Positions 1 to 64,000 of a stretch of 64,000 nucleotides of DNA are shown one piece after another (within the stretch, counting starts at the first letter, position 1; each line of letters opens with the position of its first letter). A program made the translations under genes and the position numbers. The stretch is from Halotalea alkalilenta DSM 17697 (GTDB lineage Bacteria; Pseudomonadota; Gammaproteobacteria; Pseudomonadales; Halomonadaceae), in NCBI RefSeq assembly GCF_000621205.1, contig NZ_KK211226.1, forward strand, positions 96,001-160,000, given 5' to 3'. Under the pieces are notes generated by a model, which worked only from the letters and a program-made list of their open reading frames with translations, did no database searches and had not been told where the DNA came from.

Positions 1-10
1 CCTCGCCGGC

Positions 11-57
11 TATCCGAGCATCCTGAGCGAGCGAAGCGAGCCGAAGGACACGAGCGG
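11..57. repeat. Dispersed repeat type B, copy 0
   Basis: A roughly 45-bp element with the core gagcgaagcgagccgaagg. It recurs at 58026-58070, 58240-58284 and 58493-58537. Here it stands directly before a type A copy, the same pairing seen in the large cluster near 58 kb. It contains no ORF that I can support. Confidence 0.75.
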
Positions 58-65
58 TCGACAAA

Positions 66-147
66 CCCGTTCGTCCCGAGCGGCGCCCATACGCGCCAAG
101 GTCGAGCACCCGCTCGGCAATCGGGGGCGCCAGTCGAGGGATCGAGG
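66..147. repeat. Dispersed repeat type A, copy 0
   Basis: An element of about 80 bp starting cccgttcgtcccgagcggcg and ending with cagtcgagggatcgag. Five more close copies lie at 57827-58664 and a degenerate one near 21070. It holds short internal inverted repeats such as ggcgc/gcgcc, as REP-like intergenic elements do. The rest of 1-238 shows nothing else. Confidence 0.75.
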
Positions 148-238
148 GACATGCACGATGGAATCAAGGGACCGCCCTCGGCACCGAAGCCGCTGACTGG
201 AAAACCATGGCAGGGTTTCGCATTCCCGCCAGCGAGAC

Positions 239-961
239 TCAGAGATCGCCGTAGAGGTGCTGGAGCAGGGTCAGGGCGACGATGGGGGCGGTCTCGGTGC
301 GCAGGATCCGCGGGCCGAGCGCGAGGGCGTCGAAGCCATGGCTGCGCGCGATGTCGACCTCGGTGGCGCTGAAGCCGCCTTCGGGGCCGATCAGCAGCGC
401 GGCGTCGCTGGGTGCGGGGCCATCCAGCGCGCGCGAGGCCTCGCCGGGATGGAGAATCAGGCGCAGCTCCTCGCTGCGCTCGGCGAGCCAATCGCCGAGC
501 GCACGCGGTGGATGGACCTCGGGAACCCAGGCGCGCCCGCACTGCTCGCAGGCGCTGACCGCGACCGCCTGCCAATGGGCGAGCTTCTTCGCCTCGCGCT
601 CGCCCTTGAGCCGGACATCGCCGTGCTCGCTGTAAAGCGGCGTGATCGCGGCGACGCCGAGCTCGACCGACTTCTGGATCGCGAACTCCATCCGCTCGCC
701 CTTCGACACTACCTGCCCGAGATGCACCGCCAGCGGCGACTCAGGGCGTGCCTGGCGCGATTCGAGCACGCTGACCTCGACCACTTTACGGTCGGCGCGC
801 TCGATTTGCGCTTCGACCTCGTGACCACGTCCATCGAAGAGGCCCAGCCGCTGCCCTACGCGTGCGCGCATCACCAGTCCAACGTGGCGGGCCTGCGCCT
901 CGGGTAGCGCCAAGCGTTCGCCGAGGCGTTCGGTCAGATCGAGATCGAGGTGGATGCGCAT
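239..961 (-). CDS. rsmE: 16S rRNA (uracil1498-N3)-methyltransferase RsmE
   Basis: RsmE uses S-adenosylmethionine to methylate N3 of U1498 in 16S rRNA within the assembled 30S subunit. The 240-residue length is normal for the family. The protein has the N-terminal PUA-like region and the C-terminal SPOUT fold. The knot signatures LIGPEGGF (about residues 190-197) and LGPRILRTETAP (215-226) form the cofactor site. The gene lies 6 bp downstream of secB on the same strand, so the two could share a transcript. The ATG start gives the canonical N-terminus (MRIHLDLDL). Nothing unusual is seen. Confidence 0.96.
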   Translation of the reverse strand: MRIHLDLDLTERLGERLALPEAQARHVGLVMRARVGQRLGLFDGRGHEVEAQIERADRKVVEVSVLESRQARPESPLAVHLGQVVSKGERMEFAIQKSVELGVAAITPLYSEHGDVRLKGEREAKKLAHWQAVAVSACEQCGRAWVPEVHPPRALGDWLAERSEELRLILHPGEASRALDGPAPSDAALLIGPEGGFSATEVDIARSHGFDALALGPRILRTETAPIVALTLLQHLYGDL

Positions 962-967
962 CGAGGA

Positions 968-1426
968 TCAGGCGTCGGCTTTCTGCTTCTGCTGCTTCTG
1001 CGCGTAGAGGGCATCGAAGTTGACCGGTGCCAGCATCAGGGTCGGGAAGCTGCCACGGTTGACCAGGTTGTCGATGCACTCGCGGGCGTAGGGGAAAAGG
1101 ATGTTCGGGCAGAAGGCGTTGAGGGTGTGGTCGAGCTGCGTCTCGGGAAGGCCCGAGATGGTGAAAAGGCCGGCCTGCTGCACTTCGGCGAGGAAGGCGG
1201 TGGCCTGCTCTTCGCCGTTGAACACCTGCGCGGTGACGTGCACCACCACCTCGTAGACGTTGTCGGCGACCTTGGTGAAGCCGTTGTCCACGTCGAGCTT
1301 GACCTTCGGCTTGAACGGCTGCTGGAAGAGGCTCGGTGAATTCGGCGCTTCGAACGAAATGTCCTTGACGTAGATGCGCTGCAGCGCGAACTGCACGTCG
1401 TTGCTCTGGGCGTTCTGCTGGGTCAT
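968..1426 (-). CDS. secB: Protein-export chaperone SecB
   Basis: SecB is a cytoplasmic tetrameric chaperone that keeps preproteins unfolded and hands them to SecA. At 152 residues it has the usual length. Family landmarks are the N-terminal strand [15 protein letters not shown] and the C-terminal [12 protein letters not shown] and [13 protein letters not shown] segments. A rhodanese gene lies 78 bp upstream on the same strand. In Enterobacteria and many Halomonadaceae grxC sits between them; here the gap is too short to hold it. A Shine-Dalgarno-like ggga precedes the ATG. Confidence 0.97.
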
Positions 1427-1504
1427 GGAAGACTCCCGGGGTCGATGATGGCGATGAAAGAGGTCAGGGCCTGCGAGCGCAGCCGCCAGGGCTGCGGCTG
1501 CGCA

Positions 1505-1927
1505 TCACTTGGTCACGGTCGGCAGGTCGTCGGCCTGCCATTGGCTGATTCCGCCGCGTAGCCGGGTCACACGGGTGAAACCCGCTTTATCCAGCTTGGC
1601 CGCGGCGGCGGCGGAGCTCTGGCCGGTCTTGCAGACCAGGATCACCGGTTTGTCCTTGAACTTGTCGAGCTCGCTGAGCCGGGACTCCAGCCGGGCATCG
1701 GGGATGTTGCGAGCCCCGGAAATATGCCCGGCCTTGAACTCCTTCGGCTCGCGCAGGTCGATGACGATGGCGTCTTCGCGATTGATCAGGCGGGTCGCTT
1801 CACTGGAACTCACCACATTGGCACTGCTGCGGCGGACTTCGTAAAGGATCCATACCAGCAGGACGGCGAGGAAGCCGCCGACCAGCAAGGGGTGGCGCGA
1901 GGCGAATTCGAAAAGCTGTTCGATCAT
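1505..1927 (-). CDS. Membrane-anchored rhodanese-like protein (YibN type)
   Basis: A 140-residue protein with one N-terminal transmembrane segment (about residues 13-31) followed by a single rhodanese domain. The active-site loop CKTGQSS puts the catalytic cysteine at residue 99, and the upstream signature IDLREPKEF-AGHI is intact. Sulfurtransferase activity is therefore possible, but the substrate is unknown. The gene is upstream of secB on the same strand, the same order as E. coli yibN-(grxC)-secB. The divergent neighbour is envC. In many relatives gpmI lies between yibN and envC; it is absent here. Confidence 0.92.
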   Translation of the reverse strand: MIEQLFEFASRHPLLVGGFLAVLLVWILYEVRRSSANVVSSSEATRLINREDAIVIDLREPKEFKAGHISGARNIPDARLESRLSELDKFKDKPVILVCKTGQSSAAAAAKLDKAGFTRVTRLRGGISQWQADDLPTVTK

Positions 1928-2382
1928 GGGGATGGCGGACTCTCAAACGTCTCGGTGCGTTCGGGAAGGCGACCCTGCCAGCTGTCCGGGTCGCCATCGC
2001 GCGGGCGAATGACGGAGCACGCCTCCCTCCACCCAACGCACTTCCAAAGCGAAAGCGCGACGGCACGGAGGAAACGTGCCCGAAGCGCGGGCCAGTATAC
2101 ACTAGGGCGGGGTATCGTTTAGCCACCGACTGCGTTGCCGGCCAGGGCGCCCAATCCCCGGACCAGCTGGCACCCGCATCGCAGGCCGGCCGTGACGCGT
2201 TCGGCTGACGCCGTCTGGCCCGCTACGGTATGATTCCCCGGCGCACGCCGCCTCCGGCGCCCCGCTTTCCGGGCCGCGCCACGGAGTATTGCCCATGTCC
2301 GACGGCGGACCCTATGACGATTGTTGAAGGCAGCGGTATCCCGAATTCGCGGCTCCCCAGGCCAGGCCCAGGCAGCACGACG
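1928..2382. promoter_or_regulatory. Divergent intergenic region between rhodanese gene and envC
   Basis: This 455-bp stretch holds no gene that I can support. A TATACT hexamer reads on the minus strand at 2094-2099 and could be the -10 box for the rhodanese-secB-rsmE genes. Its plus-strand counterpart TATACA is at 2096-2101. No convincing -35 box is seen. The gpmI gene expected here from relatives is missing. Confidence 0.35.
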
Positions 2383-3885
2383 GTGAAGCTGGCATCGCTT
2401 GCAGCGCTGGCGCTGGTGGCCACCCTGGCTGCGCCACTGCAGGCCGCCGATGTCGACGTCTCGCCGCAGCGGCTGCGTGAGATCAACGCCGATATCGCCT
2501 CGATGCAGGCACGGCTGCGCAGTACCGAAAGCCAGCGCGACGAGGCTCGCAGTGCGCTACGCCAGGCCGAGCAGGCGCTCGCGCAGACCCATGCCCAGCT
2601 CGCCACGCTCGGCGAGCAGCGCCAGAGCGCGAGCGACACCCTGGCCCAGCTCGACCAGCGCCTCGGCGAGCTGCGCGAAGAAAGCGCAGCGCAGAAGGCC
2701 GCTCTCGCGGCCCAGCTCGATGCGCTCTATCGCCTCGGCGCCCAGCCGGAGCTCAAGCTGCTGCTCGAACAGCGCGACCCGACTCAGCTGGAGCGCTACC
2801 AGCGCTACCTCAACGCCATCGAAGGCGCCCGGCGAGAACGGCTCGAGACCCTGGCCCGGCTCGATCGGGAGATCAACGCCAACCGCGCAGAGGCGAGCCG
2901 ACAGCACCAGACCCTGGAGCGCTTGATCGAGGAGCAGCGCAGCCGGGAACAGCACCTCGCCAGCCAGCAGAGCGAGCGTGAAAGCGCCCTCGCCCGGCTC
3001 GATGCCAGCTATGCCAACGACCAGGCGAGGCTCACCGATCTCGGCGAACAGCGCCGCGACGCCGAGGAGACCCTGGCGCGGATCGAGCGTGAAGTGGCCG
3101 CGGCCCGCGCCGCGGCCGAGCGGGCGGCCGCTGAGCGCGCGCGCCAAGCCGAACAGGCCCGCCAGGCCGAACTGGCGCGTCAGGCGGCTGAACGCGAGCG
3201 CCAGGCCGAGCAGGCACGGCTCGCGCAGCAGCGCGATGAACGCGCCCGCGCCACCGAGGAACTCGCCCGGCGCACGCAGCAGCAGTCTCAGCAGCCGCAG
3301 CCGCAGCCGCAGCCGCAGCAGTCTCAGGATCGACCGACGCCGCAGGATCGACAGCCCGCCCCGCCACCGAGCGGCTCGCAGCTGACCGAGGAAGAGATGA
3401 ACGCAGAGGCCCCCGGCACGCTGGCGAGCCGGGCACCAGCGCAGAGCGCACCACCTCCACCGCCGCCCGCGCCAAGTGCGCAGAACGAACCTCGACTGCG
3501 CGCCGGGAGCGCCTGGAGCGGGCGCTGGCCGATCGATGGCCGGCTGGTTTCGAACTACGGTGAGGGCGAGGGGCTGAGCCGCAATGGCGTGGTGATCCAG
3601 GCCGCTGAGGGCACGCCGATTCACGCCATCCGTGCGGGCCAGGTGGTGTTCGCCGATTGGCTCAACGGCTTCGGCTACCTGGTGATCGTCGACCACGGCG
3701 GTACCCTCACCGTCTACGCGCACAACCAGCGCAACTCGGTCGAAGTCGGCGACCGGGTCGAGCGCGGCACCGTACTCGGCACCGTCGGCGACACCGGCGG
3801 GCGCTCGAGCCCAGCGCTTTACTTCGAGGTGCGCCGCGGTGGCAAGCCGGTCAATCCGACCGGCTGGCTCTCCGCCTCCCGCTAG
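2383..3885 (+). CDS. envC: Murein hydrolase activator EnvC
   Basis: EnvC acts in the periplasm at the division septum, where with FtsEX it activates the amidases AmiA and AmiB. I chose the in-frame GTG at 2383 because it starts a clean signal peptide (MKLASLAALAL...LQA|AD); an ATG at 2314 would put about 23 odd residues in front. Residues about 30-310 are a long Arg/Ala/Gln-rich coiled coil. A low-complexity QPQPQ and proline-rich linker follows, then a C-terminal LytM/M23 domain. The zinc ligands are degenerate (ALYFEV where active enzymes have an LHFE-type motif), as in non-catalytic EnvC. A ctpA gene follows at 76 bp. Confidence 0.93.
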   Translation: MKLASLAALALVATLAAPLQAADVDVSPQRLREINADIASMQARLRSTESQRDEARSALRQAEQALAQTHAQLATLGEQRQSASDTLAQLDQRLGELREESAAQKAALAAQLDALYRLGAQPELKLLLEQRDPTQLERYQRYLNAIEGARRERLETLARLDREINANRAEASRQHQTLERLIEEQRSREQHLASQQSERESALARLDASYANDQARLTDLGEQRRDAEETLARIEREVAAARAAAERAAAERARQAEQARQAELARQAAERERQAEQARLAQQRDERARATEELARRTQQQSQQPQPQPQPQQSQDRPTPQDRQPAPPPSGSQLTEEEMNAEAPGTLASRAPAQSAPPPPPPAPSAQNEPRLRAGSAWSGRWPIDGRLVSNYGEGEGLSRNGVVIQAAEGTPIHAIRAGQVVFADWLNGFGYLVIVDHGGTLTVYAHNQRNSVEVGDRVERGTVLGTVGDTGGRSSPALYFEVRRGGKPVNPTGWLSASR

Positions 3886-3961
3886 ATCGAATCGTCACTG
3901 ATCCAACGCGCGCCTTCGGGCCGTGAACGGCCCTATTGCCAAGGTATGCCAAGGAGATTTC

Positions 3962-5365
3962 ATGCCCGCTTCCACCTTGCTCAAGCGCTCTCTCGCAGGC
4001 ACCGCACTGGCGCTGATGTTCACCGGCGTCCAGGCACAGCAGCCGGCCCCAACGCCGCAAGTCCCTGCGGCCGAACGGCCCGAAGATGCGCCGGTAAGCG
4101 GTGAGATGCCGCTTGCGGACATCCGCGCCTTCGCCGAGGCATTCGAGCGGATCAAGCGTGGCTACGTCGACGAGGTCGACGACCAGACGCTGCTGCACGG
4201 GGCGATCCGCGGCATGCTCGCCGAGCTCGACCCGCACTCAAGCTACCTCGACGCCGAGCAGCTCAGCGACCTGCGCGAAGCCACCGAAGGGGAATTCGGC
4301 GGTATCGGCATCGAGGTCGGCCTCGAACAGGGTCGGCCCGCGGTGATCTCACCGATCGACGATACCCCCGCCGCCCGGGCAGGACTCAAGCCCCACGACC
4401 TGATCCTGTCGATCGACGGGACCTCCACCGACGGCATGAGCCTCGAAGAGGCGGTCGGCAAGATGCGCGGCGAGATCGGCAGCCCGATCACCTTAGGCAT
4501 AGGCCGCGAGGGCGAGAGCGAGCCGCTCATCGTCGAGCTGGAACGCGCCAGCATTCGCGCCAATAGCGTGACCTCGCGGCGCCTCGCCGGCGATATCGGT
4601 TACGTGCGGATCAGCCAGTTCCAGGTCCGCACCGGCGAGGACCTGCGCAAGGCGATCCAGAGCCTCAACGATGAACGCCCGGTCGAAGGGCTGGTGCTCG
4701 ATCTGCGCAACAATCCAGGTGGGGTGCTCAATGCCGCGGTGGACGTCGGCAGCGTGTTCATCCCCTCGGGCCTGGTGGTCTACACCGAAGGCCGGATCGA
4801 GGGCAGCGAGTCCCGCTTCGAGGCCAACGGCGACCCGATGGCGCCGGAGCTGCCGATAGTAGTACTGATCAACAGCGGCACCGCCTCGGCGGCGGAGATC
4901 GTCGCTGGTGCCCTGCAGGACCATCACCGCGCGGTGATCATGGGCACCGACAGCTTCGGCAAGGGGTCGGTACAGACCGTGCTGCCGCTCGACAACGGCG
5001 GCGCGCTGAAGCTCACCACCGCGCTCTACTACACCCCGGACGGCCGCTCGATCCAGGCCGAGGGCATCGTTCCCGATGTCGAGGTCGCGCCCGCACGGAT
5101 CACCAGCGAAGCGGCCCAGCAGCTGCTGCGCGAGACGGATCTCGAGCGCCACTTGGAGAATGCGGCACCCCGCCCTGAACAAGCGGTGCCCGAGGGCGAC
5201 CAGGAAGGCGCACAGGACGACCCCACCGCCACCGATTACCAGCTGCACGAGGCGACCAATCTGCTCAAGGCGCTGAAAGTGGTCGAGCGAGGGCGTCAGG
5301 CCCGCGAGGCCTCCGCGCCCGCCTCCGCGCCCGCCTCCGCGCCCGCCGCCGCGAACGACGAATAG
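3962..5365 (+). CDS. ctpA: S41 family C-terminal processing protease (CtpA)
   Basis: A secreted serine protease that trims envelope proteins at their C-termini. The ATG at 3962 is chosen because aaggag sits 6-11 bp before it and a signal peptide follows (LLKRSLAGTALALMFTGVQA); the frame stays open to 3923. The 467-residue product has an N-terminal helical region, a PDZ domain (about residues 85-170) and the S41 core. The Ser-Lys dyad is visible as NSGTASAAE (Ser) and SFGKGSVQT (Lys). The C-terminus ends in an Ala/Pro/Ser repeat (ASAPASAPASAPAA). The envC-ctpA order is common in Proteobacteria. Confidence 0.95.
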   Translation: MPASTLLKRSLAGTALALMFTGVQAQQPAPTPQVPAAERPEDAPVSGEMPLADIRAFAEAFERIKRGYVDEVDDQTLLHGAIRGMLAELDPHSSYLDAEQLSDLREATEGEFGGIGIEVGLEQGRPAVISPIDDTPAARAGLKPHDLILSIDGTSTDGMSLEEAVGKMRGEIGSPITLGIGREGESEPLIVELERASIRANSVTSRRLAGDIGYVRISQFQVRTGEDLRKAIQSLNDERPVEGLVLDLRNNPGGVLNAAVDVGSVFIPSGLVVYTEGRIEGSESRFEANGDPMAPELPIVVLINSGTASAAEIVAGALQDHHRAVIMGTDSFGKGSVQTVLPLDNGGALKLTTALYYTPDGRSIQAEGIVPDVEVAPARITSEAAQQLLRETDLERHLENAAPRPEQAVPEGDQEGAQDDPTATDYQLHEATNLLKALKVVERGRQAREASAPASAPASAPAAANDE

Positions 5366-5406
5366 CCGGGCCGGGCCCGGCGGAGAAGCGCTATCGCCGG
5401 CAGCGC

Positions 5407-6660
5407 TCAGGCGATGTCGAGGTGGCGATCGATGCGGTTCGGCAGGTCGAAGCGCTCACCCAGCGCCTGGCGAATCAACAGGCGCTTCAGCGGCCGGCAG
5501 CGATCGACCCTGGTCAGTCCCAGGTTGCGGACCAGGCGAATCAGCGGCTGGCGGCTACCGAAGCCGATTCGGAAGGCGTCCATCAACCGCAGCATGGCGG
5601 CATTGTCGAGCCGGCGCCGGCGCGCATAGCGCGCCAGCACGCGCGGGTCGCCCAGCGGAGCGCCCCGCCGGGCCGCGCGAGCCAGCTCTTCGGCCAGCAC
5701 CGCGACATCCATCAGCCCAAGGTTGGCGCCCTGGCCGGCGAGCGGATGGAGGCTGTGGGCGGCGTCACCGACCAGAGCGAAGCTCGGCGCCACGTAGCGC
5801 TCGGCGTGGCGCTGGACCAGCGGGAAGTCGATACGCTGGGTGACCGACTCGATCGCGCCCAAGCGCTGCTGGAAGGCACCACCAAGCGCCACGGCGAACG
5901 ACTCGTCGTCGAGGGCGAGCAGCTCCTGGGCCCGCGCTTCGTCGGCGGACCATACGATCGACGACCAGTGCTGGTCGTCCGCGCCGAAGGCGAGCGGCAG
6001 GAAGGCGAGCGGGCCGCTGGGCAGGAAGCACTGCCGCGCGGTGCGCCGGTGCGGCTCGAGATGACGGACGCTGGCGACGATCGCGCGCTGGCCGGTGGGC
6101 CGCTCGGACGCCGCGATCCTGACCAGCGCGCGCAGCGGCGAATGGCTACCGTCGGCGCCGATCACCAAGCTGGCGTCCAGGGTCTCTCCGTCGTCCATAG
6201 TGAGCGTGCGCTCACTTACACCAGGAGCGCTGGTTTTCGGCGGGCTGAGTTCGACCACTCTACGCTCGCTCAGCAGGGTGACCCGGCTAGACTCGCGCAA
6301 GTGGGCAAGGAGGCTGTCGAGGATCGCGCCGTTCTCGACGATGTGGCCCAAGGTCGCGGCACCGACGTCGCTGGCGTCGAAGCGGATCTCGCCGCTGCCC
6401 TCCTGATCCCACACTTCCATCGCAACGTAAGGGCTGACCCGCCGCGCTTCGATCGATGACCAAAGCCCGAGGGAGGCGAACAGCGCCTTCGACGCGCTGG
6501 TGATCGCACTGACCCGGGCGTCGATGCGCGCCGGCGCCCAGCGCGACTCGAGCGTGCCCGCATCGATCAGCGCCACCCGCAGGCCCGCATCGTCGAGCAG
6601 CGCGGCAAGCGTGGCGCCGATCATGCCGCCACCGGCGATCGCCACATCGTATCGACTCAT
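5407..6660 (-). CDS. ubiI: Ubiquinone biosynthesis FAD-dependent hydroxylase (UbiI/VisC type)
   Basis: A class A flavoprotein monooxygenase of the UbiH/UbiI/UbiF family, which hydroxylates the aromatic ring of ubiquinone precursors using NAD(P)H and O2. The 417-residue protein starts with the FAD dinucleotide fold AGGGMIG (residues 9-15). It also carries the second FAD motif VGDAAHSLHPLAGQG. The segments YVAMEVWD and LGHIVEN resemble E. coli UbiI (C5 hydroxylase) more than UbiF. It lies 45 bp downstream of ubiH on the same strand, the classic gene order. The exact ring position attacked is an inference from this resemblance. Confidence 0.9.
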   Translation of the reverse strand: MSRYDVAIAGGGMIGATLAALLDDAGLRVALIDAGTLESRWAPARIDARVSAITSASKALFASLGLWSSIEARRVSPYVAMEVWDQEGSGEIRFDASDVGAATLGHIVENGAILDSLLAHLRESSRVTLLSERRVVELSPPKTSAPGVSERTLTMDDGETLDASLVIGADGSHSPLRALVRIAASERPTGQRAIVASVRHLEPHRRTARQCFLPSGPLAFLPLAFGADDQHWSSIVWSADEARAQELLALDDESFAVALGGAFQQRLGAIESVTQRIDFPLVQRHAERYVAPSFALVGDAAHSLHPLAGQGANLGLMDVAVLAEELARAARRGAPLGDPRVLARYARRRRLDNAAMLRLMDAFRIGFGSRQPLIRLVRNLGLTRVDRCRPLKRLLIRQALGERFDLPNRIDRHLDIA

Positions 6661-6705
6661 CCTCCTACCCTCCTGGTCGTTGCAGTGATCGTGCTGAACT
6701 CGGGC

Positions 6706-7917
6706 TCAACGCTCCAACCCCATCGCTCGCCGGGTCAGCGCACGGCGCAGCGGCGAGGCGAGGTTGAGCCCGACCAGCCCGGCCGCGCGCAGATGGGAAA
6801 GCATCGGATTGCCGATGCCGAACAGCTCCACCAGCCGGTGGCTGGCTTGGACCATCACATCCCTGTCGCGCCGCCGGCGCGATTCGAAATCCATCATCGT
6901 CGCCGTCTCCCCCACCGTTCGGCCGGACTCCAGCGCGACCTCGAGCGCATCGCGCAGGTCGAGCACGCCGCGCAGGGCAAGGTTGAACCCTTGGCCCGCC
7001 ACCGGATGCAGCGAATGGGCGGCGTTGCCGAGCACCGCCAGGTGCGGCCGTACCTGCTCGCAGGCCTGGACCAGCCGCAGCGGATAATGGCGGCGCGCAC
7101 CGATGCGCTGGAAGCGGCCGAGACGATCGCCGAAGAACGCCTGCACCTCGGCGAGGAAAGCCCGGTCGTCGAGTTCGAGCATCCGCTCGAGCGCCTGCGG
7201 AGCGAGCGTCCACACCAGCGCCATGCGCCGACCGCGCAGCGGCAGCAGCGCCATCGGTCCGCGCGGGTCGAAGCGTTCGTAGGCGATACCCATGTGGTCA
7301 CGACCGAGCTCGAGATTGCCGATCAGCGCATGCTGGCCATAGTCATGCACTCGGCTTGCGATGCCGAGACGCGCCTTCAGCGGCGATCTGCCGCCGTCGG
7401 CCAGGACGGTGAGCCCCGCTTCCAGCACCGCGCCGTCATCGAGGGTCAGCCGATGACCACCGGGACACGACTCAACCATCACCACCTGCGCGGGGCAGCG
7501 CCAATCGATCGAAAGCCGCTCCAGGCGCCGCATCAGCACTTCGCCCATCCAGGCATTGGGCACCACATAGCCGAGCGCTTCGACCTTCATCTCGGCGTGG
7601 TCGAGGCGCACCGCACCGAAACGTCCGCGCTCGGCGATGTGGATCCGCTCGATCGCCGCCGCCTCCCGGGCGAGCCCAGGCATTGAAGCGGCATCGTGCC
7701 AGAGCCCGAGGCGCTCGAAGTGCAGCCGCGAGCCATAGGAGAGCGCGCTCGATCGCTCATCGAAGCTTGGCTGGTAGCGCACGCCCTCGGCCGAAAGCGG
7801 TGTCGCCTCGATCACCGCGATACGCAACCGGTGACGCTCGGTAAGCCCCGCCAGCGCGCAGGCGAGGCTCGCCCCGACCAGACCACCACCGATGATCGCG
7901 ACATCGACTCGCTGCAT
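6706..7917 (-). CDS. ubiH: 2-octaprenyl-6-methoxyphenyl hydroxylase UbiH
   Basis: UbiH is the FAD monooxygenase for the C1 hydroxylation step of ubiquinone synthesis. I start the gene at the ATG at 7917, giving MQRVDVAIIGGGLVGAS with the Rossmann motif at once; the frame stays open further upstream without homology. The 403-residue product has GNAAHSLHPVAGQGFNLALR as its second FAD motif (Asn replaces the more usual Asp) and an ERGRFG-VRLDHAE region typical of UbiH. The upstream UPF0149 gene is only 26 bp away; pepP, which normally separates them, is absent. Confidence 0.92.
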   Translation of the reverse strand: MQRVDVAIIGGGLVGASLACALAGLTERHRLRIAVIEATPLSAEGVRYQPSFDERSSALSYGSRLHFERLGLWHDAASMPGLAREAAAIERIHIAERGRFGAVRLDHAEMKVEALGYVVPNAWMGEVLMRRLERLSIDWRCPAQVVMVESCPGGHRLTLDDGAVLEAGLTVLADGGRSPLKARLGIASRVHDYGQHALIGNLELGRDHMGIAYERFDPRGPMALLPLRGRRMALVWTLAPQALERMLELDDRAFLAEVQAFFGDRLGRFQRIGARRHYPLRLVQACEQVRPHLAVLGNAAHSLHPVAGQGFNLALRGVLDLRDALEVALESGRTVGETATMMDFESRRRRDRDVMVQASHRLVELFGIGNPMLSHLRAAGLVGLNLASPLRRALTRRAMGLER

Positions 7918-7943
7918 CGCGTCTTCGCTCCTTGCAGATTGGT

Positions 7944-8558
7944 TCAGTGCAGCCGCGGCGGCACACCGTCGTCGTCGACACCCTCGACCCGTGGATTGCC
8001 TGGGTGGCACTCGAGATAGAGCAGGATCGCCGCGACCCGGGCGTGCTCGGCCAGCGCCAGCAGGTCGGCCTCGCTCTCGCCATCATCCTTCACGCCCTCG
8101 TCGAGATCGAGCTCGCCGATGCCGCGCAGGTCGTCGAGCGCCTCGCGCAGCGGTGCCGACCAGCGCTCGTCGATGCCATGATCGTCGAGCGCCTCGCTGA
8201 ACCCCTGGCACCACGCCTTGAGCCCCTCGGCACGCTCGGTGAGGGTGAAGAGCTCATCGGGAAGCAGCGGCTCGAAGCTCATCTCCTCGTCCGCCAGCCG
8301 CGCCTTGGCACGAGCGCGCCAGCCGAGCAGCAGCCCAGCGTCGTCGCGATCGCGCGGCGACTCGACGCCGAGCACCTGGCAGACCTCGGCCAGCCAGCGC
8401 TCGCTGGCCTCGACCCCGTCGTTCTCCCCAAGCGCCAGCCTGGCGCTCATCCGACCGTCGAGAAAGGCCGGGGAGGCCAGCGAGCCGTAGCTCAAGAACA
8501 GATCGGCGATCGTCGCGAAATCGATCGCGGTATCGCCCGCACGCAGGTCGTCGCTCAT
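7944..8558 (-). CDS. ygfB: UPF0149 (YgfB/YecA) family protein
   Basis: A 204-residue cytoplasmic helical protein of the YgfB family, whose molecular role is not established. The ATG at 8558 follows a gagga ribosome site and begins MSDDLRAGDT; the frame extends to 8627 but that part has no family match. Typical segments are LGWRARAK, a WCQGFSEAL core and the C-terminal RVAAILLYLECHPG. It faces zapA divergently, as in E. coli (ygfB-zapA-ssrS-ygfA), and leads the ubiH-ubiI genes. Confidence 0.9.
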   Translation of the reverse strand: MSDDLRAGDTAIDFATIADLFLSYGSLASPAFLDGRMSARLALGENDGVEASERWLAEVCQVLGVESPRDRDDAGLLLGWRARAKARLADEEMSFEPLLPDELFTLTERAEGLKAWCQGFSEALDDHGIDERWSAPLREALDDLRGIGELDLDEGVKDDGESEADLLALAEHARVAAILLYLECHPGNPRVEGVDDDGVPPRLH

Positions 8559-8887
8559 CGCGTCCTCGTGGCTTGCATGGGACGCCGCCCGATAACCCGG
8601 CGGCGTCGAGAATCCAATGCCGGACAACGCCGCGATACCGCATGGCCCGGTTCGTGACGTTTATCGGCAGACTGTTATAGTGGGCGCCAAGAAGGCAGGC
8701 CACGGCGCCCGACGTGCATGGTACCCGCCGAGCGGCACGGCGTCTCCTCATCGCGCCACCGCCCGAGGTAGCCGCATCGCTGGGATCGCCGATGCGTACC
8801 ATGGTCATCGTCCCGAGCACAGTGAGCGATTCGGCGGCGCCAATCCGAGCGTCGCCGCATAGCGAATCAGGTCCCCAGGAGCAGAGT

Positions 8888-9193
8888 ATGAGCGACTCCC
8901 CCCGCAGCACCGTCGAGATCACCCTGCTCGGCCAGTCCTACACCTTTCGCTGCGCCAAGGGCGAGGCCGAGGGGCTGCAGCGCGCGGCGCGCTATCTCGA
9001 CAAAGCCTTGGCCGGGGTCAAGCAGCGCGCAGGCGGCATGAGCGATGAAAAAGTCGCGCTGATGACCGCATTGAACATCACCCATGAATTGCTGCAGGCG
9101 CTCGAAACCCGCGGCGAGCTCGAGGAGCAGGCGTCCCGGCTCGGCCAGCGGATCGATACCGCCTTGGCCAAGGTTCGCCTTGCCGAGCGCTGA
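8888..9193 (+). CDS. zapA: Cell division protein ZapA
   Basis: ZapA is a small cytoplasmic protein that cross-links FtsZ filaments at the division site. The ATG at 8888 follows a gcaggagcagagt ribosome site. The 101-residue product has the ZapA N-terminal strand pair (VEITLLGQSYTFRC), the conserved AARYLDKAL helix and a C-terminal coiled coil with MTALNITHELLQ. An upstream open frame to 8714 is not part of the gene. The 6S RNA gene begins about 43 bp after the stop, as in Enterobacteria and Pseudomonas. Confidence 0.96.
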   Translation: MSDSPRSTVEITLLGQSYTFRCAKGEAEGLQRAARYLDKALAGVKQRAGGMSDEKVALMTALNITHELLQALETRGELEEQASRLGQRIDTALAKVRLAER

Positions 9194-9223
9194 GCCTGCA
9201 CTGTCGCCGCGCCTAGCATCTGT

Positions 9224-9229
9224 TACACT
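9224..9229 (+). promoter_or_regulatory. Probable -10 box of the 6S RNA promoter
   Basis: TACACT lies 7 bp before the expected 5' end of the 6S RNA at about 9236. No strong -35 hexamer is visible 17 bp upstream (ctgtcg at 9201-9206). Confidence 0.5.
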
Positions 9230-9235
9230 GGGCGC

Positions 9236-9416
9236 GTTCTCTGGGGTGTTCGCCAGTTGTCGAAGTCCCTCGAGCCTATGTGTAGTACCTGGGGGCATTA
9301 TGCTAGTGAGGGGCCGTGTGCATGTCCGTGCGTCGGAACGCCTAAAGCCCTTCCTGCAGCCACCCACCTGAACCGGTAGGTTCAGGGCCAGAACAACAGC
9401 GGCACTCTGGAGAACT
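9236..9416 (+). ncRNA. ssrS: 6S RNA
   Basis: 6S RNA binds sigma70 RNA polymerase by mimicking an open promoter and lowers transcription in stationary phase. The roughly 180-nt sequence follows the E. coli pattern. The closing stem pairs ttctctggggtgttcgcc with ggcactctggagaa. Other landmarks are agtccctcgagcct, the central bubble region, cgtcggaacgcc and the cctgaaccggtaggttcagg hairpin at about 9367-9386. The position between zapA and ygfA is the conserved location. The ends are estimated to within a few bases. Confidence 0.93.
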
Positions 9417-9422
9417 CTCTAC

Positions 9423-10199
9423 ATGCTTTCACGCCACTCCCGGCGTGCCCGGCGCCCCTTCACCGCCTCTTTTCTCTTCACCCCGTCCCCTTTGCCACTC
9501 GTCGCGGACCACGCTCCGGTACTCGCGCCGCTGCCGTTCGATGCCGATCGTCGCCTGCTCAGGCAGCGCCTGCGCGCTCGCCGCCGCAGCCTCGGCACCC
9601 AGGCCCAGCGCATCGCCGCGCGCCGGCTGGCTCGTCGGCTGCTCGCCGAGCCCCGGCTTCGTCATGTTCGTCATCTCGCGCTCTACCTGCCAAGCGACGG
9701 GGAGATCGATCCGACCCCGTTGATTGCGCTGCTCGCCCGGCGCGGCGTGCGTATCTACCTGCCAGTGCTGCGCCCGTTGGTCGAGAACCGGCTGTGGTTC
9801 GTACGACTCACCCCACGTACCCGCCTGGCGCCCAATCGCTTCAATATTCCCGAACCCCAGACCCGCGCCTCGGCCCATCCCGCCAGGCGGCTGCCCGCCT
9901 GGGCACTGGGCGCAGTGCTGCTGCCGCTGGTCGGGTTCGACGCGCGGGGCGAGCGGCTCGGCATGGGAGGGGGATTCTACGATCGCAGCCTCGGCTTCGT
10001 GCGCCGTAATGTGGGTCGGCGCCCGAGACTCTATGGCATCGCCCATGCGCTTCAAGAGGTCGAGCGGCTGCCGGTGGCCCCCTGGGACGTACCCCTCGAC
10101 GCGGTAGTGAGCGATGCGGGAAGGGTAGTGCCAAGCCATCGAATGAAGCCAAAAACGGCTAGAAATGACGACCGAAACGCCGAACGGGCCGGTGGCTAA
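9423..10199 (+). CDS. ygfA: 5-formyltetrahydrofolate cyclo-ligase (MTHFS)
   Basis: This enzyme converts 5-formyl-THF to 5,10-methenyl-THF using ATP. The C-terminal half shows the signature LPLVGFDARGERLGMGGGFYD with the glycine loop, and the N-terminal KR-LR helix is represented by LLRQRLRARRRSL. The 258-residue product is longer than the usual 180-200 because about 40 residues precede the first helix. A TTG at 9492 would shorten it by 23 residues, so the start is uncertain. The ATG used lies 7 bp after the 6S RNA. The stop codon lies in the loop of a terminator-like hairpin. Confidence 0.92.
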   Translation: MLSRHSRRARRPFTASFLFTPSPLPLVADHAPVLAPLPFDADRRLLRQRLRARRRSLGTQAQRIAARRLARRLLAEPRLRHVRHLALYLPSDGEIDPTPLIALLARRGVRIYLPVLRPLVENRLWFVRLTPRTRLAPNRFNIPEPQTRASAHPARRLPAWALGAVLLPLVGFDARGERLGMGGGFYDRSLGFVRRNVGRRPRLYGIAHALQEVERLPVAPWDVPLDAVVSDAGRVVPSHRMKPKTARNDDRNAERAGG

Positions 10200-10215
10200 G
10201 CCACCGGCCCGTTCG
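10181..10215 (+). terminator. Terminator-like perfect hairpin spanning the ygfA stop codon
   Basis: A perfect 16-bp inverted repeat (cgaacgggccggtggc and its complement) encloses a 3-nt loop, and that loop is the TAA stop of ygfA. No T-run follows on either strand, so it could be an RNA-stabilising hairpin or a bidirectional terminator. It separates ygfA from the convergent small membrane-protein gene. Confidence 0.55.
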
Positions 10216-10243
10216 GGGTCGATCTGGTGTCGCTCGCTGCTGG

Positions 10244-10342
10244 TCAGGAGTTGATCAGCGTCTGCGCGTAGCTCGTCGCTACCATGCCGATGCCGAATAC
10301 CAGGACCAGGGTCAACACTAAATCGGGCTTGCGTCGTCTCAT
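10244..10342 (-). CDS. 32-residue single-pass membrane protein
   Basis: A very small protein, MRRRKPDLVL...YAQTLINS. Three arginines and a lysine at the N-terminus precede one hydrophobic helix (about residues 8-25), so it should insert with the N-terminus inside. A ggag ribosome site lies 5 nt before the ATG at 10342. The frame stays open upstream to 10486 but that part is not protein-like. I recall similar RKPD-plus-helix micro-proteins in Pseudomonas but cannot name the family. Function unknown. It converges on ygfA. Confidence 0.6.
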   Translation of the reverse strand: MRRRKPDLVLTLVLVFGIGMVATSYAQTLINS

Positions 10343-10654
10343 CTCTGCTCCGCGAATTCGAAACACCTGACCGGCTACATGACGCCGCGGCAGTGGACGC
10401 TCGTCCTGCGCCCCCGCCTTCGAACTGCTAAAGCGTCTGGCATCGGGTATCGGTCGGCTTCCGCGACGCAAGAATATTATGACCATGCGGGACGTGTGGC
10501 AACGGGAAAAGCATCTACTGCGCGCCTTCCGTGCACCTTCTGACGCTGCCCGGGCGATACGTTATGCTGTGCCATCCGATACCGGGCGCGACAGCCGTCA
10601 TGTCCGGTGTCGCTAGCGCCTTCCATCCCAACAAGTCCGAGCCTTGCGACCGCC
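10343..10654. other. Intergenic region upstream of pyrC
   Basis: A 312-bp stretch between divergent genes with no gene that I can support. It should hold the pyrC promoter and that of the 32-residue membrane protein, but no clear pair of -35 and -10 boxes stands out. Confidence 0.3.
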
Positions 10655-11710
10655 ATGACAGCCTCCGCCGAACCCTCCCGCTTGACCCTGCGCCGCCCCG
10701 ACGATTGGCACCTTCACTTTCGTGACGAGATGATGCTCGAGACGGTGGTACCCAGTACCAGCGCCCACTTCGCGCGGGCCATCGTGATGCCCAATCTGGT
10801 CCCACCGGTCACCAGCATCGAGGCAGCCGTCGCCTACAAAAAGCGCATCGAGGCGGCGATCCCAACAGGCGATGACTTCGCCCCGCTGCTCACCTGCTAC
10901 CTCACCGATGGACTCGACCCCGCCGAGCTCGAGCGCGGGCACCGCGAGGGCGTGTTCACCGCCGCCAAGCTCTATCCCGCCCATGCCACCACCAACTCGA
11001 GCCACGGCGTCAGCGACGTGAGCAAGATTCGCCCGCTGCTCGAGACCATGCAGCGCATCGGCATGCCGATGCTGGTGCATGGCGAAGTCACCGATCCCAC
11101 CGTCGACATCTTCGATCGCGAGGCGGCGTTCATCGAGCGGGTGCTCGATGGCGTGCGCCGAGACTTTCCCGAGTTGAAGATCGTGATGGAGCACATCACC
11201 ACCAAGGATGCCGCGGACTACCTGCGTGAGGGCAACGACTACCTCGGCGCGACGATCACTCCCCAGCATTTGCGCCACAACCGCAACGACATGCTGGTCG
11301 GCGGCATCCGGCCGCATCTCTACTGCCTGCCGATCCTGAAGCGCAACGTTCACCAGCAGGCCCTGCGCCAGCTGGTGGCGAGCGGCTTCGAGCGGGTCTT
11401 CCTCGGCACCGATTCAGCCCCGCATCCGCGCCACGCCAAAGAGAGCGCCTGCGGCTGCGCTGGGGTGTTCAACGCATCCGCCGCACTCGGCGTCTATGCA
11501 GAGGTATTCGAGGAAGAGAACGCGCTCGAGCATTTCGAGGCGTTCTGCTCGCTCAACGGCCCGCGCTTCTACGGCCTGCCGATCAACCAGGGCGAGATCA
11601 CCCTGGTCAAGCGCGAGACGCGCTATCCCGAGCGGGTCGGCCACGGTGATATCGAACTGTTTCCCTTCCTCGGCGGCGAGAGCACCCGCTGGGGCGTCGA
11701 AAACGGCTGA
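10655..11710 (+). CDS. pyrC: Dihydroorotase (class II, PyrC)
   Basis: PyrC closes carbamoyl aspartate to dihydroorotate in pyrimidine synthesis. The ATG at 10655 gives 351 residues, close to E. coli (348); the open frame back to 10607 lacks homology. Metal ligands are visible as WHLHFRD (His19, His21), the carboxylated lysine in [13 protein letters not shown], His in MLVHGE and MEHITT, and the catalytic Asp in LGTDSAPH. Class II enzymes are monofunctional and not part of the pyrB complex. A GC-rich hairpin follows the stop. Confidence 0.96.
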
Positions 11711-11728
11711 GCGTCGTCCTCAAGCCTT

Positions 11729-11757
11729 GCGCGCGCGGGGCCTCGGGCCGCGCGCGC
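11729..11757 (+). terminator. GC-rich hairpin after pyrC
   Basis: A 10-bp perfect stem (gcgcgcgcgg with ccgcgcgcgc) around a 9-nt loop starts 18 bp after the pyrC stop. No T-run follows, so termination efficiency is uncertain. Confidence 0.45.
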
Positions 11758-11774
11758 GCTAATCAACAGGCGGT

Positions 11775-11897
11775 TCAGATGTCCTCACCCTCACCGCTCT
11801 TCATGCCTTTCAGGCACTGTCCGCACATCAACGCCACGATGCTCGAGATCGCCAGGATCCCGGCGGATACGGTCAGGAAGATGAAAAAGGTCGTCAT
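11775..11897 (-). CDS. 40-residue membrane protein with Cys pair
   Basis: A short reading frame coding for MTTFFIFLTVSAGILAISS followed by a second hydrophobic stretch and CGQCLKGMKSGEGEDI. One long transmembrane helix (about residues 3-25) is followed by a CxxC pair (CGQC) and a charged tail. The start at 11897 has a gggg-containing weak ribosome site. It is not a shadow of another gene. Function unknown; CxxC next to a helix could bind a metal or be redox-active, which is only a guess. Confidence 0.6.
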   Translation of the reverse strand: MTTFFIFLTVSAGILAISSIVALMCGQCLKGMKSGEGEDI

Positions 11898-12160
11898 GGC
11901 TAAGCCCCACTGGCTGTCTTCGCCCGCCTTCTAGTCGAGAAAAGCGCCGAAGCGGCTCAATGGGCTGGAGACAGCCCCGAAAAGGAGGGTCCGGCGGGAA
12001 GACTCACCTTCCGAGCGATGGCGCGATCATGGTCTTGAGAAGTGAGGATACTGCCCGTGGGGCGATGTCAATCTCAGGAGTAACGAGGTAAAACGCCCCC
12101 ATTTGACGCCTTTGCCCGCAAGGGACACCGCCCCGGCGGGCAGCGCCCACGATCACGCAT

Positions 12161-12200
12161 ATCGCTGCGTGGTGTTTCACGTGAAACGCCACGCAGCGAT
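12161..12200. other. parS-like site inside a 40-bp palindrome (site 1)
   Basis: tgtttcacgtgaaacg at 12173-12188 matches the bacterial parS consensus TGTTYCACGTGRAACA at 15 of 16 positions. Perfect 12-bp inverted arms flank it, so the full 40 bp is a palindrome with one mispaired position and no loop. The absence of a loop favours a protein-binding site over a terminator. Its right edge touches the ilvA-derived direct repeat. Confidence 0.6.
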
Positions 12201-12239
12201 TCAAGCCAGAAACAGCCTGTAGGCGGGGTTGTCGCTCTC
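12200..12239. repeat. 40-bp direct repeat of the ilvA 3' end (left copy, att-like)
   Basis: This 40-bp sequence is identical to 15322-15361, the last codons and stop of ilvA. On the minus strand it still reads [12 protein letters not shown] and stop, but the DNA upstream is not ilvA. With the right copy it brackets a 3.1-kb AT-rich segment, the pattern left by site-specific insertion into the 3' end of a gene. No integrase is present. Confidence 0.75.
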
Positions 12240-12240
12240 C

Positions 12241-12734
12241 TTACCCGGCGGCACGGCAACCAGCCGCTTGGCCGAGCCGTCGCTCTGCGGTACCGAACGA
12301 TCAGAAGAATAGGTTGCCTTCGCCGATCTCCCAGTTGATGAAACCCGGCTCCCGGTTCTGGTCCGCGGTGATCTCCGAGTTCAAGCTGCCCCAGCTCAAC
12401 ATGCCCTGTGTAACAGACCGCTGACAAAGTATTTGAAGATGCCACGATGGCTTCCAGCCGCCTCCAAGAGCGCGCTGGCCGGCAATCGATTGCACCGGGG
12501 TTTGCGACATGGATGTCGCAAAAGGCGCGCCCGGACAGGGACGTCCATGCGCGCCGACCCGAGGGCAAGCGATTGCCGGCCAGGGTTTCGCGATCTTGTG
12601 GCGGCGCATCCCCATCAGGGGGAGCGCGAGGGGTCCGCCCCTCGCATCTAAACGAGCGATAGGCTCGTTAGAGCGAAAACGGTTCTCGACTCGCCAGGAT
12701 CGAAAGTGTCGCTGGGTCCGAAAGGGGTTTGTCA
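12241..12734. other. Non-coding left part of the island with a decayed gene tail
   Basis: No intact gene is seen. On the minus strand 12301-12402 reads a protein-like tail, MLSWGSLNSEITAD through INWEIGEGNLFF and stop, which may be the end of a lost gene; the frame upstream of it runs into a palindromic element and is not protein-like. A small hairpin (aacgagc/gctcgtt) lies at 12651-12669. Confidence 0.4.
12475..12583. repeat. ERIC-like imperfect palindromic element
   Basis: Outer 14-bp inverted repeats (ctggccggcaatcg at 12475-12488 and its complement at 12570-12583) enclose an inner perfect hairpin, tttgcgacat-gg-atgtcgcaaa, at 12501-12522. A further gcgcgc pair lies inside. The overall 109-bp cruciform shape resembles mobile intergenic palindromes such as ERIC or MITEs. 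Only one copy is seen in the window. Confidence 0.5.
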
Positions 12735-13118
12735 TTAATCTGGTGTAATGACATTGTTCTTTAGCGCGCCCCCCTTCAGTGCGGAAAACTGCCCCTCCGT
12801 AAGAACGGAGCTGAACAGCTCACCCATATACTTTGGCAGCTTGCTTACCTCAGGGATCAAATGATTGAACAGAGCATCACCTGTTCCTTTCTTGCTTTCA
12901 GGATCAACATAATGCCTGGACTCATCCTCATAGTTTTCATAGTAATAGTCATTGTTTTGACCGATCAAATTATAAATATAGTAAGTAGGCACCGTGGGCC
13001 CACTGCCACTGCTGAAGTGTACACCGGCCATTGTGAACCCGCCGCCAGCATAATTCGGTTGCGTTGGAGGAGTATAATATCCCCAGACGGTCATCGCAGA
13101 AGCTGTTTGCATCGTCAT
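12735..13118 (-). CDS. Hypothetical Tyr/Asn-rich protein of the AT-rich island
   Basis: A 127-residue protein that I do not recognise. The N-terminal half is rich in Gly, Tyr, Pro and Asn (VWGYYTPPTQPNYAGGGFTMAG, split by no hydrophobic segment), followed by an acidic YYYENYEDESRHYVD stretch and a more ordinary helical C-terminus. No signal peptide or transmembrane segment is seen. A gaggt ribosome site stands 7 nt before the ATG at 13118, and codon use is more AT-rich than the surroundings, suggesting transfer. It faces the tandem membrane-protein genes divergently. Confidence 0.6.
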   Translation of the reverse strand: MTMQTASAMTVWGYYTPPTQPNYAGGGFTMAGVHFSSGSGPTVPTYYIYNLIGQNNDYYYENYEDESRHYVDPESKKGTGDALFNHLIPEVSKLPKYMGELFSSVLTEGQFSALKGGALKNNVITPD

Positions 13119-13475
13119 CGTTCACCTCGAATGATTTTCTTTTTAAGCAAGGCACGATCTAAACGACTTGGGTCAACCACAAAAATAGGTGGCGCCGGGA
13201 GATTTATAATAAGTCAGCACGAAAAGGCTAACTGACATAGAGTTAATACGACACAGACTCAAATGCAAGTGAATATCATTAAGATTTGTCTAAGAAAAGG
13301 CTTTTCTCCCCCGGCTATACTGCTAGCAGCGCCGGCCTTCACATTGATCCGTGCGCTTAGCCTCTACCGCATTCCTTGCGGCGAGGCCGGAGACGGATTT
13401 TCTTTTTCACCCCGGTCGAGGGCGAATTTAGGCTACCAAGGCATTGTTTAACGGTGAAAATCTGGTAGAGGAAGA
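13119..13475. other. AT-rich divergent intergenic region in the island
   Basis: This 357-bp stretch separates the Tyr/Asn-rich gene from the tandem membrane genes. Short open frames exist (for example 13263-13451) but none has a ribosome site or protein-like composition. It presumably holds promoters for both sides; I cannot place them. Confidence 0.3.
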
Positions 13476-13571
13476 ATGAGCGGATCGAGGCACGAAGCAG
13501 TCAGCGAAGCGACTAGCAACGGCCAAGCGACGAAAAAGGGAAAGGATAAGAGAAACAAGCTAGAGGATTAG
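13476..13571 (+). CDS. Possible 31-residue Lys-rich peptide upstream of membrane gene
   Basis: MSGSRHEAVSEATSNGQATK and a lysine/arginine-rich tail. A gagga sequence stands 3-4 nt before the ATG, and the TAG stop ends 4 bp before the next gene, which would allow translational coupling. It has no hydrophobic segment. It may be a leader peptide, a small protein or chance. Confidence 0.3.
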   Translation: MSGSRHEAVSEATSNGQATKKGKDKRNKLED

Positions 13572-13575
13572 GACA

Positions 13576-14112
13576 ATGCGTTTGGACGGGTACGGATATG
13601 CGTTTTTCGAACGCAAGGAAGATGGCGTCATCATATACCATGGCCAGTTCCGTGGCCCTGGCTACATCGTTACCGAAGAGATCAAAAGGAAAATCAAGAG
13701 GCTCTTCGCCTTCATATTCACTACCCAGCTCTTCGTCATCTTCCCTATTTTCTCCACCGGAAATTATCTGCTGGGACTCTCCATCGCCACCGTGGTCGTA
13801 GCGATCTTTTACTATGTCCATGGGAAACTAGTGAAAGACCTCCCAATATCTCCTTATCCGCGCCAGCGCTTCCCTCAGAGAGTCGATCGCATCGCAGAAA
13901 ATATGCCTATTTGGTATTTCCTTTTTTTCCCTTTCTTACTCCTACTCTTGTATGTTTTCACAAATCATTTCTTTAACCAAGAGGATCACAAGCTTTTAGC
14001 ATTCGTAAGCATGATATTCCTGCTCATACTCAATGCATGGGCGGTCTTGTGCTTGGTCGTCAAGATAAAGCACCTTTTCGAATACATACAGAAACGTCGA
14101 CAGATAAAATAA
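13576..14112 (+). CDS. Four-helix membrane protein, tandem family copy 1
   Basis: A 178-residue protein of unknown function. The cytosolic-looking N-terminus carries FFERKEDGVIIYHGQFRGPG. Two hydrophobic hairpins follow (about residues 43-62 with 65-84, and 112-131 with 143-163), separated by a conserved loop ISPYPRQRFPQRVDR. The basic C-terminus (QKRRQIK) suggests it stays inside. It is clearly paralogous to the gene at 14387 (KEDG-IIYHG-FR and SPYPRQR-PQR shared). The AT-rich codon use stands out from the chromosome. Membrane immunity proteins can look like this, but nothing here proves such a role. Confidence 0.75.
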   Translation: MRLDGYGYAFFERKEDGVIIYHGQFRGPGYIVTEEIKRKIKRLFAFIFTTQLFVIFPIFSTGNYLLGLSIATVVVAIFYYVHGKLVKDLPISPYPRQRFPQRVDRIAENMPIWYFLFFPFLLLLLYVFTNHFFNQEDHKLLAFVSMIFLLILNAWAVLCLVVKIKHLFEYIQKRRQIK

Positions 14113-14149
14113 TAAATAGTATTGCACTGAAAATCACTTGGCTAAGAGA

Positions 14150-14335
14150 GGAAAACGCCCGTACACACTATTGGTTTCTCGCATTCTTATTCCTTATCTT
14201 TTTTCATTACTACACCTGGCTTTTTGTCCAAGGCGATAAAAAATAGAGGGCCACCCCAGTATGACTGCGCTCTCTATGAATATGACCTCGGAGATCAAAA
14301 TAAGACTTTTCATAAGATCCAGACAAAACATTGAG
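14150..14335 (+). pseudogene. Decayed middle copy of the tandem membrane-protein family
   Basis: Between the two intact copies the sequence still codes for THYWFLAFLFLIFFHYYTWLF then VQGDKK and a stop. This lines up with the second helical hairpin of copy 3 (PLWLLLFSLPFLFMITYFLAW then HFFTQDDQK). The 3' part at about 14293-14335 matches the copy 3 C-terminal codons for IKTRLFLRSRKKR at nucleotide level, with a one-base deletion before the stop. It therefore looks like the C-terminal remains of a third gene, broken by stops and deletions. Confidence 0.5.
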
Positions 14336-14386
14336 TGGTTCGTATTTTTCCACACCATAAGCGTCTCGAACAGGAGGAATAGACCA

Positions 14387-14914
14387 ATGCGCTCGAGAGG
14401 ACTCGGGAATATTTTTTTTGAAACCAAAGAAGATGGCACCATTATCTATCATGGTAAGTTTAGAGATCGTGGCTATATCGTCACCGAAAAGATAAAGAGC
14501 AAGCTGCTGGCGCTCTATTCCTCTGCCTTTGGTATCCAATTTTTTGTCATCTTTCCTGCATTTAGTACCGGACATTATTTCTTCGGACTTTTCCTGGGAG
14601 GCCTGATCGTCATGATTTTCTACTTCATCCACCGCCGATTGGTCAAAAATCTGCCTCTTTCCCCCTATCCTCGGCAACGATTGCCACAACGAGCCGAGCG
14701 GGTCGGCAGGGAGGCGCCTTTATGGCTCCTGCTTTTCTCACTTCCATTTCTGTTCATGATTACCTATTTCCTCGCATGGCATTTTTTCACCCAGGATGAT
14801 CAGAAAGCATTGGCCCTAAGCGCAATGATTTTCTTCATCCTGCTGGATATGATCCTGATCGTGACTCTAGTGATCAAAACAAGGCTTTTCCTCCGATCCC
14901 GGAAAAAACGTTGA
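14387..14914 (+). CDS. Four-helix membrane protein, tandem family copy 3
   Basis: A 175-residue paralogue of the protein at 13576. I start it at the ATG at 14387, which has a strong aggagg ribosome site 9 nt upstream and aligns with the start of copy 1; the frame stays open to 14261 but that part is the tail of a decayed copy. Shared features are FFETKEDGTIIYHGKFRDRG, the SPYPRQRLPQRAERVG loop, two hydrophobic hairpins and a basic tail (RSRKKR). Function unknown. Tandem duplication with one dead copy suggests recent turnover. Confidence 0.75.
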   Translation: MRSRGLGNIFFETKEDGTIIYHGKFRDRGYIVTEKIKSKLLALYSSAFGIQFFVIFPAFSTGHYFFGLFLGGLIVMIFYFIHRRLVKNLPLSPYPRQRLPQRAERVGREAPLWLLLFSLPFLFMITYFLAWHFFTQDDQKALALSAMIFFILLDMILIVTLVIKTRLFLRSRKKR

Positions 14915-14966
14915 GAGGCTCATGCTTTCCATGCGCTCCCCGATCAACCGTGCCATTGGCAGCCCC

Positions 14967-15085
14967 CTATAGCCTCGTCCAGAAAACCCATATCCAGAAG
15001 AACAGCGCCGGCACCTGGATCCAGTACCGTGGGGCCTGCGCCAACAACCGGCAGCGCTGCTGCGGCAGACGCAGATAGAGCAGCG
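14967..15085 (-). pseudogene. C-terminal fragment of a membrane protein
   Basis: On the minus strand an open stretch reads PLLYLRLPQQRCRLLAQAPR, then YWIQVPALFFWIWVFWTRL and stop. The hydrophobic, Trp-rich end looks like the last helix of a real membrane protein, but a stop codon lies just upstream and no start is present. The remainder of 14915-15321 has no supported gene; a plus-strand frame ending near 15200 is weaker. Confidence 0.3.
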
Positions 15086-15321
15086 GTTGCGGACTGCATT
15101 GAACTAGCGCTCAGCTTGATCCACGAAAGGGAACCATTGCCGCCTTTCGTGAAGACTCACTGGATATCATTGAATACATCGGGATTGAACGCAAAGTAGC
15201 CGCACCGCCATCGCTGAACGGCTTTCCCGCCAGCGCGTCACCTCGATGCGGGTGACTGCGGCTCAGCGCGTCGGGCCATTCGCCGCAGCCAATGGCCCGA
15301 TCCATTAGCACCGAACCCCAT

Positions 15322-15361
15322 TTCAAGCCAGAAACAGCCTGTAGGCGGGGTTGTCGCTCTC
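15322..15361. repeat. 40-bp direct repeat, right copy (3' end of intact ilvA)
   Basis: Identical to 12200-12239. Here it forms the real last codons and TGA of ilvA, so the proposed insertion would have kept the gene intact while leaving a duplicate 3.1 kb away. Confidence 0.75.
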
Positions 15362-16864
15362 TTTCCAGTAGCGGTAGCCGATTTCGTCGAGGTGGCTCTC
15401 GAGCCCTTCGAGCTCGGCGCTGGGTACCTGCATGCCGACCAGCACCCGGCCGTAGGCGGCGCCGTGGTTGCGGTAGTGGAACAGTGAGATGTTCCAGCTC
15501 TCCGGCAGGTGGCTGAGGAAGTTCATCAGCGCGCCGGGACGTTCGGGAAACTCGAATCGATAGAGCGCCTCCTCCACCCCTTGGCGGTCACCGACCGGTG
15601 GCCTGCCGCCGCCGAGATGGCGGATGTGCAGCTTGGCCAGTTCGTTGTCGGAAAGATCCTCCACCGGGTAGCCCGCCTCTTCTAGCCGGGCGATGGCACG
15701 ACGCCGGTCCTCGCCGCCGGGGACGACCTGGATGCCGACGAAGATCCGCGCCGCCTGGGCATCGGCGTAGCGATAGTTGAACTCGGTCACCATCCGCGCG
15801 CCGATGTTCTGGCAGAACTGCTTGAAGCTGCCCGGGCGTTCGGGAATGGTCACCGCGATGATCGCCTCGCGCTGCTCGCCGAGCTGGGCGCGCTCGGCGA
15901 TGTGCTGGAGCCGGTCGAAGTTGGTGTTGGCACCGGAGTTGACGCATACCAGCGTGCGCCCCGAGACACCGGGACGCTTGGCGTACTTTTTCAGCCCCGC
16001 CAGCGACACGGCACCAGAGGCTTCGGCGAGCCCGCGGGTGTCTTCGAAGATGTCCTTGACCGCCGCGCAAACCTCGTCGGTGGTCACCGTGATCACCTCG
16101 TCGACCAGATCCTTGAGCAGTGCGAACGGCGCTTCGCCGATCCGCGCCACCGCCACCCCTTCGGCGAACAGGCCGACGCTCGTCAGGGTCACCGGCTCCC
16201 CCGCGTCCATCGCGGCCTTGAGGCAGGCGGCGTCCTCCGGCTCGACCCCGATCACCTTGATCTCCGGGCGCAGGTACTTGATGTAGGCGGCCATCCCGGC
16301 GATCAGCCCGCCGCCGCCAACCGGCACGAACACCGCATCGATCGGCCCCTGGTGCTGGCGCAGAAGCTCCATCGCCACGGTTCCCTGGCCCGCGATCACG
16401 TCGGGGTCGTCGAACGGCGCCAGGTAGGTGTAGCCGAACTCGCGCTGGAGCTCGAGCGCGTGGTCGAGCGCGGCGTTGAACGCATCCCCCTCGAGCACCA
16501 CCTCCGCGCCCCGCGCCCGCACCGCGGCGACCTTGATCTCTGGCGTGATCCTCGGCATCACGATCACCGCCTTGACCCCCATCTGACGCGCCGCCAGCGC
16601 CACGCCCTGGGCATGGTTGCCGGCCGAGGCGGTAATCACGCCCTTGGCGCGCTGCTCCTCGCTGAGAAAGGTCATGCGGTTGTAGGCGCCGCGAATCTTG
16701 AACGAGAACACCGGCTGCAGGTCCTCGCGCTTGATCAGCACGCGGTTGCCCAATCGTTCGGAGAGGAAGGGGGCGGGAGAGAGCGGAGTTTCGATCGCCG
16801 CCTCGTAGACCCTCGCGGTGAGGATCTTCTTGACGTACGACTCGAGCATCGAGGTGTCAGGCAT
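15323..16864 (-). CDS. ilvA: Threonine ammonia-lyase, biosynthetic (IlvA)
   Basis: IlvA deaminates threonine to 2-oxobutanoate, the first step to isoleucine, with PLP as cofactor. The 513-residue protein has the fold-type II core with the PLP lysine in [12 protein letters not shown] (Lys56), the PLP phosphate loop [11 protein letters not shown] and the [11 protein letters not shown] segment. Two C-terminal ACT-like regulatory domains (about residues 335-420 and 430-510) give feedback control by isoleucine and valine. Length and order match the biosynthetic form, not the short catabolic TdcB. Its 3' end is duplicated at 12200. Confidence 0.96.
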
Positions 16865-17129
16865 GTTCCAGGTCCAGACAGCGGACGCGTCGCTTGGCTC
16901 GAAAAGACTATGGCGACGGCGAAGGCATCGTTCGGTGGTTGATTAAGGTGCCGCGGCGAAATGCAAACCTCGCCCTGCGGGGCGAAACGAAGCGGCTCAG
17001 TCCGCCATTGGTATCAGGCGCGCGTCGACGCGTCCAGTACCAAGCGAGGCAGCGACGCTCGCCCATCGGCGCGCGCGGTCAGCGAGTCGATAAGGGCGCC
17101 ACGGTTTCGCTTCCCCCGGGCGGGCGGCC

Positions 17130-17135
17130 TATAAT
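17130..17135 (+). promoter_or_regulatory. Probable -10 box for rpiA
   Basis: A perfect TATAAT hexamer lies 59 bp before the rpiA start. The region upstream (gtttcgcttcccc) has no good -35 match at 17 bp. The rest of the 16865-17193 gap between ilvA and rpiA shows no gene. Confidence 0.5.
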
Positions 17136-17193
17136 CTCCGGGTTCGCCACCCTACTCGACGTCGCCGCAAGGCGGCGACCGCGGAGCCAAGCC

Positions 17194-17895
17194 ATGCCTG
17201 CATCCCCCTCCGGCGCTAGCCGCCAGGATGAACTCAAGCGTGCCGTCGCACAGGCCGCCCTCGATGAAATCACCCCGCTCCTCGAGCGCGATACCGTCAT
17301 CGGCATCGGCACCGGCTCCACCACGAGCCTGTTCATCGACGCCCTTGCGCCGCTGCGCGATCGTTTCCTCGGTGCGGTGGCGAGCTCGGAGGTCAGCGCC
17401 AAGCAGCTGCGCGACCACGGCATCGAGGTGCTCGAGCTCAACAGCGTCGGGCGCATCCCGTTCTATGTCGACGGCGCCGACGAGATCGACCACGAGCTTG
17501 CGATGATCAAGGGCGGCGGCGCGGCGCTGACCCGCGAGAAGATCGTCGCCGCCTGCGCCGACCGCTTCATCTGCATCGCCGATGAAAGCAAGTGGGTGCC
17601 CCAGCTCGGCCAGTATCCGCTGCCGATCGAGGTGATCCCGATGGCGCGCTCGTACGTCGCCCGCGAGTTGGTGGCGCTGGGTGCCTCGCCGATCTACCGT
17701 GAGGGTGTGGTGACCGACAACGGCAACCAGATCCTCGATCTCTACGACTTCCCTATCCCGCAGCCCAAGGCGATGGAGAGCCGGATCAACGATATCGTCG
17801 GGGTGGTCTGCAACGGCATTTTCGCCCATCGCGGCGCGGACCTGCTGCTGCTCGGCCGCACCAACGGCGTCGAGCGCCTCGAGCGTCGGCGCTGA
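17194..17895 (+). CDS. rpiA: Ribose-5-phosphate isomerase A
   Basis: RpiA interconverts ribose 5-phosphate and ribulose 5-phosphate in the pentose phosphate pathway. The ATG at 17194 follows a cggag ribosome site and starts [16 protein letters not shown]; the frame is open back to 16894 without homology. The 233-residue product has the phosphate loop [12 protein letters not shown], the catalytic DGADEID with Asp and Glu, and [12 protein letters not shown] with the catalytic lysine. It diverges from ilvA, a common neighbour. Confidence 0.95.
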
Positions 17896-17928
17896 TCCTC
17901 ACCGCGCCGCTCTACTACTGGAGTCCTC

Positions 17929-18135
17929 ATGTCACGTCTCGCCTCCTTGCCACTGCTGGCACTGGCCTGGCTCGCCTGCTCACCTCAAGCGCTCGCCGCG
18001 CGTGAGGCGGACCCGGAAGCGATCGCCTTCTGGCGCGCCGCCGGCCCGACGGTGATCCTGATCATGGCGACAGCGAGCATCCTGATCGTCCTGGTCGTTG
18101 CCTTGATCCTCGCCCGGCGCGCCAAGCGCCCCTAG
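17929..18135 (+). CDS. Small exported membrane protein
   Basis: A 68-residue protein with a signal peptide (SLPLLALAWLACSPQALA, cleavage after ALA at about residue 23) and a second hydrophobic helix (about residues 41-62) ending in RRAKRP. It would leave a short periplasmic segment and one membrane anchor. A ggag site lies 5 nt before the ATG, 33 bp after rpiA, so cotranscription is likely. I do not recognise the family. Confidence 0.7.
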   Translation: MSRLASLPLLALAWLACSPQALAAREADPEAIAFWRAAGPTVILIMATASILIVLVVALILARRAKRP

Positions 18136-18246
18136 GGCCCCATCGGCACGCCCTGGCCGAATCGTCCGAATCCGTGGGGTCGGTGTCATTGTGGACGCCG
18201 CGCCACGGTCGCACACTCGAGGCATCTTCCCCATCGAGATGCCACG

Positions 18247-19263
18247 ATGACCAGCCCGCCGCCCATCCGCACCGTTGCCAGCCTGCTCTACCCCAAGGTG
18301 ATGAGCCTCGACGTCTGCGGCCCGCTGCAGGCGTTCGCCTCGGCCAACGTGGAACTCGGCCGGCGCGCGGCCGAGCCCGCCTATGCCATCCGCCTGCTCG
18401 GCACCGGGCCGGGCGTGATCGAGAGCTCCGCTGGTATCCGCCTGGTCCCGGACCAGCCCTATACCGACTGCTCACCGGCCTCGCTCGACACCCTGCTGGT
18501 GCCCGGCGGGGAAGGAGTCGAGGCGCTGCTCGACGATCCCGCACTGACCGACTGGCTGCGCCGGGCCGAGCCGCAGGTACGCCGGCTCGGCTCGGTATGC
18601 TCGGGGGCGCTGCTGCTCGCCGCCACCGGCCTGCTCGACGGTCGTCTCGCCACCACCCACTGGGCCGATGCCTCGCGACTTGCCAGCCGTCATCCGCGGG
18701 TCTCGGTCGATGGAGACCGGCTGCACACCTTCGATGCCACGGGCCGCGACGGCGATCCGCACCTGTTCACCTCCGCGGGCGTCACTGCCGGAATCGATCT
18801 TGCTCTGGCGCTGATCGAAGCCGATCTCGGCCGCAGCCTCTCACTCGCCGTGGCACGCCGACTGGTGATGTTCGTCCGCCGTCCCGGCGGGCAGGCGCAG
18901 TTCAGCGCACTGCTGGTTCCAGACGCGCGCAGCGAAAAGCTCGGCGCGCTGCTCGAGTGGATCGCCATGCATCTCGACCAGGATCTATGCCTGGAGCGCT
19001 TGGCCGAGCGCGCCTGCACCACGCCGCGCAGCCTCTCGAGGATGTTCGTCAGCGAGCTCGGCATGCCGCCGGGGCGCTATGTCGAACGGCTAAGGGTCGA
19101 TACCGCGCGCGGCCTGCTCGACGACGGCCAGGTCGGCATCGACACCGTCGCGCGGCTGACCGGGATCAAGCACGCCGAGACCCTGCGGCGGTTGTTCCAC
19201 AAGCATCTGGCGGTCTCACCGAGCGCCTATCGAGCCCGTTTCACCGCAGGAGAGAACGGATGA
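18247..19263 (+). CDS. GlxA family transcriptional regulator (DJ-1/PfpI-AraC)
   Basis: A 338-residue regulator. Residues about 10-185 form a DJ-1/PfpI-like domain with the nucleophile-elbow region GSVCSGALLLAATGLLDGR, as in GlxA, ArgR of Pseudomonas and FtrA-type regulators. The last 100 residues are an AraC double helix-turn-helix (LAERACTTPRSLSRMF and VARLTGIKHAETLRRLF). Members often sense nitrogen compounds, but the ligand cannot be told here. Its TGA overlaps the ATG of the MFS gene (ATGA), so the two are cotranscribed and the transporter is the likely target. Confidence 0.9.
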   Translation: MTSPPPIRTVASLLYPKVMSLDVCGPLQAFASANVELGRRAAEPAYAIRLLGTGPGVIESSAGIRLVPDQPYTDCSPASLDTLLVPGGEGVEALLDDPALTDWLRRAEPQVRRLGSVCSGALLLAATGLLDGRLATTHWADASRLASRHPRVSVDGDRLHTFDATGRDGDPHLFTSAGVTAGIDLALALIEADLGRSLSLAVARRLVMFVRRPGGQAQFSALLVPDARSEKLGALLEWIAMHLDQDLCLERLAERACTTPRSLSRMFVSELGMPPGRYVERLRVDTARGLLDDGQVGIDTVARLTGIKHAETLRRLFHKHLAVSPSAYRARFTAGENG

Positions 19264-20426
19264 CCCCGGTACTGCTGAGACTCTTCTGCCTCCAGGCGCT
19301 GTTCTGGAGCGCATCGATCGCCGGGATCACCCTGACCGGACTGGTGGGACTGGAACTCTCTCCCTGGCAACGCCTCGCCACCCTGCCGCTGGCGCTGCAG
19401 GTGCTCGGCGGGCTGCTCGCCACCCAGCCGCTCTCCAACCTGATGCAGCGTCGCGGGCGCGGCTTCGGCCTGCGCCTCGGGGCGCTGGCGGGGCTCACTG
19501 GGGCGATGATCTGCGCCTGGGCACTGCTCGAGCGCCAGTTCTGGCTGTTCTGCGCCGGAACCCTCGCCCTTGGCGTCTATCAGGCCTCGGCGATGTTCTA
19601 TCGCCACTGCGCGCTGGAAGTGGTCGCCCCGGCCAAGCGCGGCCGCGCGATCGCCCTGGTCCTCGGCGGCGGCCTCTGCGCCGCGCTGATCGCCCCGAGC
19701 CTTGTGGTGCACGGGCGCGATGCGCTGAGCGTCCCCTACCTCGGCGCCTATTTATTGATCGGGCTGCTCGCCGTACTGGCGCTGGTCATACTCTCAGGCC
19801 TGCACGTCCCGGCCCCGCCGCCCGCGACGCAAGGGACACCGACGCCGCTACGCGCGCTGCTGGCGCGCCGCGACATTCGCCTGGCGCTGCTGGTCACCGC
19901 GTCCGCTCAAGGGCTGATGATCCTGGTCATGAACGCGACCCCGCTGGCGATGCATGCGGTCCACCATCCTCTCGATTCGTCCGCGACGGTGATCCAATGG
20001 CATGTGATCGGGATGTTCCTGCCGGCGTTCTTCGCAGGCCCCTTGGTCGATCGATTCAGTGCCAGGTACATGGCACTGGCCGGCGCCCTGGTGCTGGCGG
20101 CGAGCGCGACGATCGCACTCAGCGGGGAGGGATTCACCACCTTCCTGCTCAGCTCGCTGGCGCTCGGCCTGGGCTGGAACCTGCTGCTGGTCAGCGGCAC
20201 CGCACTGCTCGCCCAGAGTCACGCCGCAGAGGAGCGCGGCCGCGCCCAGGGCGCGATGGAACTGGCCAACGCCCTCGCCGCCCTCATCGGTAGTGCCGCG
20301 GCCGGTGTCGGCATCGGCACGATCGGCTGGAGCGGGATCAATTGGCTGATGCTGGGGCTGAGCGTGGCGCTGCTTTCGCGATTGGTCATCTTCGACCGCT
20401 CCTCCCCCTGTGCCGAACGAGCGTAG
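19260..20426 (+). CDS. MFS transporter
   Basis: A 388-residue inner-membrane carrier of the major facilitator superfamily with about 12 hydrophobic segments in two halves. The cytoplasmic loop between helices 2 and 3 carries LMQRRGRGFGLRLGAL, in the position of the MFS signature. The start overlaps the stop of the upstream regulator gene. The segment LALGVYQASAMFYRHCALEVV resembles drug/metabolite efflux members, but substrate is unknown. The downstream DNA is repetitive. Confidence 0.85.
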   Translation: MTPVLLRLFCLQALFWSASIAGITLTGLVGLELSPWQRLATLPLALQVLGGLLATQPLSNLMQRRGRGFGLRLGALAGLTGAMICAWALLERQFWLFCAGTLALGVYQASAMFYRHCALEVVAPAKRGRAIALVLGGGLCAALIAPSLVVHGRDALSVPYLGAYLLIGLLAVLALVILSGLHVPAPPPATQGTPTPLRALLARRDIRLALLVTASAQGLMILVMNATPLAMHAVHHPLDSSATVIQWHVIGMFLPAFFAGPLVDRFSARYMALAGALVLAASATIALSGEGFTTFLLSSLALGLGWNLLLVSGTALLAQSHAAEERGRAQGAMELANALAALIGSAAAGVGIGTIGWSGINWLMLGLSVALLSRLVIFDRSSPCAERA

Positions 20427-20527
20427 CGAGTCGAAGGAGCCTCGCTGGCTCGCTGGCTCGCTGGCTCGCTACGAAAGGATATGAGGGCCTGGCCTTGGGA
20501 GTGGGCCGTGGTTCGACTCGGCTCGTT

Positions 20528-21007
20528 CCTCGCCGGCTCACCACGAGCGGACAAAGCGCCCTCGCCGGCCCACCACGAGCAGACAAGGCACCCTCGCCGG
20601 CTCACCGCGAACGGATATGGCGCCCTCGCCGGCTCACCACGAGCGGACAAGGCACCCTCGCCGGCTCGCTACGAGCGGATATGGCACCCTCGCTGGCTCG
20701 CTATGAGCGGATATGGCACCCGCGCCGGCTCACCACGAGCGGATAAAGCGCCCTCGCCGGCTGACCACGAGCGGACAAGGCGCCCTCGCCGGCTCACCAC
20801 GAGCGGACAAGGCACCCTCGCCGGCTCACCACGAGCGGACAAGGCACCCTCGCCGACCCACCACGAGCGGACAAGGCACCCTCGCCGGCCCACCACGAAC
20901 GGATATGGCGCCCTCGCCGGCTCACCACGAGCGGATATGGCACCCTCGCTGGCTCGCTATGAGCGGATATGGCACCCGCGCCGGCTCTCCACGAACGGAT
21001 GCTGGCC
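20528..21007. repeat. 32-bp tandem repeat array, 15 units
   Basis: Exactly fifteen contiguous 32-bp units start at 20528 and step by 32 to 20976. The consensus begins cctcgccggctcaccacgag and continues cggacaaggcac; units differ by a few substitutions but not in length. Because 32 is not a multiple of 3, all frames stay open, which creates false long ORFs. There are no spacers, so it is not a CRISPR. The same words occur singly near 58452 (ctcaccacgagcgg). The flanks (20427-20527, 21008-21174) carry related repeat debris and no gene. Confidence 0.9.
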
Positions 21008-21069
21008 CACCATGAACGGCTGTGGTGCGAACGGGGTGGGGGGTATCGGGTCTTGGCGCCACTCCCCCT

Positions 21070-21147
21070 CCCGTTCGTCCCGAGCGGCGTCCCGCTCAAT
21101 GGGCCTTCGGGCGAGCGGGACAGCGGGGGACGCCTGTCGAGGGACCT
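21070..21147. repeat. Degenerate type A dispersed repeat
   Basis: Begins cccgttcgtcccgagcggcg like type A and ends with cctgtcgagggacctggg, but the middle differs from the copies near 58 kb. It sits just before the 3' end of the SNF2 helicase gene. Confidence 0.55.
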
Positions 21148-21174
21148 GGGCGGGACGCCGAGGTAGGGGCAACC

Positions 21175-24099
21175 TCAGTCGAGCGGGGCGAACAGTTGGT
21201 GCAGGGTGGTGTGGTCGAACGACCAGTCGAGGCCGCGTTCGCCTTCGAGCAGGGTATCGCTGAGCGCTGCCTTGCGCCGCTGGATCGATTGGATGCGCTC
21301 TTCGACGGTGCCGCGTGCGATCAGCCGGTAGACGAATACCGGTTTGTCCTGGCCAATGCGGTGGGCGCGGTCGATCGCTTGGTTCTCCACCGCGGGGTTC
21401 CACCATGGATCGAAGTGGATCACCGTATCAGCGGCGGTCAGGTTGAGCCCGGCGCCGCCGGCCTTGAGGCTGATCAGGAACAGCGGCGCTTCACCGGCCT
21501 GGAAGGCGCGCACCGGCTCGCGGCGGTCGCGCGATTCGCCGGTCAGCAGCAGGTAGCGCCAGCCGCGCCGTTCGAGTTCGCGCTGGATCAGGGCGAGCAC
21601 CGAGGTGAACTGGGAGAACAGCAGCACCCGGCGCCCGGCCTCGAGCATCGGGGCCAGCATCTCGAGCAGGGTCACCAGCTTGGCCGAGTCGCCGCCGACC
21701 GTGACCGGACGCAGCCCTCGCTCCGCCTTCGGTTCGAGCAGCCGGGCGTCGCAGCTCACTTGGCGCAGCCGCAGCAGCGCTTCGAGCACCACCATCCGGC
21801 TGCCGCCCAGGCCGCGTGCGGCGACCGCTTCTTCGACCCGCGCCAGCATGCTGCGGCGAACCTCTTCGTAGCGCTCGCGCTGGCGCCCTTCGAGCTCGAC
21901 GCGAACCACGATTTCGCTCTTGCCGGGCAGGTCGGCGGCGACCTCTTCCTTGGTCCGACGCAGCAGGTAAGGGCGCAGCCGCGCGAGCAGCAGTTCGAGC
22001 CGGGCTCGATCGCCACGGCCTTCGATCGGCTGTCGATAGCGGCGGGTGAATCCGCTGGCATCGTCGAGCCAGCCGGGCATCAATAGTTCGAACTGCGACC
22101 ATAGCTCACCGAGGTGGTTCTCCACCGGGGTCCCGCTCAGGCAAAGCCGCAGGTCGGCCTTCAGCCGCCGGGCCGCGAGCGCAGTGCGACTGGAGGGGTT
22201 TTTCAACATCTGCGCCTCATCGCACACCAGCACCCGCCAGGAGCGCTGCTCGAGCAGCTCGACGTCGCGGGCGAGCAGCGGGTAGGAGGTGAGCACCACC
22301 TGATGGCGATCGATCTCCTGGTGCATGGCACGGCGCCCGCCTCCATGCAGGGTCAGCACCGCGAGGGCCGGGGCGAAACGCGCCAGCTCGTCCTCCCAGT
22401 TGGCCAGCAGGCTGGTCGGCGCGATCACCAGCGCCGGGCGGTCGAGACGCTCGGCCTCGAATTCGCCGAGCAGGAAGGCAATCACCTGGAGCGTCTTGCC
22501 AAGCCCCATGTCGTCGGCCAGCAGGCCTCCAGCGTGGATGCGATCGAGCCCGCGTAGCCAGGCCAATCCCTCGCGCTGATAGCCTCGCAGCGTCGCCTGG
22601 AGTCCTCGCGGCGGCTGGTCGAGCGGCACTGCATCCAGTGAGCCCAGGGCATCGAGCGATACCTTGGCCGGCCATTCGTAGGCATCGGAGGCGAAGGGGG
22701 CGAGTCGCGCAAGCTCCAGCCGCGACCAGCGCAGCGGCTCGCCCTCGGCGAAGGCGGCGGGGTCGAATCGCAGCTCCTCGAAGGCGCTCAGCAGCGCTTC
22801 GAGCCGTGCATGGGGCAGCGCCAAGCGCAGCGCCGGGCGCTCGGCCTCCGCTGGCAGCTCCAGCACCAGCGCCGCTTCCTCGCCACCGGCGGCGAGGGTC
22901 TGCGGCGAGAAACGCTGCGGTGCACGCAGGATCGCCCGTGCCAGCGCCGCGCGCAGATCGATACGGTAACCGCCCGCGCGGACACCGAAGGCCACATCGA
23001 AGTGGGCGGCCTCGGGGTCGAAATCGAAAAACCAAGCGTCTATCGGGGTCAGATCGAAGGCGAAGTCGGGCTGGATCACCACCTCCCAGCCGCTGTCACG
23101 GAGCTTGGGCAGCGCCTCGCGGACGAACTTGAGCCAGCCCCGCTCGCCGTTCATCTCGAACGCATCGCCACTTGCGGAACTCAGCGCATCGCTACGCCGG
23201 GCGGCACGCTTGAGCCCCCAGGCGGCGAGCTCGCGCTGCGCCGCGCGCTCGGTCTCGAAGCGCCGGGTCACCTGCCAGCGCCGCTGGTCGCGCTCGACCA
23301 CCAGCGCCTTCGGGGTCTCGCCGAACGCCAGGGTGCCGCCATAGTCGAAGGCCAGCGCGGCGCGGTGGCGCTGACGCAAAGTCATGCGTCCGCTGCGCGG
23401 TTGGAACACGCGCTCGCGGAGGCTGCCAAGGGTCAGGCGAGGCACCGGCGCGAAGGCATCCTCCATTGCGGCGGTCAGCGGCGGCGGCGGTGCCGGAGAC
23501 CACTGGACGAGCTCCGCGCGTAGCCGCTCGGCGGCATCGACGTCGAGCGGCGCCTGGGCGGCGGCGCGAACCGCCAGCTCGACCGGCAATCCGGTGTCGA
23601 GCGGCCCCACCAGGCCATGGCCGAGATCCAGATAGTGCGGCGGCGCAAGCGCCAGCAGCCGCTCGAATCCCTGCGCGGGATCGACGGCGAGCCAGGCCAG
23701 CCGGTAGCGCGGCGCACGCCCGGCCAGCGCCCGCCAGTCGAAGCGCACCGCGCGGATTTCGCCCATGCGCAGCGCGAGGCCATCGACATTGTGGAGATAG
23801 AAGCGTTGGCTTGCGAGCAGCGCCTCGAGCGCCTCCCGACCGCCTTCGCCGTCCAGGCGCAGGCGTTCACCGTCGCCCTGGCGAGCCGCCAGTTCGGCCA
23901 GCCGGCGATCGAGGGCGTCGGATTCATCACCGACGTCGGCGATCCCGACCCACTCGACGCCGTCGAGGCTGCCGTCACGACGCCTGCGAACCCGGTAGGC
24001 TTCGATCAGGGCGAAGTCGTCACGAGCATAGGGAGCGAGCACGTATTCGCGCTGCCACTGCGACGCGCGGAGTTCGTCGCGAAGATAGCTCGACACCAT
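21175..24099 (-). CDS. SNF2-family DEAD/DEAH box helicase
   Basis: A 974-residue ATP-dependent DNA translocase of the bacterial SWI2/SNF2 group. The N-terminal 450 residues are the poorly conserved accessory region typical of bacterial members; no SWIM zinc-finger cysteines are seen. The motor has motif I DDMGLGKT (about residue 530), Ia ALVIAPTSLLANW, motif II DEAQ (about 626), III LSGTPVENHLGELW, and the C-terminal lobe with GGAGLNLTAADTVIHFDPWW and AHRIGQ. The start at 24099 has no good ribosome site, so the N-terminus is unsure. Its substrate is unknown; relatives act in DNA repair or transcription. Confidence 0.92.
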   Translation of the reverse strand: MVSSYLRDELRASQWQREYVLAPYARDDFALIEAYRVRRRRDGSLDGVEWVGIADVGDESDALDRRLAELAARQGDGERLRLDGEGGREALEALLASQRFYLHNVDGLALRMGEIRAVRFDWRALAGRAPRYRLAWLAVDPAQGFERLLALAPPHYLDLGHGLVGPLDTGLPVELAVRAAAQAPLDVDAAERLRAELVQWSPAPPPPLTAAMEDAFAPVPRLTLGSLRERVFQPRSGRMTLRQRHRAALAFDYGGTLAFGETPKALVVERDQRRWQVTRRFETERAAQRELAAWGLKRAARRSDALSSASGDAFEMNGERGWLKFVREALPKLRDSGWEVVIQPDFAFDLTPIDAWFFDFDPEAAHFDVAFGVRAGGYRIDLRAALARAILRAPQRFSPQTLAAGGEEAALVLELPAEAERPALRLALPHARLEALLSAFEELRFDPAAFAEGEPLRWSRLELARLAPFASDAYEWPAKVSLDALGSLDAVPLDQPPRGLQATLRGYQREGLAWLRGLDRIHAGGLLADDMGLGKTLQVIAFLLGEFEAERLDRPALVIAPTSLLANWEDELARFAPALAVLTLHGGGRRAMHQEIDRHQVVLTSYPLLARDVELLEQRSWRVLVCDEAQMLKNPSSRTALAARRLKADLRLCLSGTPVENHLGELWSQFELLMPGWLDDASGFTRRYRQPIEGRGDRARLELLLARLRPYLLRRTKEEVAADLPGKSEIVVRVELEGRQRERYEEVRRSMLARVEEAVAARGLGGSRMVVLEALLRLRQVSCDARLLEPKAERGLRPVTVGGDSAKLVTLLEMLAPMLEAGRRVLLFSQFTSVLALIQRELERRGWRYLLLTGESRDRREPVRAFQAGEAPLFLISLKAGGAGLNLTAADTVIHFDPWWNPAVENQAIDRAHRIGQDKPVFVYRLIARGTVEERIQSIQRRKAALSDTLLEGERGLDWSFDHTTLHQLFAPLD

Positions 24100-24188
24100 G
24101 GAGGAACACCTGGAATGCGAACGAAGCTTTCCATGCTATGGCGTCTCATCCTTGCTGCACAAGCCATTGGCTCAGCTCAAGGTCAGAT

Positions 24189-25469
24189 TCAGCGCCGTCG
24201 ATCGCGCGGCTCGAGCGGAATCATCGCCAGCAGATGGTCGCGAATCAGCTTCTTGGCCCCACGGTTGGCGTCGACCACGCCACGTGCGGCGGCGCCAAGA
24301 CGGCGCCGCCGCGCGGGGTCATCGAACAGTTCGACCAGCGTATCGCCGAGACTCGCGGCATCGTCGACCTCGATCCGCGCATTCGCACGAGCGAGCGCCT
24401 CGGCGATCTCGCTGAGGTTGGCGAGCTGCGGGCCGCTCAACACGGCAACGCCGAGCGCCGCCGGCTCGAGCAGATTGTGGCCGCCGACCGGCACCAGGGT
24501 ACCGCCGACGAAGGCGACCTCTGCGCAGGCGTAGAGGCCCATCAGCTCGCCCATGGTGTCGCCGAGGTAGACCTGGGTCGTCGCGAGGATCGCATCGTCA
24601 TGGCTGCGCCGCGCCACCGCCGGTGCGCCCAGCTGGTCGATGCAGAGCCCAGCGACGGCGTCGAAGCGCTGCGGATGGCGCGGCACCAGGATCAGCAGCG
24701 CCTCGGGGTAGCGGCTGCGCAGCCGCGCATGGGCCTCGAGCGCGGCGCGCTCCTCACCCTCGTGGGTCGACGCGGCGATCCACACCGGACGCGGGCCGAT
24801 CCGCTCGCGCAGCGCCTCGCCCAAGGCCCGCGCCGCCTCGTCGACTTCGAGGTCGAACTTGAGCGCACCGGCCACGGTGATCCGCTTCACCGGCAGGCCG
24901 AGGGCGCGAAAACGCTTGCCGTCCTCGCCGCTCTTCACCGCCGCCCAGTTGATCCTGATCAGCATGTCGCCGACCAGCCGCTTGAAGCGCAGGTAGCGCT
25001 TGAACCCACGCTCGGTGATCCGCGCATTGATCAGCGCGATCGGCACATGGTGGTCGGCGGCGGCGTGGATCAGGTTCGGCCACAGCTCGGTCTCGACGAT
25101 CACCAGCAGCTCCGGGTCGAGCAGACGCACCATCCGTCGCGTGGCAGCGGGGAAGTCCAAGGCAATGAAGTAATGACTCACTTCGCTGCCGAACAGCGCG
25201 GCTACGCGCTCTGCCCCAGTGGCGGTCATGGTGGTGACGACCACCCGGTGCTCCGGGTTGTCATCGATCAGCGCGCGGATCACGGGCGCCGCCGTGACCA
25301 CCTCGCCGACCGAGGCGGCGTGCACCCACAGCACTCGCTGGCCGCGATGGTCGGGAATCCGGCCGAGCCGCTCGGCGCGCGAGCGCCCGGGCAGCTGCTC
25401 GCGCCAGACTCGCTTCCACACCAGCGGGGAGAGCGCGTAGAACAGGCCGCTGTAGAGTCGTCTTCCCAC
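24189..25469 (-). CDS. waaA: 3-deoxy-D-manno-octulosonic acid transferase WaaA
   Basis: WaaA transfers Kdo from CMP-Kdo to lipid IVA at the inner membrane, starting the LPS core. The 426-residue GT30 protein has an N-terminal anchor (YSGLFYALSPLVW), the catalytic-base motif LWVHAASVGEV and the C-terminal donor site GGTLVPVGGHNLLEPAALG. It lies 4 bp after hldE on the same strand. Whether it is mono- or bifunctional cannot be read from sequence. The nearby kdkA gene suggests that a single, phosphorylated Kdo is made, as in Haemophilus. Confidence 0.95.
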   Translation of the reverse strand: MGRRLYSGLFYALSPLVWKRVWREQLPGRSRAERLGRIPDHRGQRVLWVHAASVGEVVTAAPVIRALIDDNPEHRVVVTTMTATGAERVAALFGSEVSHYFIALDFPAATRRMVRLLDPELLVIVETELWPNLIHAAADHHVPIALINARITERGFKRYLRFKRLVGDMLIRINWAAVKSGEDGKRFRALGLPVKRITVAGALKFDLEVDEAARALGEALRERIGPRPVWIAASTHEGEERAALEAHARLRSRYPEALLILVPRHPQRFDAVAGLCIDQLGAPAVARRSHDDAILATTQVYLGDTMGELMGLYACAEVAFVGGTLVPVGGHNLLEPAALGVAVLSGPQLANLSEIAEALARANARIEVDDAASLGDTLVELFDDPARRRRLGAAARGVVDANRGAKKLIRDHLLAMIPLEPRDRRR

Positions 25470-25473
25470 CCGC

Positions 25474-26907
25474 TCACTCCTGGCCGCGGATCGCGTCGAT
25501 CAGCGCGCTGGTCGATACGCCGCGCTCGAAGCCGAGCACCTTGACCTCGCCACCGTTGGCGAGCACCGCCTCGTGCCCGGCGATCTGTTCGACCGAGTAA
25601 TCACCACCCTTGACCAGCACGTCCGGCAGCACCGCCTCGATCAGCCGCTGCGGCGTGTCCTCGCTGAACGGAATCACCCAATCGACCGCGGCCAAGGCGC
25701 CGAGTACCCGCATCCGCCGGTCGAGCGGGTTGACCGGCCGGCTCGGCCCCTTGAGCCGGGCCACCGAAGCGTCGTCGTTGACCGCCACGATCAGCCGATC
25801 GCCGAGCCGGCGGGCCTGCTCGAGATAGCCGACGTGGCCGGAGTGGAGGATGTCGAAGCAGCCGTTGGTCATCACCACCCGCTCGCCGCGCTGCTGGGCC
25901 GCCCGCACCATCCGGATCAGTGCCATCTCATCCCCCTCGCCGCTCTCTTCCGCGCTCAGCCCGTACTCGTGCAGCGCACCGTAGAGCTCGGCCATGGTCA
26001 GCGTCGCGGTGCCGGGCTTGGCCACCACCAGTCCGGCGGAGAAGTTGGCCAGCCATAGCGCATCGTCGAGGCTCTGGCCGGCGGCGAGCGCCAGGCCGAG
26101 AATCCCGATCACGGTGTCGCCCGCGCCGGTGACGTCGTACACCTCGCGGGCATGGGTCGGCAGGTGCAAGGGCGGCACGCCCTCGCGGATCAGCACCATG
26201 CCGCGTTCGGAGAGGGTCACCAGCAGCGCCTCGAGCTCGAGCTCCACACGCAGCCGCTCCCCCTTGGCGAACAGCTCGGCATCGTTCTCACTACGCCCCA
26301 TCACCGCCTCGAATTCGCTGAGGTTGGGAGTGAGCACGCTAGCGCCGCGATAGCGGGAGAAATCGGTGCCCTTGGGATCGACCAGCACGCGCTTGCCTTG
26401 GGCACGACCGAGCTGGATCAGCGTCTGGACCCTGGAGAGGGTGCCCTTGCCGTAGTCGGAGAGGATCATCAGGTCGCACTCCGGGAGCGCGCGCGCGACC
26501 TGCTCCTCCAGCGGCGAAGTGTCGACCGAGGCGAGCGGGCTTTCGAAGTCGAGCCGGATCAGCTGCTGGCTGCGGCTCATCACGCGCAGCTTGGTGATCG
26601 TCGGCACCGAGCGACTGGCGTGGAACAGCGGCTCGACCCCGGCGGCGACCAGGGCGCGTTCGAGCAGGGTGGCGTTGTCGTCGACCCCGACGACCCCGGC
26701 CAAGCGGCTCTGCGCGCCCAGCGAGGCGATGTTGAGCGCCACGTTGGCGGCCCCGCCGGGACGGTCCTCGACCTCGTCGACCCGCACCACCGGCACCGGC
26801 GCTTCGGGAGAGATCCGCGAGGTCGGGCCATGCCAGTAGCGGTCGAGCATCACATCGCCGACGACCAGCAGGCGGGCGGCATCGAAAGCGTTCAGGTCAA
26901 GCTTCAC
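25474..26907 (-). CDS. hldE: Bifunctional heptose 7-phosphate kinase/heptose 1-phosphate adenylyltransferase HldE
   Basis: HldE makes ADP-D-glycero-D-manno-heptose for the LPS inner core. Residues about 1-320 are a ribokinase-like kinase ([15 protein letters not shown] and the catalytic GAGDTVIG). Residues about 345-477 are a nucleotidyltransferase with [17 protein letters not shown], which holds the HxGH motif. The 477-residue length matches the fused E. coli enzyme. It overlaps the upstream GT9 gene by 11 bp, and gmhB and hldD of the same pathway are in this window. Confidence 0.96.
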
Positions 26908-28033
26908 GAGGATTCTCCGAAGAGCGGGAGGAAGTGGCGGCGGTATCGAAGATCAGCCGGTCGAGCTGGGCGCAGACCTCTTCGCTGGTGATCAGCGCCA
27001 TCGCGTCGGGATGGCGCACCCGTGCGCCCCAGCTGATCTGGTCGGGGGACTTGTGCATGAAGGTGCGCACCGCGTCAGGGTAGCGATTGACCACGTAGTC
27101 GCGCCACAGGTAGGGCGCGGCGCGATCGGGGTTGGTGGTGGCATAGAGCCCGACCACTGGCGTGCCGAGGGCATTGGCCATGTGTACCGGCCCCGAGTCC
27201 GGCGCGATCACTACCCGCGCACGCGCGATCAGCGCCAGCAGCCCCTTGAGCGAAGTGCGTCCGAGCAGGTCGACCGGCGCCCCCTCGCCGAGGTGGGCGC
27301 AGAGCGCCTGGATCCGGGCGACCATTTCGCGCTCGGCGGTGCTGGTGCCGCCGGTGAGGAAAGAGGTCAGGCCATGGCGATGCCAGGCGTGTTCGATCAC
27401 CGCGGCGTAGCCCTCGGCCGACCAGTTGCGGAAGTTGCGCAGCCTCGGGTTGGCGCAGGGGCTGATCACCAGCGCCCGGCGCCCGGCGAGCAGGCCCTCG
27501 GCTTCGGCCTCGGCGGCGTCGGGAATCGCCAGGTCCCAGCGCAGCCGGGAGAGCTCCTGCTCGGCGTCGAGCCCGAGGGCGACCGCGAAGTCCATGAACG
27601 ACTCGAGCACGTGGGCATGCGGATGCGGCGCGATCCGCCGGTTGGTGAACCAGGTCTGCCAATCCTTGGAGCGCTCGCTGTCATAGCCGATTCGCACGCG
27701 GGTCTTGAGTCCGAGCGAGAGGATGCTCGCGCGCAGCGACTGCTGCATGTGCAGCAGCAGGTCGAAGCGAGTGTCACCGAGGCTTAGCCACAGCGCGCGC
27801 ATCCCCTTGAATCCGGTGGCTTTGTCGTAGACCACCAGCTCGACCCCGTCGATCCCGCTGAGTAGACTGTATTCGGCCTTGCCGACGATCCAGGTGATCC
27901 TTGCTTCCGGCCAGCGGCGCGCCAGCGCACGCACGGTGGGTACCAGGTTGCAGACGTCACCCAGGGCCGAGAGCCGCAGCACGCAGATGTGGCCAGGGCG
28001 TGCTGGCAAGGGTTGTTTCATGCGAATGACCAT
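26897..28033 (-). CDS. LPS heptosyltransferase-like GT9 glycosyltransferase
   Basis: A cytoplasmic-face GT-B enzyme of family 9 that adds heptose or another sugar to the growing core. The 378-residue protein begins with the acceptor motif [17 protein letters not shown], followed by [11 protein letters not shown], and has the ADP-sugar site [21 protein letters not shown]. These fit a WaaC-like role (heptosyltransferase I), and no other waaC candidate is seen in the window, but this is inferred. Starts at 28033 or 28021 are both possible; neither has a good ribosome site. It heads the hldE-waaA transcript. Confidence 0.88.
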
Positions 28034-28150
28034 GTCTGGTTGGCGATGCTCTGACCGGCGCCCGCCGCCGCCATCGACGACGCGCCCCGGTCCAATGGGG
28101 CCGCGCGCCGTTCTCCTTCACTTGCACGGAACCTAGCAAGCCGCTCATCC

Positions 28151-28900
28151 ATGCCAATCATCCGCTCACGACGCGCGAATGCGCACATTCTATATGATGC
28201 CGATCGTCTTTGCGGCGTCGCCGGGAAACCGGGCGACGCACCGAGCGAGGGGATCGATCCGGCGCTGTTCGAGCCGCGCTTCTGGACGCAGCGCAAGGCG
28301 GTGGTGGCGCGCGCCCCGGGGCGCGGCGAAAGCCTGTTCGTCGAACCGGGGGAGCTCGCCCGCACGACCGACGAGCAGTGGGTATTGCGCCCCTACCGGC
28401 GCGGTGGCGCGGTGGCGCGGGTGAGCGAGAAACGCTACCTGTGGCGCGGCGCCGAACGCTCGCGGGCATTTTTGGAGCTGCGCCTCACCGCGCGGCTTCA
28501 CGCCGAGGGGCTGTCGGTACCGCCGCCGGTCGGCGCCTGCGTGTGGCGATTCGGCCTCGGCTACGAGGCGGCGCTGCTGAGTGTGAGGATTCCCGGCGCC
28601 CAGGCGCTTGCCGCGCGGCTCGAGGGGATCGATCGATCGACCCTGGAGGCGGTCGGCGCGCTGATCCGCCAGGCCCACGCACGAGGTCTCGACCATGTCG
28701 ATCTCAACGCGCGCAATCTGCTGATCGACCCCGAGGGCCGCCCCTGGATGATCGATCTCGACCGCTGCCGGCTGCGTCCACCCGGGCGCTGGCGCGAAAA
28801 CAACCTGGTGCGGCTCGAGCGCTCGCTGGCCAAGTTCGCCCCCGGCCGCGAGCACGAGCTGATCACCGCGATCCGCGACGGCTACGCGGCCCCGGTGTAG
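28151..28900 (+). CDS. kdkA: 3-deoxy-D-manno-octulosonic acid kinase KdkA
   Basis: KdkA phosphorylates the O-4 of Kdo on lipid A using ATP. The 249-residue protein has the minimal protein-kinase-like fold with the catalytic loop HVDLNARNLLID and the metal-binding MIDLDRCRL. The N-terminal part carries WVLRPYRRGGAVARV, typical of the family. Its 3' end overlaps the convergent GT4 gene by 19 bp. Presence of kdkA normally goes with a monofunctional WaaA and a single-Kdo core. Confidence 0.93.
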   Translation: MPIIRSRRANAHILYDADRLCGVAGKPGDAPSEGIDPALFEPRFWTQRKAVVARAPGRGESLFVEPGELARTTDEQWVLRPYRRGGAVARVSEKRYLWRGAERSRAFLELRLTARLHAEGLSVPPPVGACVWRFGLGYEAALLSVRIPGAQALAARLEGIDRSTLEAVGALIRQAHARGLDHVDLNARNLLIDPEGRPWMIDLDRCRLRPPGRWRENNLVRLERSLAKFAPGREHELITAIRDGYAAPV

Positions 28901-30000
28901 TAGCCGATCAGCGCTTCGACGTGGCGCCCGAGTTCGAACGACTGCTCGACCCGCAGCCTTCCGGCGGCGCCCAGCGCCGCCCGGCGAGCGGGATCGCGCT
29001 CGAGCGCGAGCATCGCGTCGCGCCAGCCGTCGACATCCTCCGCGCCGACCAAGAGCCCGGTATTCGCGGTGACGATCTCGGGCAAGGCCCCCGCATCGGC
29101 ACAGATCACCGCCCGTCCAGCCGCCATCGCCTCGATCGCGGTGAGCCCGAAGGCCTCGTTGCGCGAGGGCACGCAGACGATGTCGAGCGCGGCGAGCACC
29201 TGCGGCAGGTCGGCGCGAAAGCCGCTGAAGCGTACCCGCCCGCCCAGGCCCAGCGCCTCGATGCGGCGGTCGAGTTCGGCGACGAAGCGTACATCGCTGC
29301 CTTCCCGAGCTTCCCGCCCGCCGATGATCAGCCCCTCGATGCGACTCTCGGCGGGCAGTCTCGCCAGCGCCTCGAGCCACACCAAGTGCCCCTTGCCATC
29401 GGTGAGCCGTCCCGGCAGACCGACCGCGACGCGCTGTTCATCGATACCGAGCGAGGCGCGCAGCGCGCTGCGCGCCCCGGCTGCCAGCCCAGCAGGATGG
29501 CAGGCCAGGTCGAGTCCCTGGTAGAGCCGCGCCAGCCGTTCGCTCGGCACCGGCAGCGCGCGCCGGTTGCGCGCAAGCGTCGCGTCGCTGATCGCCAGCA
29601 CCTGGTCGACCCGGCCGTAGGCCCAGCGATGATAGAGATCATGCTTCGGCTTGCTCACCCCCATGTGCTCGGTGAACACCAGTCTCAGCGAGGGATCGAG
29701 GGTCTTGAGCAGCGCGCCGATGCGCAGGTCGCTGGATTTGTGACAGTGCACCACCGAGATGCCGCGCCGGCGAACGAAGCGCGAGAGCGCGACGATTCCC
29801 AGCAGCGCGCGCGCCCGGCTGGCGCAGCTGAACACCTCGACACCGGCGGCGCGCATGCTTCGCTCGACGCTGGAACCGGCGATCGCCGCGCCATACACTT
29901 GCCACCCTTGCGACTCGAGCTCCGCGATGATCCTCGATGGATACATCTCGAGCCCGCCCCAGCCGGTCGAGAGGCAGAGCTGGAGCACTTTATGGGTCAT
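28882..30000 (-). CDS. Glycosyltransferase family 4
   Basis: A 372-residue GT-B retaining transferase. The N-terminal domain starts VLQLCLSTGWGGLEMYPSRI with the acceptor-side glycine motif. The C-terminal domain has VRFSGFRADLP and the donor signature PSRNEAFGLTAIEAMAAGR with both glutamates of the EX7E motif. Context puts it in LPS core assembly; the sugar is not known. The start overlaps nothing, and the 3' end overlaps kdkA tail to tail. Confidence 0.9.
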   Translation of the reverse strand: MTHKVLQLCLSTGWGGLEMYPSRIIAELESQGWQVYGAAIAGSSVERSMRAAGVEVFSCASRARALLGIVALSRFVRRRGISVVHCHKSSDLRIGALLKTLDPSLRLVFTEHMGVSKPKHDLYHRWAYGRVDQVLAISDATLARNRRALPVPSERLARLYQGLDLACHPAGLAAGARSALRASLGIDEQRVAVGLPGRLTDGKGHLVWLEALARLPAESRIEGLIIGGREAREGSDVRFVAELDRRIEALGLGGRVRFSGFRADLPQVLAALDIVCVPSRNEAFGLTAIEAMAAGRAVICADAGALPEIVTANTGLLVGAEDVDGWRDAMLALERDPARRAALGAAGRLRVEQSFELGRHVEALIGYYTGAA

Positions 30001-30061
30001 ACGCGCTTCCTGTATCGACTATGGTGATCCGCGACCAGCCCCCGTTAGGAGAGAAGAGGCC

Positions 30062-31108
30062 ATGACCGCCAAGCCCCGTATCCTCGTCGTACGCAACGAC
30101 AAGCTCGGCGACTTCATGCTCGCCTGGCCGGCCTTGAGAACGCTGCGCGAGGGATCGAAGGCGAATCACATCGCGGTGCTGGTGCCCGACTACACAGCGC
30201 CCCTGGCGCGGGTCTGCCCCTGGGTAGACGAGGTGATCGTCGACCCCGGCCCCAAGGGCGACCGCGAGCTGCTGGCGCAGCTGCGCGAGGGACGCTTCGA
30301 CGCCCTGCTGACGCTCTTCTCCACCTCGAGGATCGGCTGGCTGGGCTTTCGCGCCGGGATCGCACTGCGCATGGCGCCTGCGACCAAATGGGCGCAGCTA
30401 TTCTACAACGCGCGCATTCGCCAGCGCAGATCGCGCTCGGAGAAACCCGAGTATCGCTACAACGTCGAACTCGCCGAGCGGCTGCTAGACCGCTTGGGCC
30501 AGCGAGCGCCCGAGACCGCGCCGCCCTACTGGCCAATCAGCCCCGAGCAGCGCCAGGCGGAGCGACAACGGATCGCGGCCGAGTGCGGGCTGGACCCCGA
30601 CCGCCCCTGGTGGTTTCTCCACCCGGGCAGCGGCGGCTCGGCGGTCAACCTCAGCGCCGAACGCTACGTCGAACTCATCACCAGGGTCCACGCCCGGCTG
30701 GAGCGTCCAGCCGGCTGGCTGGTCACCTTCGGCCCGAACGAACAAGCCAACGCCGAGTGGGTACGCGCCGAACTCGCCGCCTCCGGCGTCGATGCCAGGC
30801 TGATGCCCAAGCGCGAAGGGCTCGCCGGGTTCGCCTGCTCGCTCGCGGCCGGCGACGGCATGATCGCCGGCTCGACCGGGCCGCTGCACATCGCCGGCTG
30901 CCTCGATCTCGGCACCGTCGGCTTCTATCCGGCCAAACGCTCCGCCACTTCGCTGCGCTGGCAGACCTGCAACGACGCATCGAAGCGGCTCGCCTTCAGC
31001 CCGCCTGCCGATGGCGATCCGGCCGCCGCCACCGACATGAGCCGGATCGACCTCGACGCCGCCGCAGCGCCGATCGCGGCGCTGATCGAGCGCCTGCGTT
31101 TCACGTGA
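30062..31108 (+). CDS. GT9 glycosyltransferase (heptosyltransferase-like)
   Basis: A 348-residue family 9 enzyme. I start at the ATG at 30062, after gagaagag, giving ILVVRNDKLGDFMLAWPALRT, the family start; the open frame upstream to 29759 runs antisense to the GT4 gene. The donor region is GMIAGSTGPLHIAGCLDLGTVGFY, with Thr-Gly in the place of the usual Ser-Gly. It resembles WaaQ-type or heptosyltransferase III enzymes of core outer branches, as inference. The stop codon lies inside a parS-like palindrome at 31098. Confidence 0.88.
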   Translation: MTAKPRILVVRNDKLGDFMLAWPALRTLREGSKANHIAVLVPDYTAPLARVCPWVDEVIVDPGPKGDRELLAQLREGRFDALLTLFSTSRIGWLGFRAGIALRMAPATKWAQLFYNARIRQRRSRSEKPEYRYNVELAERLLDRLGQRAPETAPPYWPISPEQRQAERQRIAAECGLDPDRPWWFLHPGSGGSAVNLSAERYVELITRVHARLERPAGWLVTFGPNEQANAEWVRAELAASGVDARLMPKREGLAGFACSLAAGDGMIAGSTGPLHIAGCLDLGTVGFYPAKRSATSLRWQTCNDASKRLAFSPPADGDPAAATDMSRIDLDAAAAPIAALIERLRFT

Positions 31109-31111
31109 AAC
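31098..31111. other. parS-like site (site 2), overlapping a stop codon
   Basis: gtttcacgtgaaac, the 14-bp core of the parS consensus, is present perfectly. The TGA of the GT9 gene (31106-31108) is inside it. The flanking bases (c and g) lower the 16-bp match to 14. Confidence 0.55.
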
Positions 31112-31130
31112 GTGCCCACCGCAGGTGCAT

Positions 31131-32222
31131 CTAACGTTCGGCTCTGGGGGTCTCGTCGAGCGCCTCGATGACCGCTGCCGCGTCGAGCTCGGCGGCCAAC
31201 CGCGCGAGCAGCTGCGCGGCCCCCATCCGCCGCAGCCGCGCCACACCCTGACCGGCCCACAGCGACAGATACTCGGCATCGTTGCGCCGCGCGCCCTCGG
31301 CGCGCATCGCTGCGGTCAGGGCATTCTGCAGCGGGTAATCGGGCGCTTCGCGCTCGAACTCACCGAGCAGCCTCATCGCACGGTTAGGCAGGCCCCGCGC
31401 GGCGCGTCCAGAAAAGCTTCGGGTCAGCCGAGTCTCCCCGCTCGCCGCTTCGAGCGCCTCCTTGTAGGCGGCGGGGATGCCGCTCTCATCGCAGGCGAGG
31501 AAGGCGGTGCCGAGCTGGGCGGCCTGGGCGCCCCGAGCGAGCAGGGCGGCAATTTCAGTCCCGTCCATCACTCCGCCGGCAGCGATCACCGGCAGGTCGA
31601 TCGCCTCGACGCAGGCTTCGACCAGCGCGCCGGTATCGTGCAGCGCTTCGTCAATAGGGCCGATGAAGGTGCCACGGTGGCCGCCCGCCTGGGCGCCCTG
31701 GGCGCATACCGCGTAGGCGCCGGCACGCTCCCAGGCGATCGCCTCCTCGACCCGGGTCGCGGTGCCGATCACCAGGCTCTCGGCCGCGTGCAGCCGCTCG
31801 ACGGTCAGCGGGTCGAGGATGCCGAAGGTGAAGCTGGCTACCGCCGGGCGACACTCGAGCAGCGCATGGAGCTGCTCGTCGAACGGCTGGCACCAGCGGG
31901 TGGGAAGCGATGGCTCGATACCCAGCTCGGCGTGCAGCGGCGCGAGTCTCGCCCAGGCAGCCTCGATCTCGCCCGGATCGGGTTCTGGTGTGTCGAGGAT
32001 GAAGAGGTTGATCGCGAAGGGGCGGTCGGTGAGCTCACGAATCCCGGCGACCGCATCGACGATCTGCTCGGGCGAGAGCATCGCCGCCGCCAGCGAGCCG
32101 AGACCTCCTGCGTTGGAGACCGCGGCGACCAGCGCAGGGGTAGTGGCGCCACCAGCCATCGGCGCTTGAATGATCGGCAGACCCAGGCCAAGGGTGCGAG
32201 TGAGCGCGGTGGAGGGAATCAT
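31131..32222 (-). CDS. Nitronate monooxygenase family FMN protein
   Basis: A 363-residue TIM-barrel flavoprotein of the 2-nitropropane dioxygenase family, which oxidises alkyl nitronates. The ATG at 32222 begins MIPSTALTRTLGLGLPIIQA and the family motif PIIQAPMAGGATTP; an upstream open frame to 32279 is not conserved. Other marks are the FMN-phosphate loop AAGGVMDGTEIAALLARGAQA, given here in two parts around MDG, and GAQAGGHRG. It stands alone among LPS genes and may serve detoxification. Confidence 0.88.
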   Translation of the reverse strand: MIPSTALTRTLGLGLPIIQAPMAGGATTPALVAAVSNAGGLGSLAAAMLSPEQIVDAVAGIRELTDRPFAINLFILDTPEPDPGEIEAAWARLAPLHAELGIEPSLPTRWCQPFDEQLHALLECRPAVASFTFGILDPLTVERLHAAESLVIGTATRVEEAIAWERAGAYAVCAQGAQAGGHRGTFIGPIDEALHDTGALVEACVEAIDLPVIAAGGVMDGTEIAALLARGAQAAQLGTAFLACDESGIPAAYKEALEAASGETRLTRSFSGRAARGLPNRAMRLLGEFEREAPDYPLQNALTAAMRAEGARRNDAEYLSLWAGQGVARLRRMGAAQLLARLAAELDAAAVIEALDETPRAER

Positions 32223-32303
32223 CGGCGGGCTCCTTGATCCAGTGGGGGCATGGCTTCCATTCAAGCATGCCCGCCGCAAGGCGGCGTTAAGACCTTGGCA
32301 GCT

Positions 32304-33005
32304 TCAACGCGCTGCATGCGCCGGGGCGCGCAGGTCCTCGACCAGCTCGCCCGCAGCCAGTGCCTGCGCCTCGTGGCCCGCCTCGGCCGGCTCTTCGAGC
32401 GCGGCGGCGCGCCATTCCCGCAGTGCAGCGGATGCCAGCAGCCGCTCGGCATAGGCCGCGCTCTGCGCCGAAAGCGGCAGCCCGAAACCGGCCCAGCGCA
32501 GCGCCACTGGAGCGAAGAAAGCGTCCACCGCAGTGAAACGCGAACCGGCGAGGAAAGGGCCTGAGAATCGCTCGAGCCCGTCGCGCCAGAGCGCGTCGAT
32601 GCGCGCGAGATCGGCACCGAGCGGCGCATCGATCCCAGCCAGGCGCAGTACCAGTGCGCAGTTCATCGGGCAGCGGCTGCGCAGCGCGGTGAAGCCGGCA
32701 TGCATCTCCGCCGCCGCCGAACGCGCCCAGGCGCGAGCCTGTGGCGACTCGGGCCAGACGCCGGGATGACGCTCGGCGAGGTATTCGATGATCGACAGCG
32801 ACTCCCACACCGTCGTCTCGCCATCGACCAGGCAGGGCACCTTGGCGTTGGGAGAGAACGCGGCGAAGCGAGCATGATTGTCCTCGGCATCGGTGAACGG
32901 CGTCAGCATCTCGTCGAAGGGGATGCCGAGCTCGCGCATCAGCGCCCAGGGACGCAGCGACCAGGAAGAGTAGTTCTTGTTGGCGATGTGCAGCAGATAT
33001 CCCAT
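32304..33005 (-). CDS. Glutathione S-transferase family protein
   Basis: A 233-residue cytosolic GST. The N-terminal thioredoxin fold has the start YLLHIANKNYSSWSLRPW and the glutathione-binding cis-proline and Ser segment KVPCLVDGETTVWESLSI; the C-terminal domain is all-helical. The NKNYSSWSLRP type of N-terminus is seen in a subgroup of bacterial GSTs of unknown substrate. It is 81 bp upstream of the nitronate monooxygenase gene, and both could act in detoxification. Confidence 0.9.
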   Translation of the reverse strand: MGYLLHIANKNYSSWSLRPWALMRELGIPFDEMLTPFTDAEDNHARFAAFSPNAKVPCLVDGETTVWESLSIIEYLAERHPGVWPESPQARAWARSAAAEMHAGFTALRSRCPMNCALVLRLAGIDAPLGADLARIDALWRDGLERFSGPFLAGSRFTAVDAFFAPVALRWAGFGLPLSAQSAAYAERLLASAALREWRAAALEEPAEAGHEAQALAAGELVEDLRAPAHAAR

Positions 33006-33155
33006 CGGATGGCTCCTGAAGCGGTCGATGCGTGCCGCTGGCTCGCAGCATGCGTATCGGCCTGCTATTGGTGGATGGTGTTAGACTGGATCATACCCCA
33101 GCCCCTTCCCCACCCGCCCCACCCAGTCGGCGCGATCGCGCCGAGGAGACACGAA

Positions 33156-33476
33156 ATGGATCCTCGCCGATGGTTCGGCGCGGCCTGCTGTGCGCTGGTG
33201 ACCGCCAGCAACGCGGCCGAGCCCGTGTCCCCGGCGCTGAGCGACGAGTTGAGCGACGCACTCGACACCTGCTTGTCGCATCCGCCGCCGGTGGTGCGCA
33301 ACCTCGAGCTCGACGTCTCCCAGCGTATCCGCGCCACCAGCGATGCTCGCCAGCGCCTCACCAGCCTCACCCTCGATGTATCGGCGCCGGGGCGTCCGCA
33401 CGTGCGCGGCGAGGTGGTGTGCCGCTTCGAAAAGGGCGAACTGGTCTCATCGGAGCTGGTGACGATCCAGCGCTGA
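33156..33476 (+). CDS. Small secreted hypothetical protein
   Basis: A 106-residue protein. The ATG at 33156 has gaggag 8 nt upstream; a weak signal peptide (WFGAACCALVTASNAAE) suggests export. Two cysteines at about residues 44 and 91 could form a disulfide in the periplasm. I do not recognise a family. The open frame upstream to 32700 is a shadow of the GST gene. Confidence 0.6.
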   Translation: MDPRRWFGAACCALVTASNAAEPVSPALSDELSDALDTCLSHPPPVVRNLELDVSQRIRATSDARQRLTSLTLDVSAPGRPHVRGEVVCRFEKGELVSSELVTIQR

Positions 33477-33508
33477 ACGCTCGCCAAGCATCGACGGCAG
33501 CGAAAGCC

Positions 33509-34207
33509 TCAGCGGGAGACATCGACCGAGGGTGTCGCGGTCGCGTTCTCCGACCACTTGACCTCGACCAGCTGGTGACCGAGGAAGCGACCGGCGGCAT
33601 CGAAGTCATAGGCCACCGAGAGCCAGCCGTCGATCTCGCAGGCGTGGCAGCCGCGCAAGGCGGTATCGAAGCGAAGCTGTTCGCCGCCGCCGTTGAGCCG
33701 CTCGCTGCGCGTGAGGCTCGCCGGGGGAAAGGGCATCACTCCTGGGTGGGCGGCGAGAAAGGCAGAGTAGTCGGCCCGGTACTGGTCCTCCTCGGAGAGG
33801 ATCGCGCGATCGACGTCGATGGTGGCGCCATCGCTCGCGACCAGCAGGGTGCCTTGGTTGGTGTTGGGCCGAAACGGATAGGTGACCTGGGCGACGCCGA
33901 TCAAGCCCTCGCGGCGAAAGCCCGAGACGAAACCGGCGTCGCCCTCGGCGGAGAGCGTCTCGACCGCCTCGATCACCTCATCCGGTGCCTTGGCGCGGTG
34001 CAGCACATCGACCATGCAACCATCCAGCGACAGCGCCTCGTCCTCGCTGCGACAGAGCTCGAAGACGCCGCTGTCGCGCCACACCGCGCGCTCGTCGATC
34101 ATCGCGACATCCTCCTGGGCCTGCTCGGAACGCTCATCCGGTAGCTGGTCGCAGCCCGCCAGTGCTACCAGCGCCAGCAGCGCGAACGCACAGGAGCGAT
34201 ACGGCAT
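33509..34207 (-). CDS. Putative lipoprotein
   Basis: A 232-residue protein with a lipoprotein signal: basic start, hydrophobic run and lipobox LALAGC with the lipidated cysteine at residue 19; Asp at +2 would keep it in the inner membrane by the E. coli rule. The mature part has four more cysteines, including a CHAC pair (RGCHACEIDG). No family recognised. It is transcribed in the same direction as the GT2 gene but ends 63 bp upstream-side of it in the convergent order. Confidence 0.7.
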   Translation of the reverse strand: MPYRSCAFALLALVALAGCDQLPDERSEQAQEDVAMIDERAVWRDSGVFELCRSEDEALSLDGCMVDVLHRAKAPDEVIEAVETLSAEGDAGFVSGFRREGLIGVAQVTYPFRPNTNQGTLLVASDGATIDVDRAILSEEDQYRADYSAFLAAHPGVMPFPPASLTRSERLNGGGEQLRFDTALRGCHACEIDGWLSVAYDFDAAGRFLGHQLVEVKWSENATATPSVDVSR

Positions 34208-34270
34208 GTCGCAACCTCTCAAAGGGTACTCACGAGATCGCTCGCGATCGGTGATGGAACGAAGCCGAAC

Positions 34271-35029
34271 TCAGTCGGGCGACCCCGTACGGGTACGGAC
34301 CCAGAGATCGGCATACTTGGCGAAGGTCGAATGCGCCGACAGCAGCGCCAGCAGCAGGCCGGCCCGGCCATCGAGAAATCCCGCCCGCAGCAGGTACATG
34401 CGCAGAAAGCAGCCGACCCCGTGGCCAATCCCCGCCGCCAGGCTGCCGCGCTTGCCGCGCGCCGCGCGCGCCTCGGCCCAAGCCTCGGCGTAGTGGGCTG
34501 ATTTCTCCAGATAGTGACGCAGGTCGCGGTAAGTGTAGTGCAGCAGATCACCCTCGAGGGAGCGCTCGGGCAGCCCGCTTCGGTTCTCGAGCTTCTCGTG
34601 CACCAGGGCGTCATTGTAGCCCGCGCCACTGCGTGGGTAGAGCCGCGCCACCGGGTCCGGATACCAGCCGCTGTGGCGAATGAAGGCACCGAAGCACCAG
34701 GAGAGCCGCGGCATCGAGAGGATCGCGGGCTCACCGGCGATCGCCTCGCGAATGCTCTGCGCAAGCTGAGGGGTGACCCGCTCGTCGGCGTCGATCATCA
34801 GGATCCAGTCACCGCTGGCGTAGGCCTCGGCACGCTGGCGCTGCACGCCGAAACCGCGCCACTGCGCCTCGACGAAGACCTTGTCGGTATAGCGTGCGGC
34901 GATCTCGCGGGTCGCATCCTCGCTGCCGCCATCGAGTACGACGATCTCATCGGCGAAACCCAGCGTGTCGAGGCAGGCGGCAAGGTTCTGCGCCTCGTTC
35001 TTGACCATCAGCACGGCGGAGAGACTCAC
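34271..35029 (-). CDS. GT2 glycosyltransferase, LPS core (WaaE/KdtX-like)
   Basis: A 252-residue GT-A enzyme that resembles WaaE/KdtX, which adds a glucose to heptose I of the LPS core. I start at the GTG at 35029, which overlaps the end of waaF by 4 bp and gives [20 protein letters not shown] at once. The donor motifs are VVLDGGSEDAT and the DxD-like MIDADERV. The C-terminus has the family's HYTYRDLRHYLEKSAHYA and a membrane-associated helix. Coupled translation with waaF is likely. Confidence 0.9.
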   Translation of the reverse strand: MSLSAVLMVKNEAQNLAACLDTLGFADEIVVLDGGSEDATREIAARYTDKVFVEAQWRGFGVQRQRAEAYASGDWILMIDADERVTPQLAQSIREAIAGEPAILSMPRLSWCFGAFIRHSGWYPDPVARLYPRSGAGYNDALVHEKLENRSGLPERSLEGDLLHYTYRDLRHYLEKSAHYAEAWAEARAARGKRGSLAAGIGHGVGCFLRMYLLRAGFLDGRAGLLLALLSAHSTFAKYADLWVRTRTGSPD

Positions 35030-36072
35030 GCGCGACGCTCCTCGGAGTGTGCCTCGATCGCCGCCTCGATACGCGCCGGGGAGATCTGCTTGAGGCAGTT
35101 GGTGTGACCGAGCGGGCAGACGCGCTGGAAGCACGGCGAACAGTCCAGCGCCAGCCAATGGACCTCGGCATGATCGGTGAGCGGTGGGGTGTAGTGCGGG
35201 GAAGAAGAGCCGTAGATCGCCTGGATGTGAGTGCCCACTGCGGCTGCGACATGCATCAGTCCGGAGTCGTTACTGACCACTTGGGCACAGGCTGCGAGCA
35301 GATCGACGGCGTCTTCAAGACGGGTCGCGCCGCACAGGTTGTGTACGCCCTCGAGCCCTGAGGCGATCTCCTCCCCCGCAGGATGGTCCTTGGGGCCTCC
35401 GAGCACCACGACCCCGATGCCACGCGCGACCAGCCGCTCGGCGAGGATGCGGAAGTAAGCCAGCGGCCACTGCTTGGCCGGGCCGTACTCGGCGCCTGGC
35501 ATCATGCCGACCAAAGGCTTGCCGCGCAGACCGAAGCGCTCGAGCAGCGCCGCCTGGTTGGCGGAGTCGATGCGCAGCCTGGGACGCGGGATCTCCGCCG
35601 GCGGATTGGCCTCGGGCACCGGCAGGCCGAGCGAGACGAAGCGCTTGACGGTCTGGTCGAGCACCTCTTTGTCGAGCCGGCGGCGGCGATTGAGCAGTCC
35701 ATAGCGCTGCTCGCCGGTGAAACCGATCCTGCGCGGCACACCGGCGAAGAACGGCACCAGCGCGGACTTGAGCGAGCGCGGCAGCACGATCGCGCGATCG
35801 TACTCGCCCTTGATCCGCCGCCCCAGCCGCCATCGCGCCTTCAACCCGGTCTCGCCGTGGCCGACCGACAGGGTCAGCGCGCGCCGCGCCTCGGGCATCC
35901 GGTGGATGATCGGCGCCGACCAGTTGGGGCCGAGCACGTCGATCACGCACCCCGGATCCTGGCGCTTGAGCGTGATCAGCAGGCTCTGGGCCATCACCAT
36001 GTCGCCCACCCAGGAAGGGCCGACGATCAGGATTCTCTCGCCCAGCGCGGTTTCAGGCGCGTGAGCGCTCAC
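35026..36072 (-). CDS. waaF: LPS heptosyltransferase II WaaF
   Basis: WaaF adds the second heptose from ADP-L-glycero-D-manno-heptose to the inner core. The GTG at 36072 overlaps the hldD stop (GTGA), and gives a 348-residue GT9 protein; the frame also opens to 36105. Marks are [55 protein letters not shown] and the WaaF-typical [17 protein letters not shown] with its cysteines. It stands in an hldD-waaF-GT2 operon. Confidence 0.95.
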
Positions 36073-37028
36073 TTCGCAGCAGCCACCCGGTCCGCGTTGA
36101 GCCATTCCAGATAGGCGCGCACGCCCTCGGCGACGGTCTTGAACGAATGATCGAAGCCGGCCTCACGCAGCCGTGCGATGTCGGCGCAGGTGTAGCTCTG
36201 GTAGCGTCCCTTGAGCTGCTCGGGGAAGTCGATGTACTCGATGTCGCCCTTGCCGTAGTAGTCGATCACCGTCTCGGCGATGGCCTTGAACGGCTCGGCG
36301 CGACCGGTGCCGAGATTGAACACCCCGGACTTCTCCGGATGGTCGAGGAACCACAGGTTGGCCGCCACCACGTCGCCGACGTAGATGAAGTCCCGGCTCT
36401 GCATCCCGGCCTCGAAGCCGTCCCACGCGCCGAACAGCTTCGGATCCTGCCCAGCGCAGACCTGCTGGTGGTGATGGAAGGCGACGCTCGCCATGCTGCC
36501 CTTGTGCTGCTCGCGCGGGCCATAGACATTGAAGTAGCGGAACCCGACGACCTGGGCGGTGAGCGCATGCTCGCGCGCGCGCACGTACTGGTCGAACAGC
36601 AGCTTGGAATAGCCGTAGACGTTGAGCGGGCGCTCGAACTCGGGCACCTCGCGGAACACCGGGCTGGCGCCGTAGGTCGCCGCCGAGGAGGCATAGAGGA
36701 ACGCCACCCGATGATCCTGGCAGTAGTGGAACAGCTCCTTCGAATAGGTGAAGTTGTTGTCCAGCATGTACTTGCCATTCCACTCGGTGGTGGACGAGCA
36801 GGCGCCCTGGTGGAACACCGCATCGATCGCGGGCAGCCGCCCCTCTCTGAGCATCGCGCGGAATTCGTCGACGTCGAGATAGTCACTGATCCGACAGTCG
36901 ACCAGGTTGACGAATTTGGTGCCATCGGTCAGGTCGTCGACCACGATGATGTCATCGCGGCCGCGATCGTTCAGGCCCTTGACGATGTTGGAGCCGATGA
37001 AGCCGGCTCCGCCGGTCACTACGATCAT
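36069..37028 (-). CDS. hldD: ADP-L-glycero-D-manno-heptose 6-epimerase HldD
   Basis: HldD epimerises C6 of ADP-heptose in the last step of the nucleotide-sugar pathway. The 319-residue extended SDR has the NADP-binding [11 protein letters not shown] at the N-terminus, the Ser region YASSAATYG and the Tyr-Lys pair in [12 protein letters not shown]. Length matches E. coli (310). It is the first gene of the hldD-waaF-GT2 run and diverges from glyQ. Confidence 0.97.
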
Positions 37029-37100
37029 GTTTCTCTCCGCTGGTGTCGCGGCTGCGTCCCGATGGGCGGCGCAGCCCTATAACCAAATAGAGGTCGATTG

Positions 37101-37106
37101 TATACT
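37101..37106 (+). promoter_or_regulatory. Probable -10 box for glyQS
   Basis: TATACT in an AT-rich patch between the divergent hldD and glyQ genes, 81 bp before the glyQ start. No good -35 hexamer is seen upstream. Confidence 0.4.
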
Positions 37107-37186
37107 TGCGGGTCTTTTAATTCATGAATTCTAGGCTCACCCGCCGCTCGGCCGGGATGGGCCGCCATCCCAGCCGGACGGAGCCA

Positions 37187-38179
37187 ATGACACAGTCGAC
37201 GCCAGACGTGACAACCTTTCAGGGCCTGATCCTCGCCCTCCAGCAGTACTGGGCCGAGCGCGGCTGCGTGATCATGCAGCCGCTCGACATGGAGGTCGGC
37301 GCGGGCACCTTCCATCCGGCCACCTTCCTGCGCTCGATCGGTCCGGAACGCTGGAACGCCGCCTACGTCCAGCCGTCGCGGCGACCGACCGACGGCCGCT
37401 ATGGCGAAAACCCCAACCGGCTGCAGCACTACTACCAGTTCCAGGTGGTGATGAAACCCTCGCCGCCGGATCTTCAGGATCTCTACCTCGGCTCGCTGCG
37501 CTATCTCGGCCTCGACCCCGAGATCCACGACATCCGCTTCGTCGAGGACAACTGGGAGTCTCCGACCCTCGGCGCCTGGGGCCTCGGCTGGGAGGTGTGG
37601 CTCAACGGCATGGAGGTGACCCAGTTCACCTATTTCCAGCAGGCCGGGGGGATAGAGTGCTTTCCGGTCACCGGCGAACTGACCTACGGGCTCGAGCGCC
37701 TGGCGATGTACCTGCAGGACGTCGACAGCGTCTACGACCTGGTCTGGGCACGCTCGCCGGAGGGCATCGAAGTCAGCTATGGCGACGTCTACCTGCAAAA
37801 CGAGCGCGAGCAGTCGGCCTACAACTTCGAATACGCCGACGTAGAGGTGCTGTTCGCCGCCTTCGAGCAGTGTGAAAAGGCCTGCTCCCGGCTGCTCGAG
37901 GCCAAGCTGCCGCTGCCCGCCTATGAGCAGGTGCTCAAGGCCTCGCACACCTTCAACCTGCTCGACGCCCGCCATGCGGTCTCGGTCACCGAGCGCCAGC
38001 GCTACATCCTGCGCGTGCGCACCATGGCCCGCGATGTCGCCCACGCGTACTACGCCTCCCGCCTGGAGGCCGGTTTCCCGCTTGCGGATCCAGATATCCG
38101 CGAGCCGCTGCTGGCCGCCCACCGGGCCGAACTCGAGGCCGCCGCCTCCACCGCATCCGCGCAAGAACAGAAGGCTTGA
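37187..38179 (+). CDS. glyQ: Glycyl-tRNA synthetase alpha subunit
   Basis: The alpha subunit carries the class II catalytic core of the alpha2beta2 glycyl-tRNA synthetase. The ATG at 37187 has a cggag ribosome site; the frame stays open to 37124. The 330-residue product has [13 protein letters not shown], motif 2 around [18 protein letters not shown] and [15 protein letters not shown], and motif 3 near [12 protein letters not shown]. It is longer than E. coli (303) at the Ala-rich C-terminus. glyS follows after 2 bp. Confidence 0.97.
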
Positions 38180-38181
38180 GC

Positions 38182-40260
38182 ATGTCATCGGACTCCACTT
38201 TCCTGGTTGAACTGGGCTGCGAAGAGCTGCCCCCGAAAAGCCTGCCCGCGCTGGCCGAATCCTTCGCCGCGAGCATCCGTGAAAGCCTCGGCGGCGCCGG
38301 CCTGGCCTTCGGCGAGGTGCGCGCCTACGCCACTCCGCGCCGGCTCGCGGTGAGCGTCGAACGGCTCGCCGCACGCCAGCCCGACCGCGAGACCGAGCGC
38401 CTCGGCCCGGCGCTGGCCGCCGCCTTCAAGGACGGCGAGCCGACCAAGGCCGCGCTCGGCTTCGCCGCCTCGCTGGGCATCGAGGTCGCCGAGCTCGCCA
38501 CCATCGATACCGACAAGGGCCCGCGCATCGGCTATCGCCAGGTCCAGCCGGGCGAAGCCACGGTGGCGCTGCTGCCGGGTATCGTCGAGCGCGCGGTGGC
38601 ACAGCTGCCGGTGCCGAAGTACATGCGCTGGGGTGCCTCCAGGATCGAGTTCTCCCGCCCGGTGCACTGGCTGACGATGCTCTACGGCGACCAGCTGGTG
38701 GAAGGCGCAGTCCTCGGCCTGGCGTCCGGCCGCACCACCCTCGGCCACCGCGTCCACTGCCCCGCGCCGATCGAACTCGCCCACGCCGACGACTACCTCG
38801 CCAGGCTCGAATCCCCCGGCTACGTGATCGCCGATCCCGAGCGCCGGCGCGAGGTCATCCGCGCCCAGGTCGAGGCCGAAGCGGCCAGGATCGGGGCCAC
38901 CGCGGTGATCGACGAAGCCCTGCTCACCGAGGTCGCGGGGCTGGTCGAGTGGCCGGTGGCGCTGACCGGTAGCTTCGATGGCCGCTTCCTCGAGGTGCCG
39001 CAGGAGTGCCTGATCTCGTCGATGAAGGCCAACCAGAAGTACTTCCACCTGCTCGACGCCGAAGGCCGGCTGCTGCCCTCGTTCATCACCATCGCCAACC
39101 TCGTGAGCCGCGATCCGCGCCAGGTGATCGAGGGCAACGAGCGGGTGATCCGCCCGCGCCTGTCGGACGCCGCCTTCTTCTACCAGACCGATCGCACCAA
39201 GCCGCTCGACGCGCGCCGGCCGATGCTCGAGTCGGTGGTGTTCCAGCGCCGGCTCGGCTCGCTGGCCGACAAGTCGCGCCGGCTCGAGGCGCTCGCCGGC
39301 GCGATCAGCGAGCTGATCGAGGGCGACCGCCAGGCGGCGATTCGCGCAGCCCAGCTCTCCAAGTGCGACCTGGTCACCGAGATGGTGCTCGAGTTCCCCG
39401 AGCTGCAGGGCATCATGGGCACCTACTACGCCCGCGACGCCGGCGAACCGGAAGAAGTGGCGCTGGCCATCCAGCAGCAGTACCTGCCACGCAACGCCGC
39501 GGACGAGATTCCCTCGACCAAGACCGGCGTCGCCCTGGCGCTGGCCGACCGCCTCGACACCCTCACCGGGATATTCGGCATCGGCCAGCGCCCGACCGGC
39601 GCCAAGGACCCGTTCGCCCTGCGCCGCGCGGCGATCGGGGTGCTCAACATCCTGATCAAGGGCGAGTTCGACCTCGACCTCAAGGCGCTGCTCCAGCTCG
39701 CGGTCGAGCAGCACGTCGAGCTCAGCGACGACGACCGCCAGGGTCTCGCCCTCGACGTGCTCGACTACATGCTCGAGCGGCTGCGCGCCTGGGCCCAGGA
39801 CGAAGGGATCGACACCGACGTCTACAACGCGGTACGCGCCCGCCCGGTCACCCGCCCGCTCGACTTCGCCCGCCGGCTGCGCGCCGTCCAGGCATTCGGC
39901 GCCAGAGCCGAGTCCAAGGCGCTGGCCGCCGCCAACAAGCGAGTCGCCAACATCCTGGCGAAGCACGAAGAACCGCTGCCGGCCGAGGTCGACCCCACCC
40001 TGTTCGAAAGCGACGCGGAGCGCGATCTCGCCGCGGCCGTACAGCGCCTGCGCGAAGAAACCGCACCGCTGCTCGCCCACGGCGCCTACCAGCCGGCGCT
40101 CGACGCGCTCGCCACGCTGCAAGGCCCGGTGGATGCCTTCTTCGAACAGGTGATGGTGATGGCCGAAGACCCGCGCACACGCGGCAATCGCCTCGCCCTG
40201 CTCGCCAGCCTGCAAGCGCTGTTCCTCGAAGTCGCCGACATCTCGCTGCTGCCGCAGTAA
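38182..40260 (+). CDS. glyS: Glycyl-tRNA synthetase beta subunit
   Basis: The beta subunit binds tRNA-Gly and carries the anticodon-binding and HD-like domains. The 692-residue product starts TFLVELGCEELPPKSLPALA, the canonical N-terminus, and includes VPQECLISSMKANQKYF and QRPTGAKDPFALRRAAIGVL. The ATG at 38182 lies 2 bp after the glyQ stop; a TTG at 38176 is a less likely start. A hairpin follows at 40276. A 780-codon antisense open frame over it is a GC artefact. Confidence 0.97.
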   Translation: MSSDSTFLVELGCEELPPKSLPALAESFAASIRESLGGAGLAFGEVRAYATPRRLAVSVERLAARQPDRETERLGPALAAAFKDGEPTKAALGFAASLGIEVAELATIDTDKGPRIGYRQVQPGEATVALLPGIVERAVAQLPVPKYMRWGASRIEFSRPVHWLTMLYGDQLVEGAVLGLASGRTTLGHRVHCPAPIELAHADDYLARLESPGYVIADPERRREVIRAQVEAEAARIGATAVIDEALLTEVAGLVEWPVALTGSFDGRFLEVPQECLISSMKANQKYFHLLDAEGRLLPSFITIANLVSRDPRQVIEGNERVIRPRLSDAAFFYQTDRTKPLDARRPMLESVVFQRRLGSLADKSRRLEALAGAISELIEGDRQAAIRAAQLSKCDLVTEMVLEFPELQGIMGTYYARDAGEPEEVALAIQQQYLPRNAADEIPSTKTGVALALADRLDTLTGIFGIGQRPTGAKDPFALRRAAIGVLNILIKGEFDLDLKALLQLAVEQHVELSDDDRQGLALDVLDYMLERLRAWAQDEGIDTDVYNAVRARPVTRPLDFARRLRAVQAFGARAESKALAAANKRVANILAKHEEPLPAEVDPTLFESDAERDLAAAVQRLREETAPLLAHGAYQPALDALATLQGPVDAFFEQVMVMAEDPRTRGNRLALLASLQALFLEVADISLLPQ

Positions 40261-40275
40261 GCGCCTGCTGACCGT

Positions 40276-40311
40276 ACGAGGCCCGTCTGGTGCAAGCCCG
40301 GCGGGCCTCGT
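40276..40311 (+). terminator. Hairpin after glyS
   Basis: A 10-bp perfect stem (acgaggcccg with cgggcctcgt) around a 16-nt loop begins 16 bp after the glyS stop. No T-run follows, so it may be a weak or Rho-assisted terminator. Confidence 0.5.
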
Positions 40312-40395
40312 CACATCAGCGGCCACTCTTTCTTGCACCGCCCTCCGGCCGCTGAGCGCATTGCGACCGGAACGGCCAGCCTCTATCCTGGGCGC

Positions 40396-40479
40396 TGGAG
40401 ATGGCATGCCTCCTGTCTTCGGCCATATACCCAGCGAATCACGAAGCGAACCGCCCTCACCGGGCCGATGATGCCTACG
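40396..40479 (+). ncRNA. Fluoride riboswitch (crcB motif)
   Basis: The leader before crcB carries the conserved parts of the fluoride aptamer in order: ggagatggcatgcctcc at 40397-40413, aaccgcc at 40449-40455, and gatgatgcctac at 40467-40478. The spacing fits the two-stem pseudoknot. The aptamer ends about 100 nt before the crcB start. Fluoride binding should switch crcB on; the expression platform between 40480 and 40580 is not clear to me. Confidence 0.85.
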
Positions 40480-40580
40480 CACTGCGCTCGAGCCAGCCCT
40501 CGAGGAGCGCTGCGTGGGTCGCGCCACCGTGCTCTCCTCGCTGCCGCGAGCGCCTCGACATTCGCGCTCGGAGAATCCAT

Positions 40581-40964
40581 ATGCTCGCTTCCTTCATCGC
40601 CGTAGCCCTCGGTGGCGCCACCGGCAGCGTTCTGCGCTGGTGGCTCGGCCTGCGCTTGAACGGCCTGTTTCCCGCCCTGCCGCTGGGGACGCTGACGGTC
40701 AATCTGGCCGGCGGTCTGGTCGTTGGCCTGGCGCTGGCGATCCTCCTGCGCTTGCCGGGCATCGACCCGGTGTGGCGTGCGCTGATCGTAACCGGCTTTT
40801 GCGGGGGGCTGACCACCTTCTCGACCTTCTCCGCCGAGGTGGTGACGATGCTCACCAGCGGCCGTCCGGGCTGGGCACTGGCGATCATCAGCACGCACCT
40901 GCTGGGGTCGCTGGCGATGACGCTGCTCGGCTTCGCCCTGGTCGACTGGCTGGCGCCGCGCTGA
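40581..40964 (+). CDS. crcB: Fluoride ion channel CrcB/FluC
   Basis: A 127-residue inner-membrane channel that lets fluoride leave the cell as a dual-topology dimer. The ATG at 40581 begins MLASFIAVALGGATGSVLRW; the frame runs back to 40401 through the riboswitch and is not coding there. Four transmembrane helices are visible, with the TLTVNLAGG segment carrying the conserved Asn and the sodium and fluoride region GFCGGLTTFSTFS. Control by the upstream fluoride riboswitch is expected. Confidence 0.95.
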   Translation: MLASFIAVALGGATGSVLRWWLGLRLNGLFPALPLGTLTVNLAGGLVVGLALAILLRLPGIDPVWRALIVTGFCGGLTTFSTFSAEVVTMLTSGRPGWALAIISTHLLGSLAMTLLGFALVDWLAPR

Positions 40965-41058
40965 CCCTGGGCTTCGCCGTGGATGCCGATTCGCCAGGGC
41001 GGTTGGTTTAGTCCGCCGGGGTGCCTAAACTGGGGATCCTCTGCCCAGGGAAGGCCCG

Positions 41059-41628
41059 ATGCCCGACAAAACGATTGATAAGTTGGTGATCCTCGATCGC
41101 GACGGCGTGATCAATCGCGACTCCAAATCCTTCGTCAAGAACCTCGATGAGTGGATACCGCTGCCCGGCGCGATCGAGGCGATCGCCAAGCTGTACCGTG
41201 CGGGCTATCGCGTCGCGGTGGCGACCAACCAGTCAGGGATAGCCCGCGGCCTGATCACGCCTGATGCGCTTGAACAGATGCATGCTCATCTCACTGCGCT
41301 GGTTGCTGAAGCCGGTGGCGAGCTGGCGCGGATCGAGGTCTGCCCCCACGGGCCCAATGACGGCTGCGCCTGTCGCAAACCGCTGCCGGGGATGCTGCTA
41401 TCGATTCGGGACGCGCTCGGCCTCATCGACCTCACCACCGCCTGGATGGTCGGCGACTCGCTGCGCGACCTGCAGGCCGGCGAGGCGGCGGGCACTCGGG
41501 TGGCGCTGGTGCTGACCGGCAACGGCGAGGAGACCTTGGGCAAGCTCGGCGAGCTCGAGCACCCCGAGCGGGTCGCGTGCTTCGCCTCGCTGGCCGACTT
41601 CGCCGATCGGCTGCTGGCGGAGCATTGA
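41059..41628 (+). CDS. gmhB: D-glycero-beta-D-manno-heptose 1,7-bisphosphate 7-phosphatase GmhB
   Basis: GmhB removes the 7-phosphate from heptose bisphosphate between the two HldE reactions. The 189-residue HAD phosphatase has the nucleophile motif LDRDGVINRD, ATNQSGIARG, the zinc-binding cysteines and histidine in CPHGPNDGCACRKP, and the acidic motif MVGDSLRDLQAG. gmhB near glyQS is conserved in Pseudomonas. The next gene starts after 4 bp. Confidence 0.95.
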   Translation: MPDKTIDKLVILDRDGVINRDSKSFVKNLDEWIPLPGAIEAIAKLYRAGYRVAVATNQSGIARGLITPDALEQMHAHLTALVAEAGGELARIEVCPHGPNDGCACRKPLPGMLLSIRDALGLIDLTTAWMVGDSLRDLQAGEAAGTRVALVLTGNGEETLGKLGELEHPERVACFASLADFADRLLAEH

Positions 41629-41632
41629 GCCA

Positions 41633-42853
41633 ATGGCGCGCGAGCGGCTGTCGGCGAGCCAGGCACGGCGCCTTGCGCTCAGCGCCCAGGGTTTCGCCAC
41701 GCCGCGACCGCAACGCTGCGACCGCGGACACCTGCGCCGGATGCTCGAGCGTATCCAGGTGCTCCAGATCGATTCGGTCAATGCGGTGGTGCGCGCCCAT
41801 TACCTGCCGCTGTTCTCGCGGCTCGGCGACTACCCGCGCCAGCTGCTCGACGAGGCGGCGTGGAGCGGCGGGCGCCACCGCCAGCTGTTCGAATACTGGG
41901 GGCATGAAGCCTCACTGTTGCCGCTCGAGCTCTACCCGGCGATGCGCTGGCGGATGCAGGAAGCACGTGCAGGGGTAGGCATCTACAAGGGGCTTGCGCG
42001 CTTCGGCGTCGAGCACCGCGACGTCATCGAGCGGGTGCTGGGCGAGATCGAGCGCCACGGCGCGCGCCCGGCGTCCGCGCTCAATACCCGCCAGGGCCCG
42101 GCCGGCCCCTGGTGGGACTGGAGCGATGAGAAACACGCGCTGGAGTGGCTGTTCGCCGCCGGCCTGGTGACCGTCTCCGCCCGGCGCGGTTTCGAACGGC
42201 TCTACGACCTGCCTGAACGGGTGCTGCCCAAAGCGGTGCTGGCGCGCCCGGAACCGGACGCCGCCGCAGCGCAGCGCGAGCTGGTCGAACGCGCGGCCAG
42301 GGCGCTCGGCGTCGCCACCCAGCGCGATCTACGCGACTACTACCGGCTCTCGCCCAAGGCGACCCAGGAGGCACTGCGAGCGCTGGTCGAAGACGGCCGG
42401 CTGCGCCCGGTCGAGGTAGAGGGCTGGCGCGAGCCCGGCTATCTGGCCGGCGACCCGGTGATTCCCCGAAGGATCGAGGCCAGCGCGCTGCTCGCCCCGT
42501 TCGATCCGCTGATCTGGGATCGAGCGCGTACCGAACGGCTGTTCGGCTTCCATTACCGGCTCGAAATCTATGTGCCCGAGGGCAAGCGCCGCTATGGCTA
42601 CTACGTACTGCCCTTCCTCTTTGGTGAGCGCCTGGTCGCCCGGCTCGACCTGCGCACCCGGCGGCGCGAAGGCACCCTCGAACTGCTCGCCGTCCATCAG
42701 GAACCCGAGGTGGAAATCGACGAACACGAGCTCGAAGCGCTGGCGCTCGAACTCGAGCGCCTCGCCGACTGGCTCGAACTGCCGCGACTGAAGCTCTCCT
42801 GCCCACGCCCGCTGGCAAGCCGCTTGGTGCCGCTGCTGCAGCATCGGCGCTGA
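41633..42853 (+). CDS. Winged-helix DNA glycosylase, AlkX/YcaQ type
   Basis: A 406-residue protein of the HTH_42 family, which in E. coli (YcaQ/AlkX) and Streptomyces (AlkZ) opens interstrand crosslinks and removes alkylated bases. The N-terminal QIDSVN (Gln45, Asp47) matches the Q-x-D catalytic motif of the AlkX branch, not the Q-x-Q of AlkZ. Further marks are RAHYLPLFSRLG, EYWGHEASLLP and a C-terminal LLAPFDPLIWDRARTERLFG. It begins 4 bp after gmhB, so they share a transcript. Confidence 0.88.
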   Translation: MARERLSASQARRLALSAQGFATPRPQRCDRGHLRRMLERIQVLQIDSVNAVVRAHYLPLFSRLGDYPRQLLDEAAWSGGRHRQLFEYWGHEASLLPLELYPAMRWRMQEARAGVGIYKGLARFGVEHRDVIERVLGEIERHGARPASALNTRQGPAGPWWDWSDEKHALEWLFAAGLVTVSARRGFERLYDLPERVLPKAVLARPEPDAAAAQRELVERAARALGVATQRDLRDYYRLSPKATQEALRALVEDGRLRPVEVEGWREPGYLAGDPVIPRRIEASALLAPFDPLIWDRARTERLFGFHYRLEIYVPEGKRRYGYYVLPFLFGERLVARLDLRTRRREGTLELLAVHQEPEVEIDEHELEALALELERLADWLELPRLKLSCPRPLASRLVPLLQHRR

Positions 42854-42906
42854 AGCCCTTTACCACCCTCCGGTTCGCGTCGATCGGCTGGATGCGCCGA
42901 CCGCAG

Positions 42907-42923
42907 GATCAAAAAAATTGATC
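42907..42923. promoter_or_regulatory. AT-rich palindrome before the ABC importer leader
   Basis: gatcaa-aaaaa-ttgatc in an AT-rich patch, followed at 42932-42954 by catctaaaaatattttaaag and tg. It may be part of the promoter or a regulator site of the leader and importer genes. No regulator is encoded nearby. Confidence 0.3.
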
Positions 42924-43019
42924 TCGAAGCCCATCTAAAAATATTTTAAAGATGCCGCCTGACTCTCTAGCGTGGAACCAAGGTCAAAGACCAAATAACG
43001 ATAACAATGGAGTCCTCCG

Positions 43020-43115
43020 ATGCCCGCTCGCCTCGATCGCGTCCATTGCCCCACCCCACCTTGGCGATTCGATGCCGGGCGCGTGACGCCCCAGGTTCGC
43101 TGCGTCACAGGCTGA
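43020..43115 (+). CDS. Candidate 31-residue leader peptide of the ABC importer
   Basis: MPARLDRVHCPTPPWRFDAG followed by RVTPQVRCVTG. A ggag ribosome site stands exactly 7 nt before the ATG, so translation is very likely. Cysteines are at residues 10 and 28. The 3' part of the frame contains a 7-bp inverted repeat (gtgacgc at 43083-43089 with gcgtcac at 43102-43108), and a run of six T follows at 43120-43125. This arrangement suggests attenuation or translation-coupled control of the importer that starts 69 bp later. No family match known to me. Confidence 0.5.
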   Translation: MPARLDRVHCPTPPWRFDAGRVTPQVRCVTG

Positions 43116-43184
43116 AGACTTTTTTCGTCATCTCGCCGCGCCAGGCCGAGAGCGCCATGCGCATCGTTTCTTCCCGGAGCCGAC

Positions 43185-44015
43185 ATGAACAACTACAAAC
43201 CAAGCTCGATGCTCAAGATCTTCGCCACCGTCCTGGCCTTCGCCATTGGTTCCCAAGCGGCCCATGCCGATGTGCTCAGCGATGCCAAGGCGAGCGGAGA
43301 GCTCAAGATCGCCACCGAGTTCCACTTCGCGCCCTTCGCCTACCTGGTCGACGGACAGTACGCCGGGCTCAATCTCGAGCTGATGGATGAAGTCGGCAAA
43401 CGCTTGGGCTTCGAAGTCAGCTGGATCGACCTGCCCTGGGCGAGCGTGCTGCCGGGCCTCGAGGCGGGCAACTACGACTTCGTCGCCGGGCCTGCGATGG
43501 TCACCCGTGAGCGCCAGAGCCGCTATGCCTTCACCCTGCCGATCGCCGATGCCACCGTCGGGCTGATCAAGCGGGAGAACGACGACAGCATCGAGAAGCC
43601 CGAAGATGTCGCCGGCAAGCGCGTCGGGGTGCAGCGCGGCTCGGCCCAGGCCGACGAGTTCCGCGCCTTCAACCAGACCCTGCCGGAACCTGCGACGATC
43701 ACCGAATACGTCGACTTCACCCAGTCGATGGCGGACCTGGCCGCGCGTCGCGTCGATGCGGTCGCCAACTCGCTGCCCAACATCGCCTACACCGCCACCC
43801 AGCGGCCGATGTTCGCGGTGGTCGAGCCGACCTTCGGCAAGCCTGCCTACTTCGCCTACATGGCGCGCAACGACGCTGAATCCGCCTCACTGGTCGAGGC
43901 GATCAACCAAACCCTTGGCCAGATGCACGAGGACGGCTCGCTCGCCGCGCTGCAGACCAAGTGGTTCGGCGCACCGATGGACGTACCGACCGGCGACTTC
44001 GTCCCCGAGCTGTGA
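43185..44015 (+). CDS. Polar amino acid ABC transporter, substrate-binding protein
   Basis: A 276-residue periplasmic binding protein of the SBP_bac_3 family. The signal peptide is IFATVLAFAIGSQAAHA, cut before DVLSDAK at about residue 29. The mature part follows the family: GELKIATEFHFAPFAYLVDGQY, LNLELMDEVGKRLGFEV and GVQRGSAQADEFR. Relatives bind polar amino acids or cystine; the ligand cannot be read from sequence. It is the first gene of a four-gene importer. Confidence 0.9.
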   Translation: MNNYKPSSMLKIFATVLAFAIGSQAAHADVLSDAKASGELKIATEFHFAPFAYLVDGQYAGLNLELMDEVGKRLGFEVSWIDLPWASVLPGLEAGNYDFVAGPAMVTRERQSRYAFTLPIADATVGLIKRENDDSIEKPEDVAGKRVGVQRGSAQADEFRAFNQTLPEPATITEYVDFTQSMADLAARRVDAVANSLPNIAYTATQRPMFAVVEPTFGKPAYFAYMARNDAESASLVEAINQTLGQMHEDGSLAALQTKWFGAPMDVPTGDFVPEL

Positions 44016-44082
44016 GACCGCGAGGCTCCGCCGCGCTTGGTTTGCGCGATGTGGGAAAAACGCAACGGGAGAGTTCATCGCC

Positions 44083-44754
44083 ATGTTCGACTGGACATCC
44101 TTCGTCCATAGCCTGCCGCTGCTCGGGCAGGCGCTGCTGGTGACGCTCAAGGCGTCGCTTGCGGGCAACCTGTTCGGTTTCCTGATCGCGATTCCCGTCA
44201 CCGCCCTGCGCCTCTCCTCGCGACCGCTCGCCCGCACGCTCGGGGCGAGCTACATCTTTGTCTTTCGCGGCGTGCCGCTGCTGGTCCAGCTGCTGGTGAT
44301 CTACTACCTGCTACCGACCACCGGGCTGCCCAACCTGTCGCCGATGACTGCCGCCGTGCTGGCGCTGTCGCTGTGCTCCGGCGCCTACATCGCCGAGATC
44401 CTGCGCGGCGGCTTCCTCGCCATTCCTCCGGGGCAGATCGAAGCCGCCCGGCTGCTCGGCATCGGGGCGGCGACGACGCTGGTCCGCATCGAGCTGCCAC
44501 AGGCGGTGCGCCTGACGCTGCCGTCGCTGGTCAATGAACTGGTGCTGCTGATCAAGGCCTCGGCACTGATCTCGGTGGTCGGCCTTGCCGATCTCAGCCG
44601 GGTGGCGCAGAACCTTGCCGCGTCGGACTACCTGTTCTTCCAGCACTACCTGGTGCTGGCACTGGCTTACTGCCTGATCAACCTGCCGCTGACGTTCAGC
44701 GGCCGGCTGCTCGAGCGCCACCTGGCACGTTCGCAGTACAGGGCCGCCGAATGA
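44083..44754 (+). CDS. Amino acid ABC transporter permease 1
   Basis: A 223-residue HisM/HisQ-type inner-membrane permease with about five helices. The EAA loop that contacts the ATPase is visible as GQIEAARLLGIGAATTLVRI, and FRGVPLLVQLLVIYY is the family signature. The ATG at 44083 follows ggagag; the upstream frame to 43606 is a shadow of the binding-protein gene. Its TGA overlaps the next permease start (ATGA). Confidence 0.92.
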   Translation: MFDWTSFVHSLPLLGQALLVTLKASLAGNLFGFLIAIPVTALRLSSRPLARTLGASYIFVFRGVPLLVQLLVIYYLLPTTGLPNLSPMTAAVLALSLCSGAYIAEILRGGFLAIPPGQIEAARLLGIGAATTLVRIELPQAVRLTLPSLVNELVLLIKASALISVVGLADLSRVAQNLAASDYLFFQHYLVLALAYCLINLPLTFSGRLLERHLARSQYRAAE

Positions 44755-45410
44755 ATTTCGATCCTTCCATCCTCACCACGCATGCAGGCGAGATCGGCGA
44801 CGCCTTCCTGGTCACCGTCAAGACCTGGCTGCTCGGCAGCGCGCTCGGGTTGATCGTCGGACTCGCCCTCGCCCTGCTGATCCGCTCGCTGGGCCGATGG
44901 GCGCGGCTGCCGCTGCTGGCGTTGAGCGAGCTGATACGCGGCACGCCGTTCCTGGTGATCTGCTTCATCCTCTACTACGGCGGGCCGAGCATCGGGATCG
45001 ACCTGAACGCGATCTTCGCCGGCATCGTCTGCATCGGTTTCTATTCCAGCGTCTACTTCGCCGAGATCTTCCGCAGCGGCTTCAACGCGGTGCCTCGCGG
45101 CCAGCTCGAGGCAGCCGAGTGCCTGGGGCTCGGCCGCTGGCAGCTGCTCGTGCGCATCGAACTGCCGCAGATGCTGGTGATCATTCTGCCGGCGCTCACC
45201 AATCTGCTCACCGTGCTGTGCAAGGAGACCGCGATTCTCTCGATCATCACCGTGCCTGAGCTGACCGCGGTGCTCGGCGGAATCGGTACGCGCACCTTCT
45301 CCTTCGCCGAGACCCTGGTCGCGCTATGCCTCGCCTACCTGCTGCTGGTCGAGCTCACCGCACGCGTGGGCAACTGGCTGGAGCGGCGCGTCGGCGGCTA
45401 CCTCAATTGA
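44751..45410 (+). CDS. Amino acid ABC transporter permease 2
   Basis: The second, 219-residue permease. It has the signature IRGTPFLVICFILYYGGPS and the EAA loop RGQLEAAECLGLGRWQLLVR. With permease 1 it should form the heterodimeric channel. The start overlaps the upstream stop, and the ATPase gene follows after 16 bp. Confidence 0.92.
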   Translation: MNFDPSILTTHAGEIGDAFLVTVKTWLLGSALGLIVGLALALLIRSLGRWARLPLLALSELIRGTPFLVICFILYYGGPSIGIDLNAIFAGIVCIGFYSSVYFAEIFRSGFNAVPRGQLEAAECLGLGRWQLLVRIELPQMLVIILPALTNLLTVLCKETAILSIITVPELTAVLGGIGTRTFSFAETLVALCLAYLLLVELTARVGNWLERRVGGYLN

Positions 45411-45426
45411 CCCGGGAGCGAATCCG

Positions 45427-46326
45427 ATGAGCCAGTCCCCGACCACCCCACAGGCCCGTTTTCCCGCGATTCGGCTCGACCAGGTCGGCAAGCGCTTCGG
45501 CGATCACCAGGTGCTCGAGGGAATCGATCTGGAGGTCGCCCACTCCGAAGTGGTCTGCCTGATCGGCCCCTCGGGCTCGGGCAAGAGCACCCTGCTGCGC
45601 TGCATGGCCTTTCTCGAGCACTACGACCAAGGCGAAATCTACATCGAGGGCGCACTGATCGGCTGGGAGATCGACGACCAGGGCCGCCGCAGGCGAGCCT
45701 CGAATCGCCGCCTGCGCCAGAGCAGGAGCAATCTCGGCATGGTGTTCCAGCAGTTCAACCTATGGCCGCACATGACCGCCCTGGGCAACGTCAGCGAAGC
45801 GCTCAAACGGGTGAAGGGGCTTTCGCGCCTGGATGCCGAGCGCCGGGGTCGCCAGGCGCTCGAGCGCGTCGGCCTGCTCGACAAGGCCGACGCCCATCCT
45901 GCGCGGCTCTCCGGCGGACAGCAGCAGCGGGTGGCGATAGCCCGCGCCCTGGCGATGGAACCCAAGATCATGCTGTTCGACGAGCCCACTTCCGCGCTCG
46001 ATCCCGAGCTGGTCGGCGAAGTGCTGGCGGTGATGAAAAGACTCGCGAGCGAAGGCATGACCATGGTCGTGGTCACTCATGAGATGGGCTTCGCCGCGCG
46101 GATGGCGGACACCCTGGTGTTTCTCGATCATGGACGCATCATCGCCCGGGGGGCGCCGGCCCAGGTATTCGGCGAAGAGGCGCCGCCGCGCGTACGCCAG
46201 TTCCTCCAGGACTACCTGGAACGCAACGCCCTGCTGATCGACGCCAACACCGAGGCCCCCGGGGCGATGCCATCGAGCATCAGCGCAGGCGACGGGGCCG
46301 CCGCTGCGACCAAGGGCATGTTCTGA
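45427..46326 (+). CDS. Amino acid ABC transporter, ATP-binding protein
   Basis: A 299-residue ATPase. Walker A is GPSGSGKST, the Q-loop follows in MVFQQFNLWPHM, the ABC signature is LSGGQQQRVAIARA, Walker B is IMLFDEPTSALDPE, and the H-loop is VVVTHEMGFAARM. Between Walker A and the Q-loop is an Arg-rich insert (DDQGRRRRASNRRLRQ) as in some polar amino acid importers. The C-terminal 35 residues (from about NTEAPGAM) are an Ala/Ser-rich extension with no known role. Confidence 0.94.
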   Translation: MSQSPTTPQARFPAIRLDQVGKRFGDHQVLEGIDLEVAHSEVVCLIGPSGSGKSTLLRCMAFLEHYDQGEIYIEGALIGWEIDDQGRRRRASNRRLRQSRSNLGMVFQQFNLWPHMTALGNVSEALKRVKGLSRLDAERRGRQALERVGLLDKADAHPARLSGGQQQRVAIARALAMEPKIMLFDEPTSALDPELVGEVLAVMKRLASEGMTMVVVTHEMGFAARMADTLVFLDHGRIIARGAPAQVFGEEAPPRVRQFLQDYLERNALLIDANTEAPGAMPSSISAGDGAAAATKGMF

Positions 46327-46373
46327 GTTCGATCGAGCCGCCGCACCCAGGCCCTATGCTCCAAAACAAAGCA

Positions 46374-46393
46374 GGGCGGCCAGATGGCCGCCC
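46374..46393. terminator. Bidirectional terminator between ABC operon and glycine-zipper gene
   Basis: A perfect 9-bp stem (gggcggcca with tggccgccc) with a 2-nt loop. On the minus strand it is followed by tgctttgtttt, a U-rich tail for the glycine-zipper gene; on the plus strand cgtcgtcctttt follows for the ABC operon. Confidence 0.75.
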
Positions 46394-46459
46394 CGTCGTC
46401 CTTTTACACGCTCATCCATGAGCGCTCGTCCTTGTCCGTTCATCCCTGGGTTGTGAACC

Positions 46460-47014
46460 TCAGCCCTGGGGAACGCCGCCGTTCTGCCCAGGCAGTACCA
46501 CCTGGCCGTTGTAGACCGGCAGACGCTTGCCCGGGTCCTGCTCGGTACGCACGGTGCGATTCTGACCGTCATAGCTGTAGACCACGTCGAAACCGACCTG
46601 CTCCTCGTGGCTCTCGGTGACCGTGTGGCAGCGGTTCTCGGTAGTGGTATAGGTGCTGCCGCGATTCATGTTGCCTTGGATCTGGTTACCGGCATAGCCG
46701 CCGCCCACCGCACCCGCGGCGGTCAGGATCTTCTTGCCGGAGCCACCGCCGAACTGGTTGCCGACCAGACCACCGATCACCGCGCCCGCGGCGGTGCCGA
46801 TGATGTTGTTACTGTCGGCCGGCGGCTTGTAGTGATTGACGCTGACCTGCTCGCAAACCTGCCGTGGGGTCTCGACGGTGCGGGACACCGGGGTGACGCT
46901 GAGCACTTCCGCATAGGCCGGCTCATTGCTACCACCGACATAGGAGGCCACTGCGACGCCGCCGACAATGCCGAGGACACCGATCGTGGCACCGATCGCA
47001 ATCGATTTGTTCAT
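46460..47014 (-). CDS. Glycine-zipper 2TM domain protein
   Basis: A 184-residue envelope protein. An N-terminal hydrophobic segment (IAIGATIGVLGIVGGVAVAS) serves as anchor or signal. The middle has a glycine-zipper pair (GTAAGAVIGGLVGNQFGGGS and AAGAVGGGYAGNQIQ), the Rick_17kDa-type membrane motif. Two cysteines (about residues 54 and 130) flank it, and the C-terminus has VVYSYDGQNRTVR. It resembles YMGG/SlyB-like surface proteins; role unknown. A terminator follows. Confidence 0.88.
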   Translation of the reverse strand: MNKSIAIGATIGVLGIVGGVAVASYVGGSNEPAYAEVLSVTPVSRTVETPRQVCEQVSVNHYKPPADSNNIIGTAAGAVIGGLVGNQFGGGSGKKILTAAGAVGGGYAGNQIQGNMNRGSTYTTTENRCHTVTESHEEQVGFDVVYSYDGQNRTVRTEQDPGKRLPVYNGQVVLPGQNGGVPQG

Positions 47015-47503
47015 CGCTCAACTCCCTGAATGGAACGTCCCTACCCTTCTCGTCGGGGCTGACGACGCGCACGCCGACGGGACGAATCATGCGCTGCTGG
47101 AAGCGAATCCTATGCGGTGCCCACGGGCGCCACCACGGGCATTTGGTAATCATTGTATCTGCGCGTTAAATTCGCCAAATGAGTCAAAGGTCACAAAAAA
47201 TGCGGACATTTTCGAAGAAAAAGACATTTTTCCAGTTACATTCCATAGTGTATGTATCTCTCTGAGAACAGCGCTTACGCCGCCATCGGCCAAGATCGCT
47301 CACCATCAGCCAACGATTCTTTACCGAAAGGTGGCCGATCGCGTACAGCGCAACGGGTGCTACCATGCCCGCCTTGGTGAGGAAACCAGGCGCCGCGACC
47401 GCGCCGACGGCGGCGCAGCCCTTTGGCAAGCTCACGCACGCCGTCCTGGCCACGTACAAACAGGGCGATGTGTCGCTGCGTTTCGAGCGAGCTGGAGACG
47501 GGA
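47015..47503. other. Intergenic region upstream of the ETF-QO gene
   Basis: A 489-bp gap between divergent genes. The part at about 47150-47270 is AT-rich (for example gaagaaaaagacatttttcc) and probably carries promoters for one or both neighbours. I see no gene; open frames here have no ribosome site and unlikely composition. Confidence 0.3.
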
Positions 47504-49156
47504 ATGGATGTAGAGGTAATGGAATTCGACGTAGTGATCGTCGGCGCGGGCCCGAGCGGACTGGCGGCGGCGTGCCGCCTGATGCAAGGCGCTCGGGCGG
47601 CGGGCCGCGAACTGAGCGTCTGTGTGCTCGAGAAAGGATCCGAAGTGGGCGCTCACATCGTCTCTGGCGCGGTATTCGACCCGCGAGCGCTCGACGAGCT
47701 CTTCCCTGACTGGGCCAGCGAAGGCGCCCCCACCGGGCCGATGGTCGCCGAAGATGGCCTGTACTGGCTGAGCGATGCCGAACGCTCCAGGCGCCTGCCT
47801 GGCGCCTTGGTGCCGAAAAGCCTGCACAACCTTGGCCACGAGCCTGCTCATCGCCTGATCTCGGCCGCAGACCTTTGTCGCTGGCTCGCCGAGCGCGCCG
47901 AAGCACTCGGCGTCGATCTGTTCCCGGGCTTCGCCGCCCAGTCATTGATCATCGAACAAGAGCAGGTACGTGGCGTGGTCACCGGTGCGCTGGGGATCGC
48001 CGCAGACGGCAGCGAAAAGCCCGGCTATGCGCCGGGCATGGAGCTGCGGGCCCGACATACTCTGTTCGCCGAAGGCTCCCGCGGCCATCTCGGCAAGCAG
48101 CTGATCGAACGCTTCGCGCTGGCCCAGGGACGCGCCACCCAGCACCATGCGATCGGGCTCAAGGAGATCTGGGAAATCCCCCAGGCCCAGCATCGCCCCG
48201 GACGCGTGCAGCACGGTGCCGGCTGGCCGCTGGGTCGCGGCAGCCACGGCGGCTGGTTTCTCTATCATCTGGATGCGCAACGGGTAGCGGTCGGGCTGAT
48301 CGTCGATCTCGACTACACCAACCCTTGGCTGTCGCCGTTCGAGGAGTTCCAGCGGCTCAAGCACCATCCGCTGATCCGCGCCCAGCTCGAGGGCGGCGAG
48401 CGCCTCGGCTACGCCGCACGGGCGCTGACCAAGGGCGGGCCGGAAGCGCTGCCCAAGCTGGCCTTCCCTGGCGGGGCGCTGCTCGGCTGCGACGCGGGCA
48501 CCCTCGATGTCTCGCGGATCAAGGGGCTGCACATGGCGATGAAGTCGGGCATGGTCGCCGCCGACACCCTGCTCGCCGCAAGCGACGAAGCGCTCGAGCT
48601 TGGCCGTGGACTGGCGGACTTCGACACCGCCTGGGCCGACAGCTGGGCCGGACGCGAGCATGCGGCGAGCCAAGGATTCGGTGCCGCACTGCACCGCCTG
48701 GGCCCGCTGCTCGGCGGCGCCTGGAACCTGATCGACCAGTGGCTGGGCAAGCGCTTGCCGAAGCTCACCGACCCGCGCCCGGACCATGCCAGCCTGCGCG
48801 AAGCGAGCGAGGCGCCACGTATCGACTATCCCAAGGCGGACAACCGGCTCTCCTTCGATCGGCTCTCGTCGGTATATCTCACCAACGTCTACCACGAGGA
48901 GGACCAGCCCTGCCATTTGCATCTCGCCGATGCCGAGGTGCCGATCAGGGACAATCTGCCGCACTACGCCGAGCCCGCGACCCGCTACTGCCCGGCGGCG
49001 GTCTACGAGGTAGTGGAAGAGCAAGGGCAGACGCGGTTCCGGATCAATTTCCAGAACTGCATCCACTGCAAGACCTGCGATATCAAGGACCCGGCGCAGA
49101 ACATCACCTGGGTGCCACCTGAAGGCGGCAACGGCCCCAACTACCGCAGCATGTGA
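47504..49156 (+). CDS. Electron transfer flavoprotein-ubiquinone oxidoreductase
   Basis: ETF-QO passes electrons from ETF to ubiquinone at the membrane. The 550-residue product starts at ATG 47504 (or 47519) and has the FAD fold FDVVIVGAGPSGLAAACRL, a quinone-binding membrane-surface region in the middle, and the C-terminal [4Fe-4S] cysteines in YCPAAVYE and CIHCKTCDIKDP. The etfBA genes lie about 1.3 kb downstream on the other strand. In bacteria the pair serves acyl-CoA and amine dehydrogenases. Confidence 0.95.
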   Translation: MDVEVMEFDVVIVGAGPSGLAAACRLMQGARAAGRELSVCVLEKGSEVGAHIVSGAVFDPRALDELFPDWASEGAPTGPMVAEDGLYWLSDAERSRRLPGALVPKSLHNLGHEPAHRLISAADLCRWLAERAEALGVDLFPGFAAQSLIIEQEQVRGVVTGALGIAADGSEKPGYAPGMELRARHTLFAEGSRGHLGKQLIERFALAQGRATQHHAIGLKEIWEIPQAQHRPGRVQHGAGWPLGRGSHGGWFLYHLDAQRVAVGLIVDLDYTNPWLSPFEEFQRLKHHPLIRAQLEGGERLGYAARALTKGGPEALPKLAFPGGALLGCDAGTLDVSRIKGLHMAMKSGMVAADTLLAASDEALELGRGLADFDTAWADSWAGREHAASQGFGAALHRLGPLLGGAWNLIDQWLGKRLPKLTDPRPDHASLREASEAPRIDYPKADNRLSFDRLSSVYLTNVYHEEDQPCHLHLADAEVPIRDNLPHYAEPATRYCPAAVYEVVEEQGQTRFRINFQNCIHCKTCDIKDPAQNITWVPPEGGNGPNYRSM

Positions 49157-49180
49157 GGCGCCAGCGAAAGCGCCCAGGGC

Positions 49181-49456
49181 TCACGCCGAAGCGCTGCGCT
49201 CGGCCAGGGCGTGGATGAAGCTCACATCGCCGACCCATACCAGCGCCACCAGATTGAGCACGGTGACCAGGGTACCGAGCAGCAGCGGCCGCTTGCTCGG
49301 GCCCTCGGCCGCGATGCCGAGTCCGACTGCGTGGAGCATTGCGCACGCGAACAGCAGTGGATAGCCATCGAGAGTGCTCATCGCGAGCAGCGGCGGAAGT
49401 GCAACCACCAGCACCGCGACTGCGGTCCAGGCATAACGAAGACGAACGGCGCCCAT
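49181..49456 (-). CDS. Small three-helix membrane protein
   Basis: A 91-residue hydrophobic protein. The ATG at 49456 has a gagg site 8 nt upstream; the frame opens further to 49600 without a good start. Three hydrophobic segments are visible (TAVAVLVVALPPLLA, LFACAMLHAVGLGIA and LLLGTLVTVLNLVALVW). No family recognised. It is convergent with the ETF-QO gene, 24 bp apart. Confidence 0.6.
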   Translation of the reverse strand: MGAVRLRYAWTAVAVLVVALPPLLAMSTLDGYPLLFACAMLHAVGLGIAAEGPSKRPLLLGTLVTVLNLVALVWVGDVSFIHALAERSASA

Positions 49457-49535
49457 GCAGCGAGCCTCGAGGCAATTCAAGGGGGCCATAGGATATACGA
49501 TCGAGGCAGCCGCGGCGATCCGAGCCGGATCACCT

Positions 49536-49886
49536 TCAGCCGGTGGCGAGGCGCAGCACCAGTCGACCCGCGACCAGCGCCACACCCGCGGAGATCGCAA
49601 GCCCCAGCGCGCCGGCCAGGTACTGCTTGAGCCGCGCCGGGGTGGCCGAGAACAATTTCCACTTCTTGATCAGGTAGGCGATCCCGTCGATCGACTGCAT
49701 GAACAGCAGCACGAACAGGGCGAGCGCCACCGCGATCACCAGCCAGCCCGACGGGGTGTCCACATAGCGGGTCCCGGCGCTGAACAGGGCTCCGACCAGC
49801 ACAAGCCTGGCCACCCAAGCGAACAGGGCGTCCACATAGCCGTGCGACTTCATCCATTCATAAAGATCAGCGAAACGATCGAGCAT
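49536..49886 (-). CDS. Small membrane protein
   Basis: A 116-residue protein starting at the ATG at 49886 (MLDRFADLYEWMKSHGYVDA). Three hydrophobic segments follow (FAWVARLVLVGALFSAG, WLVIAVALALFVLLFM and YLAGALGLAISAGVALVAG), with a basic IKKWKLFSATPARLKQY loop. It may be cotranscribed with the next small membrane-protein gene. Function unknown. Confidence 0.65.
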   Translation of the reverse strand: MLDRFADLYEWMKSHGYVDALFAWVARLVLVGALFSAGTRYVDTPSGWLVIAVALALFVLLFMQSIDGIAYLIKKWKLFSATPARLKQYLAGALGLAISAGVALVAGRLVLRLATG

Positions 49887-50140
49887 ACCGTGTCCATCCC
49901 AAGGATATCGTCCGCCACCGCCGGCGGCCGAGCGATGCAAGGCAGGATAGCACCCGCCTCATCGATCTAGGTGACAACCGCGCGAGGTCGACTTAGCATA
50001 GTGGCGCGCCGATTTAATCAGCAACTTGCGGGGCGCGCGACGCCTTCGGGCGGTCGAAGAAATTCCGCTAAAGCAGCTTGCCGGCGACGCCTCGCGCCTC
50101 CGGGCCAGCGGCTCTCATCGGCCCAGGAACATCATCCAAC

Positions 50141-50467
50141 ATGAATCAAGCGCTATCCTCGGCACAGCTCGCCGAGCTCCCCGTCCGACCTCATCGTGCG
50201 CTGCTCTACGGCACCGACCAGCCCCAGCTACTGAAACGCCTCGACATCTGGCGGCGCGGCAAGCGCCTCGCCGCTGCCGCCGTGGAGATCGAGTTCATCA
50301 GCTCGAGCGTCGAGCTCGCCGCGCTCAGCGGTCGAGTCGAACTGCTGGTCTGCCAACCGCGCAGCGACGACGACTTCGCCAACCTCCTGCGGCTCGCGGC
50401 GACCCGCGCCGAGGAAGCGCTGTTCCTGCGCCCGTGCCGCGGCGACCGCGCCATGCGGCCGCGCTGA
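50141..50467 (+). CDS. Hypothetical cytosolic protein
   Basis: A 108-residue protein that I do not recognise. The start is the ATG at 50141; no strong ribosome site precedes it. The sequence is rich in Leu, Arg and Ala without membrane segments. It is convergent with etfA, 13 bp away. Codon use looks genuine, but a chance frame cannot be excluded. Confidence 0.5.
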   Translation: MNQALSSAQLAELPVRPHRALLYGTDQPQLLKRLDIWRRGKRLAAAAVEIEFISSSVELAALSGRVELLVCQPRSDDDFANLLRLAATRAEEALFLRPCRGDRAMRPR

Positions 50468-50480
50468 CACTCAGCCCGGG

Positions 50481-51407
50481 CTAGAGCTTGCGCTCGAGCT
50501 CGGGCAGCAGCTCGAACAGGTCGCCGACCAGCCCATAGTCGGCTACCTGGAAGATCGGCGCCTCTTCGTCCCGGTTGATCGCGACGATCACCTTCGCTCC
50601 CTGCATCCCGGCGAGATGCTGCATCGCACCGGAGATACCCACCGCGATGTAGAGATCCGGCGCGACGATCTTGCCGGTCTGTCCGACCTGCAGCTCGTTG
50701 GATACATAGCCTGCATCGACCGCCGCGCGAGAGGCCCCGATCGCGGCGTCCAGCTTACCCGCCACTCCCTCGAGCAGGGAGAAGTTCTGCTTGCTGCCGA
50801 GCCCTCTGCCGCCGCTGACGACCACCCGCGCCGCGGTAAGCTCCGGACGCTCGCTGGCCTCGCGATGGGACTCGACGAAACGCGCGCCGAGCGCCTCACC
50901 CTGCGCTTCAACGGTCTCGATCGGCGCCGGCGCCTGCTCTCCGACCGATTCGAAAGCAGTGGCGCGAATACTGAGCACCTTGAGCGGCGCGTCGCTTCTT
51001 ACCGTGGCGACCAGCGCGCCGGCGTGGATCGGCCGCTTGAAGGTGGCGGGATCCACCACCTCGATGACCTCGGATATCTGCCCCACTCCGGCGAGCGCGG
51101 CAGCGCGCGGCAGCACGTCCTTGCCAAAGGTCGAGGCGGCGGCGAGCAGGTAGCCATAGCGCTTGGCATGTGCGGCGAGCAGCGTGGCGAGGGGTTCGGC
51201 GAGCTGATCCGCATAGCGCGCATCGTCGGCGACCAGCACCCGCGACACGCCGTCGAGCCGCGCGGCCTGAGCGGCGACTTCTTCGACCCGGTACCCCGCC
51301 ACCAGCGCCTCGATCGGCGCACCGAGCTTGCGCGCCGCGGCGACCACGCGCGCGCAGGCGGGGCTGATCCGCCCATCGTGGTGTTCGATCAGGATCAAGC
51401 TGCTCAT
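50481..51407 (-). CDS. etfA: Electron transfer flavoprotein alpha subunit
   Basis: The FAD-carrying subunit of ETF, which accepts electrons from flavin dehydrogenases. The 308-residue protein has the C-terminal FAD site: [56 protein letters not shown] and [20 protein letters not shown]. Its start overlaps the etfB stop (ATGA), so the two are translationally coupled. Confidence 0.96.
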
Positions 51408-52156
51408 CGGATCACCTTCTCCACGTTACGCAGTTTGTCGATCAGGGCGTCGACCGAATCGAGGATCACCCCCCGCTGTCGGGGCGTCGGCGTCTCGACC
51501 GCGAGCACCTCGGTCTGCGCCGGCAGGTCGAGCGCCATCTCCTCGAGCGTGCGCCGCTCGATCGGCTTCTTCTTCGCCTTCATGATGTCCGGCAGCCGGG
51601 CGTAGCGCGGCTCGTTGAGCCTGAGATCCGCGGTGACCACCGCGGGCAGCGCGAGCTCCAGGGTGACCATGCCACCGTCGACCTCGCGGGTGACCCGCGC
51701 CTTTTCGCCTTCGAGCTCGACTGCGGATGCGAAGGTGGCCTGCGGCCAGCCGAGCAGCGCAGCGAGCATCTGACCGACCTGATTGTCGTCGGAATCGATC
51801 GCCTGCTTGCCGAGCAGCGCCAGTCCCGGGCGCTCTTCCTCGACGACCCGGGTGAGCGTGCGCGCCACCGCCAGCGGCTCCAGCGCGCGCTCGGTCTCGA
51901 TCAGCAGCGCTCGGTCGGCACCCACCGCCAGTGCCCCGCGCAGCTGCTCCTGGGCCGCGGCGGTGCCGATCGTCACCACCAGCACTTCACTCGCGAGCCC
52001 CCGCTCCTTGAGCCGAACCGCCTCCTCTAGCGCGATCTCGCAGAACGGATTGATCGCCATCTTGACGCTGGTCGAATCGACGCCAGTGCCATCGGCCGTC
52101 GGCCTCACACGGACGTTGTGATCGATCACCCGCTTGATCGGCACGACTATCTTCAT
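51404..52156 (-). CDS. etfB: Electron transfer flavoprotein beta subunit
   Basis: The AMP-binding ETF subunit. The ATG at 52156 gives 250 residues starting MKIVVPIKRVIDHNVRVRP, the family N-terminus; the open frame upstream to 52303 passes through a parS-like palindrome and is not coding. Marks are MAINPFCEIALEEAVRL, the LLGKQAIDSDDNQVGQMLA AMP region (in two parts around SDD) and VTADLRLNEPRYA with the recognition loop. Confidence 0.96.
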   Translation of the reverse strand: MKIVVPIKRVIDHNVRVRPTADGTGVDSTSVKMAINPFCEIALEEAVRLKERGLASEVLVVTIGTAAAQEQLRGALAVGADRALLIETERALEPLAVARTLTRVVEEERPGLALLGKQAIDSDDNQVGQMLAALLGWPQATFASAVELEGEKARVTREVDGGMVTLELALPAVVTADLRLNEPRYARLPDIMKAKKKPIERRTLEEMALDLPAQTEVLAVETPTPRQRGVILDSVDALIDKLRNVEKVIR

Positions 52157-52271
52157 GCGCGCATGCCCCCTTGGAACCCAATCGATGAAATCGTGCGCCG
52201 CGAACCCAGACGCGTGGGCGGACATTCTACGCGAGCCGGACGATCGAGGTCGAAGCCCCCGCCCGGGGCGA

Positions 52272-52299
52272 GCGCAAGGTTTCACGTGAAACCTTGCGC
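52272..52299. other. parS-like site in a perfect 28-bp palindrome (site 3)
   Basis: The core gtttcacgtgaaac (52279-52292) is flanked by perfect 7-bp arms gcgcaag and cttgcgc, with no loop. It lies between the divergent etfB and gudD genes. The core is identical to that of sites 1 and 2. Confidence 0.55.
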
Positions 52300-52362
52300 G
52301 CACGACGATGGAGAGGCTCGACTTTTCGCTACTATGGCGATGAGAGAGGGCCGGGTAGTCTT

Positions 52363-52380
52363 TTGTACTATGTATGACAA
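52363..52380. promoter_or_regulatory. GntR-type operator upstream of gudD (site O1)
   Basis: ttgtactatgtatgacaa. Its reverse complement matches the palindrome at 58737-58754 in 16 of 18 positions. It lies 18 bp before the gudD start, where a bound repressor would block transcription or early elongation. Confidence 0.6.
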
Positions 52381-52398
52381 CATCAAAGGCTACCCCTC

Positions 52399-53736
52399 AT
52401 GCCCACCCGCGTCCCACTCATCACCTCGGTCGAGGTGATCCCCGTCGCCGGCCAGGACAGCATGCTGCTCAACGTCGGCGGTGCCCATGCCCCCTACTTC
52501 ACTCGCAACCTGCTGTTGCTGCGCGACGATGCGGGCAACGTCGGCGTTGGCGAAGCCCCGGGAGGAGAGATCATCCAGCGCCAGTTGGAGAGCGCTCGAC
52601 CGTGGCTGATCGATCAGCCGATCTCGCGACTGCATGGGCTGGTGGCGCGGCTCCATCGCCAGGGGCAGGCGGAGGATTTCGAGGCCTTCGGCAACGGTGC
52701 CTGGACCTTCGAGCTCAAGGTCAACGCGGTGGCCGCACTCGAGGCGGCGCTGCTCGACCTGCTGGGCAAGCATCTCGAGCTGCCGGTCTGCGAACTGCTC
52801 GGCGAGGGCCGCCAGCGCAGCGAGGTGGAGGTGCTCGGCTATCTGTTCTTCGTCGGCGACAAACGGCGCACCGACCTCGACTATCGCCATGCGCCGGGCG
52901 GCGGTGAGCGCAACGACTGGTTCGCCCTGCGCGATGCTCCCGCACTCGATCCGGCGTCGATCGTCGCCCAGGCCGAGGCCGCCCAGGCACGCTATGGCTT
53001 CCAGGACTTCAAACTCAAAGGTGGAGTGCTGGAGGGCGCGCGCGAGATAGAAGCCGCACGCGCGCTGGCCGCGCGCTTTCCCGATGCGCGAATCACCCTC
53101 GACCCCAACGGCGCCTGGTCGCTGGCCGAGGCGATCGCCCTGTGTCGCGACCTGCACGGCGTGCTCGCCTATGCCGAGGACCCCTGCGGCGCCGAGCAGG
53201 GCTACTCCGGGCGCGAGATCCTCGCCGAGTTCAAGCGCGCCACTGGGCTACCGGTGGCGACCAACATGGTCGCCACCAACTGGCGCGAGATGACCCACGC
53301 GATGATGCTGCGCGCGGTCGACATCCCGCTCGCCGACCCCCACTTCTGGACCCTCTCCGGGGCGGTGCGGGTCTCCCAGCTGTGCCATGAGTGGGGAATG
53401 ACCTGGGGTTCGCACTCCAACAACCATTTCGATGTGTCGCTGGCGATGTTCGCCCAGGTCGGTGCCGCGGCGCTGGGCACCCCGACCGCTCTCGATACCC
53501 ACTGGATCTGGCAGGACGGCCAGCGACTCAGCCGCGAACCGCATCGTATCGAACGAGGCAGGATCAAGGTCGACGACACGCCGGGTCTCGGGATCGAGCT
53601 CGACATGGACGAGGTGGAACGCGCCCATGCGCTCTACCGGCGCCTGCCTTCCTCGGCACGCAACGACGCCATGGCGATGCAGTACCTGATCCCCGACTGG
53701 CGCTTCGACCCCAAGCGTCCCGCACTGGTGCGCTGA
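52399..53736 (+). CDS. gudD: Glucarate dehydratase
   Basis: GudD dehydrates D-glucarate (and L-idarate) to 5-keto-4-deoxy-glucarate. The 445-residue enolase-superfamily protein matches E. coli GudD (446). Catalytic features are all visible: FKLKGG (KxK, about residue 205), [20 protein letters not shown] and [11 protein letters not shown] with the catalytic His near residue 340. The conserved [11 protein letters not shown] follows. It leads a row with tctCBA and an Ldh-family gene. An operator shared with the second module lies just upstream. Confidence 0.95.
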
Positions 53737-53828
53737 GCCGCCACAACTTCGACCACCCGTTCGACGAGCCGCTGCCTCCCGCCCACCGGGCGCAAAGGCC
53801 GGCCTGAGCGTTCAATGAGGAAAGCAAG

Positions 53829-54773
53829 ATGATCGATGTCGCCCGCCTTCGAAGGCTGCTGCTGCTCGCCTTGCTGGGCTGCGCCTCGCCGGCCTTGGCC
53901 TATCCCGACCGTAACCTGGACATCATCGTTCCGTTCTCCGCCGGCGGCGGCAACGACGTGTTCATCCGTGCCTTGCAGCCGGCCCTGGAGCGAGAACTGG
54001 GCACCCACCTGGTGGTACGCAACCTCGCCGGCGGCGGCGGCGCGGTGGGACTGACCCATGTCGCCCGGCTGCCCGCCGATGGCTACACCCTGGCGGTGGT
54101 CAGCGACGGCCTGCTGACCCAGGTGGCGATGGGCAACGTCGACTTCGTCCCCGAGGATTTCGACTTCGTCGCCAAGATCCTCGAGGAGCCCTATCTGCTC
54201 GCCGTCAGCCGGGACTCTCCGTACCCCGATCTCGCCACGATGATCGAGGATGCCCGAGGCGGCAAGCGGATCAAGATCGGCGTCTCGGGGGTCGGCTCGT
54301 CCGCCTACCTCACCGCCGGCGCGATCGGCGATGCACTGGGCATCGATCCGATCCTGATCCCCTTCGACGGCGGCACCGAGACCGTTTCAGCGGTGATGGG
54401 TGGTCACATCGACGCGGTGGTGCTCGGCGGTGCGGAGCTGCGCTCGGCGCTCTCCTCCCAACGGGTGCGGGCCCTGGCGACGAGTTACCCCGAGCGCAGT
54501 GCGAGCCTGCCCGAGGTGGCGACCTTCATCGAGCAGGGGATCGACTACCAGACGTCTGTGTTCCGCGGCCTCGCCGCTCCCAAAGGGCTCGAGGACAGCC
54601 ACCGCGCCCGCTTGGTGGAGGCGCTGCAGCGTGCGACCGAAGACGCCGGCTTCCATACCACCATCGGCCATCTCGGCACCGACCTCGCGCCGCTCTATGG
54701 CGAGGAGCTGGACGAGTTCGTGCTCACCCTCGCCGAGCGAATGAACCAGCAGGCCGAGCAGCTCACTCAATGA
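53829..54773 (+). CDS. Tripartite tricarboxylate transporter substrate-binding protein (TctC), module 1
   Basis: A 314-residue periplasmic binding protein of the Bug/TctC family. The signal peptide is LLLLALLGCASPALA; a lipobox-like LLGC inside it leaves open whether it is lipidated. Family marks are DIIVPFSAGGGNDVFIRAL, RNLAGGGGAVGLTHVAR and GVSGVGSSAY. With gudD upstream, glucarate or another sugar diacid is the likely ligand, as inference. It is 92 bp after gudD. Confidence 0.92.
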   Translation: MIDVARLRRLLLLALLGCASPALAYPDRNLDIIVPFSAGGGNDVFIRALQPALERELGTHLVVRNLAGGGGAVGLTHVARLPADGYTLAVVSDGLLTQVAMGNVDFVPEDFDFVAKILEEPYLLAVSRDSPYPDLATMIEDARGGKRIKIGVSGVGSSAYLTAGAIGDALGIDPILIPFDGGTETVSAVMGGHIDAVVLGGAELRSALSSQRVRALATSYPERSASLPEVATFIEQGIDYQTSVFRGLAAPKGLEDSHRARLVEALQRATEDAGFHTTIGHLGTDLAPLYGEELDEFVLTLAERMNQQAEQLTQ

Positions 54774-54792
54774 CCGTTTTTGGAGATCGACG

Positions 54793-55293
54793 ATGAACGG
54801 ATCGACCGGCTCGATCGCATTCAACGCGCTGCTGCTGCTCGGCGCGCTGGCGGCCTTCTTCGCCGCCTCCGCGCTACCCAGCGGTAATGCGCCGGAAACC
54901 CTGCCTCCCGCAGCGCTGCCCCAAGCGGTCGCGGTGCTGGTCGGCGCACTCGCGGCGCTGTGCCTGGTACGCGAGCTGCGCGCCTGGCGCTATCGCCGCG
55001 CGGCCACCAAGGTCGCGGGACGCCGCAGCGCGACCGCGGGTGTTGCGCTGGTGGCGCTGATGGCGGCCTACGCGGCGGCGTTCGAGCCGCTTGGCTACCT
55101 GCTCAGCACCATGGGCTTCATCGTCGCCTGCGTGGTGATGCTGGGATTCGCCAGCCGCGCGCGCAACGACGACGAGGCGATTTTCTCCACCCGCAGCCTG
55201 GTGACGCTGGCGATCATCGCGATCGGGGTACCGGTCGCGGTCTATTGCGCTTTCACCTGGGGCTTCGAAGTCCCGCTGCCGACGCTACGCTGA
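54793..55293 (+). CDS. Tripartite tricarboxylate transporter small subunit (TctB), module 1
   Basis: A 166-residue four-helix membrane protein of the TctB family, the small permease subunit. Hydrophobic segments lie at about residues 9-27, 43-60, 80-100 and 103-120, with a further one near the C-terminus (LVTLAIIAIGVPVAVYCAF). TctB is poorly conserved; the position between tctC and tctA supports the call. Confidence 0.88.
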   Translation: MNGSTGSIAFNALLLLGALAAFFAASALPSGNAPETLPPAALPQAVAVLVGALAALCLVRELRAWRYRRAATKVAGRRSATAGVALVALMAAYAAAFEPLGYLLSTMGFIVACVVMLGFASRARNDDEAIFSTRSLVTLAIIAIGVPVAVYCAFTWGFEVPLPTLR

Positions 55294-55308
55294 TACCGGA
55301 GCCTCAAG

Positions 55309-56802
55309 ATGATCGAGAACTACCTCAATGGGCTGAGCATGATCAGCGACTGGGGCGTACTGCTGGCGATCGCCGCCGGTACGCTGCTTGGCGTGGTGAT
55401 CGGTGCGCTGCCAGGACTGACCTCGGCGATGGCGGTGGCGCTGCTGCTGCCGCTCACCTTCGGCATGCCGGCGGTGATGGGCGTCGGCATGCTGCTCGGC
55501 GTGCTCTGTGGCGCCGGCGCCGGTGGCGCGATCCCCTCGATACTGCTCAACATCCCGGGCTCTCCCGCCTCGGTGGCGACCTCGCTCGACGGCTTCCCGA
55601 TGGCGCGCAACGGAGAGGCGGGGCGGGCGCTCGGCATCGCCATCGTCGCCTCGTTCGTCGGCGGCATTGTCAGCGCAATACTGCTCAGCATGCTGGCGCC
55701 GCCGATCGCCGAGTTCGCGCTGCGCTTCGGCCCGGCCGAATACTTCGCGCTGAGCGTTTTCGGCCTGGTGATCATCGCCTCGGTCGCCAGCCAGTCGATG
55801 ATCAAGGGGCTGATCGCGGGACTGCTCGGGCTGTTCGCCGCCACCGTGGGGATGGACCCGATCACCGGCGTCGCCCGCTTCACCTTCGGCGAGCTGTCGC
55901 TGCTCACCGGCATCAGCCTGCTGCCCGCGCTGATCGGGCTGTTCGCGGTATCGCAGCTGATCAAGGATGCGATCGACTATGCCAACGTAGGCAGCCGCCA
56001 CGATGCGCCGATCGATGCGCTGCAGATCCGCACCGCGCGCCCCCGCTGGCGCGATACCTTCAGCCACTGGCGCGCGCTGCTCTCCGGGGTCGGGGTCGGT
56101 TCGGTGATCGGGCCGGTGCCAGGCGCGGGGGCCAGCATCGCCAGCCTGATCTCCTACGATCAGGCCAAGCGCTGGTCGAAGACCCCAGAGCGCTTCGGCA
56201 GCGGCAATCCTGAAGGCGTGGTCGCCACCGAGAGCTCCAACAACGCGATGATCGGCGGTTCGCTGATTCCGACCCTGGCGCTGGGCGTGCCGGGCGAAGC
56301 GGCCACCGCGGTGCTGCTGGGTGGGCTGCTGATCCAGGGCATCACCCCGGGGCCCGCGCTGTTCGCCGATCCGAGCGGCACCATCTATGGGATATTCCTC
56401 GCCTACCTGGTCGCGAACATATTCATGCTGCTGGTGATGTGGCTGGGTATCCGCTACTTCGTGCGCATCCTCGCGGTACCACGCAAGCTGCTGCTCGCCA
56501 CCGTCACCACCTTCTGCTTCATCGGGGTGTACGGCGTCGCCGGCGATATCTTCGACATCTGGCTGATGCTCGGCTTCGGCGTACTAGGCTACTTCCTCAA
56601 CCGCTACGGCTTCGGCACCGCGCCGCTGGTGCTCGGCCTGATCCTCGGGCCGATCGCCGAAGCCAACCTGCGCCGCGGCCTGCTGATCTTCGAAGGCGAC
56701 TGGAGCCCGTTCCTGACTCGCCCGATCAGCGCCACCTTCCTGTGCCTGGCGATCCTGCTGCTCACGCTCACCCTGTGGCAGAACCTGAGGAGCAGGGCAT
56801 GA
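55309..56802 (+). CDS. Tripartite tricarboxylate transporter large subunit (TctA), module 1
   Basis: The 497-residue, roughly 11-helix permease. Family signatures are GVVIGALPGLTSAMAVALL near residue 28, the repeat-like GSVIGPVPGAGASIASLISY, and ESSNNAMIGGSLIPTLALGV. It is driven by an ion gradient and works with TctB and the periplasmic TctC. Its TGA overlaps the start of the dehydrogenase gene. Confidence 0.95.
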   Translation: MIENYLNGLSMISDWGVLLAIAAGTLLGVVIGALPGLTSAMAVALLLPLTFGMPAVMGVGMLLGVLCGAGAGGAIPSILLNIPGSPASVATSLDGFPMARNGEAGRALGIAIVASFVGGIVSAILLSMLAPPIAEFALRFGPAEYFALSVFGLVIIASVASQSMIKGLIAGLLGLFAATVGMDPITGVARFTFGELSLLTGISLLPALIGLFAVSQLIKDAIDYANVGSRHDAPIDALQIRTARPRWRDTFSHWRALLSGVGVGSVIGPVPGAGASIASLISYDQAKRWSKTPERFGSGNPEGVVATESSNNAMIGGSLIPTLALGVPGEAATAVLLGGLLIQGITPGPALFADPSGTIYGIFLAYLVANIFMLLVMWLGIRYFVRILAVPRKLLLATVTTFCFIGVYGVAGDIFDIWLMLGFGVLGYFLNRYGFGTAPLVLGLILGPIAEANLRRGLLIFEGDWSPFLTRPISATFLCLAILLLTLTLWQNLRSRA

Positions 56803-57812
56803 TCGAGATCGCCCTCGAGCAGCTGCGAGCCACCCTCGAGCGGGCCTTGCTGCGCGCCGGCGTCCCGGCGCCCGTGGCCTCGATCTGCGCTCGCGTGCAT
56901 AGCGAAAGCACCCGCGACGGCGTCGCCTCCCATGGCATAGGGCGAATTCCACGCTTGATCGAGTTCATCCAGCGCGGCTGGGTCGATCCCAAGGCGAAGC
57001 CGAGCCTGGTACAGGCGCTATCGACCATTGAAGTCTACGACGCCGGCTTCGGCCTCGGTGTACCCAACGCGCTGTTCGCGACCGAGCGCGCGATGGCGCT
57101 CGCCACCGCGCATGGCCTCGGCATCGTCGCGCTGCGCGATACCACTCACTGGATGCGCGGCGGAAGCTACGCCTGGCATGCGGTGGAGCGGGGCTTCGCT
57201 GCGATCATGTGGACCAACACCGAATCGGTGATGCCCGCCTGGGGCGCCAAGGATCCATGCATCGGCAACAATCCGCTGGTGATGGGCGTGCCACGCTCGA
57301 ACGGGCCGTCGCTGGTGCTCGATATGGCGCAGTCGCAATTCTCCTATGGCGCCCTCGATCGCGCCGCCGCGGCGGGAGAGCAGCTTTCGGTCGATGGTGG
57401 CTTCGATGCAACGGGGCGGCCGAGCCGCGATCCCGAAGCGATCCTCGCCACCCGGCGCCTGCTGCCCGCTGGCCACTGGAAAGGCTCGGGCCTCGCGATC
57501 CTGCTCGATGCGCTTGGCGCAATGCTCGCCCAAGGCCGCCCCAGCCACCGGATCGATTCGATCGAGCGCGGCAGCAGCAGCGGCTGTTGCCAAGTATTCA
57601 TGCTGTTCGACCCGACCCATCTCGGCGGGCGTGACGCCTGCGAAGCGATCGCCGACGGCATCGCCGCCCATATCGACGCCAGCGCCGCGCTCGACCCCCA
57701 ACGCCCGCCCCGCACCCCCGGCGCCGGCTCGCGCCGGGATGCGGGAACTACCCATGTAGCGGTGGATGAGTCGCTATGGCGGGAGATAAAGCGGCTCGCC
57801 GCTGGTACTTAG
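56799..57812 (+). CDS. Ldh family NAD(P)-dependent oxidoreductase
   Basis: A 337-residue enzyme of the malate/L-lactate dehydrogenase (YlbC/DlgD/ComC) family, which uses NAD(P)H to reduce 2-oxo acids. Marks are SHGIGRIPRLIEFI, HWMRGGSYAWHAVERG, NNPLVMGVP and GHWKGSGLAILLDAL. The start (ATG at 56799) overlaps the tctA stop. The family includes 2,3-diketogulonate and ureidoglycolate enzymes; here a keto-sugar acid from the glucarate route is a reasonable guess. The C-terminal tail ends at repeat DNA. Confidence 0.9.
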   Translation: MIEIALEQLRATLERALLRAGVPAPVASICARVHSESTRDGVASHGIGRIPRLIEFIQRGWVDPKAKPSLVQALSTIEVYDAGFGLGVPNALFATERAMALATAHGLGIVALRDTTHWMRGGSYAWHAVERGFAAIMWTNTESVMPAWGAKDPCIGNNPLVMGVPRSNGPSLVLDMAQSQFSYGALDRAAAAGEQLSVDGGFDATGRPSRDPEAILATRRLLPAGHWKGSGLAILLDALGAMLAQGRPSHRIDSIERGSSSGCCQVFMLFDPTHLGGRDACEAIADGIAAHIDASAALDPQRPPRTPGAGSRRDAGTTHVAVDESLWREIKRLAAGT

Positions 57813-57826
57813 CATTCATTTCACTC

Positions 57827-57907
57827 CCCGTTCGTCCCGAGCGGCGCCCACGCGTCAAGATCGAGCACCAGCTCGGCAACGGGGGCGTCAGTCGAGGGAT
57901 CGAGCGG
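57827..57907. repeat. Dispersed repeat type A, copy 1
   Basis: About 81 bp from cccgttcgtcccgagcgg to gatcgagcgg. It is the first of five copies in the gene-free stretch 57813-58700. Confidence 0.8.
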
Positions 57908-57916
57908 CCCAATAAG

Positions 57917-57997
57917 CCCGTTCGTCCCGAGCGGCGCCCACGCGCCAAGATCGAGCACCGGCTCGGCAACGGGGGCGCCAGTCGAGGGATCGAACGG
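57917..57997. repeat. Dispersed repeat type A, copy 2
   Basis: Follows copy 1 directly, 10 bp apart, with the same ends; differs from copy 1 at a few positions. Confidence 0.8.
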
Positions 57998-58025
57998 CGG
58001 CGGTGAGGCCGTGGTTCGAGATACT

Positions 58026-58070
58026 TCCGAGCATCCTGAGCGAGCGAAGCGAGCCGAAGGGCACGAGCGG
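58026..58070. repeat. Dispersed repeat type B, copy 1
   Basis: Core gagcgaagcgagccgaagg, same as at 11-57. It precedes type A copy 3. Confidence 0.8.
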
Positions 58071-58113
58071 TATCGAAGCGTCCTCGGGCGCTAGCCGCAA
58101 TCGGCCCAACAAG

Positions 58114-58194
58114 CCCGTTCGTCCCGAGCGGCGCCCACGCGCCAAGATCGAATCTCGGCTCGGCAACGGGGGCGCCAGTCGAGGGATCGTGCGG
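58114..58194. repeat. Dispersed repeat type A, copy 3
   Basis: Same length and ends as the other A copies, but with gatcgaatctcgg in the middle, a variant shared with copy 5. Confidence 0.8.
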
Positions 58195-58239
58195 CGGCGG
58201 TAAGGCCGTGGTTCGACCGCCCTCGTTCCTCGGGCGCTA

Positions 58240-58284
58240 TCCGAGCATCCTGAGCGAGCGAAGCGAGTCGAAGGGCACGAGCGG
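58240..58284. repeat. Dispersed repeat type B, copy 2
   Basis: Core gagcgaagcgagtcgaagg (one base different from copy 1). It precedes type A copy 4. Confidence 0.8.
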
Positions 58285-58327
58285 ATGTCAGGACGTTCTC
58301 GCTCCTCACCACCAACGGGTCAACAAA

Positions 58328-58408
58328 CCCGTTCGTCCCGAGCGGCGCCCACGCGCCAAGATCGAGCACCAGCTCGGCAACGGGGGCGCCTGTCGAGGGA
58401 TCGAGCGG
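58328..58408. repeat. Dispersed repeat type A, copy 4
   Basis: Resembles copies 1 and 2 (gatcgagcaccagctcgg in the middle). A unit like those of the 32-bp array (ctcaccacgagcgg) lies at 58451-58464, linking the two repeat types. Confidence 0.8.
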
Positions 58409-58492
58409 CGGCGGTGAGGCCGTGGTTCGACAGCCCTCGTTCCTCGGGCGCTCACCACGAGCGGGGGTGGCTAGTTCGTTTCTCACTGGCTA

Positions 58493-58537
58493 TCCGAGCA
58501 TCCTGAGCGAGCGAAGCGAGCCGAAGGGCACGAGCGG
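58493..58537. repeat. Dispersed repeat type B, copy 3
   Basis: Identical in its core to copy 1, followed by the same tatcgaagcgtcctcggg stretch that follows copy 1, so the B-A pair (58026-58194 and 58493-58664) is duplicated as a block. Confidence 0.8.
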
Positions 58538-58580
58538 TATCGAAGCGTCCTCGGGCGCTAGCCGCAATCGGCCCAACAAG

Positions 58581-58664
58581 CCCGTTCGTCCCGAGCGGCG
58601 CCGATACGCGCTGGGATCGAATCTCGGCTCGGCAACGGGGGCGCCTGTCGAGGGATCGTGCGGC
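58581..58664. repeat. Dispersed repeat type A, copy 5
   Basis: The variant with gatcgaatctcgg like copy 3. It ends the repeat cluster. No gene lies between 57813 and 58877; the rest holds the operator at 58737. Confidence 0.8.
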
Positions 58665-58736
58665 GGCGCTGGGTCGAGTATTTCGTCTTATCTTGACCTT
58701 CGTCCTATGTGAGAGCGGATATCGCGATGATACTTT

Positions 58737-58754
58737 TTGTCATACATATGACAA
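58737..58754. promoter_or_regulatory. GntR-type operator upstream of module 2 (site O2)
   Basis: ttgtcata-ca-tatgacaa, a perfect 8-2-8 palindrome. It lies 123 bp before tctC of module 2 and matches the site before gudD. The size and TTGT...ACAA form fit FadR/GntR dimers of the FCD class; the gntR gene is at 62032. Confidence 0.7.
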
Positions 58755-58877
58755 CACACTTACAGGTTGAAAGGAGTCATTCACCCGCCAGACATCACTC
58801 TCGATCGAAGGGTTACGCCAAGGGACAGCGCTGGAATTTCGGTGACACGAGCATTCATCCGATGAAGAGGAACAGCA

Positions 58878-59870
58878 ATGAGAACCAAGCCGGCTACGCT
58901 GCTGACCGCGACGATGATCACAGCGGCCACATTGACACTTTCTCTTCTCCCACCGCCTGCGCAAGCGCAGGAATTCAGAGGGCCGGTGCGCATCGTCGTC
59001 CCCTTCGCGCCCGGCGGCACTTCGGACATTCTCGCCAGGCATATCGCCCCCAGGCTTTCGGATGAGATCGGCCAGCCGGTCATCGTCGAGAACAAAGCCG
59101 GGGCTGGCGGCAACATAGGTGCCGATTTCGTCGCCAAGGCGGCTCCCAATGGGCACACGCTGCTGCTTTCCGACCTGACCGCGCTACTCGCGGCTCCCAG
59201 CGTGTTGAGTGGGATTTCCTATGACATCGAGAAGGATCTCGAACCGGTCACGATGGTTTCCTACTCACCCTACGTACTAGGCGTCGCCCAGCGACATTCG
59301 TTCCCGAGCTTCGATGAGCTGGTCGAATACTCTCGCGAGAATCCGGGCGGCCTGTCGGTCGCGACTTCCGGCGTGGGCGCCAACAACCACATCACCTCGG
59401 AACGGCTGAGCCACGGCCTGGACCTGGATTGGAACATCATCGCCTATCGCGGTGGATCCGACGCCACCAGGGCAGTGGTCTCAGGGGAAACCGACATGCT
59501 GCTCAACGGCACCACGGCTTCATTGCCCTTCGCCTTGAGTGGCCAGATGACGCCTCTCGCCGTGACCGGGGAGGAAAGGCTGCCCGAGCTTCCGGACACG
59601 CCCACTTTCCGCGAGCTCGGCCTGCCGGGGGAAATGGATGGAACCTACCAGGCCATCCTGATCACCGCCGGCAGCCCGCCTGAGATCATCGACAGACTGC
59701 ATCGTGCGCTGGTCGAGATCCTCGACGAGGAAGAGATGCGCGGCAGAATCGCTGAGCAGGGCGGCATCGCAACGCCTTCGAGCTCGCGAGAAGAGGTGAG
59801 CGAGTGGATGAAGGCACAAAAAAGCGAGCTGGCGAGCTTCATCGAGGAGAGCCAGCTGGCCGAGCGCTGA
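58878..59870 (+). CDS. Tripartite tricarboxylate transporter substrate-binding protein (TctC), module 2
   Basis: A 330-residue Bug/TctC protein. The signal peptide is LTATMITAATLTLSLLPPPA with cleavage after AQA at about residue 31. Marks are RIVVPFAPGGTSDILARHI, VENKAGAGGNIGADFVAKA and VATSGVGANNH. It is only a distant paralogue of the module 1 protein, so it may bind a different diacid. It heads tctCBA of module 2 downstream of operator O2. Confidence 0.93.
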   Translation: MRTKPATLLTATMITAATLTLSLLPPPAQAQEFRGPVRIVVPFAPGGTSDILARHIAPRLSDEIGQPVIVENKAGAGGNIGADFVAKAAPNGHTLLLSDLTALLAAPSVLSGISYDIEKDLEPVTMVSYSPYVLGVAQRHSFPSFDELVEYSRENPGGLSVATSGVGANNHITSERLSHGLDLDWNIIAYRGGSDATRAVVSGETDMLLNGTTASLPFALSGQMTPLAVTGEERLPELPDTPTFRELGLPGEMDGTYQAILITAGSPPEIIDRLHRALVEILDEEEMRGRIAEQGGIATPSSSREEVSEWMKAQKSELASFIEESQLAER

Positions 59871-59989
59871 CCCTAGCGCATCTATCTAGGATTACTTTCA
59901 CTCATCTCCATTTTTCCCCGATGCCTATGCATGGCTGAAACGCTGAGCATGCATAGGCGCTCCCCTCAAGCTCATGCAGACCGCCGACG

Positions 59990-60436
59990 ATGAAATCATT
60001 GCTCAAGAGAGATTTTATTGCTGGTATCGCCTGTCTCGTCATCGCCGCGTTCGTAGTGTGGTATGGACAGGACTACTCCTATGGCAACTTGAACAATATG
60101 GGACCGGGATATCTCCCTCGAATCCTCGGAATCGCCCTGTCGATCTGCGGGATACTGACCATTCTCGGCGCGATCAACTCGATGGAGAGGGTCCCCCGCA
60201 TCAACGTAAGGGCGCTGGTTTTCGTCACCCTCGGCATTCTCACCTTCGCCTTCACCATGAACCGGATCGGGATGCTACCCGCCACTTTCCTGCTCATTCA
60301 CATCAGCGCGCTGAGTGAATCTCCCTACAGAATATTTCGAACCCTGGCCCTCTCGCTGTCGCTCTGCCTGCTCTCCTACCTGATTTTCATCTTCGGACTC
60401 AACATGCCCATCCGGCTGCATCCCTGGAGTTTCTGA
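59990..60436 (+). CDS. Tripartite tricarboxylate transporter small subunit (TctB), module 2
   Basis: A 148-residue TctB-family membrane protein with four hydrophobic segments (residues about 9-25, 43-62, 77-95 and 115-138). It carries the typical GPGYLPRILGIALSICGIL segment near residue 37. Its stop overlaps the start of tctA by one base. The gap to tctC is 119 bp. Confidence 0.92.
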   Translation: MKSLLKRDFIAGIACLVIAAFVVWYGQDYSYGNLNNMGPGYLPRILGIALSICGILTILGAINSMERVPRINVRALVFVTLGILTFAFTMNRIGMLPATFLLIHISALSESPYRIFRTLALSLSLCLLSYLIFIFGLNMPIRLHPWSF

Positions 60437-61947
60437 TGGAACTTTTCGACAATATCTTGCTGGGATTCAGCGTCGCGTTCACGCTGGACAACCTGCTCTA
60501 TTGCGCGCTCGGCGTGACCATCGGCATGTTCATCGGCGTAATTCCGGGCGTTGGCCACCTGGCGGCGATTTCGATGCTGCTGCCGCTGACCTTCTACGTC
60601 CCGCCGACGACCGCGCTGGTGATGCTGGCCGGGATCTACTACGGCGCGCAGTACGGTGGATCGACCGCCTCGATACTCCTCAACCTGCCCGGGACACCGG
60701 CCTCGGCGGTGGTGTGCCTGGATGGCTATCCGATGGCACAGAACGGCCGCGGCGGCGTCGCCCTGCTGATGACCACGCTCGCCTCGTTCGTCGGCAGCTT
60801 CATCACCGTGTTCGTGCTGGCCGCCTTCGCTCCGCCCCTGGCTGCTTTCGCGGTCTCGTTCAACTCGGCCGACTACTTCTCGATGATGCTGCTGGGCCTG
60901 GTGGCCGCGGCCATCCTGGTGCAGGGAAGCCCCGCCAAAGGCGCCGCCGCGGTGATCATCGGGCTGATTCTCGGCATGGTCGGCACCGACGTGAACACCG
61001 GCGTGCAGCGATATACCTTCGGCTTCTCCTTTCTCTACGACGGCATCAACATCGTCGCCATCGCCATGGGCATATTCGGTATCGCCGAAGTGATCGCCAA
61101 CGTCGGCAAGATCAAGGGAGCCCAGAACGATCACAAGATCACCCTGAGATCGCTGATCCCCACCGCGCAGGATCTCAAGCAGAGCATCATGCCGATGCTG
61201 CGCGGCACGGGCATAGGCACCGGCATCGGTATCCTTCCAGGCACCGGCACGTCGATCGCCTCCTTCCTCGCCTATGCGATCGAAAAAAGGGTCTCCCGCG
61301 ATCCGAAGAAATTCGGCAAGGGCGCCATCGAGGGCATCACCGCGCCAGAGAGCGCCAACAATGCCGCCGCCCAGTCCGCCTTCATTCCCACCCTGACGTT
61401 GGGCATCCCGGGCGACGCGGTCATGGCACTGATGCTGGGTGCGCTACTCATTCACGGCATAGCGCCAGGCCCCAACGTGATCACCGACAACCCGGGGCTC
61501 TTCTGGGGATTGGTGGTGAGCTTCTTGATCGGCAACGTGCTGCTGCTGATCCTCAACATTCCACTGGTCGGTGTCTGGGTCAGGCTGCTCAAGATTCCCT
61601 ATCCGCTGCTCTATCCCTCGATCATCCTGTTCATCGCCATCGGTGTTTACAGCATCAACTACTCGCACCTGGACATCGTGCTGGTGGCCTTTTTCGGCCT
61701 CGTCGGATGCCTGCTGCTGGTGCTCGGATTCGAACCCGCGCCGCTGTTGCTCGGCTACATCCTGGGGCCGATGATAGAAGAGAACTTTCGCCGCACCCTG
61801 CTGATCAGCCGGGGCGATATGATGGTCTTTCTCGAAAGGCCGGTCAGCGCTACCTTCCTCGCGCTCTGCCTTTTCCTGCTCATATGGTCGATCCACTCTT
61901 CCAGCAAAGAGCGGCGAATCCGAAAAAGAATCGAGTCCTCGCGGTGA
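60436..61947 (+). CDS. Tripartite tricarboxylate transporter large subunit (TctA), module 2
   Basis: A 503-residue permease. Signatures are GMFIGVIPGVGHLAAISMLL, YYGAQYGGSTASILLNLPGT, GIGTGIGILPGTGTSIASFL and APESANNAAAQSAFIPTLTL. It is clearly related to the module 1 TctA but diverged. It is last in the tctCBA row; the regulator gene follows 84 bp later. Confidence 0.95.
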   Translation: MELFDNILLGFSVAFTLDNLLYCALGVTIGMFIGVIPGVGHLAAISMLLPLTFYVPPTTALVMLAGIYYGAQYGGSTASILLNLPGTPASAVVCLDGYPMAQNGRGGVALLMTTLASFVGSFITVFVLAAFAPPLAAFAVSFNSADYFSMMLLGLVAAAILVQGSPAKGAAAVIIGLILGMVGTDVNTGVQRYTFGFSFLYDGINIVAIAMGIFGIAEVIANVGKIKGAQNDHKITLRSLIPTAQDLKQSIMPMLRGTGIGTGIGILPGTGTSIASFLAYAIEKRVSRDPKKFGKGAIEGITAPESANNAAAQSAFIPTLTLGIPGDAVMALMLGALLIHGIAPGPNVITDNPGLFWGLVVSFLIGNVLLLILNIPLVGVWVRLLKIPYPLLYPSIILFIAIGVYSINYSHLDIVLVAFFGLVGCLLLVLGFEPAPLLLGYILGPMIEENFRRTLLISRGDMMVFLERPVSATFLALCLFLLIWSIHSSSKERRIRKRIESSR

Positions 61948-62031
61948 CATCAGCGCCTGCGCATGCCCGGCAACGGTGTGCTGCACTGCGGCAATGCCAT
62001 ATCATGACAGCCGAATTCGAGGAGATCCGAT

Positions 62032-62766
62032 ATGGCAGTTTCACGGCGCGATGAGATCGCCGGGCGACGCAGGGGCAGCCTTTCGTCCCATGTCGCCGAT
62101 GCGATCGAGGAGATGATCCAGAGCGAGGAGTTCGACGTCGGCGACAAGCTGCCCACCGAGAGCGAGCTCGGGAGGATGTTCGACGTCAGCCGCACCGTGA
62201 TCCGCGAAGCGGTTTCCCACCTCAAGTCGCTCGGCGTGGTCGAGTCGCGCCGGGGAGTGGGGGCATTCATCCGCCGCCGGCATGCCGGCGGGGCCTTCCT
62301 GTCCCGCGGGCTGTCTCCCAGCACCGCCGACGAGATTCTCCAGCTGCTCGAATTTCGCCTGCCGATCGAGATCGAGGCCGCGGGCCTGGCCGCCCAGCGT
62401 CGAACCGATGCCGACCTCGCCGCGCTCGCCGCGAGCCTGGAGAAGTTCGCCTCGCCACTCGATGACAATCTCGCCCGGCGTGAAGACTTCGAGTTCCACC
62501 GTCTGATCGGCGCCGCCGCTCGCAATCCGGTCTTCGTCGCTTTCTACGACTCTCTCGGCGAGGCGCTGGTGCCACGCTCCCACGTCAGCGAGCTGGTGAT
62601 CCAGGCGCGGATCAAGCGCTACCTCGAGCAGGTGCTCGGGGAGCACCGCCAGATCTTCGCGCGCATCGAGGCCGCCGACGCCGAAGGCGCCCGCGCGGCG
62701 ATGCGTGAGCACCTCAGGCGCAGCTTCGAGCTCTACCGCTCGCGGGTCGAGCCGGAGAACGCCTGA
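62032..62766 (+). CDS. GntR family transcriptional regulator, FCD domain
   Basis: A 244-residue regulator. The N-terminal winged helix has LPTESELGRMFDVSRTVIRE (about residues 42-61) and the C-terminal FCD domain has FEFHRLIGAAARNP with metal-binding Asp/His positions and EHRQIFARIEAADAEGARAA. An aggag site precedes the ATG. FCD members usually repress sugar-acid operons and respond to the acid. It stands between tctA and the second gudD and is the best candidate for binding both operator sites. Confidence 0.93.
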   Translation: MAVSRRDEIAGRRRGSLSSHVADAIEEMIQSEEFDVGDKLPTESELGRMFDVSRTVIREAVSHLKSLGVVESRRGVGAFIRRRHAGGAFLSRGLSPSTADEILQLLEFRLPIEIEAAGLAAQRRTDADLAALAASLEKFASPLDDNLARREDFEFHRLIGAAARNPVFVAFYDSLGEALVPRSHVSELVIQARIKRYLEQVLGEHRQIFARIEAADAEGARAAMREHLRRSFELYRSRVEPENA

Positions 62767-62795
62767 CGCTCTCCGGCGCTCAGCGAGCCCTCTCT

Positions 62796-64000
62796 TCAAC
62801 GCACCAGGCAGGGGCGCTTGGGATCGAAGCGCCAGCCCTCGATGAAGTATTGCATCGTCGCCGCGTCGTCGCGTCCGGCCTTACCAAATGCCAGGTAGCG
62901 CTGATGCGCCAGCTCGATCTGCTGCTCATCGAGCTCGATCCCAAGCCCTGGCCGCTTCGGCACGGCGATGCGACCATCTTCGATCCGCAGCGGGTCGACG
63001 GTGAGACGCTCGCCGTCCTGCCAGATCCAATGGGTGTCGATTGCGGTGATCTCGCCCGGACAGGCGGCGGCGACGTGGGTCATCATCGCGAGCGAAACAT
63101 CGAAGTGATTGTTCGAGTGCGAGCCCCAAGTCATGCCGAGGCGATCGCACATCTCGCCCACCGCCACCGCACCCTGCATGGTCCAGAAGTGGCAGTCGGC
63201 GAGCGGGATGTCGACGGCGCGCTGGCCGATCGCGTGATGCAGCTGGCGGAAATCGGTGGCGATCATGTTGGTCGCGGTGGGAATACCGCTGCGCCGGCGG
63301 AACTCCGCCATGGTTTCCCTACCGGAGTAGCCCCCCTCCGCCCCGCAGGGGTCCTCGGCATAAGAGAGGATGCCTTTGAGCGGGGCCAGGTAGCGTAGCG
63401 CCTCATCCAGCGACCAGGCGCCGTTGGGGTCGAGGGTCACCCGTGCCTGCGGGAAGGCGCGATGGATCGCCCGGATGCATTCGGCCTCGAGCTCGCCATC
63501 GAGCACGCCCCCCTTGAGCTTGAAATCCTTGAAACCATATTTCTGCTGGGCGGCCACCGCCAGCGCGGCAACAGCGTCGGGGCCCAGCGCCTCGCGATCG
63601 CGCAGGTAGTCCCAGTCCGAGGCGCACTGCTCCCGCTGCGCGCGGCGATACGGCAGTCCGGTGCGCTGGCTATCGCCAATCAGGAAGAGATAGCCGAGCG
63701 CCTCGACGCTATCGCGCTGCTGGCCCTCCTGGCCGAGCAGCTCGGCGACCGGCAGCCCGATGGCCTGGCCGTGGAGATCGAGCAGCGCCGACTCCACCGC
63801 GGTGACGACATGGACCAGCACGCGCAGGTCGAAGGTCTGCAGGCCGCGCTCACCGCTGTCGCGATCGGCGAAGCGTGACTTGATCTCGCGCAGGATGCGC
63901 TTGTACTCGTGCGCATGGCGTCCTTCCACCAACGGGATGCAGGCTTGGAGTACGTCGAGGATGCCTTGTCCGCCGGGTACCTCGCCGGCGCCCTTGCGAC
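62796..64000 (-). CDS. Glucarate dehydratase paralogue (5' end outside the window)
   Basis: A second enolase-superfamily glucarate dehydratase, 400 codons visible; about 45 N-terminal residues are beyond the edge. The visible part starts in the family segment [20 protein letters not shown]. All catalytic motifs are kept: [26 protein letters not shown] and [11 protein letters not shown], followed by [11 protein letters not shown]. It is therefore probably active, unlike some GudX proteins. It converges on gntR, 29 bp apart. An alternative role is in an idarate or galactarate branch. Confidence 0.93.

Follow-up and report, generated by a model that had tools for sequence, protein, structure and literature searches.

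The palindromes and their surroundings

The window analysed here is a 64-kb stretch of the Halotalea alkalilenta genome, lying on a 399-kb contig (C1). It contains three exact copies of the 14-mer GTTTCACGTGAAAC, found where a preliminary description of this DNA had placed them (Table 1). The second copy contributes the TGA stop (31106-31108) of the plus-strand ORF 29759-31108. The third lies between divergent genes, one for an ETF-domain protein and one for a member of the enolase superfamily; the ORF as called there is over-long, and the site precedes its ETF domain. Two copies had also been described as sitting in longer palindromes, which is the case (Table 1); the palindrome at 31098 is only 16 bp. 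The claim that such a 14-mer should occur far less than once by chance in 64 kb holds as well, as base composition predicts 5.8e-5 exact copies in 64 kb and 0.004 in the whole genome. With up to three mismatches allowed the window has four matches, compared with a mean of 0.70 in dinucleotide shuffles, one in 100 of which reaches four.

Table 1. Predicted parS sites and associated palindromes, with coordinates counted from the first base of the window; G001 is the complete sister genome and G017 belongs to another genus.
Feature	Position	Strand	Setting and counterparts
parS site, exact 14-mer core	12174..12187	.	C1:108174; identical in G001 at 760178; intergenic slot shared with the G017 site at 18477
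parS site, exact 14-mer core	31098..31111	.	C1:127098; between convergent ORFs; identical in G001 at 740471; slot shared with the G017 site at 32371
parS site, exact 14-mer core	52279..52292	.	C1:148279; identical in G001 at 711657; no site found in the matching G017 slot
40-bp palindrome, parS at centre, one mismatched pair	12161..12200	.	Downstream of pyrC
28-bp perfect palindrome centred on third parS	52272..52299	.	2/12 flank pairs kept in G001

Folded as RNA, positions 12150-12225 give -38.0 kcal/mol (z -5.2) and the hairpin at 52255-52315 gives -31.9 kcal/mol (z -4.1), while that at 31098 is unexceptional (z -1.6). Despite the strong hairpins, no T-run follows the stem at 12174 or 52279, and terminator prediction over 11600-12800 made no call. 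The flank pairing of 52272-52299 is lost in G001, where 2/12 pairs are kept. A stem followed by a T-run, the form of an intrinsic terminator carrying parS, is seen at six sites in five other genera.

An array of probable parS sites

A scan of the H. alkalilenta genome (G000) with the parS core motif found eight exact and four one-mismatch sites, all on C1 between 71505 and 345399, and the other 39 contigs contain no site at up to one mismatch. The reversed pattern, used as a control, gave no match at up to one mismatch and five at up to two, where parS gave 14. Many copies spread evenly round the genome had been named beforehand as grounds for doubting the parS assignment; all twelve instead fall within one 274-kb stretch of C1 (233 kb in G001). 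Neighbouring sites are 12.9-42.9 kb apart, giving an array scattered in the manner of Bacilli, its sites separated by tens of kb within the origin region. Three of the twelve have CACATG/CATGTG centres and another is GTTCCACGTGAAAC; these variants are putative sites, which ParB may bind with differing strength.

Palindromes of this kind could be operators of a transcription factor instead of parS. Six of the twelve sites lie outside called ORFs, two more (148279 and 181593) fall in over-long ORFs but before the domain recognised there, and some sit between divergent genes, all of which would suit an operator. However, the motif is the parS motif, one copy lies inside recF, every copy falls in the same 274-kb stretch, and the neighbouring proteins, when scanned, had no common theme. 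Copies also recur across the family at a similar distance after dnaA. We consider an operator very improbable. A dispersed repeat, REP-like or a terminator-type palindrome, that matches parS by coincidence would account for the several sites in long hairpins, but long palindromes hold only 10 of the 192 parS sites in 35 genomes. There are also no copies beyond the 274-kb stretch when one mismatch is allowed, and the flanks of the H. alkalilenta sites, compared by eye, have no evident common sequence except for the pair 248731/261587. This reading appears slightly more improbable still.

Cognate ParA, ParB and SMC

The genome encodes a ParB (C4:51151) that exceeds the TIGR00180 cut-off in a profile search and follows rsmG and a ParA-type ATPase in gene order. 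The ATPase scores above the cut-off for Pfam AAA_31 and below it for the NCBIfam ParA model. When aligned with 6t1f, the ParB retains the Q, GKSR, N and GHAR positions, which in Caulobacter are reported to contact parS (PMC7383237). A cognate ParA and a ParB with a parS-type DNA-binding domain are thus found in the same genome as the sites. This genome encodes SMC as well, and SMC_prok_B is above cut-off in 19/19 genomes searched. The link of the palindromes to chromosomal ParB, at first an inference, is supported by this ParB, by the family motif, by the confinement of the sites to one 274-kb stretch and by the conservation of the cores between sister genomes; on these sequence grounds the three palindromes are very probably chromosomal parS, the DNA elements by which bacteria draw replicated chromosomes apart. 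The nearest named relatives of the ParB are from Halomonadaceae, and the analogy with Pseudomonas drawn in the preliminary description is a loose one.

Position relative to oriC

In G001 the GC-skew minimum lies at 474 kb and mnmG at 481-483 kb, and the 700 bp upstream of mnmG contain five DnaA-box-like motifs against 0.02 expected. An origin at dnaA was ruled out in this genome because skew is net positive over the ~100 kb separating mnmG and dnaA. Skew and the DnaA-box/AT-rich element instead suggest an oriC upstream of mnmG, beside parAB and ~100 kb from dnaA. KOPS-like octamers are too few to refine this map. In genome G012 the skew minimum of the stretch examined (-65 kb) and mnmG (-27 kb) disagree, and a DnaA-box element is present at mnmG. 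C1 and C4 are separate contigs, so the position of oriC in H. alkalilenta is taken from synteny with G001.

All twelve G001 sites are on one replichore, 70.5-303 kb from the predicted oriC (1.6-6.9% of the chromosome). By synteny, the H. alkalilenta array is also origin-proximal and apparently lies on one side of oriC. The notion that clustered parS sites mark the origin region therefore stands in so far as it concerns the origin side of the chromosome, but there is no tight cluster, the sites keep to a single replichore, and none lies within 70 kb of the predicted oriC in G001. The genes glyQ, glyS and one for a gmhB-type phosphatase, which had been put forward as origin neighbours, are present, but ~250 kb from the predicted oriC in G001. 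We think it highly likely that the three sites are chromosomal parS belonging to a 12-site array that spans 274 kb and, judged by synteny with G001, occupies a single replichore at 70-300 kb from oriC.

Conservation and spacing of the sites

It may be that the scattered sites all bind ParB while few act as centromere or SMC loader, the others being tolerated copies that drifted or hitch-hiked to places where an extra parS is harmless. In P. aeruginosa and Caulobacter, parS is reported to be tolerated in a zone of ~500-650 kb close to the origin or to the native parS (PMC5098823, PMC5815017), and two indels between the sister genomes have sites at their edges. The pair 248731/261587 flanks a 12.8-kb insert relative to G001, with repeat-like ends, and the G001 site 728692 adjoins a 7.7-kb insert relative to H. 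alkalilenta. Site-specific integration at parS was considered and rejected, as 11 of the 12 ORFs called between 248731 and 261587 were searched and no integrase or transposase was found; the six ORFs searched in the 7.7-kb insert gave none either.

Against mere tolerance, the cores appear to be conserved by selection: 0/154 core positions have changed between G000 and G001, compared with 73/606 flanking positions (12%; P = 4e-8). Intergenic slots are also shared with G017, at a median protein identity of ~68%. G000 and G017 have 3/5 slots in common (P = 0.014 unweighted, 0.062 length-weighted), and G001 and G017 have 4/5 (P = 0.0011, ~0.007 length-weighted), G001 having been picked after the G000 result was seen. 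The slot test leaves out the G017 sites at 6636 (inside a gene match, with no slot) and at 69523 and 88445 (outside the block). An earlier test of position sharing, whose null was too loose, gave no signal above chance (5/6 in G017, P = 0.45; 1/6 in G016, P = 0.45; 0/2 in G018). Finally, the spacing is too even for tolerated copies in the genus of H. alkalilenta, being more even than random in G000 and G001, and also in G017, though not in G016, G036 or G018. Tolerated copies thus seem an unlikely explanation, though one clearly less remote than an operator or a repeat.

Distribution and origin within the family

Among the 35 family genomes tabulated, 23 have a compact cluster just after dnaA, and six have arrays scattered over >80 kb. 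In most tabulated members the cluster has sites near +1.7, +2.3, +4.8 and +5.5 kb after dnaA. H. alkalilenta has no such cluster within a few kb just after dnaA, with only one of its twelve sites at the recF position. This site is kept in its genus as GTTCCACGTGAAAC. No counterpart of the cluster's other sites occurs at up to one mismatch, and the remaining eleven sites are scattered. The table at first suggested several independent origins of scattering; in the ParA+ParB tree, however, the six scattered-array genomes form one group (support 84/61), and a single change is enough. That scattering arose once in the family thus has modest support, and depends on where the boundary between scattered and not is set, which was our own choice. 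The 2007 parS survey of Livny and colleagues, which later papers cite, may include relatives that have many sites.

Proposed function of the array

ParB would act as a CTP-dependent clamp that loads at every parS and slides both ways, and sites ~13-43 kb apart would give rise to a ParB domain that is broad, interrupted by gaps and limited to one arm. ParA would move this domain as the leading segregating locus, and SMC would be loaded at it. The array may derive from the compact cluster just after dnaA, with the recF site as survivor, although the direction of this change is itself a matter of interpretation. Scattering might be of some benefit, if of any. More tentatively, in one Halomonadaceae clade the centromere could have spread from a cluster of a few kb to cover ~230-270 kb of one arm, with even spacing and at a distance from oriC, the chromosome being pulled and folded about the array instead of oriC. 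A subset of sites would then be composite: parS would make up the upper stem of a terminator-like hairpin, which would prevent transcription from displacing ParB from its loading site. We regard this fuller picture as possible, but short of probable.

Comparison with known systems

In P. aeruginosa, four parS sites are reported 3-15 kb from oriC, with an asymmetric competence zone from ~-200 to +450 kb (PMC5098823). The core is of the same kind, as is the ParABS/SMC machinery, and the H. alkalilenta array would fit a zone of that size. The two differ in extent, twelve sites over ~230-270 kb of one arm in G000 and G001 compared with ~12 kb, and in the absence of sites <70 kb from the predicted oriC (G001). 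Caulobacter crescentus is described as having a left-arm parS cluster ~8 kb away from ori, with ~10 kb of ParB spreading (PMC5815017). One-sided placement and the ParB contact residues are common to both, but the Caulobacter cluster is compact and the H. alkalilenta and G001 arrays extend over 230-270 kb.

The parS sites of B. subtilis occur on both arms. Those of H. alkalilenta are all on one arm, and the host is a gammaproteobacterium, a class in which sporulation is not known. Both species have several origin-region sites, tens of kb or more apart, and in B. subtilis eight parS are reported over ~0.75 Mb (PMC8357415). The same work describes wide scattering as restricted to few lineages, including Bacilli, and as seemingly counterproductive because SMC complexes collide, and its authors suggest that in B. 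subtilis it may serve sporulation (PMC8357415).

Why the number of parS sites varies, and what drives their clustering, are questions raised in a review (PMC7333895). One family that holds compact, intermediate and scattered arrays offers a natural series in which to test what clustering buys. The proteins of its genera align well, and it belongs to the Gammaproteobacteria, as does P. aeruginosa, a species in which the rule for parS placement has been measured. The ParABS system and this kind of parS are already known; what appears to be new is a scattered, one-armed array in a family in which most tabulated relatives keep a compact cluster.

parS sites and the position of the origin

The three exact 14-mer palindromes reported in the preliminary description were confirmed (see table); the number of exact copies expected from base composition is 5.8e-5 in 64 kb and 0.004 in the genome. 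The window corresponds to C1:96001-160000 of the whole genome (G000; 4,465,828 bases, 40 contigs). When this genome was scanned at up to one mismatch, 12 copies were found, eight of them exact and every one on contig C1, and the pattern read backwards gave no match. A threshold of two mismatches adds two matches on other contigs, which are background because the reversed control yields five.

The complete sister genome of the same genus, G001, is a single contig of 4,387,428 bases. Its GC skew was sampled as 40 stretches of 20 kb. All those running from 2.88 Mb past the contig end to 480 kb are negative; those between 480 kb and 2.68 Mb are positive, with a single exception at 900 kb (-0.009). 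The cumulative minimum lies at 474 kb (440-840 kb analysed). Upstream of G001 mnmG is an AT-rich stretch in which 700 bp contain five DnaA-box-like motifs where 0.02 would be expected, and 2-5 such motifs precede mnmG in all eight genomes examined (0.02-0.13 expected). Skew minima, taken from fetched stretches of each genome, fall no more than about 10 kb from the start of mnmG in six of seven genomes (G001, G016, G017, G018, G010 and G008), the exception being G012, where the minimum of the fetched stretch is not near it. Together, the skew minimum and the DnaA-box element point to an oriC beside mnmG-parAB rather than at dnaA.

Measured from this putative oriC, all 12 G001 sites lie on the dnaA side, 70.5-303 kb away. 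One-sided sets also occur in G017 (8/8 sites, 109-191 kb), G018 (seven at 46-126 kb; the eighth, with one mismatch, is far away) and G016 (eight at 72-287 kb, with a site just after dnaA on the opposite side, at 43 kb).

One gene block is common to G016 (C1:1464-1499 kb) and G000 (C1:100-137 kb). Its distance from the putative oriC is similar, ~253-289 kb in G016 and ~247-284 kb in the genus of G000 (judged from G001), but it lies on the dnaA side in the latter and away from dnaA in G016, as symmetric inversion about oriC would give.

Coordinates of parS sites (at most one mismatch) and other features
Feature	Location	Position	Strand	Remark
parS	G000 C1	71505		prolyl oligopeptidase ORF, coding supported
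parS	G000 C1	108174 (window 12174)
parS	G000 C1	127098 (window 31098)
parS	G000 C1	148279 (window 52279)		over-long ORF, upstream of recognised domain
parS	G000 C1	162790
parS	G000 C1	181593		over-long ORF, upstream of recognised domain
parS	G000 C1	206796
parS	G000 C1	223956		ORF without family match
parS	G000 C1	248731
parS	G000 C1	261587
parS	G000 C1	302473		recF, coding supported
parS	G000 C1	345399		ORF without family match
parB	G000 C4	51151
parB	G001	478.8 kb
mnmG	G001	481.0-483.0 kb		atpA and atpD just past
dnaA	G001	585.8 kb
6S RNA (RF00013)	window	9235-9417	+	94.6 bits
Glycosyltransferase-9-like ORF	window	29759-31108		TGA stop 31106-31108
Fluoride riboswitch aptamer (RF01734)	window	40388-40484	+	41.1 bits; directly after glyS
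Mechanical ORF	window	40401-40964		start overlapped by aptamer

Called ORFs contain six of the 12 G000 sites. The stop codon of the glycosyltransferase-9-like ORF, which is absent from the gene-caller output, falls within the parS core at window 31098, so that this site is partly coding.

Distribution of arrays in the family

The search covered G000 and 57 relatives, and 52 of these 58 genomes have sites at up to one mismatch. Positions were tabulated for 35 of 37 family members, leaving out G022 (no site) and G034 (positions not listed). In 23 of the 35, a compact set of 2-7 sites lies in the 11 kb that follow dnaA, and 22 of these sets begin 1.6-1.9 kb after dnaA; extra sites lie farther along the same contig in G002, G005, G012, G014, G020, G025 and G028, and on another contig in G002, G007, G010 and G028. 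In G004 and G027 the cluster lies 18-22 kb past dnaA and further sites lie far away, the sites of G008 and G031 spread across ~20 kb and those of G030 across 47 kb (its genus mate G007, tabulated as compact, may be similarly spread), and G024 has a single site.

Scattered arrays (>80 kb) are found in the remaining six: G000 and G001, G016 and G036, G017, and G018. On a ParA+ParB tree of 30 genomes, including two outgroups and lacking eight tabulated family members (among them G024, dropped for lack of a ParA sequence), these six form one group (support 84/61; 86% of 200 bootstrap trees), with an inner group of G018, G017, G000 and G001 (98/93). The label 'clustered' was given to G030, G007, G004, G027, G022 (no site) and the outgroups.

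Conservation and turnover of sites

G000 and G001 are 95.5% identical across 275 kb aligned. At 11 orthologous sites, all 154 core positions are unchanged, whereas 73 of 606 flanking positions differ (P 4e-8); the duplicate site 248731, likewise unchanged, was excluded before the count. Compared by slot (the gap between orthologous genes), four of the five slots that hold a site in G017 are also occupied in G001 (P 0.0011; length-weighted 0.0076 and 0.0071) and three of five in G000 (P 0.014; length-weighted 0.062), with window sites 12174 and 31098, and not 52279, common to G000 and G017. Sites are spaced more evenly than chance would give in G000 (P 0.003) and G001 (P 0.0006), which have sites in common and so are not independent results, and in G017 (P 0.012); no such evenness was seen in G016, G036 or G018 (P 0.68-0.75).

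The single G001 site at 624966 corresponds to two in G000, 248731 and 261587 (loci L023 and L024). Here (248731-261600) an imperfect direct repeat flanks a 12.8-kb insert that carries metabolic and transport genes and is lacking in G001; the ORFs searched there included no integrase or transposase. G001 site 728692 adjoins a 7.7-kb stretch missing in G000, which is without that site. Both cases show parS gain or loss.

parS in hairpins and terminator-like structures

Hairpins were surveyed at 192 sites in 35 genomes, the subset of 205 tabulated sites within fetched stretches. Ten, where 0.3 would be expected, lie at the centre of a long palindrome (at least 8/10 pairs formed in the flanks outside the motif), although sites are partly common to related genomes and the ten are not all independent. 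In six of them (in G016, G017, G018, G008, G031 and G002) the stem is accompanied by both an A-run and a T-run, the shape of a bidirectional intrinsic terminator. At these six sites (L104, L106, L159, L170, L175, L197), from five other genera, the parS core makes up the upper stem of the terminator-like hairpin.

Window site 12174 is among the ten and 52279 is just under threshold (7/10); neither has a T-run. In the slot of 12174, 11/12 stem pairs form in G000, 8/12 in G001 and 9/12, with A- and T-runs, in G017, and the stem letters differ among the three. The flank pairing of 52279 is not retained in G001 (2/12). The share of sites in long palindromes is higher in the scattered group taken together with G008/G031 (8/69) than in others (2/123; P 0.005), a grouping chosen post hoc with the rows already seen. 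Such hairpins may insulate parS from transcription.

ParABS and comparison with known systems

On C4 the gene order is rsmG, a ParA-type ATPase, then parB. The G000 ParB scores over the family cut-off and passes that of parB_part; the NCBIfam Noc model gives 222.7 bits, below its own cut-off of 315, yet more than parB_part. It carries the same residues as Caulobacter ParB (6t1f) at the listed parS contacts, Q162, G170, K171, S172, R173, N178, G201 and R204 (excerpt of PMC7383237). Its nearest named relatives (61-67% identity) are from Billgrantia, Halomonas, Halovibrio and Vreelandella, which points to a member of Halomonadaceae. SMC is over cut-off in 19/19 genomes searched. The family member G022 has a ParB over the family cut-off, yet its whole genome lacks any parS match with one mismatch or fewer.

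Given what is known of ParABS (excerpts of PMC7022226 and PMC7333895), ParB clamps would load at each parS and slide outward, ParA would move the resulting ParB domain, and SMC would load there. Wide parS scattering has been described as seemingly counterproductive for SMC traffic and as confined to few lineages, including Bacilli (excerpt of PMC8357415). Among the matches listed in a search of titles and abstract openings, there were no chromosomal parS arrays in Halomonadaceae and no parS within terminators, and both are likely new in print. In P. aeruginosa, the competence zone for parS extends from about -200 to +450 kb (excerpt of PMC5098823), a size that would admit the G000 array.
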